Source of the DNA: Capitulum mitella
Lineage: Eukaryota > Arthropoda > Thecostraca > Pollicipedomorpha > Pollicipedidae
Assembly: GCA_030062745.1 (NCBI GenBank)
Contig: CP099849.1
Span: forward strand, 24,788,144 to 24,852,143
Direction of reading: 5' to 3'
Length of the DNA: 64,000 nt
Part shown: positions 1-64,000 of the stretch, one piece after another
Layout of the letters: each line of letters begins with the position of its first letter
Numbering within the stretch: the stretch's first letter is position 1
Notes under the pieces: model-generated
Seen by the model: only the letters and a program-made list of their open reading frames with translations
Databases searched by the model: none
Told to the model about the DNA's origin: nothing
Translations under genes and position numbers: made by a program

Positions 1-487
1 GTTATTCGTGACCTGACCTCAGGTCAATGGCTGGAAGTCACTGATACTTTGCCCATTGACGGTAACTAGATGTCTGCTTCACTCCACACTAAAAATGTTA
101 CGGAATATTCCGTCAATTTCCGAAAAAACGGCGATATGTCTTAAAAATGGGCTTGACCTTAGGTCAATGGCCCGGAAAATTCCAAAAAATCTGGGACAGC
201 AGATTTGTTGCATGTATCGCGATCACAAATCCCTGAAAGTATTATCGAGATATCTTGTTTTGCGAAAAAGTTAGAGGGCGCTAAACTTTTTTTGACATAG
301 GTCTGTTTGACCTGACATAGATCAGGTACCTGACCGGACGTGAGGTCAAAATTTTGAGACGAGATGTAAAATTGATGGGGCAAAAGGTACACAAAGTTTC
401 GTGACTCTGTGTTGGTTGGTTCTCTCGCAATCCTAGAAAAACCTCAGGGGGGCAGTCACCTGCCCCTCCCAGTCTGGGACGAGTTAA
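1..487. mobile_element. TTAA-flanked non-autonomous DNA transposon, family E, right part (E0)
   Basis: This is the right-hand part of a short repeat whose two full copies lie at 40216-41431 and 46072-47292; the left end lies outside the window. Shared landmarks are the opening segment with TGACCTCAGGTCA, the palindrome TTGACCTTAGGTCAA at 153-167 and a G-run/C-run terminal region ending at TTAA (484-487). No transposase is visible, so it is non-autonomous. The TTAA at 484 corresponds to intact empty TTAA sites at 9895, 19385 and 27388 in the other tandem units, so this copy inserted into unit 1 at TTAA. TTAA target choice is characteristic of the piggyBac superfamily; the assignment is inferred. 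Confidence 0.75.
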
Positions 488-539
488 CGAATCGAGCTAG
501 TACCCTAAAGGCAGCTGTCTCTATCGACCTACCCAAACA

Positions 540-600
540 TGGTCACCTACCAAGGCTATATAAACCGTATCTGCTGGTAGCCAACCACCAGTCTACACAG
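540..600 (+). promoter_or_regulatory. TATA/Inr-like core promoter, unit 1
   Basis: TATATAAA lies at 557-564, followed about 30 bases later by CCAGTCTACAC (from 588), which resembles the arthropod initiator TCAGTY. The whole block is conserved in all four units. It faces right, towards the open region ending at 1788. A GT splice-donor-like site follows near 627, so the first exon may be non-coding. Confidence 0.5.
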
Positions 601-1242
601 TGCATAGTGCTGGGGATTTGACATCAGTAAGACTGAGAGGATTTCGTTGTTTTTATTATCCGAAAAAGGATCACATATGTCAAAAGCACCTTTAATCTTT
701 CCTTAGTGGCGGATGCTTGTTACTAGTAGGTATGTTTCAAATAGCTGGCCTATGGAAGTGGAAATCTAGTGGGTTTGTGAAAAAGAGTCGATTAAGTGGT
801 TCATTTGGCATCCTGTTTAATGTAATTCGGTTTCGTGATTACTATCTGCTAGCATTTTTCAGAAGCATATTGTCATGTTCTTATCACCTTGTTTTACATA
901 CATAATTTGATCGCATTGGATCAGATTTACGGTGCAGGTGATACAACTAAAAATCGGGGTCACGGCGCTTGGATTCCGGTCAGTATTTGAATCACGGCTG
1001 TTTCTGAAATTCTGATCAAATGTAACTCACGGCCTCATTTTTAAAACCGATCGGGATCTAATATGATTTACCCAAAATACACGTGACTCTTGATCCGGAT
1101 CGACTCCAAATCAGAGTCAAGCACAAGTCCGCGAAAGTTCCAAGACGCTGCGTTTATTCGTTTGGTAAATATTTTAAAACCGTGCAGGGGACGTTAGACG
1201 AACCCCCAGTCAATGATGGGGTAATGCTAGTAAAAAAACATT

Positions 1243-1788
1243 GTGTGTGTATATGCACATCTTCAAGTAAACTCCCCTGTGTGCATTCATAGTTTTCAAT
1301 GCCACCTCACCGTACCAGATTCAAAGCTCGTAAATTCCATTACGGAGCATTTGCTGCGCTCTCTTCTGGCTCGTTCCATTTCGAGCTCCGAACTCAGTAT
1401 GGGGAAGTCTCCATCAGGGGACAAGACCTTTGTTGTTCAGGAACATTTGCCAGAGGATTCTGGTGAAACGAGCATCAAAGCATCCGAAGACCATGCGGAG
1501 ACCCACCCTGACCGAGTTCCAGAAGAATCGGTTGACTCTAAAGTGGATACAGGGCATAAAGAGGCCGACGAAAAATTATTGTTCCGTCAGTCTCATATGA
1601 CCGCTCCTTACGAATTTCCAAAGGCCATACGTTATCGAATCGACTACCGACCAGTCAAATCCTTGCTAAGAAAAACATCACGTACTATGGAAGCTCTTTT
1701 ATTCAACGTACACTTCGCATCTGAAACTGTACAGCAACAAGTAGAAGCCAATTTAGAAACATTTTCCCAATGGGTTGAACATCGGTAA
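1243..1788 (+). CDS. Conserved open region, convergent gene of unknown function, copy 1
   Basis: An open frame of 181 codons that ends at a stop at 1788 and faces the minus-strand gene. The conserved part runs from about 1310 and is polar and charged, with PEDSGETSIK, PEESVDSKVD and a basic FPKAIRYRIDYRPVKSLLRK stretch. The same frame stays open for about 160 codons in all four units. A second open stretch just upstream (1083-1292, containing LDEPPVNDGV) and another at 717-905 are also conserved and could be earlier exons, but I could not fix splice junctions that keep one frame. No signal peptide or known domain is seen. It could be a terminal exon or a decayed gene; I do not recognise it. 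Confidence 0.4.
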   Translation: MCVYAHLQVNSPVCIHSFQCHLTVPDSKLVNSITEHLLRSLLARSISSSELSMGKSPSGDKTFVVQEHLPEDSGETSIKASEDHAETHPDRVPEESVDSKVDTGHKEADEKLLFRQSHMTAPYEFPKAIRYRIDYRPVKSLLRKTSRTMEALLFNVHFASETVQQQVEANLETFSQWVEHR

Positions 1789-2070
1789 AACATGCTGACC
1801 AGCAAGTTACGTCCCAGACGACGTCAGGCGAAGTCATTCTTAGCGTGCTGGCAGAGGGATACATCGCTGATGACATCATATGGGGTCAGAATCAGAATCA
1901 GAATCAAAACGACCACAGACTGTCGTGAGCCTTTGTAGCGCACCAGGAATGGTGGGCCGCTGAGGTCACGTTGATGGTCACCAGCCAGTGGTGTTGGTCA
2001 CAAACCGGGAGGGGGGAGGGGGATGGTCCGCGGCAAGTCAGCAGATGACCTCTCTGCCGGAGATGACAGC

Positions 2071-3800
2071 TTAGTGCAGCGGTCTGTACAGCTGGCAGCA
2101 GCGTAGGCTCACCCACCGGGGGTTCTTCTCCTCGTTGTAAATCATACCGACGAGGACGTTGGCGTAGGGAGACAGGTCTTTGCACTGTGCGGGCCAGCTG
2201 TAACGGAAACAATGTAAGAGACGGCCCCGTCCATCGAGGCAAAACACGCAGTAATGGGTGACATCGGTATACTGCACAAGTCAGCTGTAATACGTGCAGT
2301 GATGGGGACTGCTCCACATATTGATGTGGGACATGTAGTAGTAGATGCTGCTGCACGACCATGAAGCTTCCTTGTGCTGCAGAAATGAAAGAAGCTCTTT
2401 ACTAGCATCTTGCGCTGCAGTGGCACTGGTATAAAAGGGGTTTAAAAAGTACTGTTAGCCGTGCGTCCTTACTGATCTCCTGGAACGAGGCAAATGCTGT
2501 AACGCATTTCAAGAAGATGGGATGTATAGGGCATGCAAAACCAGACTCAGGACTAAAGTTCCCTCCAGGGGTCAGGCAACTTAATGCCTCAATGGAAAAA
2601 CACGCTACTTCTCGGTGGAGACTGTAGTCCTGGATTACCCCACACCCGCTGGTAGAGCAATTCGAAGACGGAAAGCGACTCACGGGACGCCAGCGTCCAA
2701 GTAACCTGCGGCCATGTCCGGGGTGACGACGATATCCTCGCAGTGATCGGTAACGACAGCGCCGATGACAGGGCTGCAGGTCATGCGAGTCACGAACTCC
2801 ATCCAGTCGCCGTAGTTGGAAGCGAACGCGGACACCACGTGTCCGGCCGGACACAGCTGGAACGTGTCCTGCGACGGACGGGACCGAGGCGGTCAACGGG
2901 TGGTCAATGAATCGGCCGACTTTGTCCCTCTGGAAACAGATCTCGTCTCGGATCGTTTCGCCGCTTTTAATCTTGTTTCGCGTTTTTGGAACGCGAAGCG
3001 AAGGCGTACGCCTGTCAGTTTTTTTCGCAAAGCAAGGCCATGTTCCCAAGTTGATAGTATACCAAAGCAGCAAAGTAGCTGAACATAGGAGCAATACCTA
3101 CCTAGCAATACCTAGGAATACCTACAAAGCAGAAAAAAACAAACACTTACATCTGAGGAACGATGAACGTCGTGGTCTACCCCGGCCTCAAGATGAATGT
3201 CAGGATAACGCTGGCATTTAACGCTGTCCAGATCCTGAAATACAGAGCAAGTCGTCATCACCTGTTGCCTTTTAAACACGAAGCGTTTAAAACTGCACAA
3301 GTCAGCCTTAATCATTCACTTCCTTAATATCGCCCTAAACCGTCCCTTCACTGCCCAAAAACATGAGTAGTTTGTGGTGGCTTGTAGGTCCGAAAACACA
3401 AAAAGAGATGAAATATCTGCATCGCATCCAAAGGGTGCCAAACATTACATTATCCACACGAGGGGCCTGGATAGGTCGGCGTTCTGAAATACCTCGAAAC
3501 CGTTGTCATCGCCAAGACCGACCGCCATCATATCCGTATTTCCATCGCCATTGCAGTCGATCCTCCTCCTCTCACCAGGCTTCTCGCTGTTTTCTTGGCC
3601 GACGCTGATGGTAATATGATGTCCTGAAAATGTTGCACTGGTAATAAAATCAGTCATATAATTGTACCACGCGGAAATGATTCTCTCTCTATCTCTGGCA
3701 ATACGTTTAGCGTGGCTGTTTTCCTGAACGCATTTTTGCTCGCTAATTTTCCGAAGTTTGGTGCAGAAGTGCAGAGTGCACAATACATTTATCAACGTGC

Positions 3801-3857
<57 letters not shown>

Positions 3858-5737
3858 CATATATATCAAAAGGATTACACTTGCTATGCTATATTACACT
3901 TGCTACTTCTTTTTCTATAGTCCGGCGCGTAAAAACAGCACATCAGTATGGACACAATGCTCATCGTATCTAGCAAAATTTATGCATTCTTCCGCAAATC
4001 CATTTTACAACGCAGCTGATGTGGTCACACGCGGAGGTTGCAGCATTCAGTGCATATGAGTTATATCGGTTCGTTCCATGGCAACCCGTTAGTTATTGGA
4101 GAACGCCTATCGCATCCCGTCCCTTCGGTTTTCCCGGCGTAGATTCAAAACGGTAAATGCAACGACCTCGACTTTTTAACACGTCTGCCTGACCAGCACA
4201 GCTACGTTTTGACGAAAAACATTGTCCAGGATTTCATGCTTCCCTTCATTATAAAGTCAAAACTAGAATTTTAGATACCATTTCCAGGCACTGTGTCAGC
4301 TCGACATCTACACTTTCCTCAGGACAATGCGGTGCAAGTCAAACGTGATCTCAAGTAGGTTCGAAGTTGGTTATTTGTTTGCTTCGCGTTGCAACGATTC
4401 AGTGTTTTTTTTCAGGCAGGTCGGACTCTAGCACCCAAAAGTTTGAAGATACAAAGAAGCGAATAACTTGTTTTGCTTCATGCAACATCTATGACGGAAA
4501 CATGTAAAAGGCAATAGGCGATGTTTTGCAAACACTACTTTTAGTGACTACACAGAACTAATCTAATGTTGTATGTTGTTCGTTAGCGCTACTCCTGCAC
4601 TGTCAGTGAGGAACAGTGACATATTCAGAAATATGCCGCTGAAACAGTGGCATATTTCTGGCAAACATGCGTTTCACATTGGAATGCCGGTAAAAATGGA
4701 GGAGTGGAAAGTATGGGCAAACGATGTGCCGTGGGAGCAGAGGCGTAAGAACATCCAGAAAAGTGTGTGGGGAGATAGAGCTTTTTCCCCAAGGGACTAA
4801 TGTTAAATTTGCCAAAAAGTGGGTGGGGACCATGCCCCTTCCCGTTCCTGCGCCCATGCCCATGGAGAGCAGATACAAACCTCCGCAGCAATTGCCGATG
4901 AGCTCCCTCAGGTACTGAACAGACTCATCTAGACGATGTAGATGAGTTTGCGTCTGAAAAATACATTCCTGAAGTCAAAACAAAACACTGGGCAGCTTCT
5001 AGCAATGCGTTTATATTGAACCATTAGTCACACCAGTGAGTAGCCCGTTTTCTGTGAATCTGGTGTAGAAATGGCCACCAGGAAATTAGAGAACGATGTA
5101 GATGCTGTTAGACAGTATTTAAAAATTGTGTTTAGAAAGTGATTTACTATCACAAATATGAAATCTACGTCAAAATCGACTCGGTTCATTTACGCGCTTC
5201 GCTACAGCGGTTTGGCGTTTGTGTGCGCTCTTCATTACCTTCACGAGCTGCACTTATGCATGAATATTCAGAGAAAATAAATATTTGGTGAAATAATCAA
5301 ACAGGTTGCATACGTTGTATGCTGTGTGTAGTTGAAGCAGGCGTCTGCTTAACACGGCAGGTAAAGCAAGCAAAAAATACGGCGTAATAATATACCAAGG
5401 CAAAATAAGCAAAATGCAAAAGAAGACAGAAAAACACCGAGCCTTTTTTTGGAAAACTGGCGTCGAGAAAACGATGACACGAGAGTTCCCCTCAGACCGA
5501 GACATTTCAGAGGCCACCGTAGTAAGAGACGGATCATTTGTAGGGACAAACACAGAAACGAAATTTGCCTTGTCAACTCACCTCTGCTAAGTGAAGCTCT
5601 TCCTTAAGATGGTCGGTGTGGTTGGCGGCGACCGCATCGCTGATGTCGTGGATGACGTCGTGCAGGCAGCCGAGCTTGCTGGAGCCGACGGCGGCCTGCA
5701 GACCGCACAGCAGCAGGAGCAGAGACGTCGGCGACAT
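2071..5737 (-). CDS. Secreted protein with calcium-loop-like and dermatopontin-like modules, copy 1 (six exons)
   Basis: Exons, 5' to 3' on the minus strand: 5737-5582, 4953-4881, 3623-3493, 3234-3151, 2868-2684, 2197-2071. All introns are GT-AG, phases match (0,1,0,0,2), and the product is 251 residues. Exon 1 gives a signal peptide (MSPTSLLLLLCGLQAAVG) and an NHT glycosylation site. Exons 1-2 form a charged amphipathic helix (HLKEELHLAETQTHLHRL...), possibly a coiled coil. Exon 3 holds DCNGDGNTD, like EF-hand or FG-GAP calcium loops. The last two exons contain CPAGHVVSAF and NPRWVSLRCC, which resemble the CPxGxxV and (D)RxWxxxCC motifs of dermatopontin-type modules; this family call is tentative. 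I chose the ATG at 5737 because the one at 5755 lies at or before the expected transcription start set by the TATA box at 5777-5785. Confidence 0.8.
3806..3852. repeat. AT microsatellite in intron 2, unit 1
   Basis: Near-perfect (AT)n in intron 2 of the minus-strand gene. The equivalent site in other units differs: shorter (AT)n in unit 2 (about 13244-13280), (CT)n then (TA)n in unit 3 and interrupted AT/TG in unit 4. Confidence 0.95.
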
Positions 5738-5776
5738 GGCGAACAGGTCAGGCACCGCCGAGAGACGCGGCCGCCG

Positions 5777-5785
5777 CTTTTATAC
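5777..5785 (-). promoter_or_regulatory. TATA box of gene copy 1
   Basis: Minus strand GTATAAAAG, 40 bases upstream of the ATG at 5737. The expected start of transcription is about 5750-5755, giving a leader of under 20 bases. Conserved in all four units. Confidence 0.7.
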
Positions 5786-5980
5786 ACCCCTGCGGTCAGA
5801 GGGAATGCACGGCCGACAGTTTACATAGTCAGCAGGCGGCAGTTGCCATGGTCCCTTCAGATGGCAGTCCGTCCGGCCAGTTCCAGAATTCGGGCTGGCT
5901 GCACGAGATTCAAGCTCTGAACTGTGTCAGCGAGCCTGTTACATTCCTAAGCTTATCAGCGCCCGCTGTTGGTTTATGTA

Positions 5981-6023
5981 GATATATATTAACATATATA
6001 TATATATATATACAGATATATAT
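5981..6023. repeat. AT microsatellite upstream of gene copy 1
   Basis: Interrupted (TA)n about 200 bases upstream of the TATA box of the minus-strand gene. Similar runs lie at about 15460-15500 and 33131-33166; it is nearly lost in unit 3 (about 25165-25190). Confidence 0.9.
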
Positions 6024-6029
6024 CATTTT

Positions 6030-8480
6030 CCTCTGACACCGAAATAAAATGGACGGACACGTAGAAAATTGTGATGTTTTTTCACCGGCCGCGAATCTGC
6101 TTGCAACTCACCCAGTACCAAGAACTACCAAACCTTCAGCTTCACAAGCACGGGATTCATCTGAACCCCTTCACGCTACACTTTTCGTGCATTTTCGTAA
6201 TCTAATGTACGCTTCGTTATGTACTTACATAAGATAACCTAAGCTACCACCTGAACTAAGAACTTGACCGGGGCCACCCAGGGTCTCTTTTCAAAGTCCC
6301 TGTTATCTCATATCTCAGTCAAAGTTCTCTTTTACCAGGGCTGGTAAAAGAGGCCCTTGACAAGAAAAACTGAAGTGCTACTGTATTTTCAGAAATTCTT
6401 GGAAGAAGAAAGTTCGGTTTGTCCCAAGATTGTCCCAGCATGTGATCGAGAAGGTCGTTGTTCTGCCGTATCCAGAACAACCGGGGATTTGACTAAAGAT
6501 GACGATCAACTGCAGTTCTTAATGCGGTAACATGGGTTTATAAATCTGTTGACCCATCCGTTGGACACATATCGACGAAACGTCTGTGAATGTTATCCTG
6601 TAAACGAGGGAAAGTGTTAGCAAAATTCCGTGCCGGGACATCACACGGTGGCTGCCAAACCACATGGGAAGACCACTGGAAGTTCGGTTGGCCTTCGAAG
6701 CAGTGGCGAGGCCAGAGGAGTTGCAGAGGTCATTACGCACCCTGACATTTGCCTCCCCGTTTTAGGGGTGTATGTATATGGAAAAGCAAATGAGTAGTGT
6801 GCTTAGATGCAAACATGTCAATGAAATTCCACTTCGGGAAGCTCACAACCATTTATGCTCATTGCAAATCAGTATATGCAATGAGTATAATTTTGCATGT
6901 ACGTGCTCGTGTAGCAATGAGTAAAAACAAAAATTAAAACATATTATACTGGTACGGTAGACAGAGTCACCCCGTAATATCTTATCTGTTCTGCGACTGC
7001 ACGCCTCGCTCCCAAGCGTCCCACGGTCATTGCCTGAGAGGCACTCAAATGGGAGCGTGCTACGTTACTGGCTTCGCATATAAATATTGACAGAGTTCTG
7101 TATGTTGATGGTTGCAATTCGTGATCCTTGCATACCGGCGAATATAAAATATCGTCTGTAAAGACGAACCTTTATCTACGTTGATGCATTTTTGTTTGAT
7201 GACTTTCGGACTTAAGCTACCGAGTTAACTAAATTTTCAGAAGGTTCCCATTTAAACATATGCACTGTCCACGCATTTCCTTACGTCTTTTGCAGCAAAG
7301 CTCTTCGCAGCTATGGATGGCTTTCAGAGGTAGGCAAGGTCGATATTGATTATCAGCTGGGATATTATGTTTTTTTGCGAAACTTTTTAGCATCGAAGCG
7401 GTTTTAATATCGAAAACGATGGCAGGAAAACCTGAAGCAAACTTCTTCAAATATATCTTCATATGCTGTTTTTTCGGAGTCGAAGCGATACAATGAGAGA
7501 AAAAACATTATTTCACATTGCCTACATCGCTGACTACAAAAGCAACTAGGCTGCTAATTTGCTTTATGTTGAATGCCATAAACCATTTGTTAAGTTTGCA
7601 GTCGATGGGAACGAGTGCATCGACAATTATCTCATCGACATCGACTCGGTTTCGTCGATTTTTCTCATCAACCACGGATCGAATCGGCTAAGCATGCGTC
7701 CTCTTGGAACGATAATCCAATAGAAACCGCGTGATGTAGAATCAGGTTCCAACGCGTGCGGCACGGGCAACGCACAGGCGATGATGGTGTGAAAAAGCCG
7801 TCTCTAAGAGTTTCGAGGATTCATTGTCGCGCTGGCGATCCGGAAACTGCAACGACTTGAAAAAAGCACCATGGCGTGTCTCCATGTCCCGTCTTTCGTT
7901 GGTACCGGCAATCACACGTCTCTGGTCTACAGTTTGGACGCCATGCGACCTGGAAAAGGGTCATGCACTCAGATTAAGATTCAGATTCAGACATTGATCA
8001 AGGCCGTTGGCTACACGCGGTGGCTGTTCAGACCTTTTGCCGGAAATAAAACGGAGAGAATCAGCAAGAGGTCATGTCAGGTAAAATGGAAAGTCAACAG
8101 TCACACGGTCACGCACATTTGTACACACGTTGACCGGTCAGTCAGATGGACGGCGCAGGTGATTCGCCAGATGGCGGTTGAAACATGAAACTGGCAGCCC
8201 AAGAATCCCGGACGACAGTTCATTGCAAAGGGTGGCCGCCCGGCAGCAGAACCGCCTCTTACCCCTCCATGCGAGACCGTTGCATTTGAAGCCGATAATC
8301 CGATCACGTGTGTCTGTCGCGCGCTCGGCCAAGGTCGGTAATGAAGATGCCAGAGACTTGGGTTCACCCAGAACGCATGTTGTGTGTGAGACAAAGAGTA
8401 TGATAATTGCTAAGTTCTCCGCGCTGAGTCAGCCCAGGTTGTCATGCATATTCCAGACATGGTATTATTTCTTGTGGCCT
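6030..8480. other. Intergenic spacer of unit 1, no supported gene
   Basis: About 2.4 kb between the gene's upstream side and the reverse-transcriptase fragment. It contains short frames only. One stretch (about 6340-6530; 33421-33678 in unit 4) stays open longer in unit 4 but has a stop in units 1 and 2, so it is at best a relic. A short CAGATT-type hexamer run lies at 7970-7995 and is longer in units 2-4 (about 17490-17520, 25496-25525, 35110-35145). Confidence 0.6.
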
Positions 8481-8487
8481 AAGATGA

Positions 8488-8823
8488 CTAACTGCATAGT
8501 TCATTTCTTTTTGTTCGGATCCGAGAGAAGTTCTTTTGCGTTCCATAACCGCATAACGAAATGCGGTACCGGATTTGTGGGAGTACTAAGGCGTTGACCA
8601 GCGCAGAGGTAGAAATAGGGGGTACGTAGCTCCTCAGATGCGATAGACCATTTAGGACTCTAAAGCAGCGCCTAGTAAAGAGAGAGAAGTGAGAGTCCCA
8701 GCTGAGTGAACGTTCGAACGTTAGTCCTACTCTTTCGGCCTCAGGAACGGGCGATAGGTCAAAACCACGAAATTTTACTGTAAAAGATGGAATGCTGCGC
8801 AGTTTCTGTGGACTGCCAACCAT
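8488..8823 (-). pseudogene. Non-LTR retrotransposon reverse-transcriptase fragment, unit 1
   Basis: A minus-strand frame of 111 codons matches the end of the reverse-transcriptase domain of LINE-type elements: LGLTF-like opening, then SLSWDSHFSLF, RVLNGLSHLRSY and LVNALVLPQIRYRISLCGYG, corresponding to the usual LGV-(D/E)-LSW-H ... LGLL-RL ... LY-ALVLPHLDYC-WG pattern. The catalytic part (F/YADD) and endonuclease are absent, so this is a dead 5'-truncated piece. The same fragment occurs at the same place in all four units. Confidence 0.75.
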
Positions 8824-9258
8824 TTATCAAATTATTTTCAATATTTTACAGAAGACAAAGGTTTTTATCAATAGCAATTGCACCGACTTTTAACCCTTTC
8901 ATTTGTACGCATAAAAAAACTAAAAATGTGGCGGCATTTTATTGGGGTTTGGTTGCAATCCATCTTTTCATGACATCCTGCAAATAAAACGCTCAGCCCA
9001 CACCTAGCCCACGATCAGTTAAAATTAGCAGGCTCTTTAGTTGTGCCGAGATCATGATGTGTGTTCGCCCTCGATGTCATGAGTATGTCATCCATCCAGC
9101 CTTCGGGGAATGCAGTGGTTCACATGCTAGAACAAAAAATATGATTAATTAGTTTGTACGTTAGTAACAAATTACTTTTCAAAGGAACATAAACAATATA
9201 TCCTTCGAAAGACGTGCCATGACGAACTGAAAATTGATGTACTTGACATCGAAACCCT

Positions 9259-9355
<97 letters not shown>
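9259..9355. repeat. AT/AC compound microsatellite, unit 1
   Basis: (TA)n, then (AC)n at 9285-9310, then (TA)n. The unit 2 and unit 3 counterparts are pure AT. Confidence 0.95.
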
Positions 9356-9357
<2 letters not shown>

Positions 9358-9700
9358 TATATTGCTGTTTTTTACAACATCATATAGAACCCAGCATTAC
9401 AAAATGCATGGAAAATGTCGAATTTTATGCTACAGTGTACATGCGTATGAAGCATTGGTACGTGCATATCACATGTAATATATATGTATATAAATGTACT
9501 ACATGGTTAATTGCATACGGTTAGGTACACGCTATTTTCTAGGTACCTCACTGAAGTAATAGGCGGAAATGTAGCATATTATTAGTTTGTACCTAAAATT
9601 AGGACATAACCGCGGCAGTTATAGCTTCGGGTGTCCGTACGTAGCAATTTTAGTTACTGACTAGTTCATTTTAATGCTGTGTGGTGGATTCTGATGTGAT

Positions 9701-9739
9701 GGAAAATAGTGGTGGATATTCATCCACCACTATTTTTCC
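9701..9739. repeat. Perfect hairpin (inverted repeat) near unit junction
   Basis: Arms of 17 bases (GGAAAATAGTGGTGGAT and its complement, with one extra T in the right arm) around a four-base loop. Versions in unit 2 (19200-19238) and unit 3 (27203-27240) carry one mismatch each. Function unknown. Confidence 0.85.
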
Positions 9740-9958
9740 AATTACGGCGCAATAACCACAATAATTATCTATACTTTTTGTTATACACAGCAGTCAATAT
9801 ATTCCAGTGCCCAGAGGCTATCTGGACAAACGAAATGGAGCCAGTTATATGACGGCTGTTAAATAACACAAATTCACGGGATAAGTTAACGCATCGAGCC
9901 AGTAGCTTAAGGGCAGCTGTCCCTATCGATCTACCCAAACATGGTCACCTAACAAGGC

Positions 9959-9966
9959 TATTTAAA
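9959..9966 (+). promoter_or_regulatory. TATA-like box, unit 2 plus-strand promoter
   Basis: Here the box reads TATTTAAA instead of TATATAAA; the initiator-like CCAGTCTACAC follows at the same distance. Confidence 0.45.
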
Positions 9967-10703
9967 CCGTGTCTGCTGGTAGCCAACCACCAGTCTACAC
10001 AGTGCACAGTGCTAAGGATTTGACATCAGTAGGACTGAGAGGATTTCATTGCTTTTATTATACGAAAAACGATCACATATCTCAAAAGCACGTTTAATCT
10101 TTCCTTAGTGGCAGATGCTTGGTATTAGTAAGTATGTTTCAAATAGCTGGCATATGGATGTTTAAATGTAGTGGGGTTGTGAAAAAGAGTCGATTAAGTG
10201 GCTCATTTGGCATCCTGTTTAATGTAATTCGGTCTCGTGATTACTATCTGCTAGCATTTTTCAGAAGCATATTGCCATGTTTTAATCACCTTGTTTTACA
10301 TACATAATTTGACCGCATTGAATGAGATTGACGGTGCAGGTGATACGAGTAAAAATCGGGTCACGGCGCTTGGACTCCGATTAGTATTTGAATCATGACT
10401 GTTTGTGAAATTCTGATCCGAGTCAAATGTAATTCAGGGCCGCATTTTTTAAACCGATCGGGATCTAACATGATTTACCCAAAATACATGTGACTCTTGA
10501 TCCGGATCGACTCCAAATCAGAGTCAAGCACAAGTCCGCGAAAGTTCCAAGACACTGCGTTTATTCGTTTGGTAGATATTTTAAAAGCGTGCGGGCGACG
10601 TTAGACGAGCCCCCAGTCAATGATGGGGTAATGCTAGTGAAAACATTGTGTGTGTATATGCACATCTTCATGTAAACTCCCCTGTGTGCATTCATAGTTT
10701 TCA

Positions 10704-11192
10704 ATGCCACCTCACAGTACCAGATTAAAGCTCGTAAATTCTGTTACGGATCATTTGCTGCGCTCTCTTCTGGCTAGTTCCATTTCCATCTCCGAACTCA
10801 GTAAGGCAAAGTTTCCATCAGGGGACAATACCTTTGTTGTTCAGGAACATTTTCGAGAGGATTCTGGTGAAACGAACATCAGAGCACCCGAAGAACATGC
10901 GGAGACCCACCCTGACCGAGTTCCAGAAGAATCGGTTGACTCTAAAGTGGATACAGGGCATAAAGAGGCCGACGAAAAATTACTGTTCCGTCAGTCTCAT
11001 ATGACCGCTCCTTACCAATTTCCAAAGACCATACGGTATCGAATCGACCATCGACCAGTCAGATCCTTGCTAAGAAAAACATCATGTGCTACGGAAGATC
11101 TTTTATTCAACGTACACTTCGCATCTGAAACTGTACAGCAACAAGTAGAAGCCAATTTAGAAACATTTTCCCAATGGGTTGAACATTGGTGA
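10704..11192 (+). CDS. Conserved open region, convergent gene of unknown function, copy 2
   Basis: Unit 2 version of the unrecognised plus-strand open region. It has a one-base deletion near 10725 relative to the other copies (ATTAAAG instead of ATTCAAAG), so the upstream frame (MPPHSTR) shifts into the conserved frame (KLVNS). From there on it stays open to the same stop as copy 1, ending in FSQWVEHW. The shift either damages this copy or means the true exon begins after it. Confidence 0.38.
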   Translation: MPPHSTRLKLVNSVTDHLLRSLLASSISISELSKAKFPSGDNTFVVQEHFREDSGETNIRAPEEHAETHPDRVPEESVDSKVDTGHKEADEKLLFRQSHMTAPYQFPKTIRYRIDHRPVRSLLRKTSCATEDLLFNVHFASETVQQQVEANLETFSQWVEHW

Positions 11193-11473
11193 AACATGCT
11201 GGCAGCAAGTTACGTCCCAGACGACGTCAGGCGAAGTCATTCTTAGCGTGCTGGCAGAGGGATACATCGCTTATGACATCATATGGGGTCAGAATCAGAA
11301 TCAGAATCAGAACGACCACAGACTGTCGTGAGCCTTTGTAGCGCACCAGGAATGGTGGGCCGCTGAGGTCACGTTGATGGTCACCAGCCAGTGGTGTTGG
11401 TCACAAGCCGGGAGGGGGGAGAGGGATTGTCCGCGGTAAGTCAGCAGATAACCTCTCCGCCGGAGATGACAGC

Positions 11474-14400
11474 TTAGTGCAGCGGTCTGTGCAGCTGGCA
11501 GCAGCGTAGGCTCACCCACCGGGGGTTCTTCTCGTTGTAAATCATGCCGACGAGGACGTTGGCGTAGGGAGACAGGTCTTTGCACTGTGCGGGCCAGCTG
11601 TAACGGAAACAATGTCAGAGATGGCCCCGTCCATCGAGGCAAAACACGCAGTGATGGATGACATCGGTATACTGCACAAGTCAGCTGTAACACGTGAAGT
11701 GGTGGGGACTGCTCCGCATATCGCCGTGGAACATATACTAGATGAACATATACTAGAGGAACATGGTCATGCAGTAGATACTACTGCAAGACCATGAAGC
11801 TTCCTTGTGCTGGAGAAATGAAAGAAGCTCTTTACTAGGATCTTTCACTATAGTGGGGGATGGTATAAAAGGGGTTCAAAAAAGTACTGTTAGCCGTGAG
11901 TCCTTACTTGTCGCCTAGAAAAAGGTAAATGTTGTAACACATTTCAAGAAGATAGGATGTATAGGGCATGCAAAACCTAGCTCAGGACTAGAGTTTCCTC
12001 CAAAGGTCAGGCAACTTAATCCCTCAATGGAAAAAACACCCTACTTTTCCATGAAGACTGTAGTCCTGGGTTACCCCACACCCCCTGGTAGAACAATTCG
12101 AAGACGGAAAGCCACTCACGGGACGTCAGCGTCCAAGTAACCTGCGGCCATGTCCGGGGTGACGACGATATCCTCGCAGTGATCGGTTACGACAGCGTCG
12201 ATGACAGGGCTGCAGGTCATGCGAGTCACGTGCTCCATCCAGTCGCCGTAGTTGGAAGCGAACGCGGACACCACGTGTCCTCCCGGACACAGCTGGAACG
12301 TGTCCTGTGACGGACAGGACCGAGGCGGTCAACCGGTGGTCAATGAATCGGCCGACTTTGTCCCTCTGGAAACAGATCTCGTCTCGGATCGTTTCAGCGC
12401 TTTTAATCTTGTTTCGCGTTTTTGGAACGCGAAGCGAAGGCGTACGCCTGTCAGTTTTTTTCGCAAAGCAAGGCCATGTTCCCAAGTTGATAGTATACCA
12501 AAGCAGGAAAGTAGCTGAACATAGGAGTAATACCTACCTAGCAATACCTAGGAATACCTACAAAGCAGAATAATAAAAAAAAACAAACTCTTACATCTGA
12601 GGAACGATGAACGTCGTGGTCTACCCCGGCCCCAAGATGAATGTCAGGATAATGCTGGCATTTAACGCTGTCCAGATCCTGAAATACAGAGTAGGTCATC
12701 ATCACCTGTTGCCTTTTAATCACGAAGCGTTTAAAACTGCACAAGTCAGGCTTAATCATTCACTTCCTTAATATCGCCCTAAACCGTCCCTTTACTGCCC
12801 AAAAACAAGAGTAGTTTGTGGTGGCTTGTAGGTCCAAAAACACAAAAAGAGATGAAATATCTGCATCCCGTCCAAAGGATGCCAAACGTTACATTATCCA
12901 CACGAGGAGCCTGGATAGGTCGGCGTTCTGAAATACCTCGAAACCGTTGTCATCGCCAAGACCGACCGCCATCATATCCGTATTTCCATCAGCATTGCAG
13001 TTGATCCTCCTCCTCTCACCAGGCTTGTCGCTGTTTTTTTGGCCCACGCTGATGGTTTTACGATGTCCTGAAAATGTTGCACTGGTAATAAAATCAGTCA
13101 TATAATTGTACCACGCGGAAATGATTCTCTCTCTATCTCTGGCAATACGTTTAGCGTGGCTGTTTTCCTGAACGCATTTTCGCTCACTAATTTTCCGAAG
13201 TTTAGTGCAGAAGTGCAGAGTGCACAATACATTTATCAACGTGCATATATATATATATATCTATATATATATATATATATGCATATATATCAAAAGGATT
13301 ACACTTGCTATGCTATATTACACTTGCTACTTCTTTTCCTATAGTCCGGCGCGTAAAAACAGCACATCAGTATGGACACAATGCTCATCGTATCTAGCAA
13401 AATTTATGCATTCTTCCGCAAATCCATTTTACAACGCAGCTGATGTGGTCACACGCGGAGGTTGCAACATTAAGTGCATATCAGTTATATCGGTTCGTTC
13501 CATGGCAACCCGCTAGTTATTGGGGAACGCCTATCGCATCGCGCCCCTTCGGTTTTCCCGGCGTAGATTCAAAACGGCAAATCCAACGACCTCGACTTTT
13601 TAATACGTCTGCCTGACCAGCACAGCTACGATATGACGAAAAACATTGTTCAGGATTTCATGCTTCCAGTCATTATAACGTCAAAACTGGAATTTTAGAT
13701 ACCGTTTCCAGGCACTGTTTCAGCTCGACATCTGCGCTTTCCTCAGGACATGGATTCCAATAAATTAATCAGAAATGGCACAGAGCTCAAGTATAATGCA
13801 GTGCAAGTCAAACGTGATCTCAAGTAGGTTCGAAGTTGGTTATTTGTTTGCTTCGCGTTGCAACGATTCAGTGTATTTTTCAGGCAGGTCGGACTCTAGC
13901 ACCCAAAAGTTTGAAGATACAAAGAAGCGAATAACTTGTTTTGTTTCATGCAACATCTATGACGGAAACATGTAAAAGGCAATAGGCGATGTTTTGCAAA
14001 CACTACTTTTAGTGACTACACAGAACTAATCTAATGTTGTATGTTGTTCGTGAGCGCTACTCCTGCACTGTCAGTGAGAAACAGTGGCATATTCAGAAAT
14101 ATGCCACTGAAACAGTGGCATATTTCTGGCAAACATGCGTTTCACATTGCAATGGCGGTAAAAATGGAGGAGTGGAAAGTATGGGCAAACGATGTGCCGT
14201 GGGAGCAGGCACGTAGGAACATCCAGAAAAGTGTGTGGGGAGATGGAGCTTTTTCCCCAAGGGACTAATGTTAAATTTGCCAAAAAGTGGGTGGGGGCCA
14301 TGCCCCTTCCCGTTCCTGCGCCCATGCCCGTGGAGAGCAAATACAAACCTCCGCAGCAATTGCCGATGAGCTCCCTCAGGTACTGAACAGACTCATCTAG

Positions 14401-15209
14401 ACGATGTAGATGAGTTTGCGTCTGAAAAATACATTCCTGAAGTCAAAACAAAACACTGGGCAGCTTCTAGCAATGCGTTTATATTGAACCATTAGTCACA
14501 CCAGTGAGTAGCCCGTTTTCTGTGAATCTGGTGTGGAAATGGCCACCAGGAAATTAGAGAGCGATGTAGATGCTGTTAGACAGTATTTAAAAATTGTGTT
14601 TAGAAAGTGATTTACTATCACAAATATGAAACCTACGTCAAAATCGACTCGGTTCATTTACGCGCTTTGCTACAGCGGTTTGGCGTTTGTGTGCGCTCTT
14701 CATTACCTTCACGAGCTGCACTTATGCATGAAGATAAAGCCAGAGAAAATAAATATTCGGTGAAATAATCAAACAGGTTGCATACGTTGTATGTTGTGTG
14801 TTGTTGAAGCAGGCGTCTGCTTAACAGGGCAGTTAAAGCAAGCCGAAAATACGGCGTAATAATATATCAATGCAGAATAACGAAAATGCAAAAGAAGACA
14901 GAAAACTACCGAGGCTTTTTTTGGAAAACTGGCGTCGAGAAAACGATGACACGAGAGTTCCCCTCAGACCGAGACGTTTCAGAGGCCACCGTAGTAAGAG
15001 ACGTATCATTTGTAGGGACAAACACAGAAGCGAACTTTACGTTGTCAACTCACCTCTGCTAAGTGAAGCTCTTCCTTGAGATGGTCGGTGTGGTTGGCGG
15101 CGACCGCATCGCTGATGTCGTGGATGACGTCGTGCAGGCAGCCGAGCTTGCTGGAGCCGACGGCGGCCTGCAGACCGCACAGCAGCAGGAGCAGAGACGT
15201 CGGCGACAT
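11474..15209 (-). CDS. Secreted calcium-loop/dermatopontin-like protein, copy 2 (six exons)
   Basis: Exons on the minus strand: 15209-15054, 14421-14349, 13067-12937, 12678-12595, 12304-12120, 11597-11474. Every junction is GT-AG and phases match those of copy 1; predicted product 250 residues. Exon 1 and exon 2 proteins are the same as in copy 1. The calcium-loop exon is altered from DCNGDGNTD to NCNADGNTD, losing the first acidic residue and a loop glycine, so metal binding may be lost. The last exon has lost one Glu codon in frame (NEKNPRWVSL). Other changes: CPGGHVV for CPAGHVV and LDADVP for LDAGVP. No stop or broken splice site seen. Confidence 0.8.
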
Positions 15210-15248
15210 GGCGAGCAGGTCAGGCACCGCCGAGAGACGCGGCCGCCG

Positions 15249-15257
15249 CTTTTATAC
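15249..15257 (-). promoter_or_regulatory. TATA box of gene copy 2
   Basis: GTATAAAAG on the minus strand, same spacing to the ATG (15209) as in copy 1. Confidence 0.7.
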
Positions 15258-15463
15258 ACCCTTGCACGCAGAAGGAATGCACGGCCGACAGTTTACATAG
15301 TCAGCAGGCGGCAGTTGCCATGGTCCCTTCAGATGGCAGTCCGTCCGGCCAGTTCCAGAAATCGGGCTGGCTGCACGAGATTCAAGCTCTGGACTGTGTC
15401 AGCGAGCCTGTTACATTCGTGAGCTTATCAGCGCTCGCTGTTGGTTTATGTAGATATATATTA

Positions 15464-15501
<38 letters not shown>

Positions 15502-15559
15502 ATATCATTTTGACTTAATTTCCTTGGGCTTCATTACGTCTTACAGCGAAATAAAATAG

Positions 15560-18000
15560 ACGGACACGTAGAAAATTGTGATGTTTTTTAACCGGGTGCG
15601 AATCTGCTTGCAACTCGCCCAGTACCAAGAAAATACCAAACCTTCACCTTTACAAGCACGGGATTCATCTGAACCCCTTTCACGCTACACTTTTCGTGCA
15701 TTTTCGTAATCTATTGTACGCTTCGTGTACTTACGTAAGATAACCTAAGCTACCACCTGAACCAAGAACTTAGACCGGGGCCACCCAGGGTCTCTTTTGA
15801 AAGTCTCTTTTATCTTATATCTCAGTCAAAGTTCTCTTTTACCAGGGCTGGTAAAAGAGGCCCTTGATAAGAAAAACTGAAGTGCTACTGTATTTTCAGA
15901 AATTCTTGGAAGAAGAAAGTTCGGTTTGTCCCAAGATTGTCCCAGCATGTGATCGAGAAGGTCGTTGTTCTGCCGTATCCAGAACAACCGGGGATTTGAC
16001 TAAAGATGACGATCAACTGCAGTTCTTAATGCGGTAACATGGGTTTATAAATCTGTTGACCCATCCGTTGGACACATATCGACGAAACGTCTGTGAATGT
16101 TATCCTGTAAACGAGGGAAAGTGTTAGCAAAATTCCGTGCCGGGACATCACACGGTGGCTGCCAAACCACATGGGAAGACCACTGGAAGTTCGGTTGGCC
16201 TTCGAAGCAGTGGCGAGGCCAGAGGAGTTGCAGAGGTCATTACGCACCCTGACATTTGCCTCCCCGTTTTAGGGGTGTATGTATATGGAAAAGCAAATGA
16301 GTAGTGTGCTTAGATGCAAACATGTCAATGAGATTCCACTTCGGGAAGTTCACAACCATTTATGCTCATTGCAAATCAGTACATGCAATGAGTATAATTT
16401 TGCATGTACGTGCTCGTATAGCAGTGAGTAAAAACAAAAAATAAAACATATTATACTGGTGCGGTAGACAGAGTCACCCCGCAACATCTTATCTGTTCTG
16501 GACTGCACGCCTCGCTGCAAAGCGTCCCACGGTCATTGCCTGAGAGGCACTCAAATGGGAGCGTGCTACGTTACTGGCTTCGCGTATAAATATTGATAGA
16601 GCTCTGTATGTTGATGGTTGCAATTCGTGATCCTTGCATACCGGCGAATATAAAATATCGTCTGTAAAGACGAACCTTTATCTACGTTGATGCATTTTTG
16701 CTTCATGACTTTCGTACTTAAGCTACCGAGTTAAGTAAATTTTCAGAAGGTTCCCATTTAAACTTATGCACTGTCCACGCATTTCCTAACGTATTTTGCA
16801 GCAAAGCTCTTCGCAGCTATGGATGGCTTTCAGAGGTAGGCAAGGTAGATATTGATTACCAGCTGGGACATAATGTTTTTTTTGCGAAACTTTTTAGCAT
16901 CGAAGCGGTTTTAATATCGAAAACGATGGCACGAAAACTTGAAGCAAACTTCTTCAAATGTATCTTCATATGCTGTTTTTTCGGAGTCAAAGCGATACAA
17001 TGAGAGAAAAACATTATTTCACATTGCTTACATCGCTGACTACAAAAGCAACTAGGCTGCTAATTTGCTTTATGTTCAATGCAAAGGACCATTTGTTAAG
17101 TTTGCAGTCGATGGGAACGAGTGCATCGACAATTATCTCATCAACATCGACTCGGTTTCGCCGATTTTTCTCATCAACCACGGATCGAATCGGCTAAGAA
17201 TGCGTCCTCTTGGAACGATAATCCAATAAAAACCGCGTGATGTAGAATCAGGTTCCAATGCGTGCGGCACGGGCAACGCACAGGCGATGATGGTGTGAAA
17301 AAGCCGTCTCTAAGAGTTTCGAGGATTCATTGTCGCGCTGGCGATCCGGAAACTTGAACTTAAACTTAGGCAACGACTTGAAAAAAGCACCATGGCGTGG
17401 CTTTATGTCCCGTCTTTCGTTGGTACCGGCAGTCAAAGGTCTCTGGTCTACAGTTTGGACGCCACGCGGCCTGGAAAAGGGTCATGCACTCAGATTCAGA
17501 TTCAGATTCAGATTCAGACATTTATCAAGGCCGTTGGCTACACGCGGTGGCTGTTCAGACCTTTTGCCGGAAATAAAACGAAAAGAATCAGCAAAAGGTC
17601 ACGTCAGGTAAAATGAAAAGTCAACAGTCACACGGTCACGCACATTTGTACACACGTTGACCGGTCAGTCAGGTGGACAGCGCAGGTGATTCGCCAGATG
17701 GCGGTTGAAACATGAAACTGGCAGCCCCAAAATCTCCGACGACAGTTCATTGGAAAGGGCGGCCGCCCGGCAGCAGAACCGCCTCTTACCCCTCCATGCG
17801 AGACCGTTGGAATCGAAGCCGATAATCCGGTCACGTGTGTATGTCGCGCGCTCGGCCAAGGTCGGTAATGAAGATGCCAGAGACTTGGGTTCAAACAGAA
17901 GGCGTGTTGTATGTGAGACAAATAGTATGATAATTATTAAGTTCTGCGCGCTGAGTCAGCCCGGTTGTTATGCATATTCCAGACATGGTATTATTTCTTG
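15560..18000. other. Intergenic spacer of unit 2, no supported gene
   Basis: Collinear with 6030-8480 of unit 1. The only repeat of note is the CAGATT hexamer run near 17490-17520. No conserved long frame. Confidence 0.6.
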
Positions 18001-18013
18001 TGGCCAAAGATGA

Positions 18014-18349
18014 CTAACTGCATAGTTCATTTCTTTTTGTTCGGATCCGAGACAAGTTCTTTTGCATTCCATAACCGCATAACGAAATGCGGTACCGGAT
18101 TTGTGGGAGTACTAAGGCGTTGACCAGCGCAGAGGTAGAAATAGGGGGTACGTAGCTCCTCAGATGCGATAGACCATTTAGGACTCTGAAGCAGCGTCTA
18201 GTAAAGAGAGAGACGTGAGAGTCCCAGCTGAGTGAGCGTTCGAATGTTAGTCCTAATCTTTCGGCCTCAGAAACGGGCAATAGGTCAAAATCACGGAATT
18301 TTACTGTAAAAGATGGAATGCTGCTCAGTTTCTGTGGACTGCCAACCAT
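18014..18349 (-). pseudogene. Non-LTR reverse-transcriptase fragment, unit 2
   Basis: Same 111-codon relic as in unit 1 (SLSWDSHVSLF, LVNALVLPQIRY). Its frame is still open, which is compatible with recent amplification or with conversion between units rather than with function. Confidence 0.75.
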
Positions 18350-18784
18350 TTATCAAATTAATTTCAATATTTTACAGAAGATATACGTTTTTATCAATAG
18401 CAATTGCACCGACGTTCAGCCCTTTCATTTATACTGATAAAAAAAACTAAAAAGATGGCGGCATTTTATTGGGGTTTGGTTACAGTTCATCTTTTCATGA
18501 CATGCTGGAAATCAAACGCTCAGCCCACACCTAGCCCACGATCAGTTAAAATTAGCAGGCTCTTTAGTTGTGCCGAGATCATGATGTGTGTTCGCCCTCG
18601 ATGTCATGAGCATGTCATCCATCCAGCCTTCGGGGAATGCAGTGGTTCACATGCTAGAACAAAAAATATGATTAATTAGTTTGAACGTTAGTAACAAATT
18701 ACTTTTCAAAAAAACATAAACAATATATCCCTGGAAATACGCGCCATAACGAACTGAAAATTGATGTACTTTACATCGAAACCC

Positions 18785-18789
18785 TTATG

Positions 18790-18858
<69 letters not shown>
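18785..18858. repeat. AT microsatellite, unit 2
   Basis: Pure (AT)n at the site of the compound AT/AC tract of unit 1. Confidence 0.95.
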
Positions 18859-18860
<2 letters not shown>

Positions 18861-19457
18861 TATATTGCTGTTTTTACATCATATAGGACCCAGCATTACA
18901 AAATGCATGGAAAACGACGAAATTTATGCTACAGTGTACATGCGTATGAAGGATTGGTACGTGCATATTACATGTAATATATATGTATATAAATGTACTA
19001 CATGGTTAATTGCATACGGTTAGGTACACGCTATTTTCTAGGTACCTCATTGAAGTAATAGGCGGAAATGTAGCATATTATTAGTTTGTACCTACAATTA
19101 GGACATAACCGCGGCAGTCATAGCTTCGGGTGTCCGTACGTAGCAGTTTTAGTTACTGACTAGTTCATTTTAATGCTGTGTGGTGGATGCTGATGTGACG
19201 GAAAATAGTGGTGGATATTCATCTACCACTATTTTCCCAATTACGGCTCAATAACCACAATAATTATCTATACTTTTTGTTATACACAACAGTCAATATA
19301 ATCCAGTGCCCAGAGGCTATCTGGGCAAAAGAAATGGAGCCAGTTATATGACGGTTGTTAAATAACACAAATTCACGGGATAAGTTAACGAATCGAGCCA
19401 GTACCTTATGGGCAGCTGTCCCTATCGATCTGCCCAAACAAGGTCACCTAACAAGGC

Positions 19458-19465
19458 TATATAAA
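19458..19465 (+). promoter_or_regulatory. TATA box, unit 3 plus-strand promoter
   Basis: TATATAAA followed by the same initiator-like CCAGTCTACA block. Confidence 0.48.
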
Positions 19466-20072
19466 CCGTATCTGCTGGTAGCCAACCACCAGTCTACAAA
19501 GTGCATAGTGTTGGGGATTTGACATCAGTAGGACTGAGAGGATTTCATTGTTTTTATTATCCGAAAAAGGATCACATATCTCAAAAGCACCTTTAATCTT
19601 TCCTTAGTGGCAGATGCTTGGTACTAATAAGTATGTTTCAAATATCTGGCATATGGAAGTTTAAATGTAGTGGGGTTGTGAAAAAGAGTCGATTAAGTGG
19701 CTCATTTTGCATCCTGTTTAATGTAATTCGGTCTCGTGATTACTATCTACTAGCATTTTTCAGAAGCATATTGTCATGTTTTTATCACCTTGTTTTACAT
19801 ACATAATTTGACCGCATTGAATGAGATTGACGGTGCAGGTGATACGAGTCAAAATCGGGGTCACGGCGGTTTTTGAAACCGATCGAGATCTAATATGATT
19901 TACCCAAAATACATGTGACTCTTGATCCGGATCGACTCCAAATCAGAGTCAAGCACAAGTCCGCGAAAGTTCCAAGACGCTGCGTTTATTCGTTGGGTAG
20001 ATATTTTAAAAGCGTGCGGGCGACGTTAGACGAACCCCCAGTCAATGATGGGGTAATGCTAGTGAAAACATT

Positions 20073-20576
20073 GTGTGTGTATATGCACATCTTCATGTAA
20101 ACTCCCCTGTGTGCATTCATAGTTTTCAATGCCACCTCACCGTACCAGATTCAAAGCTCGTAAATTCCATTACGGATCATTTGCTGCGCTCTCTTCTGGC
20201 TAGTTCCATTTCCAGCTCCGAACTCAGTAAGGCGAAGTATCCATCACGGGACAAGACCTTTGTTGTTCAGGAACATTTGCCAGAGGATTCTGGTGAAACG
20301 AGCATCAAAGCACCCGAAAACCATGCGGAGACCCGCCCTGACCGAGTTCCAGAAGAATCGGTTGATTCTAAAGTGGATTCAGAGCGTAAAGAGGTCGACG
20401 AAAAATTATTGTTCCGTCAATCTCATATGACCGCTCTTTACGAATTTCCAAAGACCATACGGTATCGAATCGACCATCGACCAGTCAGATCCTTGTTAAG
20501 AAAAACATCATGTGCTACGGAAGATCTTTTATTCAACGTACACTTTGCATTTGGAACTGTAGAACAGCAAACATAA
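20073..20576 (+). CDS. Conserved open region, convergent gene of unknown function, copy 3
   Basis: Unit 3 version, 167 codons. It ends early at a TAA (EQQT then stop) where copies 1 and 2 continue for another 14 codons to FSQWVEH(R/W). Copy 4 shares this early stop, which links units 3 and 4 in this segment. Otherwise the frame is uninterrupted and conserved. Confidence 0.38.
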   Translation: MCVYAHLHVNSPVCIHSFQCHLTVPDSKLVNSITDHLLRSLLASSISSSELSKAKYPSRDKTFVVQEHLPEDSGETSIKAPENHAETRPDRVPEESVDSKVDSERKEVDEKLLFRQSHMTALYEFPKTIRYRIDHRPVRSLLRKTSCATEDLLFNVHFAFGTVEQQT

Positions 20577-22658
20577 GCCAATTTCGAAACATTTTCCCAA
20601 TGGGTTGAACATTGGTGAAACATGCTGACCAGCAAGTTACGTCCCAGACGACGTCAGGCGAAGTCATTCTTAGCGTGCTGGCAGAGGGATACATCGCTGA
20701 TGACATCATATGGGGTCAGAATCAGAATCAGAATCAGAACGACCACAGACTGCCGTGAGCCTTTGTAGCGCACCAGGAATGGTGGGCCGCTGAGGTCACG
20801 TTGATGGTCACCAGCCAGTGGTGTTGGTCACAAGCCGGGAGGGGGAGAGGGATTGTCCGCGGCAAGTCAGCAGATAACCTCTCCGCCGGAGATGACAGCT
20901 TAGTGCAGCGGTCTGTGCAGCTGGCAGCAGCGTAGGCTCACCCACCGGGGGTTCTTCTCCTCGTTGTGAATCATACCGACGAGGACGTTGGCGTAGGGAG
21001 ACAGGTCTTTGCACTGTGCGGGCCAGCTGTAACGGAAACAATGTCAGAGATGGCCCCGTCCATCGAGGCAAAACACGCAGTAATGGGTGACATCGGTGTA
21101 CTGCACAAGTCAGCTGTAACACGTGCAGTGATGGGGACTGCTCCACGTATCGCCGTGGAACATATACTAGATGAACATATACTAGAGGAACATGGTCATG
21201 CAGTAGATACTACTGCAAGACCATGAAGCTTCCTTGTGCTGCAGAAATGAAAGAAGCTCTTTACTAGGATCTTCCACTATAGTAGGGGATGGTATAAAAG
21301 GGGTTCAAAAAAGTACTGTTAGCCGTGAGTCCTTACTGGTCGCCTAGAACAAGGTAAATGTTGTAACACATTTCAAGAAGATGGGATGTATAGGGCATGC
21401 AAAACCTAGCTCAGGACTAGAGTTTCCTCCAAAGGTCAGGCAACTTAATCCCTCAATGGAAAAAACCACGCTACTTCTCGGTGGAGACTGTAGTCCTGGA
21501 TTACCCCACACCCCCTGGTAAGAGCAATTCGAAGACGGAAAGCCACTCACGGGACGTCAGCTTCCAAGTAACCTGCGGCCATGTCCGGGGTGACGACGAT
21601 ATCCTCGCAGTGATCGGTTACGACAGCGTCGATGACAGGGCTGCAGGTCATGCGAGTCACGTGCTCCATCCAGTCGCCATAGTTGGAAGCGAACGCGGAC
21701 ACCGCGTGTCCGGCCGGACACAGCTGGAACGTGTCCTGTGACGGACGGGACCGAGGCGGTCAACGGGTGGTCAATGAATCGGCCGACTTTCTCCCCCTGG
21801 AAACAGATCTCGTCTCGGATCGTTTCAGCGCTTTTAATCTTGTTTGCATTTTTGGAACGTGAAGCCAAGACGTACGTTTATCGTTTTTTTTCGCAAAGCA
21901 AGGCCATGTTCCCATGTTAATAGTATACCAAAACAGCAAAGTAGCTGAACTTGGAAGCAATAACTATCAAAGCAGAATAATAAAAAAACAAACACTTACA
22001 AATGAGGAAAGATGAACGTCGTGATCTACCCCAACCTGAAGATGAATGTCAGGATAATGCTGGCATTTAACGCTGTCCAGATCCTGAAATACAGAGCAAG
22101 TCGTCATCACCTGTTGCCATTCAAACACGAAGCGTTTAAAACTGCACAGGTCTGCCTTAATCATTCACTTCCTTGATATTGCCCTAAAACGTCCCTTCAC
22201 TGCCCAAAAATAAAAGTAGTTTGTGGTGGCTTGTCCGTTCGGAAACACAAAAAGAGATAAAATATCTGCATCCCGTCCAAAGGATGCCAAACATTACATT
22301 ATCCACACGGGGGCATGGATAGGTCGGCGTTCTGATATACCTGGAAACCGTCGGCAGCGCTATCGCCAAGACCGACCACCATCATATCTTTTTTTCCATC
22401 GCCATTGCAGTCGATCCTCCTCCTTTCACCAGGCTTGTCGCTGTCTTCTTGCTTTTGGGTTACGCGGATGGTAGTACAAGGTCTTGAAAATGTTGCACTG
22501 ATAATAAAATCAGCCATATAGTTGAAACCAAGCAAAAATGGCGCTTTCTCTATCTCTGGCAATTCCATTAGGGTGGCTGTTTAACTGAACGCATTTTCGC
22601 TCACTAATTTTCCGAAGTTTGGTGCAGAAGTGCAGAGTGCACAATATATTTACCGACG

Positions 22659-22741
<83 letters not shown>
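22659..22741. repeat. CT then TA microsatellite in intron 2, unit 3
   Basis: (CT)n with rare TTT interruptions to 22725, then (TA)n. It occupies the place of pure AT tracts in units 1 and 2. Confidence 0.95.
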
Positions 22742-23582
22742 GCATATATACATGCATATGCATCAAAAGCATCACACTTGCTACTATATTGCTATATTTT
22801 GGCGCGTAAAAACAGTACATCATTATGAACACTATGCTCATCGTATCTTGCAAAATTTTTGCATTCTTTCGCAAACCCATTTTACAACGCAGCTGATGTG
22901 GTCATACGCGGAGGTTGCAACTTTAAGTGCACATCAGTTATATCGGTTCGTTCCATGGCAACCCGCTAGTTATTGGAGAACGCCCATCGCATCGCGCTCC
23001 CTTCGGTTTTCCCGGTGTAGATTCAAAACGGCAAATCCAACGACCTCGACTTTTTAACACGTCTGTCTGACCAGCACAGCTACATTTTGAGGAAAAACAT
23101 TGTCCAGGGTTTCATGCTTCCATTCATAATAACGTCACAACTAGAATTTTAGACACCGTTTCCAGGCACTGTTTCAGCTCGACATCTGCGTTTTCCTCAG
23201 GACATGGATTTCAATAAATTAATTACAAATGGCTCAGAGCTCAAGTATAATGCAGCGCAAATCAAAAGTGATCTCAACTAGGTTCAAAGTTGGTTATTTG
23301 TTTGCTTCGCGTTGCAACGATTCAGTGTTTTTTCAGGCAGGACTGTGACACTGGCACCCAGAGGTTTGGAGATACAAAGAAGCAAATAACTTGTCCTGTT
23401 TCATGCAACATTCTACGACGGAAACATGTAAAAGGCAATAGGCGATATTTTACAAACACTACTTTAAGTGGCAAAACAGAACTTATCTAATGTTGTATGT
23501 TGTTCGTGAGCGCTACTCCTGCACTGTCAGTGAGAAACAGTGGCATATTCAGAAATATGCCACTGAAACAGTGGCATATTTC

Positions 23583-23877
23583 CATCAGTTATGAGGTCCT
23601 AACTTATGACCATATCAATAACATAATCGGTGGTCTTGTCGTCAACGAATGGGTCACTGGTAGGGTCTCTGTGTGACGGGCTTGACGGGCATCCATTCCA
23701 TTGGGGTTCGAATGGATGACATATGACCATTGGTTCTTGAGACAGACAGTGAGCATGCCTCTGGGTATTGGGCAACAAAATACCCGAGTCTCTGCGAAGA
23801 TTAAATCGGCATTGCTCAATCCAGACACCGAAAAATTTAATCACCTCATACAGGTATTCATCCCAAACATAAACGCA
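23583..23877 (-). other. Extra intron-2 block, unit 3 (possible cassette exon)
   Basis: About 295 bases that are present in units 3 and 4 and missing from units 1 and 2, where flanking sequence joins directly. On the minus strand it has a good acceptor (TTTAATCTTCGCAG, ending near 23809) followed by a frame in phase with exon 2 that is open here (TRVFCCPIPRG..., KNQWSYVIHS) but has a stop in unit 4. I found no convincing donor, so an exon is only possible. Confidence 0.35.
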
Positions 23878-24954
23878 AACATGCGTTTCACATTGGAATG
23901 GCGGTACAAATGGAGGAGTGGAAAGTATGGGCACACGATGTGCCGTGGAAGCAGGGGCGTAGGAACATCCAGAAAAATGTGTGGGGAGATGGCGCGCAGA
24001 TGCGCTTCTTCCCCAAGGGACTAATGTTAAATTTCCCCAAAAATGGGTGGGAGCCATGCCCCTTCCCGTCCCCGCTCTCATGCCCGTGGAGAGCAGATAC
24101 AAACCTCCGCAGCAATTGTCGATGAGCTCCCTCAAGTACTGAACAGACTCATCAAGCCGATGTAGATGAGTTTGCGTCTGAAAAATACATTCCTGACGTC
24201 AAAACAAAACACTGGGCAGCTTCTAGCAATGCCAATTATATTGAGCCATTAGCCACACCAGTCAGTAGTCCGTTTTCTGTGAGTCTGGTGTAGAAATGGT
24301 CACCAGGAAATTAGAGAGCGATGTAGATGCTGTTAGGCAGTAATTAAAAATTGTGTTTAGAAAGTGATTTACTATCGCAAATATGAAATGTACGTTAAAA
24401 TCGACTCAGTTCATTTACGCGCTTCGCTACAGGGGTTTGGCATTTGTGTGCACTCTTCATCACCTTCACGAGCTGAACTTATGCATGAAGATAAAGCCAG
24501 AGAAAATAAATATTCGGTGAAATAATCAAGCAGGTTGCATACGTTGTATGCTGTGTGTTGCTGAAGCATGCGTCTGCTTAACTTGGCAGTTAAAGCAAGC
24601 CGAAAATACGGCGTAATAATATAGCAATGCAGAATAACGAAAATGCAAAAGAAGACAAAACTACCGAGCCTTTTTTGGAAAACTGGCGTCGAGAAAACAA
24701 GGGCATTACGAGAGTTACCCTCGGACCGAAACGTTTCAGAGGCCACCGTAGTAAGAGACGTATCACTTGTAGGGACAAACACAGAAACGAACTTTACCAT
24801 GTCAACCGCCCGCATCGCTGATGTCGTGGATGACGTCGTGGAGGCAGCCGAGCTTGCTGGAGCCGACGGCGGCCTGCAGACCGCACAGCAGCAGGAGCAG
24901 AGAAGTCGGCGACATGGCGAGCAGGTCAGGCACCGCCGAGAGACGCAGCCGCCG

Positions 24955-24963
24955 CTTTTATAC
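24955..24963 (-). promoter_or_regulatory. TATA box of gene copy 3
   Basis: GTATAAAAG is retained although the gene body is broken, so transcripts may still be made. Confidence 0.65.
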
Positions 24964-26009
24964 ACCCTTGCGCGCAGAGGGAATGCACTGCCGACAGTTT
25001 ACATAGTCAGCGGGCGGCAGTTGCCATGGTCCCTTCAGATGGCAGTCCGTCCGGCCAGTTCCAGAATTCGGGCTGGCTGCAGGAGATTCAAGCTCTGGAC
25101 TGTGTCAGCGAGGCTGCTACATTCGTGAGCTTATCAGCGCCCGCTCTCGGTTTATGTAGATTTTTATTAACATATAGATATATGTATATAATTTTAACTT
25201 AATTTCCGTGGGCTTGATTACCTCTTACATCGAAATAAAATGGACGGACACGTAGAAAATTGTGATATTTTTTTTCACCGGCTGCAAATCTGCTTGCAAC
25301 TCGCCCAGTACCAGCAAAAAACCGAACCTTCAAAAGCACGGGACTCATCTGAGTCCTCTCCACGTACACTTTCCATACATTTTCGTAATATATTGTACGT
25401 TTACACAAGGTGACCTAAGCTACCATCTGAACTAACAACTCTCCTGGACCCGGGGCCACCTATCGCCACGCGACCTGGAAAAGGGTCATGCACTCAGATT
25501 CAGATTCAGATTCAGATTCAGACTCAGGCATTTATCAAGGCCGTTGGCTACAGACCTTTTGTCGGAAATAAAACGGAGAGAATCAGCAAGAGGTCATGTC
25601 AGGTAAAATGAAAAGTCAACAGTCACACGATCACGCACATTTGTACACACGCTGACCGGTCAGTCAGATGGACGGCGCAGGTGATTCGCCAGATGGCGGT
25701 TGAAACACGAAACTGGCAGCCCAAGAATCCCGGACGACAGTTCATTGGAAAGGGCGGCCTCCCGGCAGCAGAACCGCCTCTTACCCCTCCATGCGAGAAC
25801 GTTGCATTTGAAGCCGATAATCCGATCACGTGTGTCTGTCGCGCGCTCGGCCAAGGTCGGTAATGAAGATGCCAGAGACTTGGGTTCACCCAGAACGCGT
25901 GTTGTGTGTGAGACAAAGAGTATGATAATTGCTAAGTTCTCCGCGCTGAGTCAGCCCAGGTTGTCATGCATATTCCAGACATGGTATTATTTCTTGTGGC
26001 CTAAGATGA

Positions 26010-26345
26010 CTAACTGCATAGTTCATTTCTTTTTGTTCGGATCCGAGAGAAGTTCTTTTGCGTTCCATAACCGCATAACGAAATGCGGTACCGGATTTGT
26101 GGGAGTACTAAGGCGTTGACCAGCGCAGAGGTAGAAATAGGGGGTACGTAGCTCCTCAGATGCGATAGACCATTTAGGACTCTGAAGCAGCGCCTAGTAA
26201 AGAGAGAGAAGTGAGAGTCCCAGCTGAGTGAACGTTCGAACGTTAGTCCTAATCTTTCGGCCTCAGGTACAGGCGATAGGTCAAAACCACGAAATTTTAC
26301 TGTAAAAGATGGAATGCTGCTCAGTTTCTGTGGACTGCCAACCAT
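26010..26345 (-). pseudogene. Non-LTR reverse-transcriptase fragment, unit 3
   Basis: Third copy of the relic. In this segment unit 3 is nearer to unit 1 (8178-8600) than to unit 2. Confidence 0.75.
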
Positions 26346-26777
26346 TTATCAAATTAATTTCAATATTTTACAGAAGATATGCGTTTTTATCAATAGCAAT
26401 TGTACCGACGTTCAGCCCTTTCATTTATACTCATAAAAAAACTAAAAAGATGGCGGCATCTTATTGAGGTTTGGTTACAGTTCATCTTTTCATGACATGC
26501 TGGAAATCAAACGCTCAGCCCACACCTAGCCCACGATCAGTTAAAATTAGCAGGCTTTTTAGTTGTGACGAGATCATGATGTGTGTTCGCCCTCGATGTC
26601 ATGAGCATGTCATCCATCCAGCCTTCGGGGAATGCAGTGGTTCACATGCTAGAACAAAAAATATGATTAATTAGTTTGAACATTAGTAACAAATTACTTT
26701 TCAAAGGAACATAATCAATACATCCCTCGAAATACGCGCCATGACGAACTGAAAATTGATGTACTTTGCATCGAAAC

Positions 26778-26779
<2 letters not shown>

Positions 26780-26861
<82 letters not shown>
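26780..26861. repeat. AT microsatellite, unit 3
   Basis: Pure (TA)n of about 80 bases at the same site as in units 1 and 2. Confidence 0.95.
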
Positions 26862-26863
<2 letters not shown>

Positions 26864-27460
26864 TATATTGCTGTTTTTACATCATATAGAACCCAGCATT
26901 ACAAAATGCATGGAAAATGTCGAATTTTATGCTACAGTGTACATGCGTATGAAGCATTGGTACGTGCATATCACATGTAATATATATGTATATAAATGTA
27001 CTACATGGTTAATTGCATACGGTTAGGTACACGCTATTTTCTAGGTACCTCACTGAAGTAATAGGCGGAAATGTAGCATATTATTAGTTTGTACCTAAAA
27101 TTAGGACATAACCGCGGCAATCATAGCTTCGGGTGTCCGTACGTAGCAGATTTAGTTACTGACTAGTTCATTTTAATGCTGTGTGGTGGATGCTGATGTG
27201 ATGGAAAATAGTGGTGGATATCCATCAACCACTATTTTCCCAATTACGGCGCAATAACCACAACAATTATCTATACTTTTTGTTATACACAACAGTCAAT
27301 ATAATCCAGTGCTCAGAGGCAATCTGGGTAAAAGAAATGGAGCCAGTTATATGACGGCTGTTAAATGACACAAATTCACGTGATAAGTTAACGAATCGAG
27401 CCAGTACCCTACGGGCAGCTGTCCCTATCGATCTATCCAAACAAGGTCACCTAACAAGGC

Positions 27461-27468
27461 TATATAAA
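27461..27468 (+). promoter_or_regulatory. TATA box, unit 4 plus-strand promoter
   Basis: TATATAAA with the conserved initiator-like block downstream. Confidence 0.48.
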
Positions 27469-28077
27469 CCGTATCTGCTGGTAGCCAACCACCAGTCTAC
27501 ACAGTGCATAGTGTTGGGGATTTGACATCAGTAGGACTGAGAGGATTTCATTGCTTTTATTATTCGAAGAAGGATCACATATGTCAAAAGCACCTTTAAT
27601 CTTTCTTTAGTGGCAGATGCTTGGTACTAATAAGTATGTTTCAAATATCTGGCTTATGGAAGTTTAAATGTAGTGGGGTTGTGAAAAAGAGTCGATTAAG
27701 TGGCTCATTTTGCATCCTGTTTAATGTAATTCGGTCTCGTGATTACTATCTGCTAGCATTTTTCAGAAGCATAGTGTCATGTTTTTATCACCTTGTTTTA
27801 CATACATAATTTGACCGCATTGAATGAGAGTGACGGTGCAGGTGATACGAGTCAAAATCGGGGTCACGGCGGTTTTTGAAACCGATCGAGATCTAATCTG
27901 ATTTGCCCAAAATACATGTGACTCTTGATCCGGATCGACTCCAAATCAGAGTCAAGCACAAGTCCGCGAAAGTTCCAAGACGCTGCGTTTATTCGTTGGG
28001 TAGATATTTTAAAAGCGTGCGGGCGACGTTAGACGAACCCCCAGTCAATGATGGGGTAATGCTAGTAAAAAAACATT

Positions 28078-28581
28078 GTGTGTGTATATGCACATCTTCA
28101 TGTGAACTCCCCTGTGTGCATTCATAGTTTTCAATGCCACCTCACAGTACCAGATTCAAAGCTCGTAAATTCCATTATGGAGCATTTGCTGCGCTCTCTT
28201 CTGGCTAGTTCCATTTCCAGCTCCGAACTCAGTATGGTGAAGTCTCCATCAGAGGAGAATACCTTTGTTGTTCAGGAACATTTGCCAGAAGATTCTGGTG
28301 AAACGAGCATCAAAGCATCCGAAGACCATGCGGAGACCCACCCTGACCGAGTTCCAGAAGAATCGGTTGACTCTAAAGTGGATACAGGGCGTAAAGAGGC
28401 CGACGAAAAATTACTGTTCCGTCAGTCTCATATGACCGCTCCTTACCAATTTCCAAAGACCATACGGTATCGAATCGACCATCGACCAGTCAGATCCTTG
28501 CTAAGAAAAACATCACGTGCTATGGAACATCTTTTATTCAACGTACACTTTGCATCTGGAACTGTAGAACAACAAACATAA
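28078..28581 (+). CDS. Conserved open region, convergent gene of unknown function, copy 4
   Basis: Unit 4 version, 167 codons, with the early stop after EQQT shared with copy 3. It keeps PEDSGETSIK, PEESVDSKVD and the basic RYRIDHRPVRSLLRK stretch. No domain recognised. Confidence 0.38.
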   Translation: MCVYAHLHVNSPVCIHSFQCHLTVPDSKLVNSIMEHLLRSLLASSISSSELSMVKSPSEENTFVVQEHLPEDSGETSIKASEDHAETHPDRVPEESVDSKVDTGRKEADEKLLFRQSHMTAPYQFPKTIRYRIDHRPVRSLLRKTSRAMEHLLFNVHFASGTVEQQT

Positions 28582-28909
28582 GCCAATTTCGAAACATTTT
28601 TCCATTGGGTTGAACATTGGTAAAACATGTTGGCAGCAAGTTACGTCCCAGACGACGTCAGGCAAAGTCATTCTTAGCGTGCTGGCAGATGGATACATCG
28701 CTGATGACACCATGTGGGGTCAGAATCAGAATCAGAATCAGAATCAGAACGACCACAGGCTGTCGTGAGCCTTTCTAGCGCACCAGGAATGGTGGGCCGC
28801 TGAGGTCACGTTGATGGTCACCAGCCAGTGGTGTTGGTCACAAACCGGGAGGGGGAGGGGGATCGTCCGCGGCAGGTCAGCAGATGACCCCTCCGCCGGA
28901 GATGACAGT

Positions 28910-31900
28910 TTAGTGCAGCGGTCTGTGCAGCCGGCAGCAGCGTAGGCTCACCCACCGGGGGTTCTTCTCCTCGTTGTAAATCATGCCGACGAGGACGTTG
29001 ATGTAGGGAGACGGGTCTTTGCACTGTGCGGGCCAGCTGTAACGGAAACGATGTCAGAGACGGCCCCGTCCATCGAGGCAAAACACGCAGTAATGGGTGA
29101 CATCGGTATACTGCACAAGTCAGCTGTAATACGTGCAGTGATGGGGACTGCTCCACATATTGATGTGGAACATGTAGTAGCAGATACTGCTGCACGATCA
29201 TGAAGCTTCCTTGTGCTGCAGAAATGAAAGAAGCTCTTTACTAGCATCTTGCGCTATAGTGGGACTGGTAGAAAAGGGGTTTAAAAAAAGTACTGTTAGC
29301 CGTGCGTTCTTACTGATCTCCTAGAACAAGGTAAATGTTGTAACACATTTCAAGAAGATGGGATGTATAGGGCATGCAAAACCAAGCTCAGGACTAGAGT
29401 TTCCTCCAGGGGTCAGGCAACTTAATCCCTCAATGGAAAAACACGCCACTTCTCCGTGGAGACTGTAGTCCTGGATTACCCCACACACCCTGATAGAGCA
29501 ATTCGAAGATGGAAAGCGACTCACGGGACGTCAGCTTCCAAGTAACCTGCGGCCATGTCCGGGGTGACGACGATATCCTCGCAGTGATTGGTAACGACAG
29601 CGCCGATGACAGGGCTGCAGGTCACGCGAGTCACGTTCTCCACATAGTCGCCGTAGTTGGAAGCGAACGCGGACACCACGTGTCCGGCCGGACACAGCTG
29701 GAACGTGTCCTGTGACGGACGGGACCGAGGCGGTCAACGGGTGGTCAATGAATCGGCCGACTTTCTCCCCCTGGAAACAGATCTCGTCTCGGATCGTTTC
29801 AGCGCTTTTAATCTTGTTTGCATTTTTGGAACGTGAAGCCAAGACGTACGTTTATCGTTTTTTTTCGCAAAGCAAGGCCATGTTCCCATGTTAATAGTAT
29901 ACCAAAACAGCAAAGTAGCTGAACTTGGAAGCAATAACTATCAAAGCAGAATAATAAAAAAACAAACACTTACATCTGAGGAACGATGAACGTCGTGGTC
30001 TACCCCGGCCTCAAGATGAATGTCAGGATAATGCTGGCATTTAACGCTGTCCAGATCCTGAAATACAGAGCAAGTCGTCATCACCTGTTGCCTTTTTAAA
30101 CACGAAGCGTTTAAAAGTGCACAAGTCAGCCTTAATCATTCACTTCCTTAATATCGCCCTAAAACGTCCCTTCGCTGCCCAAATTACAAAAGTAGTTTGT
30201 GGTGGCTTGTAGGTCCGAAAACACAAAAAGAGATAAAATATCTGCATCCCGTCCAAAGGATGCCAAACATTACATTATCCACACGGGGGCATGGATAGGT
30301 CGGCGTTCTGATATACCTGGAAACCGTCGGCAGCGCTATCGCCAAGACCGACCACCATCATATCTTTTTTTCCATCGCCATTGCAGTCGATCCTCCTCCT
30401 CTCACCAGGCTTGTCGCTGTCTTCTTGCTTTTGGTCCACGCGGATGGTAGTTCGCTTTCCTGAAAATGTTGCACTGATAATAAAATCAGCCATATAGTTG
30501 ATACCACGCGGAAATGACGCTTTCTCTATCTATGGCAATACCTTTAGCGTGGCGGTTTAACTGAACGCATTTTCGCTCACTAATTTTCCGAAGTTTGGTG
30601 CAGAAGTGCAGAGTGCACAATATATTTATCAACGTCTATATGTATGTATATATATATGCATATATATATATGTGTATATATATGCATATATATCAAAAGC
30701 ATTACACTTGCTACTCTCTTCCTATATCTCGACGCCTAAAAACAGTACATCGGTATAAACACGATGCTCATCGTATCTAGCAAAATTTATGCATTATTTC
30801 GCAAATCCGTTGTACAACGCAGCTGATGTGGTCATACGCGGAAGTTGCAACATCAAGTGCACATCAGTTATATCGGTTCGTTCCATGGCAACCCGCTAGT
30901 TATTGGGGGACGCCTATCGCATCGCGTCCCTTCGTTTTTCCCGGCGTAGATTCGAAACGGCAAATCCAACGACCTCGACTTTTTAACACGTTAACCTGAC
31001 CAGCACAGCTACGTTTTGACGAAAAACATTGTCCAGGGTTTCATGCTACCATTCATTATAACGTCAAAACTAGAATTTTAGATACCGTTTCCAGGCACTG
31101 TTTCAGTTCGACATCTGCGCTTTCCTGAGGACATGGATTTCAATAAATTAATTACAAATGGCTCAGAGCTCAAGTATAATGCATCGCAAGTCAAAGGCGA
31201 TCTCAAGTAAGTTCAAAGTTGGTTATTTGTTTGCTTCGCGCTGCAACGATTCAGTGTTTTTTTCAGGCAGGTCGGACTCTGGAGCCCAGAAGTTTGAAGA
31301 TACAAAGAAGCAAATAACTTGTTTTGTTTCATGCAACATTCTATGACGGAAACATGTAAAAGGCAATGGGCGATATTTTGCAAACACTACTTTAAGTGGC
31401 AAAACAGAACTTATCTAATGTTGTACGTTAACGCTATTCCTGCACTGTCAGTGAGAAACAGTGGCATATTCAGAAATATGCCACTGAAACAGTGGCATAT
31501 TTCCGTCAGTTAAGAGGTTCTAATTTATGATCATATCAGTAACATAATCGGTGGTCGTGTGGTCAACGAATGGGTCACGGGTAGCGTCTCTGTGTGACGG
31601 GCTTGACGGGCATCCATTCCATTGGGGTTCGAATGGATGACATATGACCATTAGTTCTTGAGACAGACAGTGAGAATGCCACTGGGTAATGGGCGGCAAA
31701 ATATCCAAGTCTCTGCGGGGATTAAATCGACATTGTTCAAACCAGACATCGAAAAATTTGATCACCTCATAAAGGTATTCGTCCCAAACATAAACGCAAA
31801 CATGCGTTTCACATTGGAATGCGTGTAAAAATGCAGGAGCGGAAAGTATGAGCAAACGATGTGCCGTGGGAGCAGGCACGTAGGAACATCCAGAAAAGTG

Positions 31901-32876
31901 TGTGGGGAGATAGAGCTTTTTCCCCAAGGGACTAATGCTAAATTTCCCAAAAAGTGGGTGGGGGCCATGCCCCTTCCTGTTCCTGCGCCCATGCCCGTGG
32001 AGAGCAGATACAAACCTCCGCAGCAATTGCCGATGAGCTCCCTCAAGTACTGAACAGACTCATCTAGCCGATGTAGATGAGTTTGCGTCTGAAAAATACA
32101 TTCCTGAAGTCAAAACAAAACACTGGGCAGCTTCTAGCAATGCGTTTATATTGAACCATTAGTCACACCAGTGAGTAGCCCGTTTTCTGTGAATCTGGTG
32201 TGGAAATGGCCACCAGGAAATTAGAGAGCGATGTAGATGCTGTTAGACAGTATTTAAAAATTGTGTTTAGAAAGTGATTTACTATCACAAATATGAAACC
32301 TACGTCAAAATCGACTCGGTTCATTTACGCGCTTTGCTACAGCGGTTTGGCGTTTGTGTGCGCTCTTCATTACCTTCACGAGCTGCACTTATGCATGAAG
32401 ATAAAGCCAGAGAAAATAAATATTCGGTGAAATAATCAAACAGGTTGCATACGTTGTATGTTGTGTGTTGTTGAAGCAGGCGTCTGCTTAACAGGGCAGT
32501 TAAAGCAAGCCGAAAATACGGCGTAATAATATATCAATGCAGAATAACGAAAATGCAAAAGAAGACAGAAAACTACCGAGGCTTTTTTTGGAAAACTGGC
32601 GTCGAGAAAACGATGACACGAGAGTTCCCCTCAGACCGAGACGTTTCAGAGGCCACCGTAGTAAGAGACGTATCATTTGTAGGGACAAACACAGAAGCGA
32701 ACTTTACGTTGTCAACTCACCTCTGCTAAGTGAAGCTCTTCCTTGAGATGGTCGGTGTGGTTGGCGGCGACCGCATCGCTGATGTCGTGGATGACGTCGT
32801 GCAGGCAGCCGAGCTTGCTGGAGCCGACGGCGGCCTGCAGACCGCACAGCAGCAGGAGCAGAGACGTCGGCGACAT
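28910..32876 (-). CDS. Secreted calcium-loop/dermatopontin-like protein, copy 4 (six exons)
   Basis: Exons on the minus strand: 32876-32721, 32088-32016, 30459-30317, 30057-29974, 29709-29525, 29036-28910. All introns are GT-AG with the phases of copy 1; product 255 residues. The calcium-loop exon is DCNGDGKKD and carries the four-residue insertion SAAD before its end (GDSAADGFQ). The dermatopontin-like part keeps CPAGHVVSAF and NPRWVSLRCC. In exon 5, MEFVTRM of copy 1 is VENVTRV, which creates an NVT glycosylation site not found in copies 1-3. Exons 1 and 2 encode the same residues as copies 1 and 2. No defect seen. Confidence 0.8.
31504..31797 (-). other. Extra intron-2 block, unit 4
   Basis: Counterpart of the unit 3 block. 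The minus-strand frame that is open in unit 3 contains a stop here (AAC TAA), while another frame is open to 31520. Acceptor-like ATCCCCGCAG is kept. Probably intronic sequence deleted from units 1 and 2, or a decayed exon. Confidence 0.35.
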
Positions 32877-32915
32877 GGCGAGCAGGTCAGGCACCGCCGA
32901 GAGACGCGGCCGCCG

Positions 32916-32924
32916 CTTTTATAC
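32916..32924 (-). promoter_or_regulatory. TATA box of gene copy 4
   Basis: GTATAAAAG, 40 bases upstream of the ATG at 32876. Confidence 0.7.
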
Positions 32925-33129
32925 ACCCTTGCACGCAGAGGGCATGCACGGCCGACAGTTTACATAGTCAGCAGGCGGCAGTTGCCATGGTCCCTTCAGA
33001 TGGCAGTCCATCCGGCCAGTTCCAGAAATCGGGCTGGCTGCAGGAGATTCAGGCTCTGGACTGTGTCAGGGAGCCCGTTACATTCGTGAGCTTATCAGCG
33101 CCCGCTGTCAGTTTATGTAGATTTATATT

Positions 33130-33172
<43 letters not shown>

Positions 33173-33234
33173 AACTTAGTTTCCGTGGGCTTCAGTACCT
33201 CTTACACCGAAATAAAATGGACGGACACGTAGAA

Positions 33235-35630
33235 AATTGTGATTTTTTTTTCACCGGCTGCAAATCTGCTTGCGACTCGCCCAGTACCAGCAAAAAACCG
33301 AACCTTCAAAAGCACGGGATTCATCTGAACCCTCTTCACGCTACACTTTCCGTACATTTTCGTAATATATTGTACGCTTACACAAGGTAACCTAAGCTAC
33401 CATCTGAACTAAGAACTCTCTTGGACGGGGGCCACCCAGGGCCTCTTTTCAAAGTCTTTTTTATCTCATATCTCAGTCAAAGTCCTCTTTTACCACGGCT
33501 GGTAAAAGAGGCCTTTGATAAGAAAAACTGGAGTGCTACTGCATTTTCTGAAATTCTTGGAAGAAGAAAGATAGGATTTGTCCCAGCATCTGATCGAGAA
33601 GGTCGTTGTTCTGCCGTATCCAGAACAACCGGGGATTTGACTAAAGATGACGATCAACTGCAGTTTTTAATGCGGTGACATGGGTTTATAAATCTGTTTA
33701 CCCATCCGTTGGACACATATCGATGAAACGTCTGCAAATGTTATCCCGTAAACGAGGGAGAGTGTTCGCAAAATTCCGTGCCGGGACATCACACGGTGGC
33801 TGCCAAACCACATGGGAAGACCACTGGAAGTTCGTGGCCAACAGTGGCGAGGCCAGAGGAGTTGCAGAGGTGCATTATGCACCCTGGCATTTGCCTCCCT
33901 GTTTTAGGGGTGTATGTATATGAAAAAGCAAATGAGTAGTGTGCTTAGATGCAAACATGTCAATGAAATTCCACTTCGGGAAGTTCACAACCATTTATGT
34001 TCATTGCAAATCAGTGCATGCAATGAGTATAATTTTGCATGTAGGTGCACGTGTAGCAATGAGTAAAAGCAAAAAATAAAACAAATTATACTGGTACGGT
34101 AGACAGAGTCACCCCGTAACATCTTATCTGTTCTGCGACTGCAAGCCTCGCTGCAAAGCGTCCCACGGTCATTGCCTGAGAGGCACTCAAATGGGAGCGT
34201 GCTACGTTACTGGCTTCGCGTATAAATATTGACAGAGCTCTGTAAGTTGGTGGTTGCAATTCGTGATCACTGCATACCGGCGAATATAAAATAACGTCTG
34301 TAAGGGCGAACCTTTATCTACCTTGATGCAGTTTTGCTTGATGACTTTCGGACTTAAACTACCGAGTTAAGTAAATTTTCAGAAGGTTCTCATTTAAACA
34401 TATGCGCTGTCCACGCCTTTCCTTACGTCTTCTGCAGCAAAGCCCCTCGCAGCTGTGGACGGCTTTCAGAGGTAAGCAAGGTCGTTAGTGATTACCAGCT
34501 GGGAGATCATATTTTTTTGCTTAAATTCTTAGCATCGAAGCAGTTTTAATATCGAAAACGATGGCACGAAAACCTGAAGCAGACTTCTTCAATTTCACCT
34601 TCATGTGCTGTTTTTTCGGAGTCGAAGCGATACAATGACAGGAAAACATTCTTTTACATTGCTTACATCGCTAACTACAAAAAACAACTAGGCTGCTGAT
34701 TTGCTTGATGCTGAATGTCATAAGCCATTTGTTACGTTTGCAGTCGATGGGAGTGAGTGCATCGACAATTATCTCATCGACATCGCCTCAGTTTCGCCGA
34801 TTTTTCTCATCAGCCACGGATCGAATCGGCTCAGAATGCGTCCTCTTGGGACGATAATCCAATAGAAACCGCGTGATGTAGAATCAGGTTCCAACGCGTG
34901 CGGCATGGGCAACGCACAGGCGATGATGATGTGAAAAAAGCTGTCTCTAAGAGTTTCGATGATTCGGTGCCGCGCTGGCGATCCGGAAACTGCAACGACT
35001 TGAAAAGAGCACCACAGTGTGGCTCCATGCCCCGTCTTTCGTTGGTACCTGCAGTCAAACTTCTCTGGTCTACAGTTTGGACGCCACGCGACCTGGAAAA
35101 GGGTCATGCACTCAGATTCAAATTCAGATTCAGATTCAGATTCAGACATTGATCAAGGCCGTTGGCTACACGCGGTGGCTGTTCAGACCTTTCGTCGGAA
35201 ATAAAACGAAGGGAATCAGCAAAAGGTCAAGTCAGGTAAAATGAAAAGTCAACAGTCACACGGTCACGCACATTTGTACACGCGCTGACCGGTCAGTCAG
35301 GTGGACAGCGCAGGTGATTCGCCAGATGGCGGTTGAAACATGAAACTGGCAGCCCCAAAATCTCCGACGACAGTTCATTGGAAAGGGTGGCCGCCCGGCA
35401 GCAGAACCGCCTCTTACCCCTCCATGCGAAACCGTTGCATTCGAAGCCGATAATCCGGTCACGTGAGTCTGTCGCGCGCTCGGCCAAGGTCGGTAATGAA
35501 GATGCCAGAGACTAGGGTTCACGCAGAAGGCGTGTTGTATTTGAGACAAATAGTATGATAATTACTAAGTTCTGCGCGCTGAGTCAGCCCAGGTTGTTAT
35601 GCATATTCGAAACATGGTATTATTTTTTGG
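33235..35630. other. Intergenic spacer of unit 4, no supported gene
   Basis: Collinear with the spacers of units 1 and 2. A frame at 33421-33678 (LVKEAFDKKNWSATAFSEILG...) is open only here. The CAGATT hexamer run is at 35110-35145. Confidence 0.55.
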
Positions 35631-35642
35631 GGCCAAAGATGA

Positions 35643-35900
35643 CTAACTGCATAGTTCATATTTTTTCCGAGACAAATTCTTTTGCATTCCATAACCGCAT
35701 AACGAAATGCTGTACCGGATTTGTGGGAGTATTAAGGCGTTGACCAGCGCAGAGGTAGAAATAGGGGGTACGTAGCTCCTCAGATGCGATAGACCATTTA
35801 GGACTCTAAAGCAGCGTCTAGTAAAGAGAGAGACGTGAGAGTCCCAGCTGAGTGAGCGTTCGAACGTTAGTCCTAATCTTTTGCACTCAGGAACGGGCAA
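35643..35900 (-). pseudogene. Non-LTR reverse-transcriptase fragment, unit 4
   Basis: Fourth copy, shorter open frame (85 codons) owing to small deletions at both ends; keeps SLSWDSHVSLF and LVNALILPQIRY. Confidence 0.72.
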
Positions 35901-36474
35901 TAGGTCAAAACCACGAAATTTTGCTGTAAAAGATGGAATGCTGCGCAGTTTGTGTGGACCGCCAACCGTTTATCAATTTCATTTTAATATTTTACAGAAG
36001 ATATACGTTTTTATCAATACCAATTGCACCGACGTTTAGCCTTTTTATTTGTACCTACAAAAAACTAAAAAGATGGCGGTATTTTATTGGGGTTTGGTTA
36101 CAATCCATCTTTTCATGACATCCTGCAAATCAAACGCTCAGCCCACACCTAGCCCAAGATCAGTTAAAATTAGCAGCCTCTTTAGTTGTGCTGAGATCAT
36201 GTGTGTTTGCCCTCGATGTCTTGAGCACGTCACCCATCCAGCCTTCGGGGAATGCAGTGGTTCATATGCTAGAACAAAAACTATGATTAATTAGTTTGTA
36301 TGTTAGTAACAAATTGCTTTTCAAAGGAACATAAACAATATATCCCTCGAAAGACGCGCCATGACGAACTGAAAATTGATGTGTTTTACATGGGAACCTG
36401 ATGAATGGTTTAGAAACTTATGTAAACAAATCCGATTTCTTTGTTTAATGCTGTATTTCCCGTAGGGATTAAGA

Positions 36475-36791
36475 ATGATGTCTGCAGCACCGATTACGGC
36501 AGCCCTCGCGATTTCGCTTCTTTTTTCGTCAGGAGGTTGCCCTGCACAAAGCACGTGCGTTGGCATCAAAGTTAGTCCAGGGAATCTGCAATTCCACCTA
36601 GTTTCTGCATGTGAAACTTGAATGTTATTTATTGATCTGATCTGACTGGCGATTTGATTAAGGTAACTCTTTATCAGCCCTTCATGTTTTTGGTTCTAGC
36701 GGACGAAGTAAAGCAGTCCCCGGAGACTGGATGGTCCTGGCGTGCTCGGGACATCAAGAGCTGCCACGTATCACGATTTCAGCGAAACTGA
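36475..36791 (+). CDS. Possible two-exon small secreted peptide
   Basis: Exon A 36475-36570 begins MMSAAPITAALAISLLFSSG, a good signal peptide, then CPAQSTCVGIK, and ends at AAA|GTTAGT. If it joins an acceptor at 36677 (CTCTTTATCAG), a phase-0 frame continues (PFMFLVLADEVKQSPETGW...) to a stop at 36791, 69 residues in all. Without splicing, the frame from 36475 ends after 48 codons. The only evidence is the signal-like start and the splice match; there is no TATA box and no recognised domain. It lies immediately beyond the right edge of the tandem array. Confidence 0.25.
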
Positions 36792-37101
36792 AGGGGCCAC
36801 TACGGTCAAGCGGCTCGTCAACGAGCTGCCAGCGGTACCCCGGCGCCCCGGCCCGACCCAGGCAGAGCGGCCCGGAAGGTTACCCCACATCGGGCACAGC
36901 CGGGCAGGAGCCGGCGGGTCCGACCGTGACGCCACGGTAGCCGACACCATTGTAACGGATCTCTGGGCGACCGAGCTAATGGCGACTGACCCCGCTGACT
37001 GGCACCCTGGAGCTCTGCTTCGATTCTGCCGACTGACGGTGGCTGAAAGAACGGGAGCGCAGTTTAGGCAGAACCGAGGCGAGGCTTTTCTGACGAATTA
37101 A
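36742..37101 (+). other. GC-rich open stretch without ATG
   Basis: An open frame of 119 codons (KRLVNELPAVPRRPGP..., DTIVTDLWATELMATDP) closed upstream by a stop at 36709-36711. It could be an exon entered from the acceptor-like GATTTCAG at about 36782, or chance in GC-rich DNA. Confidence 0.2.
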
Positions 37102-37331
37102 CAGCTGGCCCTTCCGATGGTCGGGCAGCAAGTGACACTTGCGTAAACTGTGCATGACCCCAGGCCATTAAATACGTTCAGCGCCTTCTTCGCCGTCAAC
37201 TGCCCATGCAGCTTCTCAGTTTCCCCGTCGCCTGGTGGACTGGAATCGTTCGTAGCGCCACCGACTCCCACGTCAGGCCTTGCAGGCAACTCTAGAGGAA
37301 CATGACCGCACTCTCCCATGACCTCGGTCAT
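37098..37331 (-). CDS. Weak candidate first exon behind a TATA box
   Basis: Frame of 77 codons starting MTEVMGECGHVPLELPARPD. A minus-strand TTTATAAG at about 37406-37413 lies about 80 bases upstream of the ATG, a suitable distance for a short leader. No domain recognised; the same box can be read on the plus strand. Confidence 0.2.
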   Translation of the reverse strand: MTEVMGECGHVPLELPARPDVGVGGATNDSSPPGDGETEKLHGQLTAKKALNVFNGLGSCTVYASVTCCPTIGRASC

Positions 37332-37334
37332 GGC

Positions 37335-38030
37335 ATGTTTATTCAGTCCAACTACATAAACAAGTCTGTGTTAAACGTGCACGGCTGATGTCCTGCCTCG
37401 CACCGCTTATAAAGCAGGAAACTTGAACAGCGCAGACCAATCTCCTGGACAAGCCCGTAGCTCCAATAACTAATTTTTGGCTTAAACCACGTATAGTGTG
37501 GAAATCAAACATCCCGTTCACGGAGCATGAGCTTTTATGTTATTTCTCAGTCAGACAGCAGGGTTCCAGCGTGATAAAGAGAAGTTATGTTTTTTAACCA
37601 AACAGCTGGTATTGCATGGACTGAACCTCCATATAACACTGATTGCTCGGTCCAAAAGCAACAACCTCTTTCCGAATAAAGAGCGATGTTAAAGAATCCG
37701 GTCAACAGTAAGATTCAGCCCGAGCGCTTACTTCCAGGGAAAATAATCGTAGTAGTGGTTGCATGGCGTTTCAAATGCAATATTGATAAGTATTACTTAC
37801 GATTTCAGCCGGAAAAACCCGAAACACACATTATTTCCCCCGAAACAGATTGCGTCCTCACTGGTATGCTAACCGCCAGACGCTCGCGTAGGGATTTTTG
37901 ACGTTTCTGCGTTAAATAGTTTGTTTACGTGAGATCTCGACGCTGATTGGTCGTCGGTCGGACTCAAGGTTCAATCAAGAGTAACAAAAAAGTTTTGGGG
38001 AATAACTAATGCGATATAAATTATCTTTAA
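37335..38030. other. No gene seen
   Basis: Only short frames and no repeats that I recognise. Confidence 0.5.
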
Positions 38031-38047
38031 AATAAAAAAGTTAACTG

Positions 38048-38115
38048 TTGTAAAAATAATAATAGTAATAATAATAGTAATAATAATAATGATAATAAAC
38101 AATAATAATAAAAAA
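38048..38115. repeat. TAA-type microsatellite
   Basis: Imperfect (TAA)n with TAG and GAT variants, leading into very AT-rich DNA and the telomere-like block. Confidence 0.9.
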
Positions 38116-38207
38116 AGTAAAAATATCACAAAGATGGCAAAGCGTAGTTGCAATTTGAAAAATACAAAAGAAACAAAAAGCAGTGAAATAAAATATCTGA
38201 AAAAAAT

Positions 38208-38570
38208 CACCGAACAAAACTGGAAAATATTAGGAAGTGAAATAAAACAATAAATAAAAATTTACCCTAGCCTAACATAGTAACCAAACCTAACCTAACC
38301 TAACCCAACCTAACCTAGCCTAGCCTGGCCTAACCTAACGCAACCTAACCTAACATAACCTAACCTTACATAGCCCAGCACAAAAAACACGGAACAAAAC
38401 TGGAAAATATTAGGAAGTGAAATAAAACAATAAATAAAAATTTACCCTAGCCTAACCTAGTAACCTAACCTAACCTAACCTAACCTAACCTAGCCTAACC
38501 TAACCTAACCTAACCTAACCTAACCTGATCTAACCTAGCCCAGCACAACCCAACCTAGCAACCTAATCTA
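38208..38570. repeat. Interstitial (CCTAA)n telomere-like repeat in two 180-bp blocks
   Basis: Long runs of CCTAA with variants such as CCTAG and CCCAA occupy about 38266-38375 and 38446-38570. Reading the other strand gives TTAGG, the usual arthropod telomere unit. The leader ACAAAACTGGAAAATATTAG occurs twice exactly 180 bases apart, so leader plus repeats were duplicated in tandem. Telomere units run 5'-CCTAA-3' on this strand. Confidence 0.9.
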
Positions 38571-39690
38571 ACGAGTATTAAATGTCATAATGTAATAATA
38601 CTGATATCAGACATCCCAACAATTATCTAATACAATAATATAACGGCGTAATAATTCAGCAGTTCCTCCAAGTTCAGTTTGTGGCAACAGAATAGAATTT
38701 TCCCATATATGACGTCATTAATCGCTTGAAGATGCATGCAGGGTCTACACGTCCTTGATGTCAATAACTTTAACCTTGGCGGCACTACATTTTCCGCCGC
38801 GGAATAATGTTGTTCTCCGCCAGTCGACTGCAGCACGGTATTACTATGTGGTACGTTATCGTTACGATTTTGTTGTCATTGTTTAGAAAATCAAGTAGTG
38901 GAAAGTACGGTTAGAAACAGGATGATACATTCTTTACATTGGTGGCAATTATACAAAGGGTTGTTTGCGATTTCGTCGGGCAGAAACTTACCTTTAGCCA
39001 AACAACTGCAAAAAGTAGCACGTTTAACCGGAATCATCTTACCAATCGGACTTTACGTAGAAGTGCAGCTTGTGTGCTCTGCGCGGTCAGCTTAATAAGA
39101 CCATCAAAAGCATCAGGAATGATGACCAAGTATCTTACCAACTCGCACAGCCGCACCCTATTTCCGCACGATGCCGAGCTTGCAGGGATGATGGTGGAAA
39201 CGTGGCCCAGCGACAGCTGTCTTTCAGTACTTTTTCTTCTCCATACCGGGCATATATATGTATGAGGATTCCGCTCCATACGACAATGACTGAAGCCTGC
39301 CGAGAGGTCTGCACAGCCCAAAGACGGTCCGAAGCTCCACTCAGCAAGCTCGTGATGTGGCGCTTTGGTCCACGCACGCGGTGGGCGATCCTGCCACATT
39401 GATATGGAGCCTCACTGACGCAACAGCGGCTCAGATGAGCGCTAGAAATGCAAATGATTGTCGGGATGGGACACAGCGGCGTTCCAACCTGACTGTAACC
39501 ACATGTGATGCGACGCGCGATGTAACGTTTGAAGCCACAATATTCACGTAATAACAGTCTTTCTCATTTTAAGGGCAGCCCGATGCTTAAATTTCGCAGG
39601 CTTCGTTGGTAAGGTCTTGTTTCGGGCTCCACTCCAACTGATCAAGTTTTACAGTCGTTTAACAAACATCTTAAAATATCATCACCGACT
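38571..39690. other. No gene seen
   Basis: Overlapping frames of 65-121 codons on both strands at 38898-39402 have no recognisable domain. Confidence 0.45.
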
Positions 39691-39699
39691 CCCGCGTTC

Positions 39700-40212
39700 A
39701 GCCGTGAACGTTGACCGTCTGCTCGACCGATGCCATCACTGTCTCTGATCCCCGTCGGCTCCAACACACTCGGCCCATCTTCCCGCGATGGCTCTCCGCC
39801 GGCTCTAATCCGCTGTTTTTCCGTTTGACGTTTCTCTCGCGCGGCGCCGGACCGCCGGGCCGCCGGGCCGCAGCTCTGAGTGGCTTCGTAAGCCGCCGAC
39901 TGCCCGGGGCGCAGCGGCGGCGGGGGCCGCACGCGCGTCGTCCGGCGCGCCGCCGGCCGCCGATCGCCGCAGATTGCCGCTGCCGGCTCAGGTTGGACTT
40001 AGCGGGATTGGCGCCGCGCTCCACCGGCCGGAGGGGACTGACCCGGCCGCTGGAGATGACCGCCGGCACGGGAGGCGGTCATCGCCGGTCACCGGTGGCC
40101 CGCCTCGGCCGACCCGAGCCGCGGGTCAGCTGACTGCGGCGGCACAGCTGGACAGACAAGGAGAGGCTAAAGCGCCACAGGCGTGCCGTCAACACTTGCC
40201 TGTTGCTGCCTC
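39700..40212. other. GC-rich, CpG-dense island
   Basis: Many CG dinucleotides (GGCGGCGGGGGCCGC, GGCGCGCCGCCGG). Long frames on both strands are expected from such composition. It could be the promoter of a neighbouring gene. Confidence 0.6.
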
Positions 40213-40215
40213 TCC

Positions 40216-41431
40216 TTAACCCGCGCCCGACTGTGGGTCGCCGCCGTGCACGCTCGACTGGGGGGTTAACCGTCCCCTCTAACTCATGAACGGTTGGTCG
40301 CACGATAAAAATAAGCACACCGCTGGAAAGCTCGTGAAGAATGGAGCTCAGAAATGGTCTCATTTTTTAGTTTTCATTAACATGTAAGCCATATACGCCC
40401 CACATATATTTTCTCATAGCCGACTGCATGAGGCCGAGAAACGGCCTGAATCTCAAGGACTGTGATGAATAAAGTCTAGATAAAGGCACCAGCGGACATG
40501 TCAAAGTCCGCAGATGCCGATACGCGCCTAATTTCTGTGACTTGTTTAATATGTACGCGGAAACGTTGGATTAAAGACACGGTGATTTTCGCAACGCTGC
40601 AACGCGGGTGCCACCGACGAAGGCGGTATGAAATTAAGGAGAACTAATTTTGGCCTTCTTTTATTTCGCAACACATGCCTTTCCAATTGTCGTTCTTGAT
40701 CCTAGCGGTTCTTGGGATGACTTCTCATGCTTAAATTTTGGTCAAGAGCTCAGTAGTTATTAATCTACACAATTGGCGGAACTTTATTCGCGAAAGTCTG
40801 TTAATTCCCAAAATATGCAATTTTTCAAGCTTTCTGAGCTTCTTGGTATTAGACGCAACTGTGTGAGCCAGTTCTACCGTTTTCAGCCCGATCTGAGCCA
40901 TGCATGGCCGATCTTGATGGCAGTGCTTTTTGACTCATAACTGTTACTCGTGACCTGACCTCAGGTCAGTGGTCAGAGGCCATTGAAACTTTGCCCATTG
41001 ACGGAAACTGGATGTATGGATCTCCTCACACTGAAGTTCTTTTAAAAAAATTCCGTCAGTTTTCGAAAAAAACGACGACTTATCTCAAAAACGGGCTTGA
41101 CTTTAGGTCAATGACCCGGACATTTCCGAAAAATCCGAGACAGACGGTTTGTTGCACTTGTTAAAATCTCTAATCCTTGAACGTTTTGCTGTGATATCAT
41201 GTTTTGCGAAAAAGTTACAGGTCGATAAACGTTTTTTGATCTGGGTCCACTTGACCTGACCTAGGTCAAACACCTCAGTTGATCTGAAGTCAAAAATTGG
41301 ATACAAAGCGTAAAAATGACCATTCAAAAGGCAAACAAAGTTACGCGGCGCTGCATTGGTTCGTTTTCTCTCAATCTCGGAAAAAACCTCAAGGGGCGGT
41401 CAACCGCCACCCCCAGTCGGCAGCGGGTTAA
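40216..41431. mobile_element. TTAA element family E, complete copy E1
   Basis: Starts TTAACCCGCGCCCGACTG and ends CAGTCGGCAGCGGGTTAA, giving imperfect inverted termini flanked by TTAA; 1216 bases. It carries subterminal G/C runs and several AGGTCA half-sites. No transposase. Confidence 0.85.
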
Positions 41432-41629
41432 GTAATAAACGGCACCATTCGCTCGGCAATTGTTGAACGATTTAGTATAAGTGTGCACAGCCTGCAGATT
41501 TGCACGTCTGCGTCAAACAGAATCGGGCGTGTTTTGTAAGGACTTAATGGAATGAATAAAATAAGCAATTTTGTCGAAAAAGTAGTAGTCGAAAGGAGTG
41601 AAGTCTGCCGTGCAGCAGTTGTCTACAAC

Positions 41630-42200
41630 TGTGCGGGACGAGGCCGCGGCGGCCGGCGAGTGCACTGGGCGGCTGAGCAGTGGGCTTCCGGGCCGAGAGC
41701 GCCCTGTAACGGGATTTCCGCTGGTCGGCCGCTGTTGCCGCGCGGGCTGCGCGGTCGACGAGACGCCAGTCGACCAGACGCAAAGTCCGGACGGCTCAAT
41801 CACGTCATAGATTCACCACGCAGCGAACTGCGACGCGTCAGGCTCGGCCGCGAGTGGGCCGCGACCGCGGGGGGGGGGGCCGGCGTGAATGCGGCCGGCA
41901 GGGTGCGGCCGTCGCCCGGCGGGGTCCCGCGCCGGCCAGCCAGCGCGCCGGCCGTAGATCAGATGACGACCGGCCGCGCCGGCAGCCGCGCCGCCTGCCG
42001 CATCGGAAGTGAATGGACGCCGCGAGCACGATGCTATGGTGACCGCGCGTGGCGCGGCCGCGGAGGGAGCGAGACAAAACCGCCGTCTGCCATTACCCGC
42101 GGGGTAATTCCGCCAGTCCCCGGCCGACCGCGGCGCCATTGTCCCGCGACCTGTTTGTCGAGAACAAACCCGGCCGCCGTTTTAGGGGCTAAATTGGAGA
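41630..42200. other. GC-rich, CpG-dense island
   Basis: CpG-dense segment (GGCCGCGGAGGGAGC and similar). A 257-codon plus-strand frame (41552-42325) and several opposite frames overlap here, all rich in Arg, Gly, Ala and Pro, so composition alone can explain them. A possible promoter region. Confidence 0.55.
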
Positions 42201-42410
42201 ACTGGCAATGGACTGTTGAAATGCTCCGACGTGGGGAGGCGCTTTTGGAGAGAGGACATCTGACAAGACGTGGGGGTTTTCGTTGTCTCCCATTCACCAC
42301 AGTCTATGCAGAACACGTGTCCTAATCCCTGAGCCGCATCATATTCGCCCGAACTTCATGGTATGTTTCAGGAACCATATACGTCAAAATTCACGTGGTT
42401 GGAGCAACTG

Positions 42411-42442
<32 letters not shown>

Positions 42443-42520
42443 TTACATATATGTATACATATATATGTACAGATATACATATACATACATACATATATAT
42501 GTACAGATATACATACACAC

Positions 42521-42562
<42 letters not shown>

Positions 42563-42569
42563 GTGTGTA
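42411..42569. repeat. Complex TA / TACA microsatellite
   Basis: Blocks of (TA)n separated by ATACATA and GTACAGATATACAT motifs, the latter repeated. Confidence 0.95.
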
Positions 42570-42739
42570 TGGAGGCTAAACTAAAGCTTCTCCCAACATA
42601 AAGCTGGTCCTCTGTTTTCATAATTATGCTCAAGGTCTGGGGGCGTGTGGAGACCATTTCTTAGTTTATGCAGTTCATTGACCGTCCCTTGACCTTGTGT
42701 GCCTCTGACAAGAAGAGGCCAGTATCGGCTACACTGACC

Positions 42740-43000
42740 CAGGCTACCCAGGCCGCCCTCTGCGGGGTCGGAGAGCCGGCGGAGGGCCGTGGGTGGCCAG
42801 CGCCGGTCGTCGCCCGGCCGATTACCCCGTCCTCGGTCCCTCGCCGCCTGTCGATGCGCCGTCGGCACCGACGATCGAGTGGACGTCGAGAGGGACGGTC
42901 TCGGGCCGGCTGAGGCGCCGGCCGCCGCCCGGGCAGGCGCGGCTGGCTCGCGCTGGAGAGACGCCGCGTTCGCGAGAACACGTCCGATGTGGTTGGCTGC
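42740..43000. other. GC-rich, CpG-dense island
   Basis: Third CpG-dense patch, with overlapping frames on both strands and no recognised domain. Confidence 0.5.
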
Positions 43001-44112
43001 GATAAGTCAACACAGGTTAGCGTTCGATTGGACTGAAGAGAGGGCCCCCGCGTCAGCTCTGATTCCTCGTCTGCCAGACTCTGGCTGTTTGTGCAGTTGT
43101 TAAGTCGATTTTACATCCATACCGCGACCAATCGCTCTGTGTGGGCACGAGGTCTGAAAATAAACCCAGATTCTATTCGGGAAGTTCGATTCTGCCATTT
43201 TTACGCATCGGCTGTGTTTCATCGATCGTGGTGATTGATGTGAGACGTTTTCTTTTCATTGTTTAGTGGATTATTTATGGTTTCCAGTCTGTGTGGGCAC
43301 ACTGAGTTCTCTATAGCCAAGGAAAACTTTGCTCGCTAGTTTTATTTGATTTTGGATATTTACGAACATTGCTCAACATACGACTTCGACTTCTCGCGAC
43401 TTTACGACTTCAGCAGTAAAATATGTAGCTGAAATATTTGGCATAGGTTTGTTTTTCAAGCCACGAAATTAGTTTATTCTGGTGGAGGTGGGGCTGCTCC
43501 TGAACGTGGAAAATTCGTTCCATTCGTGGAAGACCAGTGCGAATAGCAAAGAACAACTTAATGATGACCCATAGGGTGTCAAAAATATACCATTTTCATT
43601 GTATTTCTCTGGCAGCGAACATGACAGAATTCAAGACCAACAGTTCAGATAAAACGACTGAGCTTAAAGACGGTGCAAGACAGCGAAGCAAAAAAAGAAC
43701 GCACCTTCTTGCAATTCGCTAAGATACTGGAGGCTGGAGGCGTTATGTGAAGCGTAAGTGGGTATAAGTGTAGGATTCATGTGACGTTTGTTTGCAACAT
43801 AGGCAGAGCAAGCGCTTGGGGCGTGTTTCAGGAAGACAGGAAGGTAAGGCAAGGCATACATGAAACGTTCTTGGTGCCATGAAGACCATGCACAGAAAAC
43901 AGACGATGAAAGATCTCCCCAAAGCCCTAACGTGAGGTCAGTAGCACTGTGGCTGTGGAGCAAAAAATGGCTTTCTCAATAACAAATTGTCTAAAAAATA
44001 GCTCTCTCACACACGTTTGTCTAATTGGGAGGCGCGAATGATTTTCACCCAACGATCATAATAGTGGAATATATATGCCACATGGTAACATGAAAGTCTA
44101 TAAGTTAATGCA
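43001..44112. other. No gene seen
   Basis: Short frames only, AT-rich. Confidence 0.5.
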
Positions 44113-45333
44113 TTAACCCTATTCCCGGAGGGCTAGACGGTATGGCCGATTCCCGGCAGGGGGGGGGGGCGGATTCAACCCCCCCTGAGATCTCAAGAAC
44201 TACTTATTCGATTTCATCGCAACAAACGGCAATCGATTCGCCGTGACGTGAACTACCTTTTTATAAAAAGAAATTTCCAAAATTTTTAAATTTGTGGATA
44301 CAGGGGGCAAAAATGTCAAAATGGGGGGTATTTTTGGACCTCTTATAACTCCGTTGTTTATGGACCGATTTCGATGAAACTGGCATCAATCGAGAGATTA
44401 TGGATAGGGCTTTTACCATGGGTATGCAAATCTGAAATTTTGAGAAAATTCATGGGCGTTCACAGGGTTTCAAAAATAGGGGGATTAGTTTCCTAATAAC
44501 GGAATGAACAAAAGAGGCCAAAACACTTTTTTAGCTTCTGCTAGTCATGTTATGCTAAAGAAGTACAAATCGCATTACAATGTTTGTATAATGTTAGCAT
44601 AGGCGGTGCCAGGGACATGAAAAAGGGGGAACTGTCATGGTCACACGTTCTTCAGATCAACTTGTGACCTTTGACCTTAAATGACCTCCAGTGACCTTGG
44701 GGTCACCTGGAATGATGTCGTGTGCATTCAATATTATCTGTAAACGTTTTTAATCGATTGAATTCACTCTATTCCAAAAAATTCATTTTTTGGCATTTGC
44801 GATATAGGGTACGCGCACTGACATTTTAGGTCATAGCTCCGTGACCCGACCTGATATCAAGCTGAAACTTGGTACACAAGTAGAGGGCACCTTTCTACGT
44901 CATATATATTCTGGGTTTGGCATTTGAAAAAACGGCGCCGAAATTATTGCGAAAAAACAAATTTTGACTTTTGACCTTGACCTGACCTTGTAAAGTGACC
45001 TAAGATAAACAAAATTACATATGCACATTGCCCAACTATTTAGCTATACATTCATATAAAGTTTTAAGTTCTATCTTAAAAACTCTGTTTTTGGCAGACA
45101 TTTTCCTTTTACCCTCAACATGGCCAAAAATGACCTGAGGTGCCTCCCAAAAACGTTGCCTGGCTCCGCCCCTGAGCAAAATAGAATTTCGAAATTTTGT
45201 CACGGCGCGTAGAAGGAATAGCTAGGAAAAGTCAGCAAGTTTCGTGAAGCTGCGTTAAAAAGTCTGGAATTGGCAAGCAAAAAACCCGAGGGGGGGCGGA
45301 TTCCGCCCCCCCCCCTGCCGGGAATAGGGTTAA
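44113..45333 (+). mobile_element. TTAA element family A, copy A
   Basis: TTAACCCTATTCCCGG at the left and its complement CCGGGAATAGGGTTAA at the right; 1221 bases with TTAA on both sides. It contains G-run/C-run hairpins near both ends and the DR1 motif TGACCTTTGACCT at 44665-44677. No coding frame. Copies B and C are in the opposite orientation. TTAA target and CCC-type termini fit piggyBac-like non-autonomous elements. Confidence 0.9.
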
Positions 45334-46071
45334 TCCTTAATTAATAGGGTCGGGAGGCCAGCAACGTCTGGAAAGTTGCAAACTCATTTCTTCTGAAATT
45401 GAACACGGTTCTCCCCGCTGGCCGATATTTAAACGCGAACGGACATGTTACTGAAAGAGTACATCTTGACCTACCTTCACCTACATCGTCCCCAAGTCAA
45501 TGCCCGCGAGAACAGTTGACCGTCCGGTTGATCAGCTGTCCGGGCCCGGAACCTGTCACGTGCCTGAGTCTTGGGCGCGTTCGCCGCGCGGCCGATCTCC
45601 CGGTCAGCTGTCCGGGCCTGGAGCCGGTCTGGAATTCTGGTCCAAAACGTGTGAGTAGTCTGTTTTGGAATGTTTTGCATAAACGTAAAGCAATATAGCA
45701 TAAAGGGTTCTGGTGAGGCTTTTTCATTCTTCGTTTCAAAACGTTACGTTGTTATACGATCCTGCACCCTTCCCGCAGCGGTCATGTACACACAGAGAAA
45801 AATTCATTACCCCTGGTGCTCATTTTTCCATTAGTCCCAATAGGACGATACTAGAAGTGCCTTTCCTATAAAACTGGCAAGCTGTCAGCCAGTTTAGAAG
45901 CAATGATACTACCTGAGCGCCCTGAAGTATGATATCGGTGTTAAAATTACTCCTCAGTCAAGAATTCTGTAAGAACTCCGTTTCGGTCACTCGAAATGCG
46001 CGCGCTCGGGAGACTGAGGAGAGCTGTGCAAATGGTTTTGCGGTTGACTGCTAATGAAGTTTTAACCCGCG
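45334..46071. other. Spacer with a short GC-rich direct repeat
   Basis: CAGCTGTCCGGGCC(C/T)GGA occurs at about 45533 and 45605, 72 bases apart. No gene seen. Confidence 0.5.
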
Positions 46072-47292
46072 CACGACCGTCGGTCCGTCCCGAACACCCG
46101 CGACTGGGGGGGGGGCAGTTGACTGCCCCCCCCTCTAACTCGCGAGCGGTTGGTCGCACGATAAAAATAAGCATACCGTTGGAATGCCTGTGACGAGTAG
46201 AGCTCGAAACTGGTCTCATTTTTAGTTTTAGATAATATTTAAGCCAATTTACGCCCTATATATGTTTTCTCATAGCCGACTGCATGAGACCGAGAAATGG
46301 CCTGAATCTCAAGGGCTGTGACTAATAACGCATAGGTAAAGGCACCAGCGCACAAGTAAATGCCCGCGGATGCCGATACACGTCTAATTCCCCCAGATTT
46401 GTTCAATATATACGCCGAAACGTTGAGTTAAAGACACCGTAATTCTCCCGTCAGCGGTCAAGTGTGCGCCGCGGCCGTATGCGGTACCAAATTGACGGGA
46501 ACTAATTTTAGCGTTCCTTTATTTTCGCGAAAAAAGACGATCTATGTAAACTTTATTGATCTTTGTGGTTCTTGTGATGGTTTCTCGTGCTTAAATTTTG
46601 GAAAAATTTTTTTAGTTGCTAATGTACAAAGTTGGCGGAGCTTTATTCGCGAGAACCTGTTTATTTCCAAAATATGCTACTTTTTCAAACTTTTTGAGGT
46701 TCCTGGTATTATTTACGTCTGCGCACGCTAGTTCTGCCATTTTCTACCCATTCTGACTAATTCATCGTCGATTTTGACGGTGGTACATTTTGGCCCACTA
46801 CAGTTATTCGTGACCTGACCTCAGGTCAATGGCTGGAAGTCACTGATACTTTGCCCAATGACGGTAACCAGATGTCTGCCTCATTCCACAGTAAAAATGT
46901 TATGGAATGTTCCGTCAATTTCCGGAAAAAATGGCGATATGTCTTAAAAATGGGCTTGACCTTAGGTCAATGACCCAAAAATTCCGAAAAATCTGAGATA
47001 ACAGATTTGTTGCATCTATCACGATCACTAATCCCTGAAAGTATTATTGAGATATCTTGTTTTGCGAAAAAGTTACAGGGCGCTAAACTTTTTTTGACAT
47101 AGGTCTGTTTGACCTGACCTAGGTTAGGCACCTGACGTGACCTGAGGTCAAAATTTTGATACAAGATGTAAAATTGATGGAGCAAAAGGTGCACAAAGTT
47201 TCGTGAATCTGTGTTTGTTGGTTCTCTCGCAATCACAGAAAAACCTCAGGGGGGGGGCAGTCAACTGCCCTCCCCAGTCGGGGACGGGTTAA
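46072..47292. mobile_element. TTAA element family E, complete copy E2
   Basis: Starts TTAACCCGCGCACGACCG and ends CAGTCGGGGACGGGTTAA; 1221 bases. Strong similarity to E1 and to E0, including the palindrome TTGACCTTAGGTCAA at 46956-46970. No transposase. Confidence 0.87.
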
Positions 47293-48800
47293 TTTACTCC
47301 TGCAGGGCAGCGTAAACCCCGGTGGGATACTTAGCGGGGTGCAGTGCCGCATCTTCTGCGCGCGCAGACGCGGACAGAACGCCATTTTCGTGCAGTGAGT
47401 GGACTGGAATGTTAGCAGTGCATCCTGAGGATTATTTTTGATGGAGGTGAGGTTTTTGGGCTCAGCTGTATGTGTGTGATTATTTTGTGAGTGCTCTTTT
47501 GCGTTGGGTGAACTTACGCATTTTGCTAGATAAGAAATATAACATAACATACGTCTCGAGATCCCAAACTTGCAAGTTGGCAAGAGAGCGACCGGGTAGA
47601 TGTTTCAGGCAGTCGCAACCCAGCTCCAGACGGTAAAGTAAACCCTTTCATTTGGCGACAGCTTGCACGAACATGAACTGGCATTAAAGTAAATTGATTT
47701 TTACTGGTTTGATTATTGTGATGCGGTCACGTGCAGTAATTAGTTTTGTTGTAGCATACCAACATACGTGGCCTCTTTTTGACAATGCAAGTAAGTAGGT
47801 ATGTACGTATGTGTGTGAGCCTAGAAGTGTGCTGTTCGTGACTAGAACAGGAACAAAGTAATGCTACTGATGAATGATGTGCCGTATGCCATATGATGCT
47901 GAAGGGTACACTAGGTTCAATACCGCTCTACGCACAGGTGTGCGTTTTACCGTATACCATATACGTTGGCCCACAAAGCCAGTAAAAAAAAAAAAATCCG
48001 CTTTGCAGGCGTTTCCAGCCTGACTCCTGTGGCCTCCAGGTCTCCGGCCTAAAAAATGGCAATCTTTGTTTGACAAAAGGTAGGGTAAAACGGGATGAGG
48101 AAGACACCTGATCCTAACAGTAAAACGACACTATCTACATTTTAATGTCCCTGAAGGCAGCAATATGCTGTTCAAAACGCTGGACGATGTTGCTGCAATG
48201 TGGTCTTGTCTGGTGTAAAGATATGCGCTATTTTTACTTTAAGCGTATGCTGATGCAACATCGTCATTCTGTTTTTGACGAACTGATCTCTAAAAAAAAA
48301 AATGACAAGATTTTGCGTGGAATTTTTTTGTAAGTTGACCATGCATTTATTGACCTTTTTGCGTTAATTTAACCTGCACCACGGCTGTGTATGTGTTCTT
48401 CCCGACTTATCTCGGTTTTGGTTGATATTGTTCGGGGTACGGCACCCGTTTTACACGGTGTAAAAGGCCCATGGCACATACCAAACACTAATCAAAATTA
48501 TTCATTGCACGTAAACGCCATCATGCGATGGTTAGCTTGACTGGGAATCCTCTAGAAACATGAAGACCTCATTTCCGCTGGTTTCTGAGGCACAACAGAC
48601 AGGCAAAGAGCCGACATAGTGGTGTTGCAAGCTGGTTAACCTTCGGCAGTCCGGGGGTTCATGGGCTTAATGTGACCTAGTGATGTCAAAGGTCATGTCT
48701 GGATTATCGAGAAAAATGATGTATGAAAACTAGAACATTTCTGCATCCCGCTGCGTTAATCTTACTCGTCTGTGACAATTTATCACCAAGTAATGGGCAC
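47293..48800. other. No gene seen
   Basis: Short frames on both strands without recognisable domains; two A-runs near 47984 and 48291. Confidence 0.5.
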
Positions 48801-48812
48801 TCGAATCCTGCC

Positions 48813-50770
48813 AAGGGCGAATCCAGGATTTCGTCAGGGGGACAGTTGTCAGCTTCCGGCTTTCCTTTCTCCTTTCCATCAGGCCCATCCCCTGCTCGGG
48901 TCCAACCTAAAATATTTCAAGTAATTTTGTGTTTTTTATCATATAAAGTAACCAAAAAATTCGAGCGAGTCACCTCATTTATGAAAAATTTACGTGATGT
49001 TCCACTCAAATTGGCCGGAATATGACAACAACGGCGGGATTTCGGGCGGTCGCGTCCCTTTCGCTGTTTAAAATGTGGTGTCTATGTCTGCCTCAGGAGC
49101 CCCTCTGCCCCTTAGTAAATTCTGGAGGCTTTTTTGTTAACTTTTTGGTGTCGGCCGCCTGCCGTGTCACGGCCCTCTAGTGGTCTCAGGTTCCTTTTAC
49201 AATTTCACGTGTCCCTCGGGACGCCGCGGGCGTTTCTGGCAATGCTTTGGCAGTTTCAGGGACGCCTCGGGCAGTGCCATGAACCCATCTGGCAGTTTCA
49301 AGGGCACTTAAGTCATCTCGGGTTTCCTCCTGTCGTCCCTGTGATTTTTGCCGTCTAAGAAGCTCCTCAGGATCCTCTATAAATCTTTCTCTCTCTCTTC
49401 CGTGACAGAGGCGCATCTGACAATGCTCTAGGTCCTTTGGCCGTTTCAGGAGCTGTCTGGTCGTCTCAAGACTTGGTATTTTCAGGGCCCCTCTGGTCGT
49501 GCCAGGGGCCCCTGTCGCTAGAGACTGCTTGTAAGCAGTCTCAAAGGCCCTCTGCAGCAGTCTCAGCGGACCCTCTGTTGTCCTAGGTATTCCTCTTGTC
49601 GTCTCTGGGGAATATTCTTGCCATCTTGGGGACCCTCTGGCAGTCGCGAAAGACCTTTTTGCGATTTCAGGTCCCCTGTGCAGTGTTATGGGCCTTCTGA
49701 ACGTCTCCGGTAGTCTCCATAGCTGTATCAGGGGTCTTCCTCTGTTGCATGAGGTATATCTAGCAGTCTTAGGGCCCCTCTAACCGTATCAGGGGCCTTT
49801 GTTGGCGCTGTAGGAACCTCACTGGCAGTCTCAGGGGGACCTTTTCCTTGACAGGAGCCCACTCTACAGACTCGGGGACTCTCTGGCCGTCCAGGGCACC
49901 AATACCGTCGCAGAAATCTTCTTATCGTCTTTGTCTCACGAGGGGCCCTCCGACATTTTTGGCGGTCTCATGGGACATCTGCCGTGTAGGGGCCCACGTT
50001 GTCGTCGCAGGACCCGCCTAAGTTTACTGAGGCTCCCTGACTGCAATGAGAACCCCTCAGGTTTTCAGAAAGACCAATGTAGCCCATTCGGGGCCACTCT
50101 CGAGGTTGAGAAAGTCTCTGATGAATTGTTGTTCAGGTGGTCTCTCTGGCTGACCAGGATCTCCTTATGCCGTGCTAGGCACCCTCTTAGGTTCTTTCCG
50201 TCTCAGGGGTCTTTCTGGCACTTAAAGCGGTCTCATGGACCTTCTGCCGTGTTTGGGCCGTTGTCACCCTTAGAGAGTTTTAGAGGCCTTTCTTTCCATC
50301 ATAGGGGCCATCTTGCCGTCTCGGGGTCTCATTACCCTTTTCGGAGGCCCTTTGACTGCATCAGAAACCTTCAGCTTTTCACACCGGTCCTTGAAACGCA
50401 TTCAGGACCCTATGACATTCCAGCGCCCCCTATGCTGCCCTATGAAGTCAATCCTCATCTTCGCCGTCTCAAGGGCCCTGTAACTCTTCTGGCAGTCTCA
50501 GGGGAGGAGCCCTCTGGGAATTTCAGGGGCCCTTCCATGCGTCTCAGGGGTCACCTTACCCTCCCAGAGGCCTCCTGACTGCACCAAGAACCCGTCACGT
50601 TTTCACAGAGACCCCGTGATGCTCATACGGGACCCCTTTTGAGTCTAAGAGGGGCCTTTCGAGGCCGGCCCAAGGGGGGCCTCAAGGGGCCCCTCTCGTG
50701 GGGCCCCTTCCTAGGCCTCCGGGGGGGAGGCGATCGCCCCATCGCCCCCTTGGATCCACGCCTAAATTCC
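48813..50770. repeat. Degenerate minisatellite, possibly inside an inverted-repeat element
   Basis: From about 49100 to 50700 the sequence is built of diverged roughly 30-base units around TCAGGGGCCCTCTGGC and GTCTC. A larger segment beginning GACTGCA recurs near 50040, 50351 and 50577. The flanks GGCGAATCCAGG (about 48817) and the complement of TTGGATCCACGCC (about 50751) could be inverted ends. A 215-codon frame at 49931-50578 is a by-product. Confidence 0.6.
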
Positions 50771-51169
50771 GCTAGTCTGTAGCAATACGTGACCTTTCAT
50801 GGCCTGTAACATCGACCTCATAGGTCATCCAAGGCTAAGAACTGTTGGCTGTCCATTGCTCCGTAGGTATTACCACCAAATTTCATCAAAATCGGAAGGC
50901 TCGAGGCAATTTTGGTGCGATTTGACGTGGATTGACCCTTGTCGCAGTCCCCGCCCAAAAATGCTAACCGGTGATTTGACCTAGGATGACCTCTGGTGAC
51001 CTCAATATTAACTTGATTGAGTTAAATATGGTTGCTTTCTTCTCGTTGGGGCAAGGGATTTCCGACGGTGTTTTGGCTTTTTTCGTGGGACTTATATGTT
51101 TCGAGATGCTGGGGGTTCTAATGACCTCGGGCCCGGCGAAGGTGGGTCCTGAGACCGGCCCGGAGAAGT
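50771..51169. other. No gene seen
   Basis: Contains TGACCTCTGGTGACCTC-type half-sites like those of the TTAA elements; may be another diverged element. Confidence 0.4.
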
Positions 51170-52440
51170 TTAACCCTATTCCGTGCTGGGGTGGGGGGGG
51201 GGGGGGGAGATTCTGCCCCTTCCGGCTTTCTTGCTCTCCATTCTCGGGATTTTGGGAGCTGCTCCACGAAACTTAGCGACTTTTCCTAAATATGCTTTTT
51301 CGCATATTGTGACACAATGTCAAGAATTTACCTCCTCCAGACGCGGTTGCAGGACATCTTTCAGGGAGGCATGTTTGAGGAATATCGCGCTTTCTGGAGA
51401 TTGCGCACTTCGACGTGGTGAGGTACTATCCCCATGTCGTTTATAGTGCCGCGGATAGTTCAAATGATCGAAATGTTTGTAATGTGAACATATTGACTAT
51501 GTAAAAGAATTTTAATCAGTGGCGGATTTAGGGCATGTAAAAAGGGAGCAGTTATATTTTCTTATTCCTAAGAATGCATGACTTACTGTATGAATGAAAC
51601 AAAGCGAACGTATACTATAGACACCTTTAACCTGATTTACGCATATAATTCACCTTATATATGCTGCCAGGGGCGTCTCCAGGCATTGGTTTTAGTGTTT
51701 ACATCAGTGGGCTGAACATACATCCGGATCTGTGTGATTGGTTTTGTTAGTTCCACGTTTATTCAGATCAAATGCCATATATTTCCGTGAAAACAGAAAT
51801 TGAACGCGGATCCAGGGCAAAGTAAAAGAGGGTGTTTTGTTTCTTCTTATTCCTGAGAAACTACGACTCATTCTACTATGAAAATATGCCCCACTTTTTC
51901 TGGTAACTGGATATGCCTATTTGCGTTTGTTGCATGTATGTAATATGGCATGTGACACATATGAAAATATTTTCCGAACACAGGTAAGCTCACCAGACTC
52001 AAGATATGTTGTAGAATGAATCAGCATTTCCTAAAAACGTTTGTCTGTATACGATTACAAATTTTGAAAATGGACCCTTTTTTAACGTATGAGAGATGTG
52101 ATAGGTACATCACATGTTATATATGTGATATATATCTATCTATCAGCATCTATCAGTTGTTGATATGATGACATAAATCAGAACAAAATCGGCGATAAAG
52201 TGCGGTCGGAGCTCGTATATATAAACCCCTATTTATACCCCTTTTCATCCTCTATCCCCTTTTCAAAATTTTCAACATTCCTTTCCTTAGGAATCTAGAT
52301 CTCGCTATAGGCACGGGATGTCATTTTCCGCAAGGAAATCGAAGCAATAGTTTTCTAGACTGCAGGGAGGGAGGGGCAGAATTATCTTTCTCCCCATCAC
52401 GGTACTTTACGTAGTGGGCAGGAGCGCGGAATAGAGTTAA
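51170..52440. mobile_element. TTAA element D, diverged relative of family A
   Basis: Left TTAACCCTATTCCGTGCT and right complement TTAACTCTATTCCGCGCT form inverted termini flanked by TTAA; 1271 bases. The first 250 bases resemble family A (GCTCCACGAAACTTAGCGAC). No transposase. Confidence 0.75.
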
Positions 52441-52652
52441 AAAAGAAGAAAAAACACCAGAGCGGGAACGGATCTCGGTCACCGCTAGGGCGGGAGGGAC
52501 ATTCTTGAGTGACAGACACCAAACAAGCCAACCGAAAACATCCAGCTGGCGAAAAAATGCTTAAAGGATAAACGGTGTTTTACCCTGAGGTAGGCACTAA
52601 ACACCTTTTGGCAGCTGTTCGCGCAAACACTGTTTTGACGTATTTCGAAGCC

Positions 52653-53868
52653 TTAACCCTATTCCCGGCAGGGGGGGCTAAATCCGCCCCCCCCTCGGGT
52701 TTTCTGCTTGCCAATTCCAGGCTTTTTGATGCAGCTTCACGAACCTTGGTCACTTTTCCTAACTATTCTTTCTACGCCCTGTGACAAAATTTCACAATTC
52801 TACTTTGCTCAGGAGCGGAGCCAGGCAACGTTTTTGGGAGGCACCTCAGGTCATTTTTGGCCATGTTGAGGGTAAAAGAAAAATGTCTGCCAAAAACAGA
52901 GTTTTAAAGCTAGAACTCAAAATTTTATATGGATGTATAGCTAAATAGTTGGGCAATGTGCACACAAAATTTTGTTTGTCTGAAGACACTTTACAAGGTC
53001 AGGTCAGGGTCAAAAGTCAAAATTTGTGTTTCGCAATAATTTCGGCGCCGTTTTTTTCAATTGCCAAACCCGGAATATATATGATGTAGAAGAGTGCCTT
53101 CTACTTGTGTGCCAAGTTTCAGCTTGATATCAGGTCGGGTCACGGAGCTATGACCTAAAATGTCAGTGCGCGTACACTATATTGCAATAGCCAAAAAATG
53201 AAATTTTTAAACAGAGTGAATTCCGATGATTGAAAACGTTTATAGATAATATCAAATGCACAAGAGATCATTCCAGGTAACCCCAAGGTCACTGGAGGTC
53301 ATTTAAGGTCAAAGGTCACAAGTTGATCTGAGAAACGTGTGACCATGACAGTTCCCCCTTTTTCATGTCCCTGGCACCGCCTATGCTAACATTATACAAA
53401 CTCTGTAATGCGATTTGTACTTCTTTAGCATAGCATGACTAGCAGAAGCCAAAAAAGCGTTTTTACCTTTTTTGTTCATTCATTTGTTAAAAAACTAATT
53501 CTCCTATTTTTGAAACCCTGTGAACGCCCATGAATTTTCTCAAAATTTCAGATTTGTGGACCCATGGTAAAAGCCCTATCCATAATCTCTCGATTCATGC
53601 CAGTTTCATTGAAATCGGTCAATAAACAATGGAGTTATAAGAAGTCCAAAAGTACCCCCATTTTGACATTTTTACCCCCCTGTATCCACAAATTTAAAAT
53701 TTTGGAAATTTCTTTTTATAAAAATGTAGTTCACATCACGGCAAATCGATTGCCGTTTGTTGCGATGAAATCGGACAAGTAGTTCTTGAGATCTCGAGGG
53801 GGGGGGGCCGAATCCGCCCCCCTGCCGGGAATCGACCATACCGTCTAGCCCTCCGGGAATAGGGTTGA
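52653..53868 (-). mobile_element. TTAA element family A, copy B
   Basis: Same family as copy A in inverse orientation; 1216 bases. The left flank is TTAA, the right flank is mutated to TTGA. The DR1 motif AGGTCAAAGGTCA is at 53306-53318. Confidence 0.9.
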
Positions 53869-56059
53869 AAAGATTCAAGCTCACTCACATAGGTAAAGAA
53901 ATGATGGTCGTTCATATAAGCGCAAGACTCGCTCAGCGACGAGCTAGAGGGACAACCATCGGAAGTTTCCTGGTGCGTTTTACCTCAATTTACCCAACCT
54001 ACACATAGTTGGAGTTCTTGAATATTCAGTTCCATGAATTTCAAGAAATGGGAGCAGTTATGTTTATCTACTTTGCCGGACCGAAGGTGCTCCCAAATTC
54101 GTTAAAACTTTAGCAAATATCACCTGCCTACCTCAGCAGCATAGCCTACGTAAGAGCTAAAAACTATTAGCCAAACACTAAATCCCAATTCAAAACCAAT
54201 TTCCCAGCCTCAAAATAAATCCTTCCTGCAAACAGACAGCGCAACCTCAGTTTTTTTCCTCACTGCATGGCGCCTCCGGAAACTGGGAACAATTGGGAAG
54301 TTTTGGAACGCAAAAGATGTGTAAATTTCATGTCCCAAACCATGACGTTCAATTTTTAGTGGCTCATTTCAATGGTGTCTGGGTCATCTCAGGGCCCATT
54401 AACAGCAACGAGCCTCTTGACCATTGTCAGAAACATTGACTGTCCTGGAGACCCATTCACCATCTCAGGGACTTACCGACAGGCCCAAAATCCCAGCCGA
54501 CCGCACCCAGAGCCTCCTGTTTATTCAGGTGCCCCACCCCACCTGGTCTGGAACTGGACTGCTTAGTAAATCTGTTTTCATTACCAATGTGCTGCAGCTC
54601 TTAACCGAAAACTTTCGCCTTACATTGTACATTAAACATGATATACTTTTGGGCTGTGCGAATGCCGTAAGGAGGGGGAAGGGGCTCGTCAGTTCCCATG
54701 CAATGAGATTAGGACCAATGCTGATACCTGCACAGATAAGAGCATGCGTAGGAGAATCCGGATGGGATTCAAGATGAAAGATTTTCCTTAAATTCTGGGT
54801 CGACTTTGTGGAATCCTATGGATTAGAGATGAAAGAAATCCGTGCCGGCGCACCGTCAGCCGGAAAAACCTACCACCAGGCTGGCTGGTATGTGGTCTGA
54901 CAATGCCCGTGCATTGCCGGTGTCAGGAAATTCTGGCCAACATTGAGTACATTGAAAGCCGGAAGCAGCACCGCTACCATCCGAACGTTGTCGGTTCCAT
55001 GCCGGTGCACCATGCTTCTTGGGTGGTGTGGTATAGGACCGGCAGCAGGTTTTTCGAGATTTTTGTGCACCTCTGCTAGGGATGTTCGGAATAGAGGTGC
55101 ATGTTTTTTATAAAAAAGAAAGTAATAATAATAATAATCCGGCACATGGCCCGCCCGTCCCGACCAAACATTGGCTGAGTGAGCAAAAGCCCAGCATATT
55201 ACCCTGTTGATTCAGCAAAATATTTACATTCATGCAGACTGGATTAAAACAACTGAGCCCACAGAAACCCATGATATTTGGTCGGCAGCCCAGTAGGGAG
55301 CCTACCGAGCCGAGTCAAGGTCAATTGTGCGGATTAACTGAGTGGGAACTTGGATCTCTGGTCCAGACCCATTAAAACTCCCCAAATTTAACATTAAACT
55401 TACGATATACACCAGATGTTTAGGACCCAAAAGTGCCCTGGAACTGCCCCCACCTGCCCGAAGTCCGGACACTCAATCAACCCAAACTCTCCCGCCATGC
55501 TCTTCCCGCCCCCGCTGAAGGCGACGTGGAACGCTCGAGTGTCAACTCCTCTGCAAAATATTCATGCCAAAAGCCCAGCAATTGGGTCTGTTAGCAGTAA
55601 TATCAGAATGACGTGACTTTTTAGATGTCTGGTGTGGTCTCCCACCCTAAGGCTGCACAAAACGTCAAAACTATCACCCACAAAATGTAAAACGCCCACA
55701 TTTCCAATTCGGTCAAATTTCACTCTGTCAGTCGAAATGGTACCCATGTTCCGAGCGTCGTAGCGCCTTTAGAAGTGCGAGGAACCGCAGCTCCAACAAA
55801 AATGCACGAAATTCGGTCAGTTTGTACAGGGTCGCAGCCAAACTTTTCTTAAGAGCGTGGGCTGAGTGTGACCTGAAATCATACGAAAACCGCCGCTGCG
55901 AATACGATATGTAATGGTTTCCACAAAAAGAACGCGGGCTAAGGGGAGAGCCGAACCCCGGCCCCCCTGGCTGCGCCGGTAGATTTGTGTATGTGAGAGA
56001 TGGCAAAGATTCGTGCAATACAAAGACAAAGGAAAATTCATCTATACCAATTCGAAAAA
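53869..56059. other. No gene seen
   Basis: Short frames only and no recognised domain. Confidence 0.45.
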
Positions 56060-59000
56060 AGGTGACCTCGTGGCCTAGGTCACTGTGTCATTGTTGCATT
56101 ATTTCCGTTGTTAAATTTGTATTCCGCTGATAACACACTTACTACGTGTCGGGTCTTCTCCTCCCCCCAAAAAATAACATCCAAGGGTACGAATGTCCAA
56201 ATAGCCTTCCTATGGCTTACAACATCACCCCTTTCACTCATTTCGGCATTCGGACATTACCGAAATGTTACGTCAAGCCCTAAAAACACCTCGGGCTATA
56301 GTTCGTGACCAGTGGCTCAGACAGAGCTGATCATGTGTCACTTGGATTCCACATACCAGATAACTTATAGTACCGAAACGTAATGGAATCTTAGCGATGA
56401 TCAATGTATTAGCGCCGTGTGGTAGTTAGTAAGCAAACGTCTCATTTGGGGATAATTTCATGACAAATCATTAAGGTGAAGAAGTTTACACCACTGCAGA
56501 TTTAGTTCAAAATTGCGACATCTGATTTTTTGAGCCCTGATTTCGATTTTGGAATTTACAAAATAGTGAGGTCAAGATGTCATGAGATACAGACCATTGA
56601 AAGTCTGAGGTCAGGGCCGACGACCAGCTACGTATAACACTATATCTCCATGCTAAGGTGAGCAAATCTGCCAACTTGCCTACCAACGTGGGTAACAGAT
56701 CTTGGTTAAAATTATAGCAGGCATGTGACAGAAAATCATTATTTCAGGAAAATATCAACGTCAGACATGCAGTATAAGACGCCACTGTAGAAATGCTGGT
56801 GGCTCCATTCATTGGCTCAGGGAAGAGGCGGTTAATGTTTTATTTCGAGTTGTAGAATGACATTTGGCCAAATTTGAAGTTTTACAGATTCGGGGTTTTA
56901 AGCTTTTGTAGGTGACGGCTTTGACGCCTTTTGCACCTCTGTCTCCATGATCGAAAAGTTTTGAGGACAAAACTATATAACATTAAATATTGTAAAAACT
57001 GAGGAATATTTCCCTAAAATTTGATATTTTCAGGTCACATTTGTCAGTTTGCCCTAATGACCTATTTATGGGGTCAAGGGTTAAACACAAATTGAATATT
57101 TCGATTCCATTTACATTCACGCCCAGCATATGACAATGTTGGCAAAGCACTCAAAAATTCATTTCGTCATGAGAATTCCTTGGGGCCAGTGTGGTTATGT
57201 GTCATCATTCTGAAATACAAGCAATAATGGTACCGTTTGAAAGCATTTGTAACTTAAAATGGATTCGTGGTATTATTTTACGTTTACGCTTTTTAAATAC
57301 CTCTTACTCGTATGCGTACCTGTTGACATCTTAGACCTGCTGTCAGGAATAAGTACCAACATTTTATGTAAATGCCGATATGGAATCATTCTGTGAACCG
57401 GGTAGTGCGATGTCCGAGACTACGTCCGAAATAGCTCTCTAGGGCGATGACTAACGGATGTCCGTCTTTGTTGACCTTGGCCAGTGCAGGGGAAGAGGTT
57501 AGTGCCCCCCCATCGGGTTTCTTTCGGGACCACGGAAACACGGGCGGGATAGCGCACCAAGGCTTCCACTACCGTTGTGCGCATGCGTTGGGTATATATT
57601 GGAACGGATTAAGTCCAGGTCATGTCAGTTCACTGATCAACAGCGTCATTTCTGGACCTCTGCAAGGCCAATTTTGTCCGAAATGTCGGTAGCCACACAA
57701 CTGCGAAAGCAAATGACCCTCAAGAGGCAAGTTGGGGTCAGACTATGAGTAAAAAGACTACGTCTGTGGGTTCTGGTAAGTTTGAGACGTTCTTTAGGTT
57801 ACCCAAGATCAGAGACGTAAGAGAAACCACGATGGCGTTTTCGACCTCGGGTCGACTAGGGTATTTTGAGGCTCTGATTTGGAATTTAGGATTCATTTTA
57901 AACCACTCCAACTAATGCATGTTCATTTAATTGCCACCAGAGGGATTTAGATTCTATGCCATTCCAGGCGGTCACAGGATTTGCCCTGACTTGCCCTGTG
58001 TCAATGAGCGGAAGTAACCGTGAAGGGTACCATGGGCTTTGCAAGGTTTCCATGAAGCTCATTCTTTGCTTGATGATGATGCTGATGATGATGAAGCTCT
58101 CGGGGTTTTCTAACTGCGAAATGTTTTATTCTTTAGCCCTCCAAACAAAAGTTTCGCGATTTTCACCAATTTTGGCTCATTGGCGTTACCTGGGAGGTAA
58201 ACGGTTAACCTAAAATCCCAAAAGTGGATAATTTGGCTCTTTCTCATGACGAGCAACACGACTGCTTTTTTTATTTTGCAGCTCTTGTTCAATTAGGGGC
58301 CAGTCGCCAAGGGGGTTCTTGCACCTCGTCATGCAGCATCGTAGTTGTCGAAATGCCGTACACTAGAGAGAGGTAAAACATATGAAAACATACCGAAAGG
58401 CGAATATTGACGTTATGCATGTACTCCGCGTAAGGAATGCGTTCAGATGATACCTATATTGTCTGTACCATGGAATGGACCGCGGTAAATAAACATACGA
58501 GTCAAACCAGGTTAGGATGGATGACTCCCGTTGCTCCCCTACCCAGCGAATTCCCATTACAGAATGAAGTTTTGCCAATATGTTACCAAAATTGTCACCT
58601 ATTTTCGTGTGAATAAAAAACAACAGGCAAAATGTGCTAATCTTGATCTTAAGAAATAGTTCATGAGGTCAGATTTACAAATTTGACCTGAGGAGGTTAG
58701 ACTCCACGGAATCACATTTTTTTTGTTTTTCTCCCTTTCCAATGATATATAGTTTTGTTTTCATAACATTTTGGATGATGGAGATATATTGGGATAGGCA
58801 GGTGGTCACCCGTCTTGACCTCACATTTTCAGTAAACTGCATCTCGTGACCTTCGAGCTCACGGCTTTATTAGCCCAAGGATCGGAAGAAGGGATCAAAT
58901 TAACCCCATACACCAATTTTGAGCGAAATCTGAGGTGTGTTGATTCGCCTTGGTGATCTGTCCTGAAATTGCCCCTCGATGGCGTCCGGATACGAAACTG

Positions 59001-59175
59001 AGTAAAAACGGCGACATTCTGAGCCATGGGAAGGCCATCTCGGGATTCGTGCCTTGCGATATTATTTGTGTGGAAGAAAGCATGTCAAGCGTATTATCTG
59101 AGGAATAAAAATTTGGAACAGAAATTATGTAAAGGCGACACAGGGGCCTTTAACGAAGACCACGAGGCTACCTTT
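56060..59175. repeat. Diverged inverted repeat, arms about 200 bp
   Basis: 56060-56275 resembles the reverse complement of about 58965-59175 (for example AAAGGTGACCTCGTGG against AAAGGTAGCCTCGTGG). The 2.7 kb between them has no gene I recognise. This may be a large DNA element or two copies of one repeat in opposite orientation. A related stretch (CTAAAAAC(A/T)CCTCGGG ... CGTGACCAGT) occurs at about 56281 and 59312 in direct orientation. Confidence 0.55.
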
Positions 59176-59820
59176 TCCAGAATAAACTAAGGATATTTTT
59201 TTGTATTTTTATTGCACTGGCGTTTCTGATCGCGGAAATATATAAGTTGATAACATTTTCTTTTCTTTTAGTGCTACTACGCTCAGAACACACCAATCTT
59301 GCACCGAGGTCTAAAAACTCCTCGGGGCATGTCTCGTGACCAGTAGGTAAGAGAGAGAGAGCTGATATTGTGCTCGGGGTGGATTGCTAGCACCATTTGA
59401 CCCCTAGCACCAAGTTCCAGAGAATGAGACATGGGAGAAGTCGTGACAGTCGTAAGAGAGTCGTGCTGAGCTGGGTGGGAGACATTTACAAGCAATACGA
59501 GCCGAAGTTTTGTCATCGTGGTCGTACAGTGTACCGGCACACTGACAAAAAACCCGCTACAGTCGATCTGTTGGCCCTATTGAGCCATTCGCCGAAATTT
59601 TTGCTCACAGGCGTCTGCCATTGTCATAATAAGCATTCCGCTGAATTTTATGCCCCCTGCCCCCGCCTCACGCACTCTCAGAGAGAGCTACCTGTTTCTG
59701 TTTTGCCAGTTGGCCTCACTCGTGAATTTTGCACACCCACTTGAATTTGGAATCTGTTACTTGTTCTGTCATCAAAAACGTTCAATGGCGGCCTGAGGCC
59801 ACTGGATTTACAATGACGAC
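59176..59820. other. No gene seen
   Basis: A 115-codon plus-strand frame (59397-59744) has no recognised domain. Confidence 0.4.
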
Positions 59821-62226
59821 TTAACCCGCCATTGACCGGGGGGGGGGGGCGTTTAACCACACACTGGCGAATTTCTTAGAGATCTCCGTAATGAATAAAC
59901 GAAGCACCCTCAAAACTTCACAACCTTTCTTGCATCACTGTTAGATATGCAAAAATTTCAACACGAGGCCATCTTTGGTCATGTTTTAATGACGTCATGA
60001 AGGAGAGTATGTTTTGAATTCTACGTTTAACTTTACTTCACCGCCGTATTGTCAGTGCTTTTACAATGTATGGTGACTGTTGCTTGCACTGCATATCCGT
60101 ATGATCTGAGAGTTTAACATGGAGTTCCTCTGACCTCATGTTAGGTCATCCCTGGAGAGATATATTTTTTCATTTTTGGGTTCAGTGAGAAAACAGTTTA
60201 AAAGGGAACGGAATCAAGTTATTTTCGGATACGGCCAAATCGGGAATTGAATTTTCTCGCACCAAATTGCACATGCATCTTACACAGCAATTCCTTTCAA
60301 TATTGCAATGTTTTTTTCACATTCTGATCTTTGGTGGTTTTATGCAGATTTCAGCTCGGCGAGTAAACTGATGGCGCTTGTTTGACGTTCTGAATGGCCA
60401 GTATAGAGACATTGGTATTTGAAATGTTGTTCAGCATTCAGTGAAAATGTGCAACATGGAACAAACTTGTAGGGTCTTCCAGCGATGTCAGATGAAGATC
60501 TCTGGCGTGCTCGTGCTCGTGCTATCGTACCTCGAAATTGAAACTACAAAATGTTGCCATGTTGCATGTGCACTGTAATTGGTGCCATTTCAAGTCTTTT
60601 TTGTGCTCAAGGCTTATAATTTCCGCGACAAATGGGCATGTACGTCAAATTAGACCTAACCTGGGGCCTTGACCTTTTATGACCTTGGGTTAAGTGCCAC
60701 ATAGAATCCGAGATTAACCCTATTCCCGGCAGGGGGCTGGATCCGCCCTCCCTCGGGTTTTTTGCTTGCCAATTTCAGGCTTTTAACGCAGCTTCACGAA
60801 ACTTGGTGACTTTTCCTAGCTATCTTTTCTACGTGCCGTGACAAAATTTCAAAATTCTTTTTCCTCAGGGGCGGAGCCAGGCAACGTTTTTGGGAGGCAC
60901 CTCATGCCATTTTTGGTCATGTTGAGGGTAAAAGGAAAATATCTGCCAAAAACAGAGTTTTAAAGATAGAACCTAAAACTTTACATGGATGTATAGCTAA
61001 ATAGTTGGGCAATGCGCAGATTTAATTTTGTTTATCTGAGATCATTTTACAAGGTCAAGTCAAGGTCAAAAGTCAAAATTTGTTTTTTTCGCAATAATTT
61101 TGATGCCGTTTTTTCAAATGCCAAACCCAGAACATATATGACGTAGAAGGGTTCCTTCTACTTGTGTACCAAGTTTCAGCTTGATATCAGGTTGGGTCAC
61201 GGAGCTATGACCTAAAATGTCAGTGCGCGTACCCTATATCGCAATAGCCGTAAAATGAAATTTTGGAAATAGAGTGAATTCAAATGATTGAAAATGTTTA
61301 AAGATAACATTAAATGCACACGAGATCATTCTAAGTGACCCCAAGGTCACTGGAGGCTATTTTAGGTCAAAGGTCACAAGTTGATCTGAGAAACGTGTGA
61401 CCATGACAATTTCCCCTTTTTCATGTCCCTGGCACCGCCTATGCTAACATTATACAAACATTGTAATGCGATTTGTTTTTCTTTAGCATAACATGACTAG
61501 CAGAAGCCAAAAGTGTTTTTGCCTTTTTTGTTCGTTCAGTTGTTGGAAAACTAATCCTCCTATTTTTGAAACCCTGTGAACGTCCATGAATTTTCTCAAA
61601 TTTTCAGATGTGTGTGCCAATGGTAAAAGTCCTATCCATAATCTCTCGATTCATACCAGTTTCATCGAAATCGGTCCATAAACAACGGAGTTATAAGAAG
61701 TCCAAAAATACCCCTGATTTTGACATTTTTACCCCTTGTATCCACCCCTTTTAAAATTTTGAAAATTTCTTTCTATAAAAATGCAGTTCACGTCATGGGA
61801 AATCGATTGCCGGTTTTTTGCGATGAAATGGGATGTATAGCTCTCGAGATCTCAGGGGGGGGGGCCGAATCCGCCCCCCCTCCCCTGCCGGGAATCGACC
61901 ATACCGTCTAGCCCTCCGGGAATAGGGTTAAGCTGCCGGGAGCATATTGCCACGCAAACTTTGGTCTCGGTCTGGGTTTCATTGTGATTAGGGAGCTCTG
62001 GAGAAAATGGTCACTTTTTCGTGTTTGACCTGACCTGTAACGGCATCAGTGGCCCGAAATTAAACAATTTGTATGTCACAGGGTGGCAAGGTTCGGGGCT
62101 ATTGACTGGTCCTTGAAACAGCCGATCGAACGATTGGTTCTCGAGATAGGCAGAGGGGAGGGGACGTTAAACGCCCCATTCCCGCAGGTGGAAGGTGGCG
62201 AAATTCCCCAGTCATTGCCGGACTAA
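59821..62226. mobile_element. TTAA element F, interrupted by element C
   Basis: Starts TTAACCCGCCATTGACCGGG. The right end near 62209-62226 (CAGTCATTGCCGGACTAA) matches the inverted start at about 13 of 18 positions. Subtracting inserted element C leaves about 1.19 kb, the size typical of this group. A subterminal GGGGACGTTAAACGCCCC hairpin is present near the right end. The right boundary is tentative. Confidence 0.5.
60714..61931 (-). mobile_element. TTAA element family A, copy C
   Basis: 1218 bases, TTAA at both ends, same orientation as copy B. DR1 motif AGGTCAAAGGTCA at 61364-61376. It lies inside element F. Confidence 0.9.
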
Positions 62227-63064
62227 CATGCATGCTGTTAAAACGGAGAATGGTGTCTCGTTTAGCTGTTGATATTTTTTGCTGCAGGTTTACCACCTAT
62301 GTCCTTTCTATTCAAAGGGGATAAAATACATTCGTATAGCATTTCCACAGACTTAAAGGGTTCCAGCGCACATTCTGTCCGATCATATCAGGTGGATGGG
62401 ATTTGCAGACCGGCAGTGGCAGATGTTCAGTTTCGTTTGTTTCTACCTAACGCAAATGAACGTTCGGTTGATGAGCATTCGACACCCGCATCAGGGGGGG
62501 GGGAGAACAGCACCGTGTCCTGTGTATGCGTCTGGTGTGCATGGTGCGGGGTTTTAAACAAATACATGCTTCATGGCATTGGCCAGGTTTTTTTTTTATT
62601 TCCCATTCAGCGGCTGCAACTGATGCCCAATTTGCCCAGCAAGTGGAGGCTATTATGATGCAGGTCAGCCCCCTACTTCAGTAACTGAGTACTTCGTCAG
62701 TACTACGAAAAATATCTTGTGGTGTAAACCAACTTTCTACGAGTGCATTTGGGTACTTTTTCGTTACTACGAAAAGTCTCATCCTCGTTTAGTAGGTTGT
62801 TGGACGTGGTTTCCTGCAGACACTCCTGTTGGTACTTTTACGTTAGCACCAAATTTGCTTCCGTGTAGAACCTGGGGTACACAGTGCTCTCGCCGCTAAC
62901 CCTCGGGGTGTTTCTGAATGTGTCAGGAAGTACCTAAGAGGGGGCAGATTGCCAGTAAGAGCCAAAAGGGAACTTAAAACAGTCCCATGTGAGGTGTGGT
63001 TTGCTGCAGATGGTTTAGTACCTATTGTATACTGTACTGAAGTTTTCGCTGTGTGTATGTCCAG
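62227..63064. other. No gene seen
   Basis: Frames on both strands up to 129 codons without a recognised domain. Short echoes of GTACTTTTTCGTTACTACGA occur at about 62688, 62753 and 62831. Confidence 0.45.
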
Positions 63065-63217
63065 GTGTAAGCAAAAGTCATTGTCCAACAATGGCCACTG
63101 CCCAACAACGGTTACTCTCCAGCAGAAGTTACTGACCATCAGGGGCCACTGTCCAGCAGACGCAACTGTCAACCAGGGAACGTTGTGAAGCAAAGGTCAT
63201 TGTCCAGAAGAGGTCAC
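63065..63217. repeat. 17-bp minisatellite, nine units
   Basis: Nine head-to-tail 17-base units such as TGTCCAACAATGGCCAC, TGCCCAACAACGGTTAC and TGTCCAGAAGAGGTCAC, with a consensus of TGTCCAGCAGAGGCCAC type. Because 17 is not a multiple of three, the frames across it are by-products. Confidence 0.9.
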
Positions 63218-63930
63218 GCCGTGCCGGTGATGTCGATGACGACGGACAGCGGGCCTCTGGGATCGATGGCCGCCGGAAGTCGCCGGCTCGTCGGCGGCGC
63301 AGAAGTCACCGGTCTGCCGCGGCCATCGAGTCTCAGGTTCCCGGCCACTTCCACCGACATTGTGTGGCCGGTAGCCCCCCAGCCGCTGCACGGCTCAGGT
63401 GACACTACCGGGACTCATCATGCGGCCTTAGGTGTCGCCAGCGGGTCTCATGGTAGGGCTGGACTCCTCACAGCACTCGCCCTGCCACCACGGCTCTCTC
63501 ACTGCCACTCCTCCCGATACTCACCCGGACTCTGCAGTAACTGAACTGCCCCCCCCCCCGACCCATGACAATCACCCCCCTCCCCAGAGGCTCCCTTCTT
63601 GACGCTCATGACATCTGTATTCGTTTAGCTATCGAAAGAGCGCAGCCAGCATGCCTCAGCCGTCGTCCTCAGTTCGCCCACAGAGTCGTTAAATCCGGAA
63701 TGCGTCATCTTTCCTACGCATCAACAAAATCGTTGTTCAGAGCGCCCGCACCGATCCATTATTTATGGTTTCTCAGCGCGTGGCGGTTCGTTTGAAGGCA
63801 GTGCGGCGACACCTCCTGTCTCTCCTGGGGCTCGGGCCGGGATCCCCTCCCCTCACTGCAAGTATCGACCACTCGAGCCCGCCAGAAGCACGTGGCGAGC
63901 TAGCGCGCCTGCATTATTTATACGGCGCAG
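63218..63930. other. GC-rich, CpG-dense segment at right edge
   Basis: CpG-dense DNA with a poly-C run near 63548 and a TTTATAC box at about 63917, followed by CGCAG|GTAAAC, which looks like a splice donor. It could be the promoter and first exon of a gene lying beyond the window. Confidence 0.3.
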
Positions 63931-64000
63931 GTAAACAAATTGGCCCGATAGGGAAGCACCTCCGGCCGTGTGTTCTGGCTCGGATTCGAGCGTCCCTTTC

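Follow-up and report, generated by a model that had tools for sequence, protein, structure and literature searches.

Structure of the tandem array

The window, i.e., the whole stretch of 64,000 nucleotides of Capitulum mitella DNA analysed here, contains a tandem array of four direct (head-to-tail) units at about 484-36398, and the four units of 8.0-9.5 kb proposed by an earlier sequence-only reading were borne out by self-match and mutual alignment. The units start at 476/484, 9878, 19377 and 27380, unit 4 ends at about 36398, and the lengths of units 1-4 are about 9.4, 9.5, 8.0 and 9.0 kb. Over aligned bases, identity was 92.7-95.2% in the six unit pairs. The array is presumed to be the product of repeated unequal exchange. 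The features are listed in Table 1.

Table 1. Coordinates of the features in the window (strand given where it applies).
Feature	Position	Strand	Remark
Right part of presumed piggyBac-like MITE (1.2 kb)	1-487		Ends at TTAA (484-487); remainder is L007 9268-10000
Unit 1	484-9877		Self-match and mutual alignment
Unit 2	9878-19376		Self-match and mutual alignment
Unit 3	19377-27379		Self-match and mutual alignment; without about 1.65 kb found in other units
Unit 4	27380-36398		Mutual alignment; end near where other units have a TA microsatellite
TATAAAA box, unit 1	5778-5784	-	Starts 47 bases before ATG; same distance in four of four units
Unit 1 exon 1	5582-5737	-	Signal-peptide-like start, NHT sequon; ends in phase 0 before donor GTGAGT; each unit has a homologous exon
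Unit 1 exon 2	4881-4953	-	Gene model
Unit 1 exon 3	3493-3623	-	Fast-diverging exon; 131 nt in unit 1, 143 nt in unit 4
Unit 1 exon 4	3151-3234	-	Gene model
Unit 1 exon 5	2684-2868	-	Gene model; matches on two other chromosomes
Unit 1 exon 6 with stop codon	2071-2197	-	Gene model; also near both paralogues
Unit 2 gene, intact	11474-15209	-	Exons 15054-15209, 14349-14421, 12937-13067, 12595-12678, 12120-12304, 11474-11597
Unit 3 gene, broken	20900-24915	-	Exon-1 donor deleted, exon-3 acceptor lost
Unit 4 gene, intact	28910-32876	-	Exons 32721-32876, 32016-32088, 30317-30459, 29974-30057, 29525-29709, 28910-29036
Open frame once proposed as convergent gene	1234-1788	+	Evolves as if non-coding
871-bp identical tract	14402-15272 (unit 2) = 32069-32939 (unit 4)		Covers TATA box, exon 1 and intron 1 and reaches 20 bases into exon 2

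The transposon proposed at the left edge is real and ends at TTAA. It looks like a piggyBac-type MITE in its length of about 1.2 kb, its several copies, its imperfect CCC.../...GGG terminal inverted repeats and the TTAA at its right end and at the ends of two relatives. Unlike such elements, it has TCAA at its left end, its flanks do not form one empty site, with about 375 bp of unit sequence missing between them, and a six-frame Pfam search of 36400-64000, where two full relatives lie, found no transposase domain. The absence of a transposase fits a non-autonomous MITE. This six-frame scan gave nothing at all at E up to 0.01, nor did Pfam at E up to 0.1 in six frames of 5738-9880 and one frame of 484-2071, and Rfam and ARAGORN, run over the whole window, gave no hits either.

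Further gene units had been suspected to the left of this element. A genome search with exon 5 gave at least four places on this contig among at least seven candidates, all of which were scored; in the 20 kb left of the window, the unit-1 and unit-2 proteins matched no exon at an E below 0.29 among the matches listed, and beyond the element there is only an older, gene-less remnant of the unit. More gene units on that side are thus not seen in the assembly.

Gene model and paralogues

Each unit carries one minus-strand gene of six exons. In units 1, 2 and 4 the gene is intact, with GT-AG at all introns, and encodes predicted proteins of 251, 250 and 255 aa, respectively; in unit 3 it is broken by a 51-bp deletion that removes the exon-1 donor and by an exon-3 acceptor that ends CAA instead of CAG. 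Thus, the claim that every unit has the same spliced gene holds for its presence in all four units and fails for its integrity in one. The frames stay open across the spliced model in the three intact copies, whose exon indels (3, 6 and 6 bases) all keep the frame, while 2 of 8, 2 of 15 and 1 of 15 intron indels are divisible by three. A poly(A)-type hexamer lies 366-371 bases past the stop codon in units 1, 2 and 4.

Two paralogues on other chromosomes (C13 and C14), 46-47% identical to the array gene, have several exon edges and phases in common with it, indicating that the gene is real. On C13, exons 3-6 were located and exons 1-2 were not. On C14, exons 1 and 3-6 were located, exon 2 and the donor of exon 5 were not, and exon 3 begins in a different phase in the model built. 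A weak exon-6-like frame was also seen in locus L010 (E 0.47).

Features of the predicted protein

The intact proteins have, by eye, a signal-peptide-like start followed by 11 more cysteines. No fitting family was found in Pfam, NCBIfam, PHROGs (best E 0.15) or PDB, the last searched by sequence and by profile. Viral contigs and prokaryote genomes yielded no relatives at E up to 1e-3. KaiA, which scored best in PDB (E 0.013, 0.0026 and 0.0067), was taken as chance because it weakened to E 0.51 with a profile including the paralogues, which spans the C-terminal part only. BROMI_N (Pfam, E 0.015, below its cut-off) and Cu-oxidase_2 (E 0.074) and SVWC (E 0.11), each in one of five members, were also taken as chance. 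No paper naming this gene was found, papers not being searchable by sequence, and it is not named in passages of PMC11331182 and PMC8416341. The earlier description of an undescribed, spliced gene of secreted type stands with respect to Pfam, NCBIfam and PDB, and the predicted product is classed as a cysteine-rich, putatively secreted protein whose family is absent from current libraries.

A putative signal peptide would take the protein out of the cell. The N-terminal part, which does not differ among the three intact copies, may serve secretion and perhaps assembly, and the cysteine-framed C-terminal part would bind or build something outside the cell, with exon 3 supplying a possibly diversifying surface. 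That the protein acts in recognition (immune, reproductive or surface-binding), as opposed to having a purely structural role, is possible but short of probable. In residues 24-73, an amphipathic signal was reached by 163 of 5000 shuffles at 102.9 degrees and by 1778 of 5000 at 100 degrees; an amphipathic helix in the N terminus is unconvincing.

Homogenisation and divergence among units

The longest identical run between units 2 and 4 is 871 bp, where the mean divergence predicts about 97, and that between units 1 and 2 is 463 bp, where it predicts about 127. The 871-bp tract is a recent homogenisation between units 2 and 4. Direct tandem copies and identical tracts far above the expected length are both signs of concerted evolution, and conversion would keep the promoter and exon 1 alike among the copies.

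Exon and intron divergence was compared in the three intact copies with bases 3780-3880 masked; the broken unit 3 was excluded from this comparison and from the dN/dS estimates. For pairs 1-2, 1-4 and 2-4, introns differed by 5.2, 6.8 and 6.3%, and exons 1 and 2 together had only 1, 3 and 2 differences in 229 bases (p about 2e-4 each), the exon-1 part being effectively a single comparison since exon 1 and intron 1 show no difference between units 2 and 4. Exon 3 had 19 differences in 131 bases in each of pairs 1-4 and 2-4, about twice the intron divergence (p 0.0026 and 0.0009, in nine tests, with one split common to both pairs), and 9 of 131 in pair 1-2, which is not faster than introns (p 0.42). 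In each of pairs 1-4 and 2-4 the codon changes of exon 3 were 12 replacement and 1 silent. The exon-3 dN/dS values of the three intact pairs were only about 0.6, 1.5 and 1.05 because dS itself was high (0.107, 0.109 and 0.156).

Evaluation of alternative explanations

The sequence-only reading had paired the minus-strand gene with a convergent, conserved plus-strand open region having its own core promoter; on this view, a real second gene would have been co-amplified with the first. The longest open run of the frame spans 184, 164, 170 and 170 codons (units 1-4); of the 15 frames with 100 or more codons in unit 1, none has a larger minimum. A TATA-like box is found in three of four units (TATATAAA in units 1, 3 and 4, altered to TATTTAAA in unit 2). 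Against a coding function, dN/dS was 0.68-1.29 in the six pairs, the changes were not concentrated at third codon positions, divergence was about that of introns, and there was a 1-base deletion on the 5' side in unit 2 and earlier stops in units 3 and 4. In addition, no Pfam match lay above cut-off (TnpW, E 0.073, was taken as chance), loci L005-L018 and positions 36400-64000 of the window held no relatives at E up to 1 (L001-L004, being the units themselves, were excluded), and the poly(A)-type hexamer would put part of the frame in the 3' untranslated region of the minus-strand gene. To judge from its substitutions, the frame behaves like neutrally evolving DNA; a real second gene is not supported and is very unlikely. 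Even less probable is an assembly artefact. One assembly lies behind the array, but the six unit pairs are 4.8-7.3% apart, the closest pair shifts along the unit and the large indels are unit-specific, so two haplotypes cannot account for four versions; the older remnant on the left also argues against an artefact. That the array and its gene are real is close to certain.

The earlier reading had also suggested selection for dosage or diversification. A dosage benefit, in which the copies were kept for a larger supply of one secreted product, is favoured by the identical TATA box in four units, the N-terminal identity of the three intact proteins and the homogenised tract spanning promoter and exon 1. 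Against it, one of four copies is broken, and towards the C terminus the proteins are not alike (90-95% identity to copy 1). Dosage is unlikely. Diversification has modest support: exon 3 lies above introns in two of three pairs and exons 1-2 are constrained, but exon-3 silent divergence is raised too, and adaptive diversification of exon 3 was for this reason rated lower, as possible but short of probable. Copy-number drift without adaptive meaning is a comparably serious possibility, with exons 1-2 constrained, the rest relaxed, and exon 3 only seemingly fast, owing to a TA microsatellite close by or to an old tract left untouched by conversion. It is consistent with the decay of unit 3, with an exon-3 dS as high as dN or nearly so, and with whole-gene dN/dS of 0.64 (pair 1-2), 1.35-1.39 (1-4) and 1.12-1.20 (2-4), based on few silent changes. 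Moreover, 11 of 848 sliding windows (pair 1-4) and 10 of 856 (pair 2-4) were as diverged as exon 3 or more, several of them adjoining the microsatellite at about 3780-3880. However, exon 3 exceeded introns in pairs 1-4 and 2-4 even with 3780-3880 masked, its 150-bp flanks in pair 1-4 had fewer differences than the exon itself (10 of 149 and 13 of 150), and every exon indel in the intact copies keeps the frame.

Overall, the best explanation, with a probability of about 0.5, is a tandem array of a gene for a predicted secreted, cysteine-rich protein with a homogenised promoter and exon 1 and a possibly diversifying exon 3. A more specific version, in which conversion holds promoter and first exon alike among the array copies of a taxon-restricted secreted family, and one exon of 131-143 nt diversifies as a recognition segment of variable sequence between invariant cysteines, is rather improbable.

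Comparison with known systems

The array adds a predicted secreted protein family missing from current libraries, and its gene model, set in an animal genome assembled to chromosome scale, is testable. Should the signal in exon 3 hold, the array would show compactly how homogenisation and diversification can act on exons that lie next to each other. As speculation, a lineage-specific secreted protein of a barnacle could bear on settlement, immunity or reproduction.

By eye, the protein resembles vitelline membrane outer layer protein I (VMO-I), whose fold is a three-sheet beta-prism, and dermatopontin-like proteins in a repeated pattern, in which a cysteine is followed by a hydrophobic run with G or A at its end and, about 20-30 residues further along, by another cysteine, and in a CC pair near the C terminus. 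Unlike a member of either family, it had no match to their Pfam profiles in hmmscan, where the E limit was 5 for the whole protein and 10 for C-terminal pieces and for family members, and no match to either in PDB at E up to 10.

Snake-venom phospholipases are tandem secreted genes with exons that evolve faster than introns. Tandem, fast-evolving secreted genes with gene conversion are also exemplified by bivalve C1q-domain genes, the subject of PMC6835236. No sequence relation to these arrays is shown, and here the family is unnamed and the acceleration is modest and confined to one exon, while the features in common are a cysteine-rich product, here predicted to be secreted, tandem arrangement, homogenised tracts, a decaying copy, and a coding segment that, here in two of three pairs, diverges beyond the introns.

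Tandem array and gene model

Self-comparison of the window by long direct matches gave four direct units starting at 476/484, 9878, 19377 and 27380, with the array ending at about 36398, and in a single four-unit alignment the divergence across the six unit pairs was 4.8-7.3% of aligned bases. The four-unit tandem array proposed in the sequence-only reading is thus borne out and cannot be chance. About 1.65 kb found in the other units is missing from unit 3, and unit 4 ends at the site of a TA microsatellite in the other units. A stretch of about 290 bp within the second intron (about 31512-31795 in unit 4) is found in units 3 and 4 but missing from units 1 and 2, and may reflect either an insertion or a deletion.

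In units 1, 2 and 4 the six-exon minus-strand model stays open throughout and all splice sites are GT-AG (predicted proteins of 251, 250 and 255 residues), and a TATAAAA starts 47 bases upstream of the ATG in all four units. The same spliced gene had been claimed for every unit; it is present in each but intact in three, the unit-3 copy being broken: its exon 1 has lost its end and donor to a 51-bp deletion, and the acceptor of exon 3 is gone as well. Judged by eye, the protein start is signal-peptide-like and exon 1 encodes an NHT sequon; beyond the signal-like stretch, 11 further cysteines are invariant across the three intact copies.

Paralogues elsewhere in the genome

The 477.0-Mb genome (G000, 16 contigs; the window is C11:24788144-24852143) was searched with exon 5 at E <= 0.001, and all seven candidates were scored. 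Exon 5 was found in at least six places, counts being lower bounds: the four units, contig C13 (53% identical, E 7.6e-10) and contig C14 (47%, E 2.0e-5). Around these matches, exons 3, 4, 5 and 6 were recovered on C13, with exons 1-2 not found at that locus, and exons 1, 3, 4, 5 and 6 on C14, with exon 2 not found there. The splice phases of C13 exons 3-6 are those of the array, and its exon 3 (131 nt) equals that of unit 1 in length, while exon 5 has 182 vs 185 nt. For C14, agreement with the array covers exon 4, the start of exon 5, and exon 6, whose 127 nt equal the length of exon 6 in unit 1; exon 3 (102 nt) has a different start phase in the model, and exon 5 runs into a stop with no donor seen ahead of it. 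The five cysteines encoded by exons 3-5 are conserved in 5/5 aligned rows, and those of exon 6 are present again in both paralogues, which provides independent support for the gene model. In L010, 10-20 kb left of the window, a frame that ends in ALRCCEIY resembles exon 6 weakly (E 0.47) and is possibly a far relative.

Plus-strand frame

A convergent partner gene had been proposed for the plus-strand frame at 1234-1788 of unit 1 and its counterparts. The longest open runs are 184, 164, 170 and 170 codons (units 1-4), the highest minimum among 15 frames. However, over six pairs dN (0.053-0.081) was close to dS (0.055-0.091) with no third-position excess, a 1-base deletion is present in unit 2 and an early stop in units 3 and 4, and no relative was found at E <= 1 in the loci outside the units (L005-L018) or in window 36400-64000, so for now the frame is not counted as a gene. 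In units 1, 2 and 4 the stop of the minus-strand gene is followed, 366-371 bases on, by a poly(A)-type hexamer, indicating that part of this region may belong to the 3' UTR of that gene.

Flanks and mobile elements

Features of the flanks, in window coordinates unless a locus is named
Feature	Position	Counterpart	Identity
Left-edge element	1-487	46803-47292	91%
Left-edge element	1-487	40943-41431	74%
Left-edge element, remainder	L007 9268-10000	46064-46802	92%
Unit fragment	L007 5796-5934	unit-1 9105-9249	68%
Unit fragment	L007 6777-7113	unit-1 9310-9658	70%
Unit fragment	L007 7328-7731	unit-1 733-1124	68%
Unit fragment	L007 8603-8648	unit-1 1133-1178	83%
Unit fragment	L007 9108-9269	unit-1 9346-9510	88%
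Remnant, parts	L007 5715-9269	36247-36802	67-73%
TTAACCCTATTCCCGG-end elements	44113-45335, 52653-53866, 60712-61931	each other	89-91%
TTAACCCTATTCCCGG-end element	L008 7970-9187	window copies	95%
Exon-6-like frame, minus	L010 4603-4704
TAACC/CCTAA repeats	38281-38366, 38446-38537

The left-edge element, recognised by self-comparison, continues into L007, directly left of the window. Its two full relatives start with TTAACCCGCG and close at TTAA with an imperfect inverse, a pattern of piggyBac-type MITEs. Since about 375 bp of unit coordinates separate the flanks of the left-edge element, and TCAA stands at its left end, it is not a simple insertion. The suggestion of a further unit beyond it stands in part: fragments farther left in L007 keep unit order, but no gene exon was found in them, which points to an older unit with the gene body lost. 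Some matches of this remnant to the right flank are inverted. Another family was also observed, in which the elements measure 1.2 kb, have TTAACCCTATTCCCGG ends and are flanked by TTAA.

At 38202-38548 a 180-bp unit is repeated about twice, each closed by a run of TAACC/CCTAA, a five-base, telomere-like repeat of the arthropod type; a telomere array was absent at the five readable contig ends examined (the sixth is all N). A six-frame search of 36400-64000 gave zero Pfam domains at E <= 0.01, and this flank is apparently gene-poor or unrecognisable.

Divergence among intact copies and predicted function

Concerted evolution shows in long identical runs between units. One of 871 bp (14402-15272 = 32069-32939; longest expected about 97 bp) links units 2 and 4 and extends from the TATA box through exon 1 and intron 1 to base 20 of exon 2; units 1 and 2 share one of 463 bp (about 127 expected). 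Because units 2 and 4 are identical in exon 1, this exon effectively offers a single comparison rather than three; unit 1 differs from their common version at 1/156 bases in exon 1 and 27/628 in intron 1.

For pairs 1-2, 1-4 and 2-4, in this order, differences were 145/2809, 188/2757 and 176/2813 bases in introns; 1/229, 3/229 and 2/229 in exons 1+2 (p about 2e-4 each); 9/131, 19/131 and 19/131 in exon 3 (p 0.42, 0.0026 and 0.0009); and 11/393, 16/396 and 16/393 in exons 4-6 (p 0.044, 0.037 and 0.089). Every exon indel is a multiple of three, as are 2/8, 2/15 and 1/15 intron indels. Exon 3 showed six replacement and one silent codon changes over 43 codons in pair 1-2, and 12 and one over 41 codons in pairs 1-4 and 2-4. 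Its dS (0.107, 0.109 and 0.156) is high beside its dN (0.065, 0.164 and 0.165), indicating that divergence there is raised in general. Sliding windows as diverged as exon 3 numbered 11/848 (1-4) and 10/856 (2-4), exon-3 windows included, several adjoining the TA microsatellite; the other pairs gave 216/921 (1-2), 37/738 (1-3), 23/747 (2-3) and 349/717 (3-4). A reading of strong selection on exon 3 is weakened by the raised dS, by these equally diverged windows, by the single split common to pairs 1-4 and 2-4, and by the total of nine tests. Whole-gene dN/dS was 0.64 (1-2), 1.35-1.39 (1-4) and 1.12-1.20 (2-4), varying with the codon alignment.

Dosage is a possible reason for the copies. The predicted product is most likely an extracellular binding or structural protein with the exon-3 segment varying fastest, and it is solely this exon-3 pattern that would favour recognition over a purely structural role.
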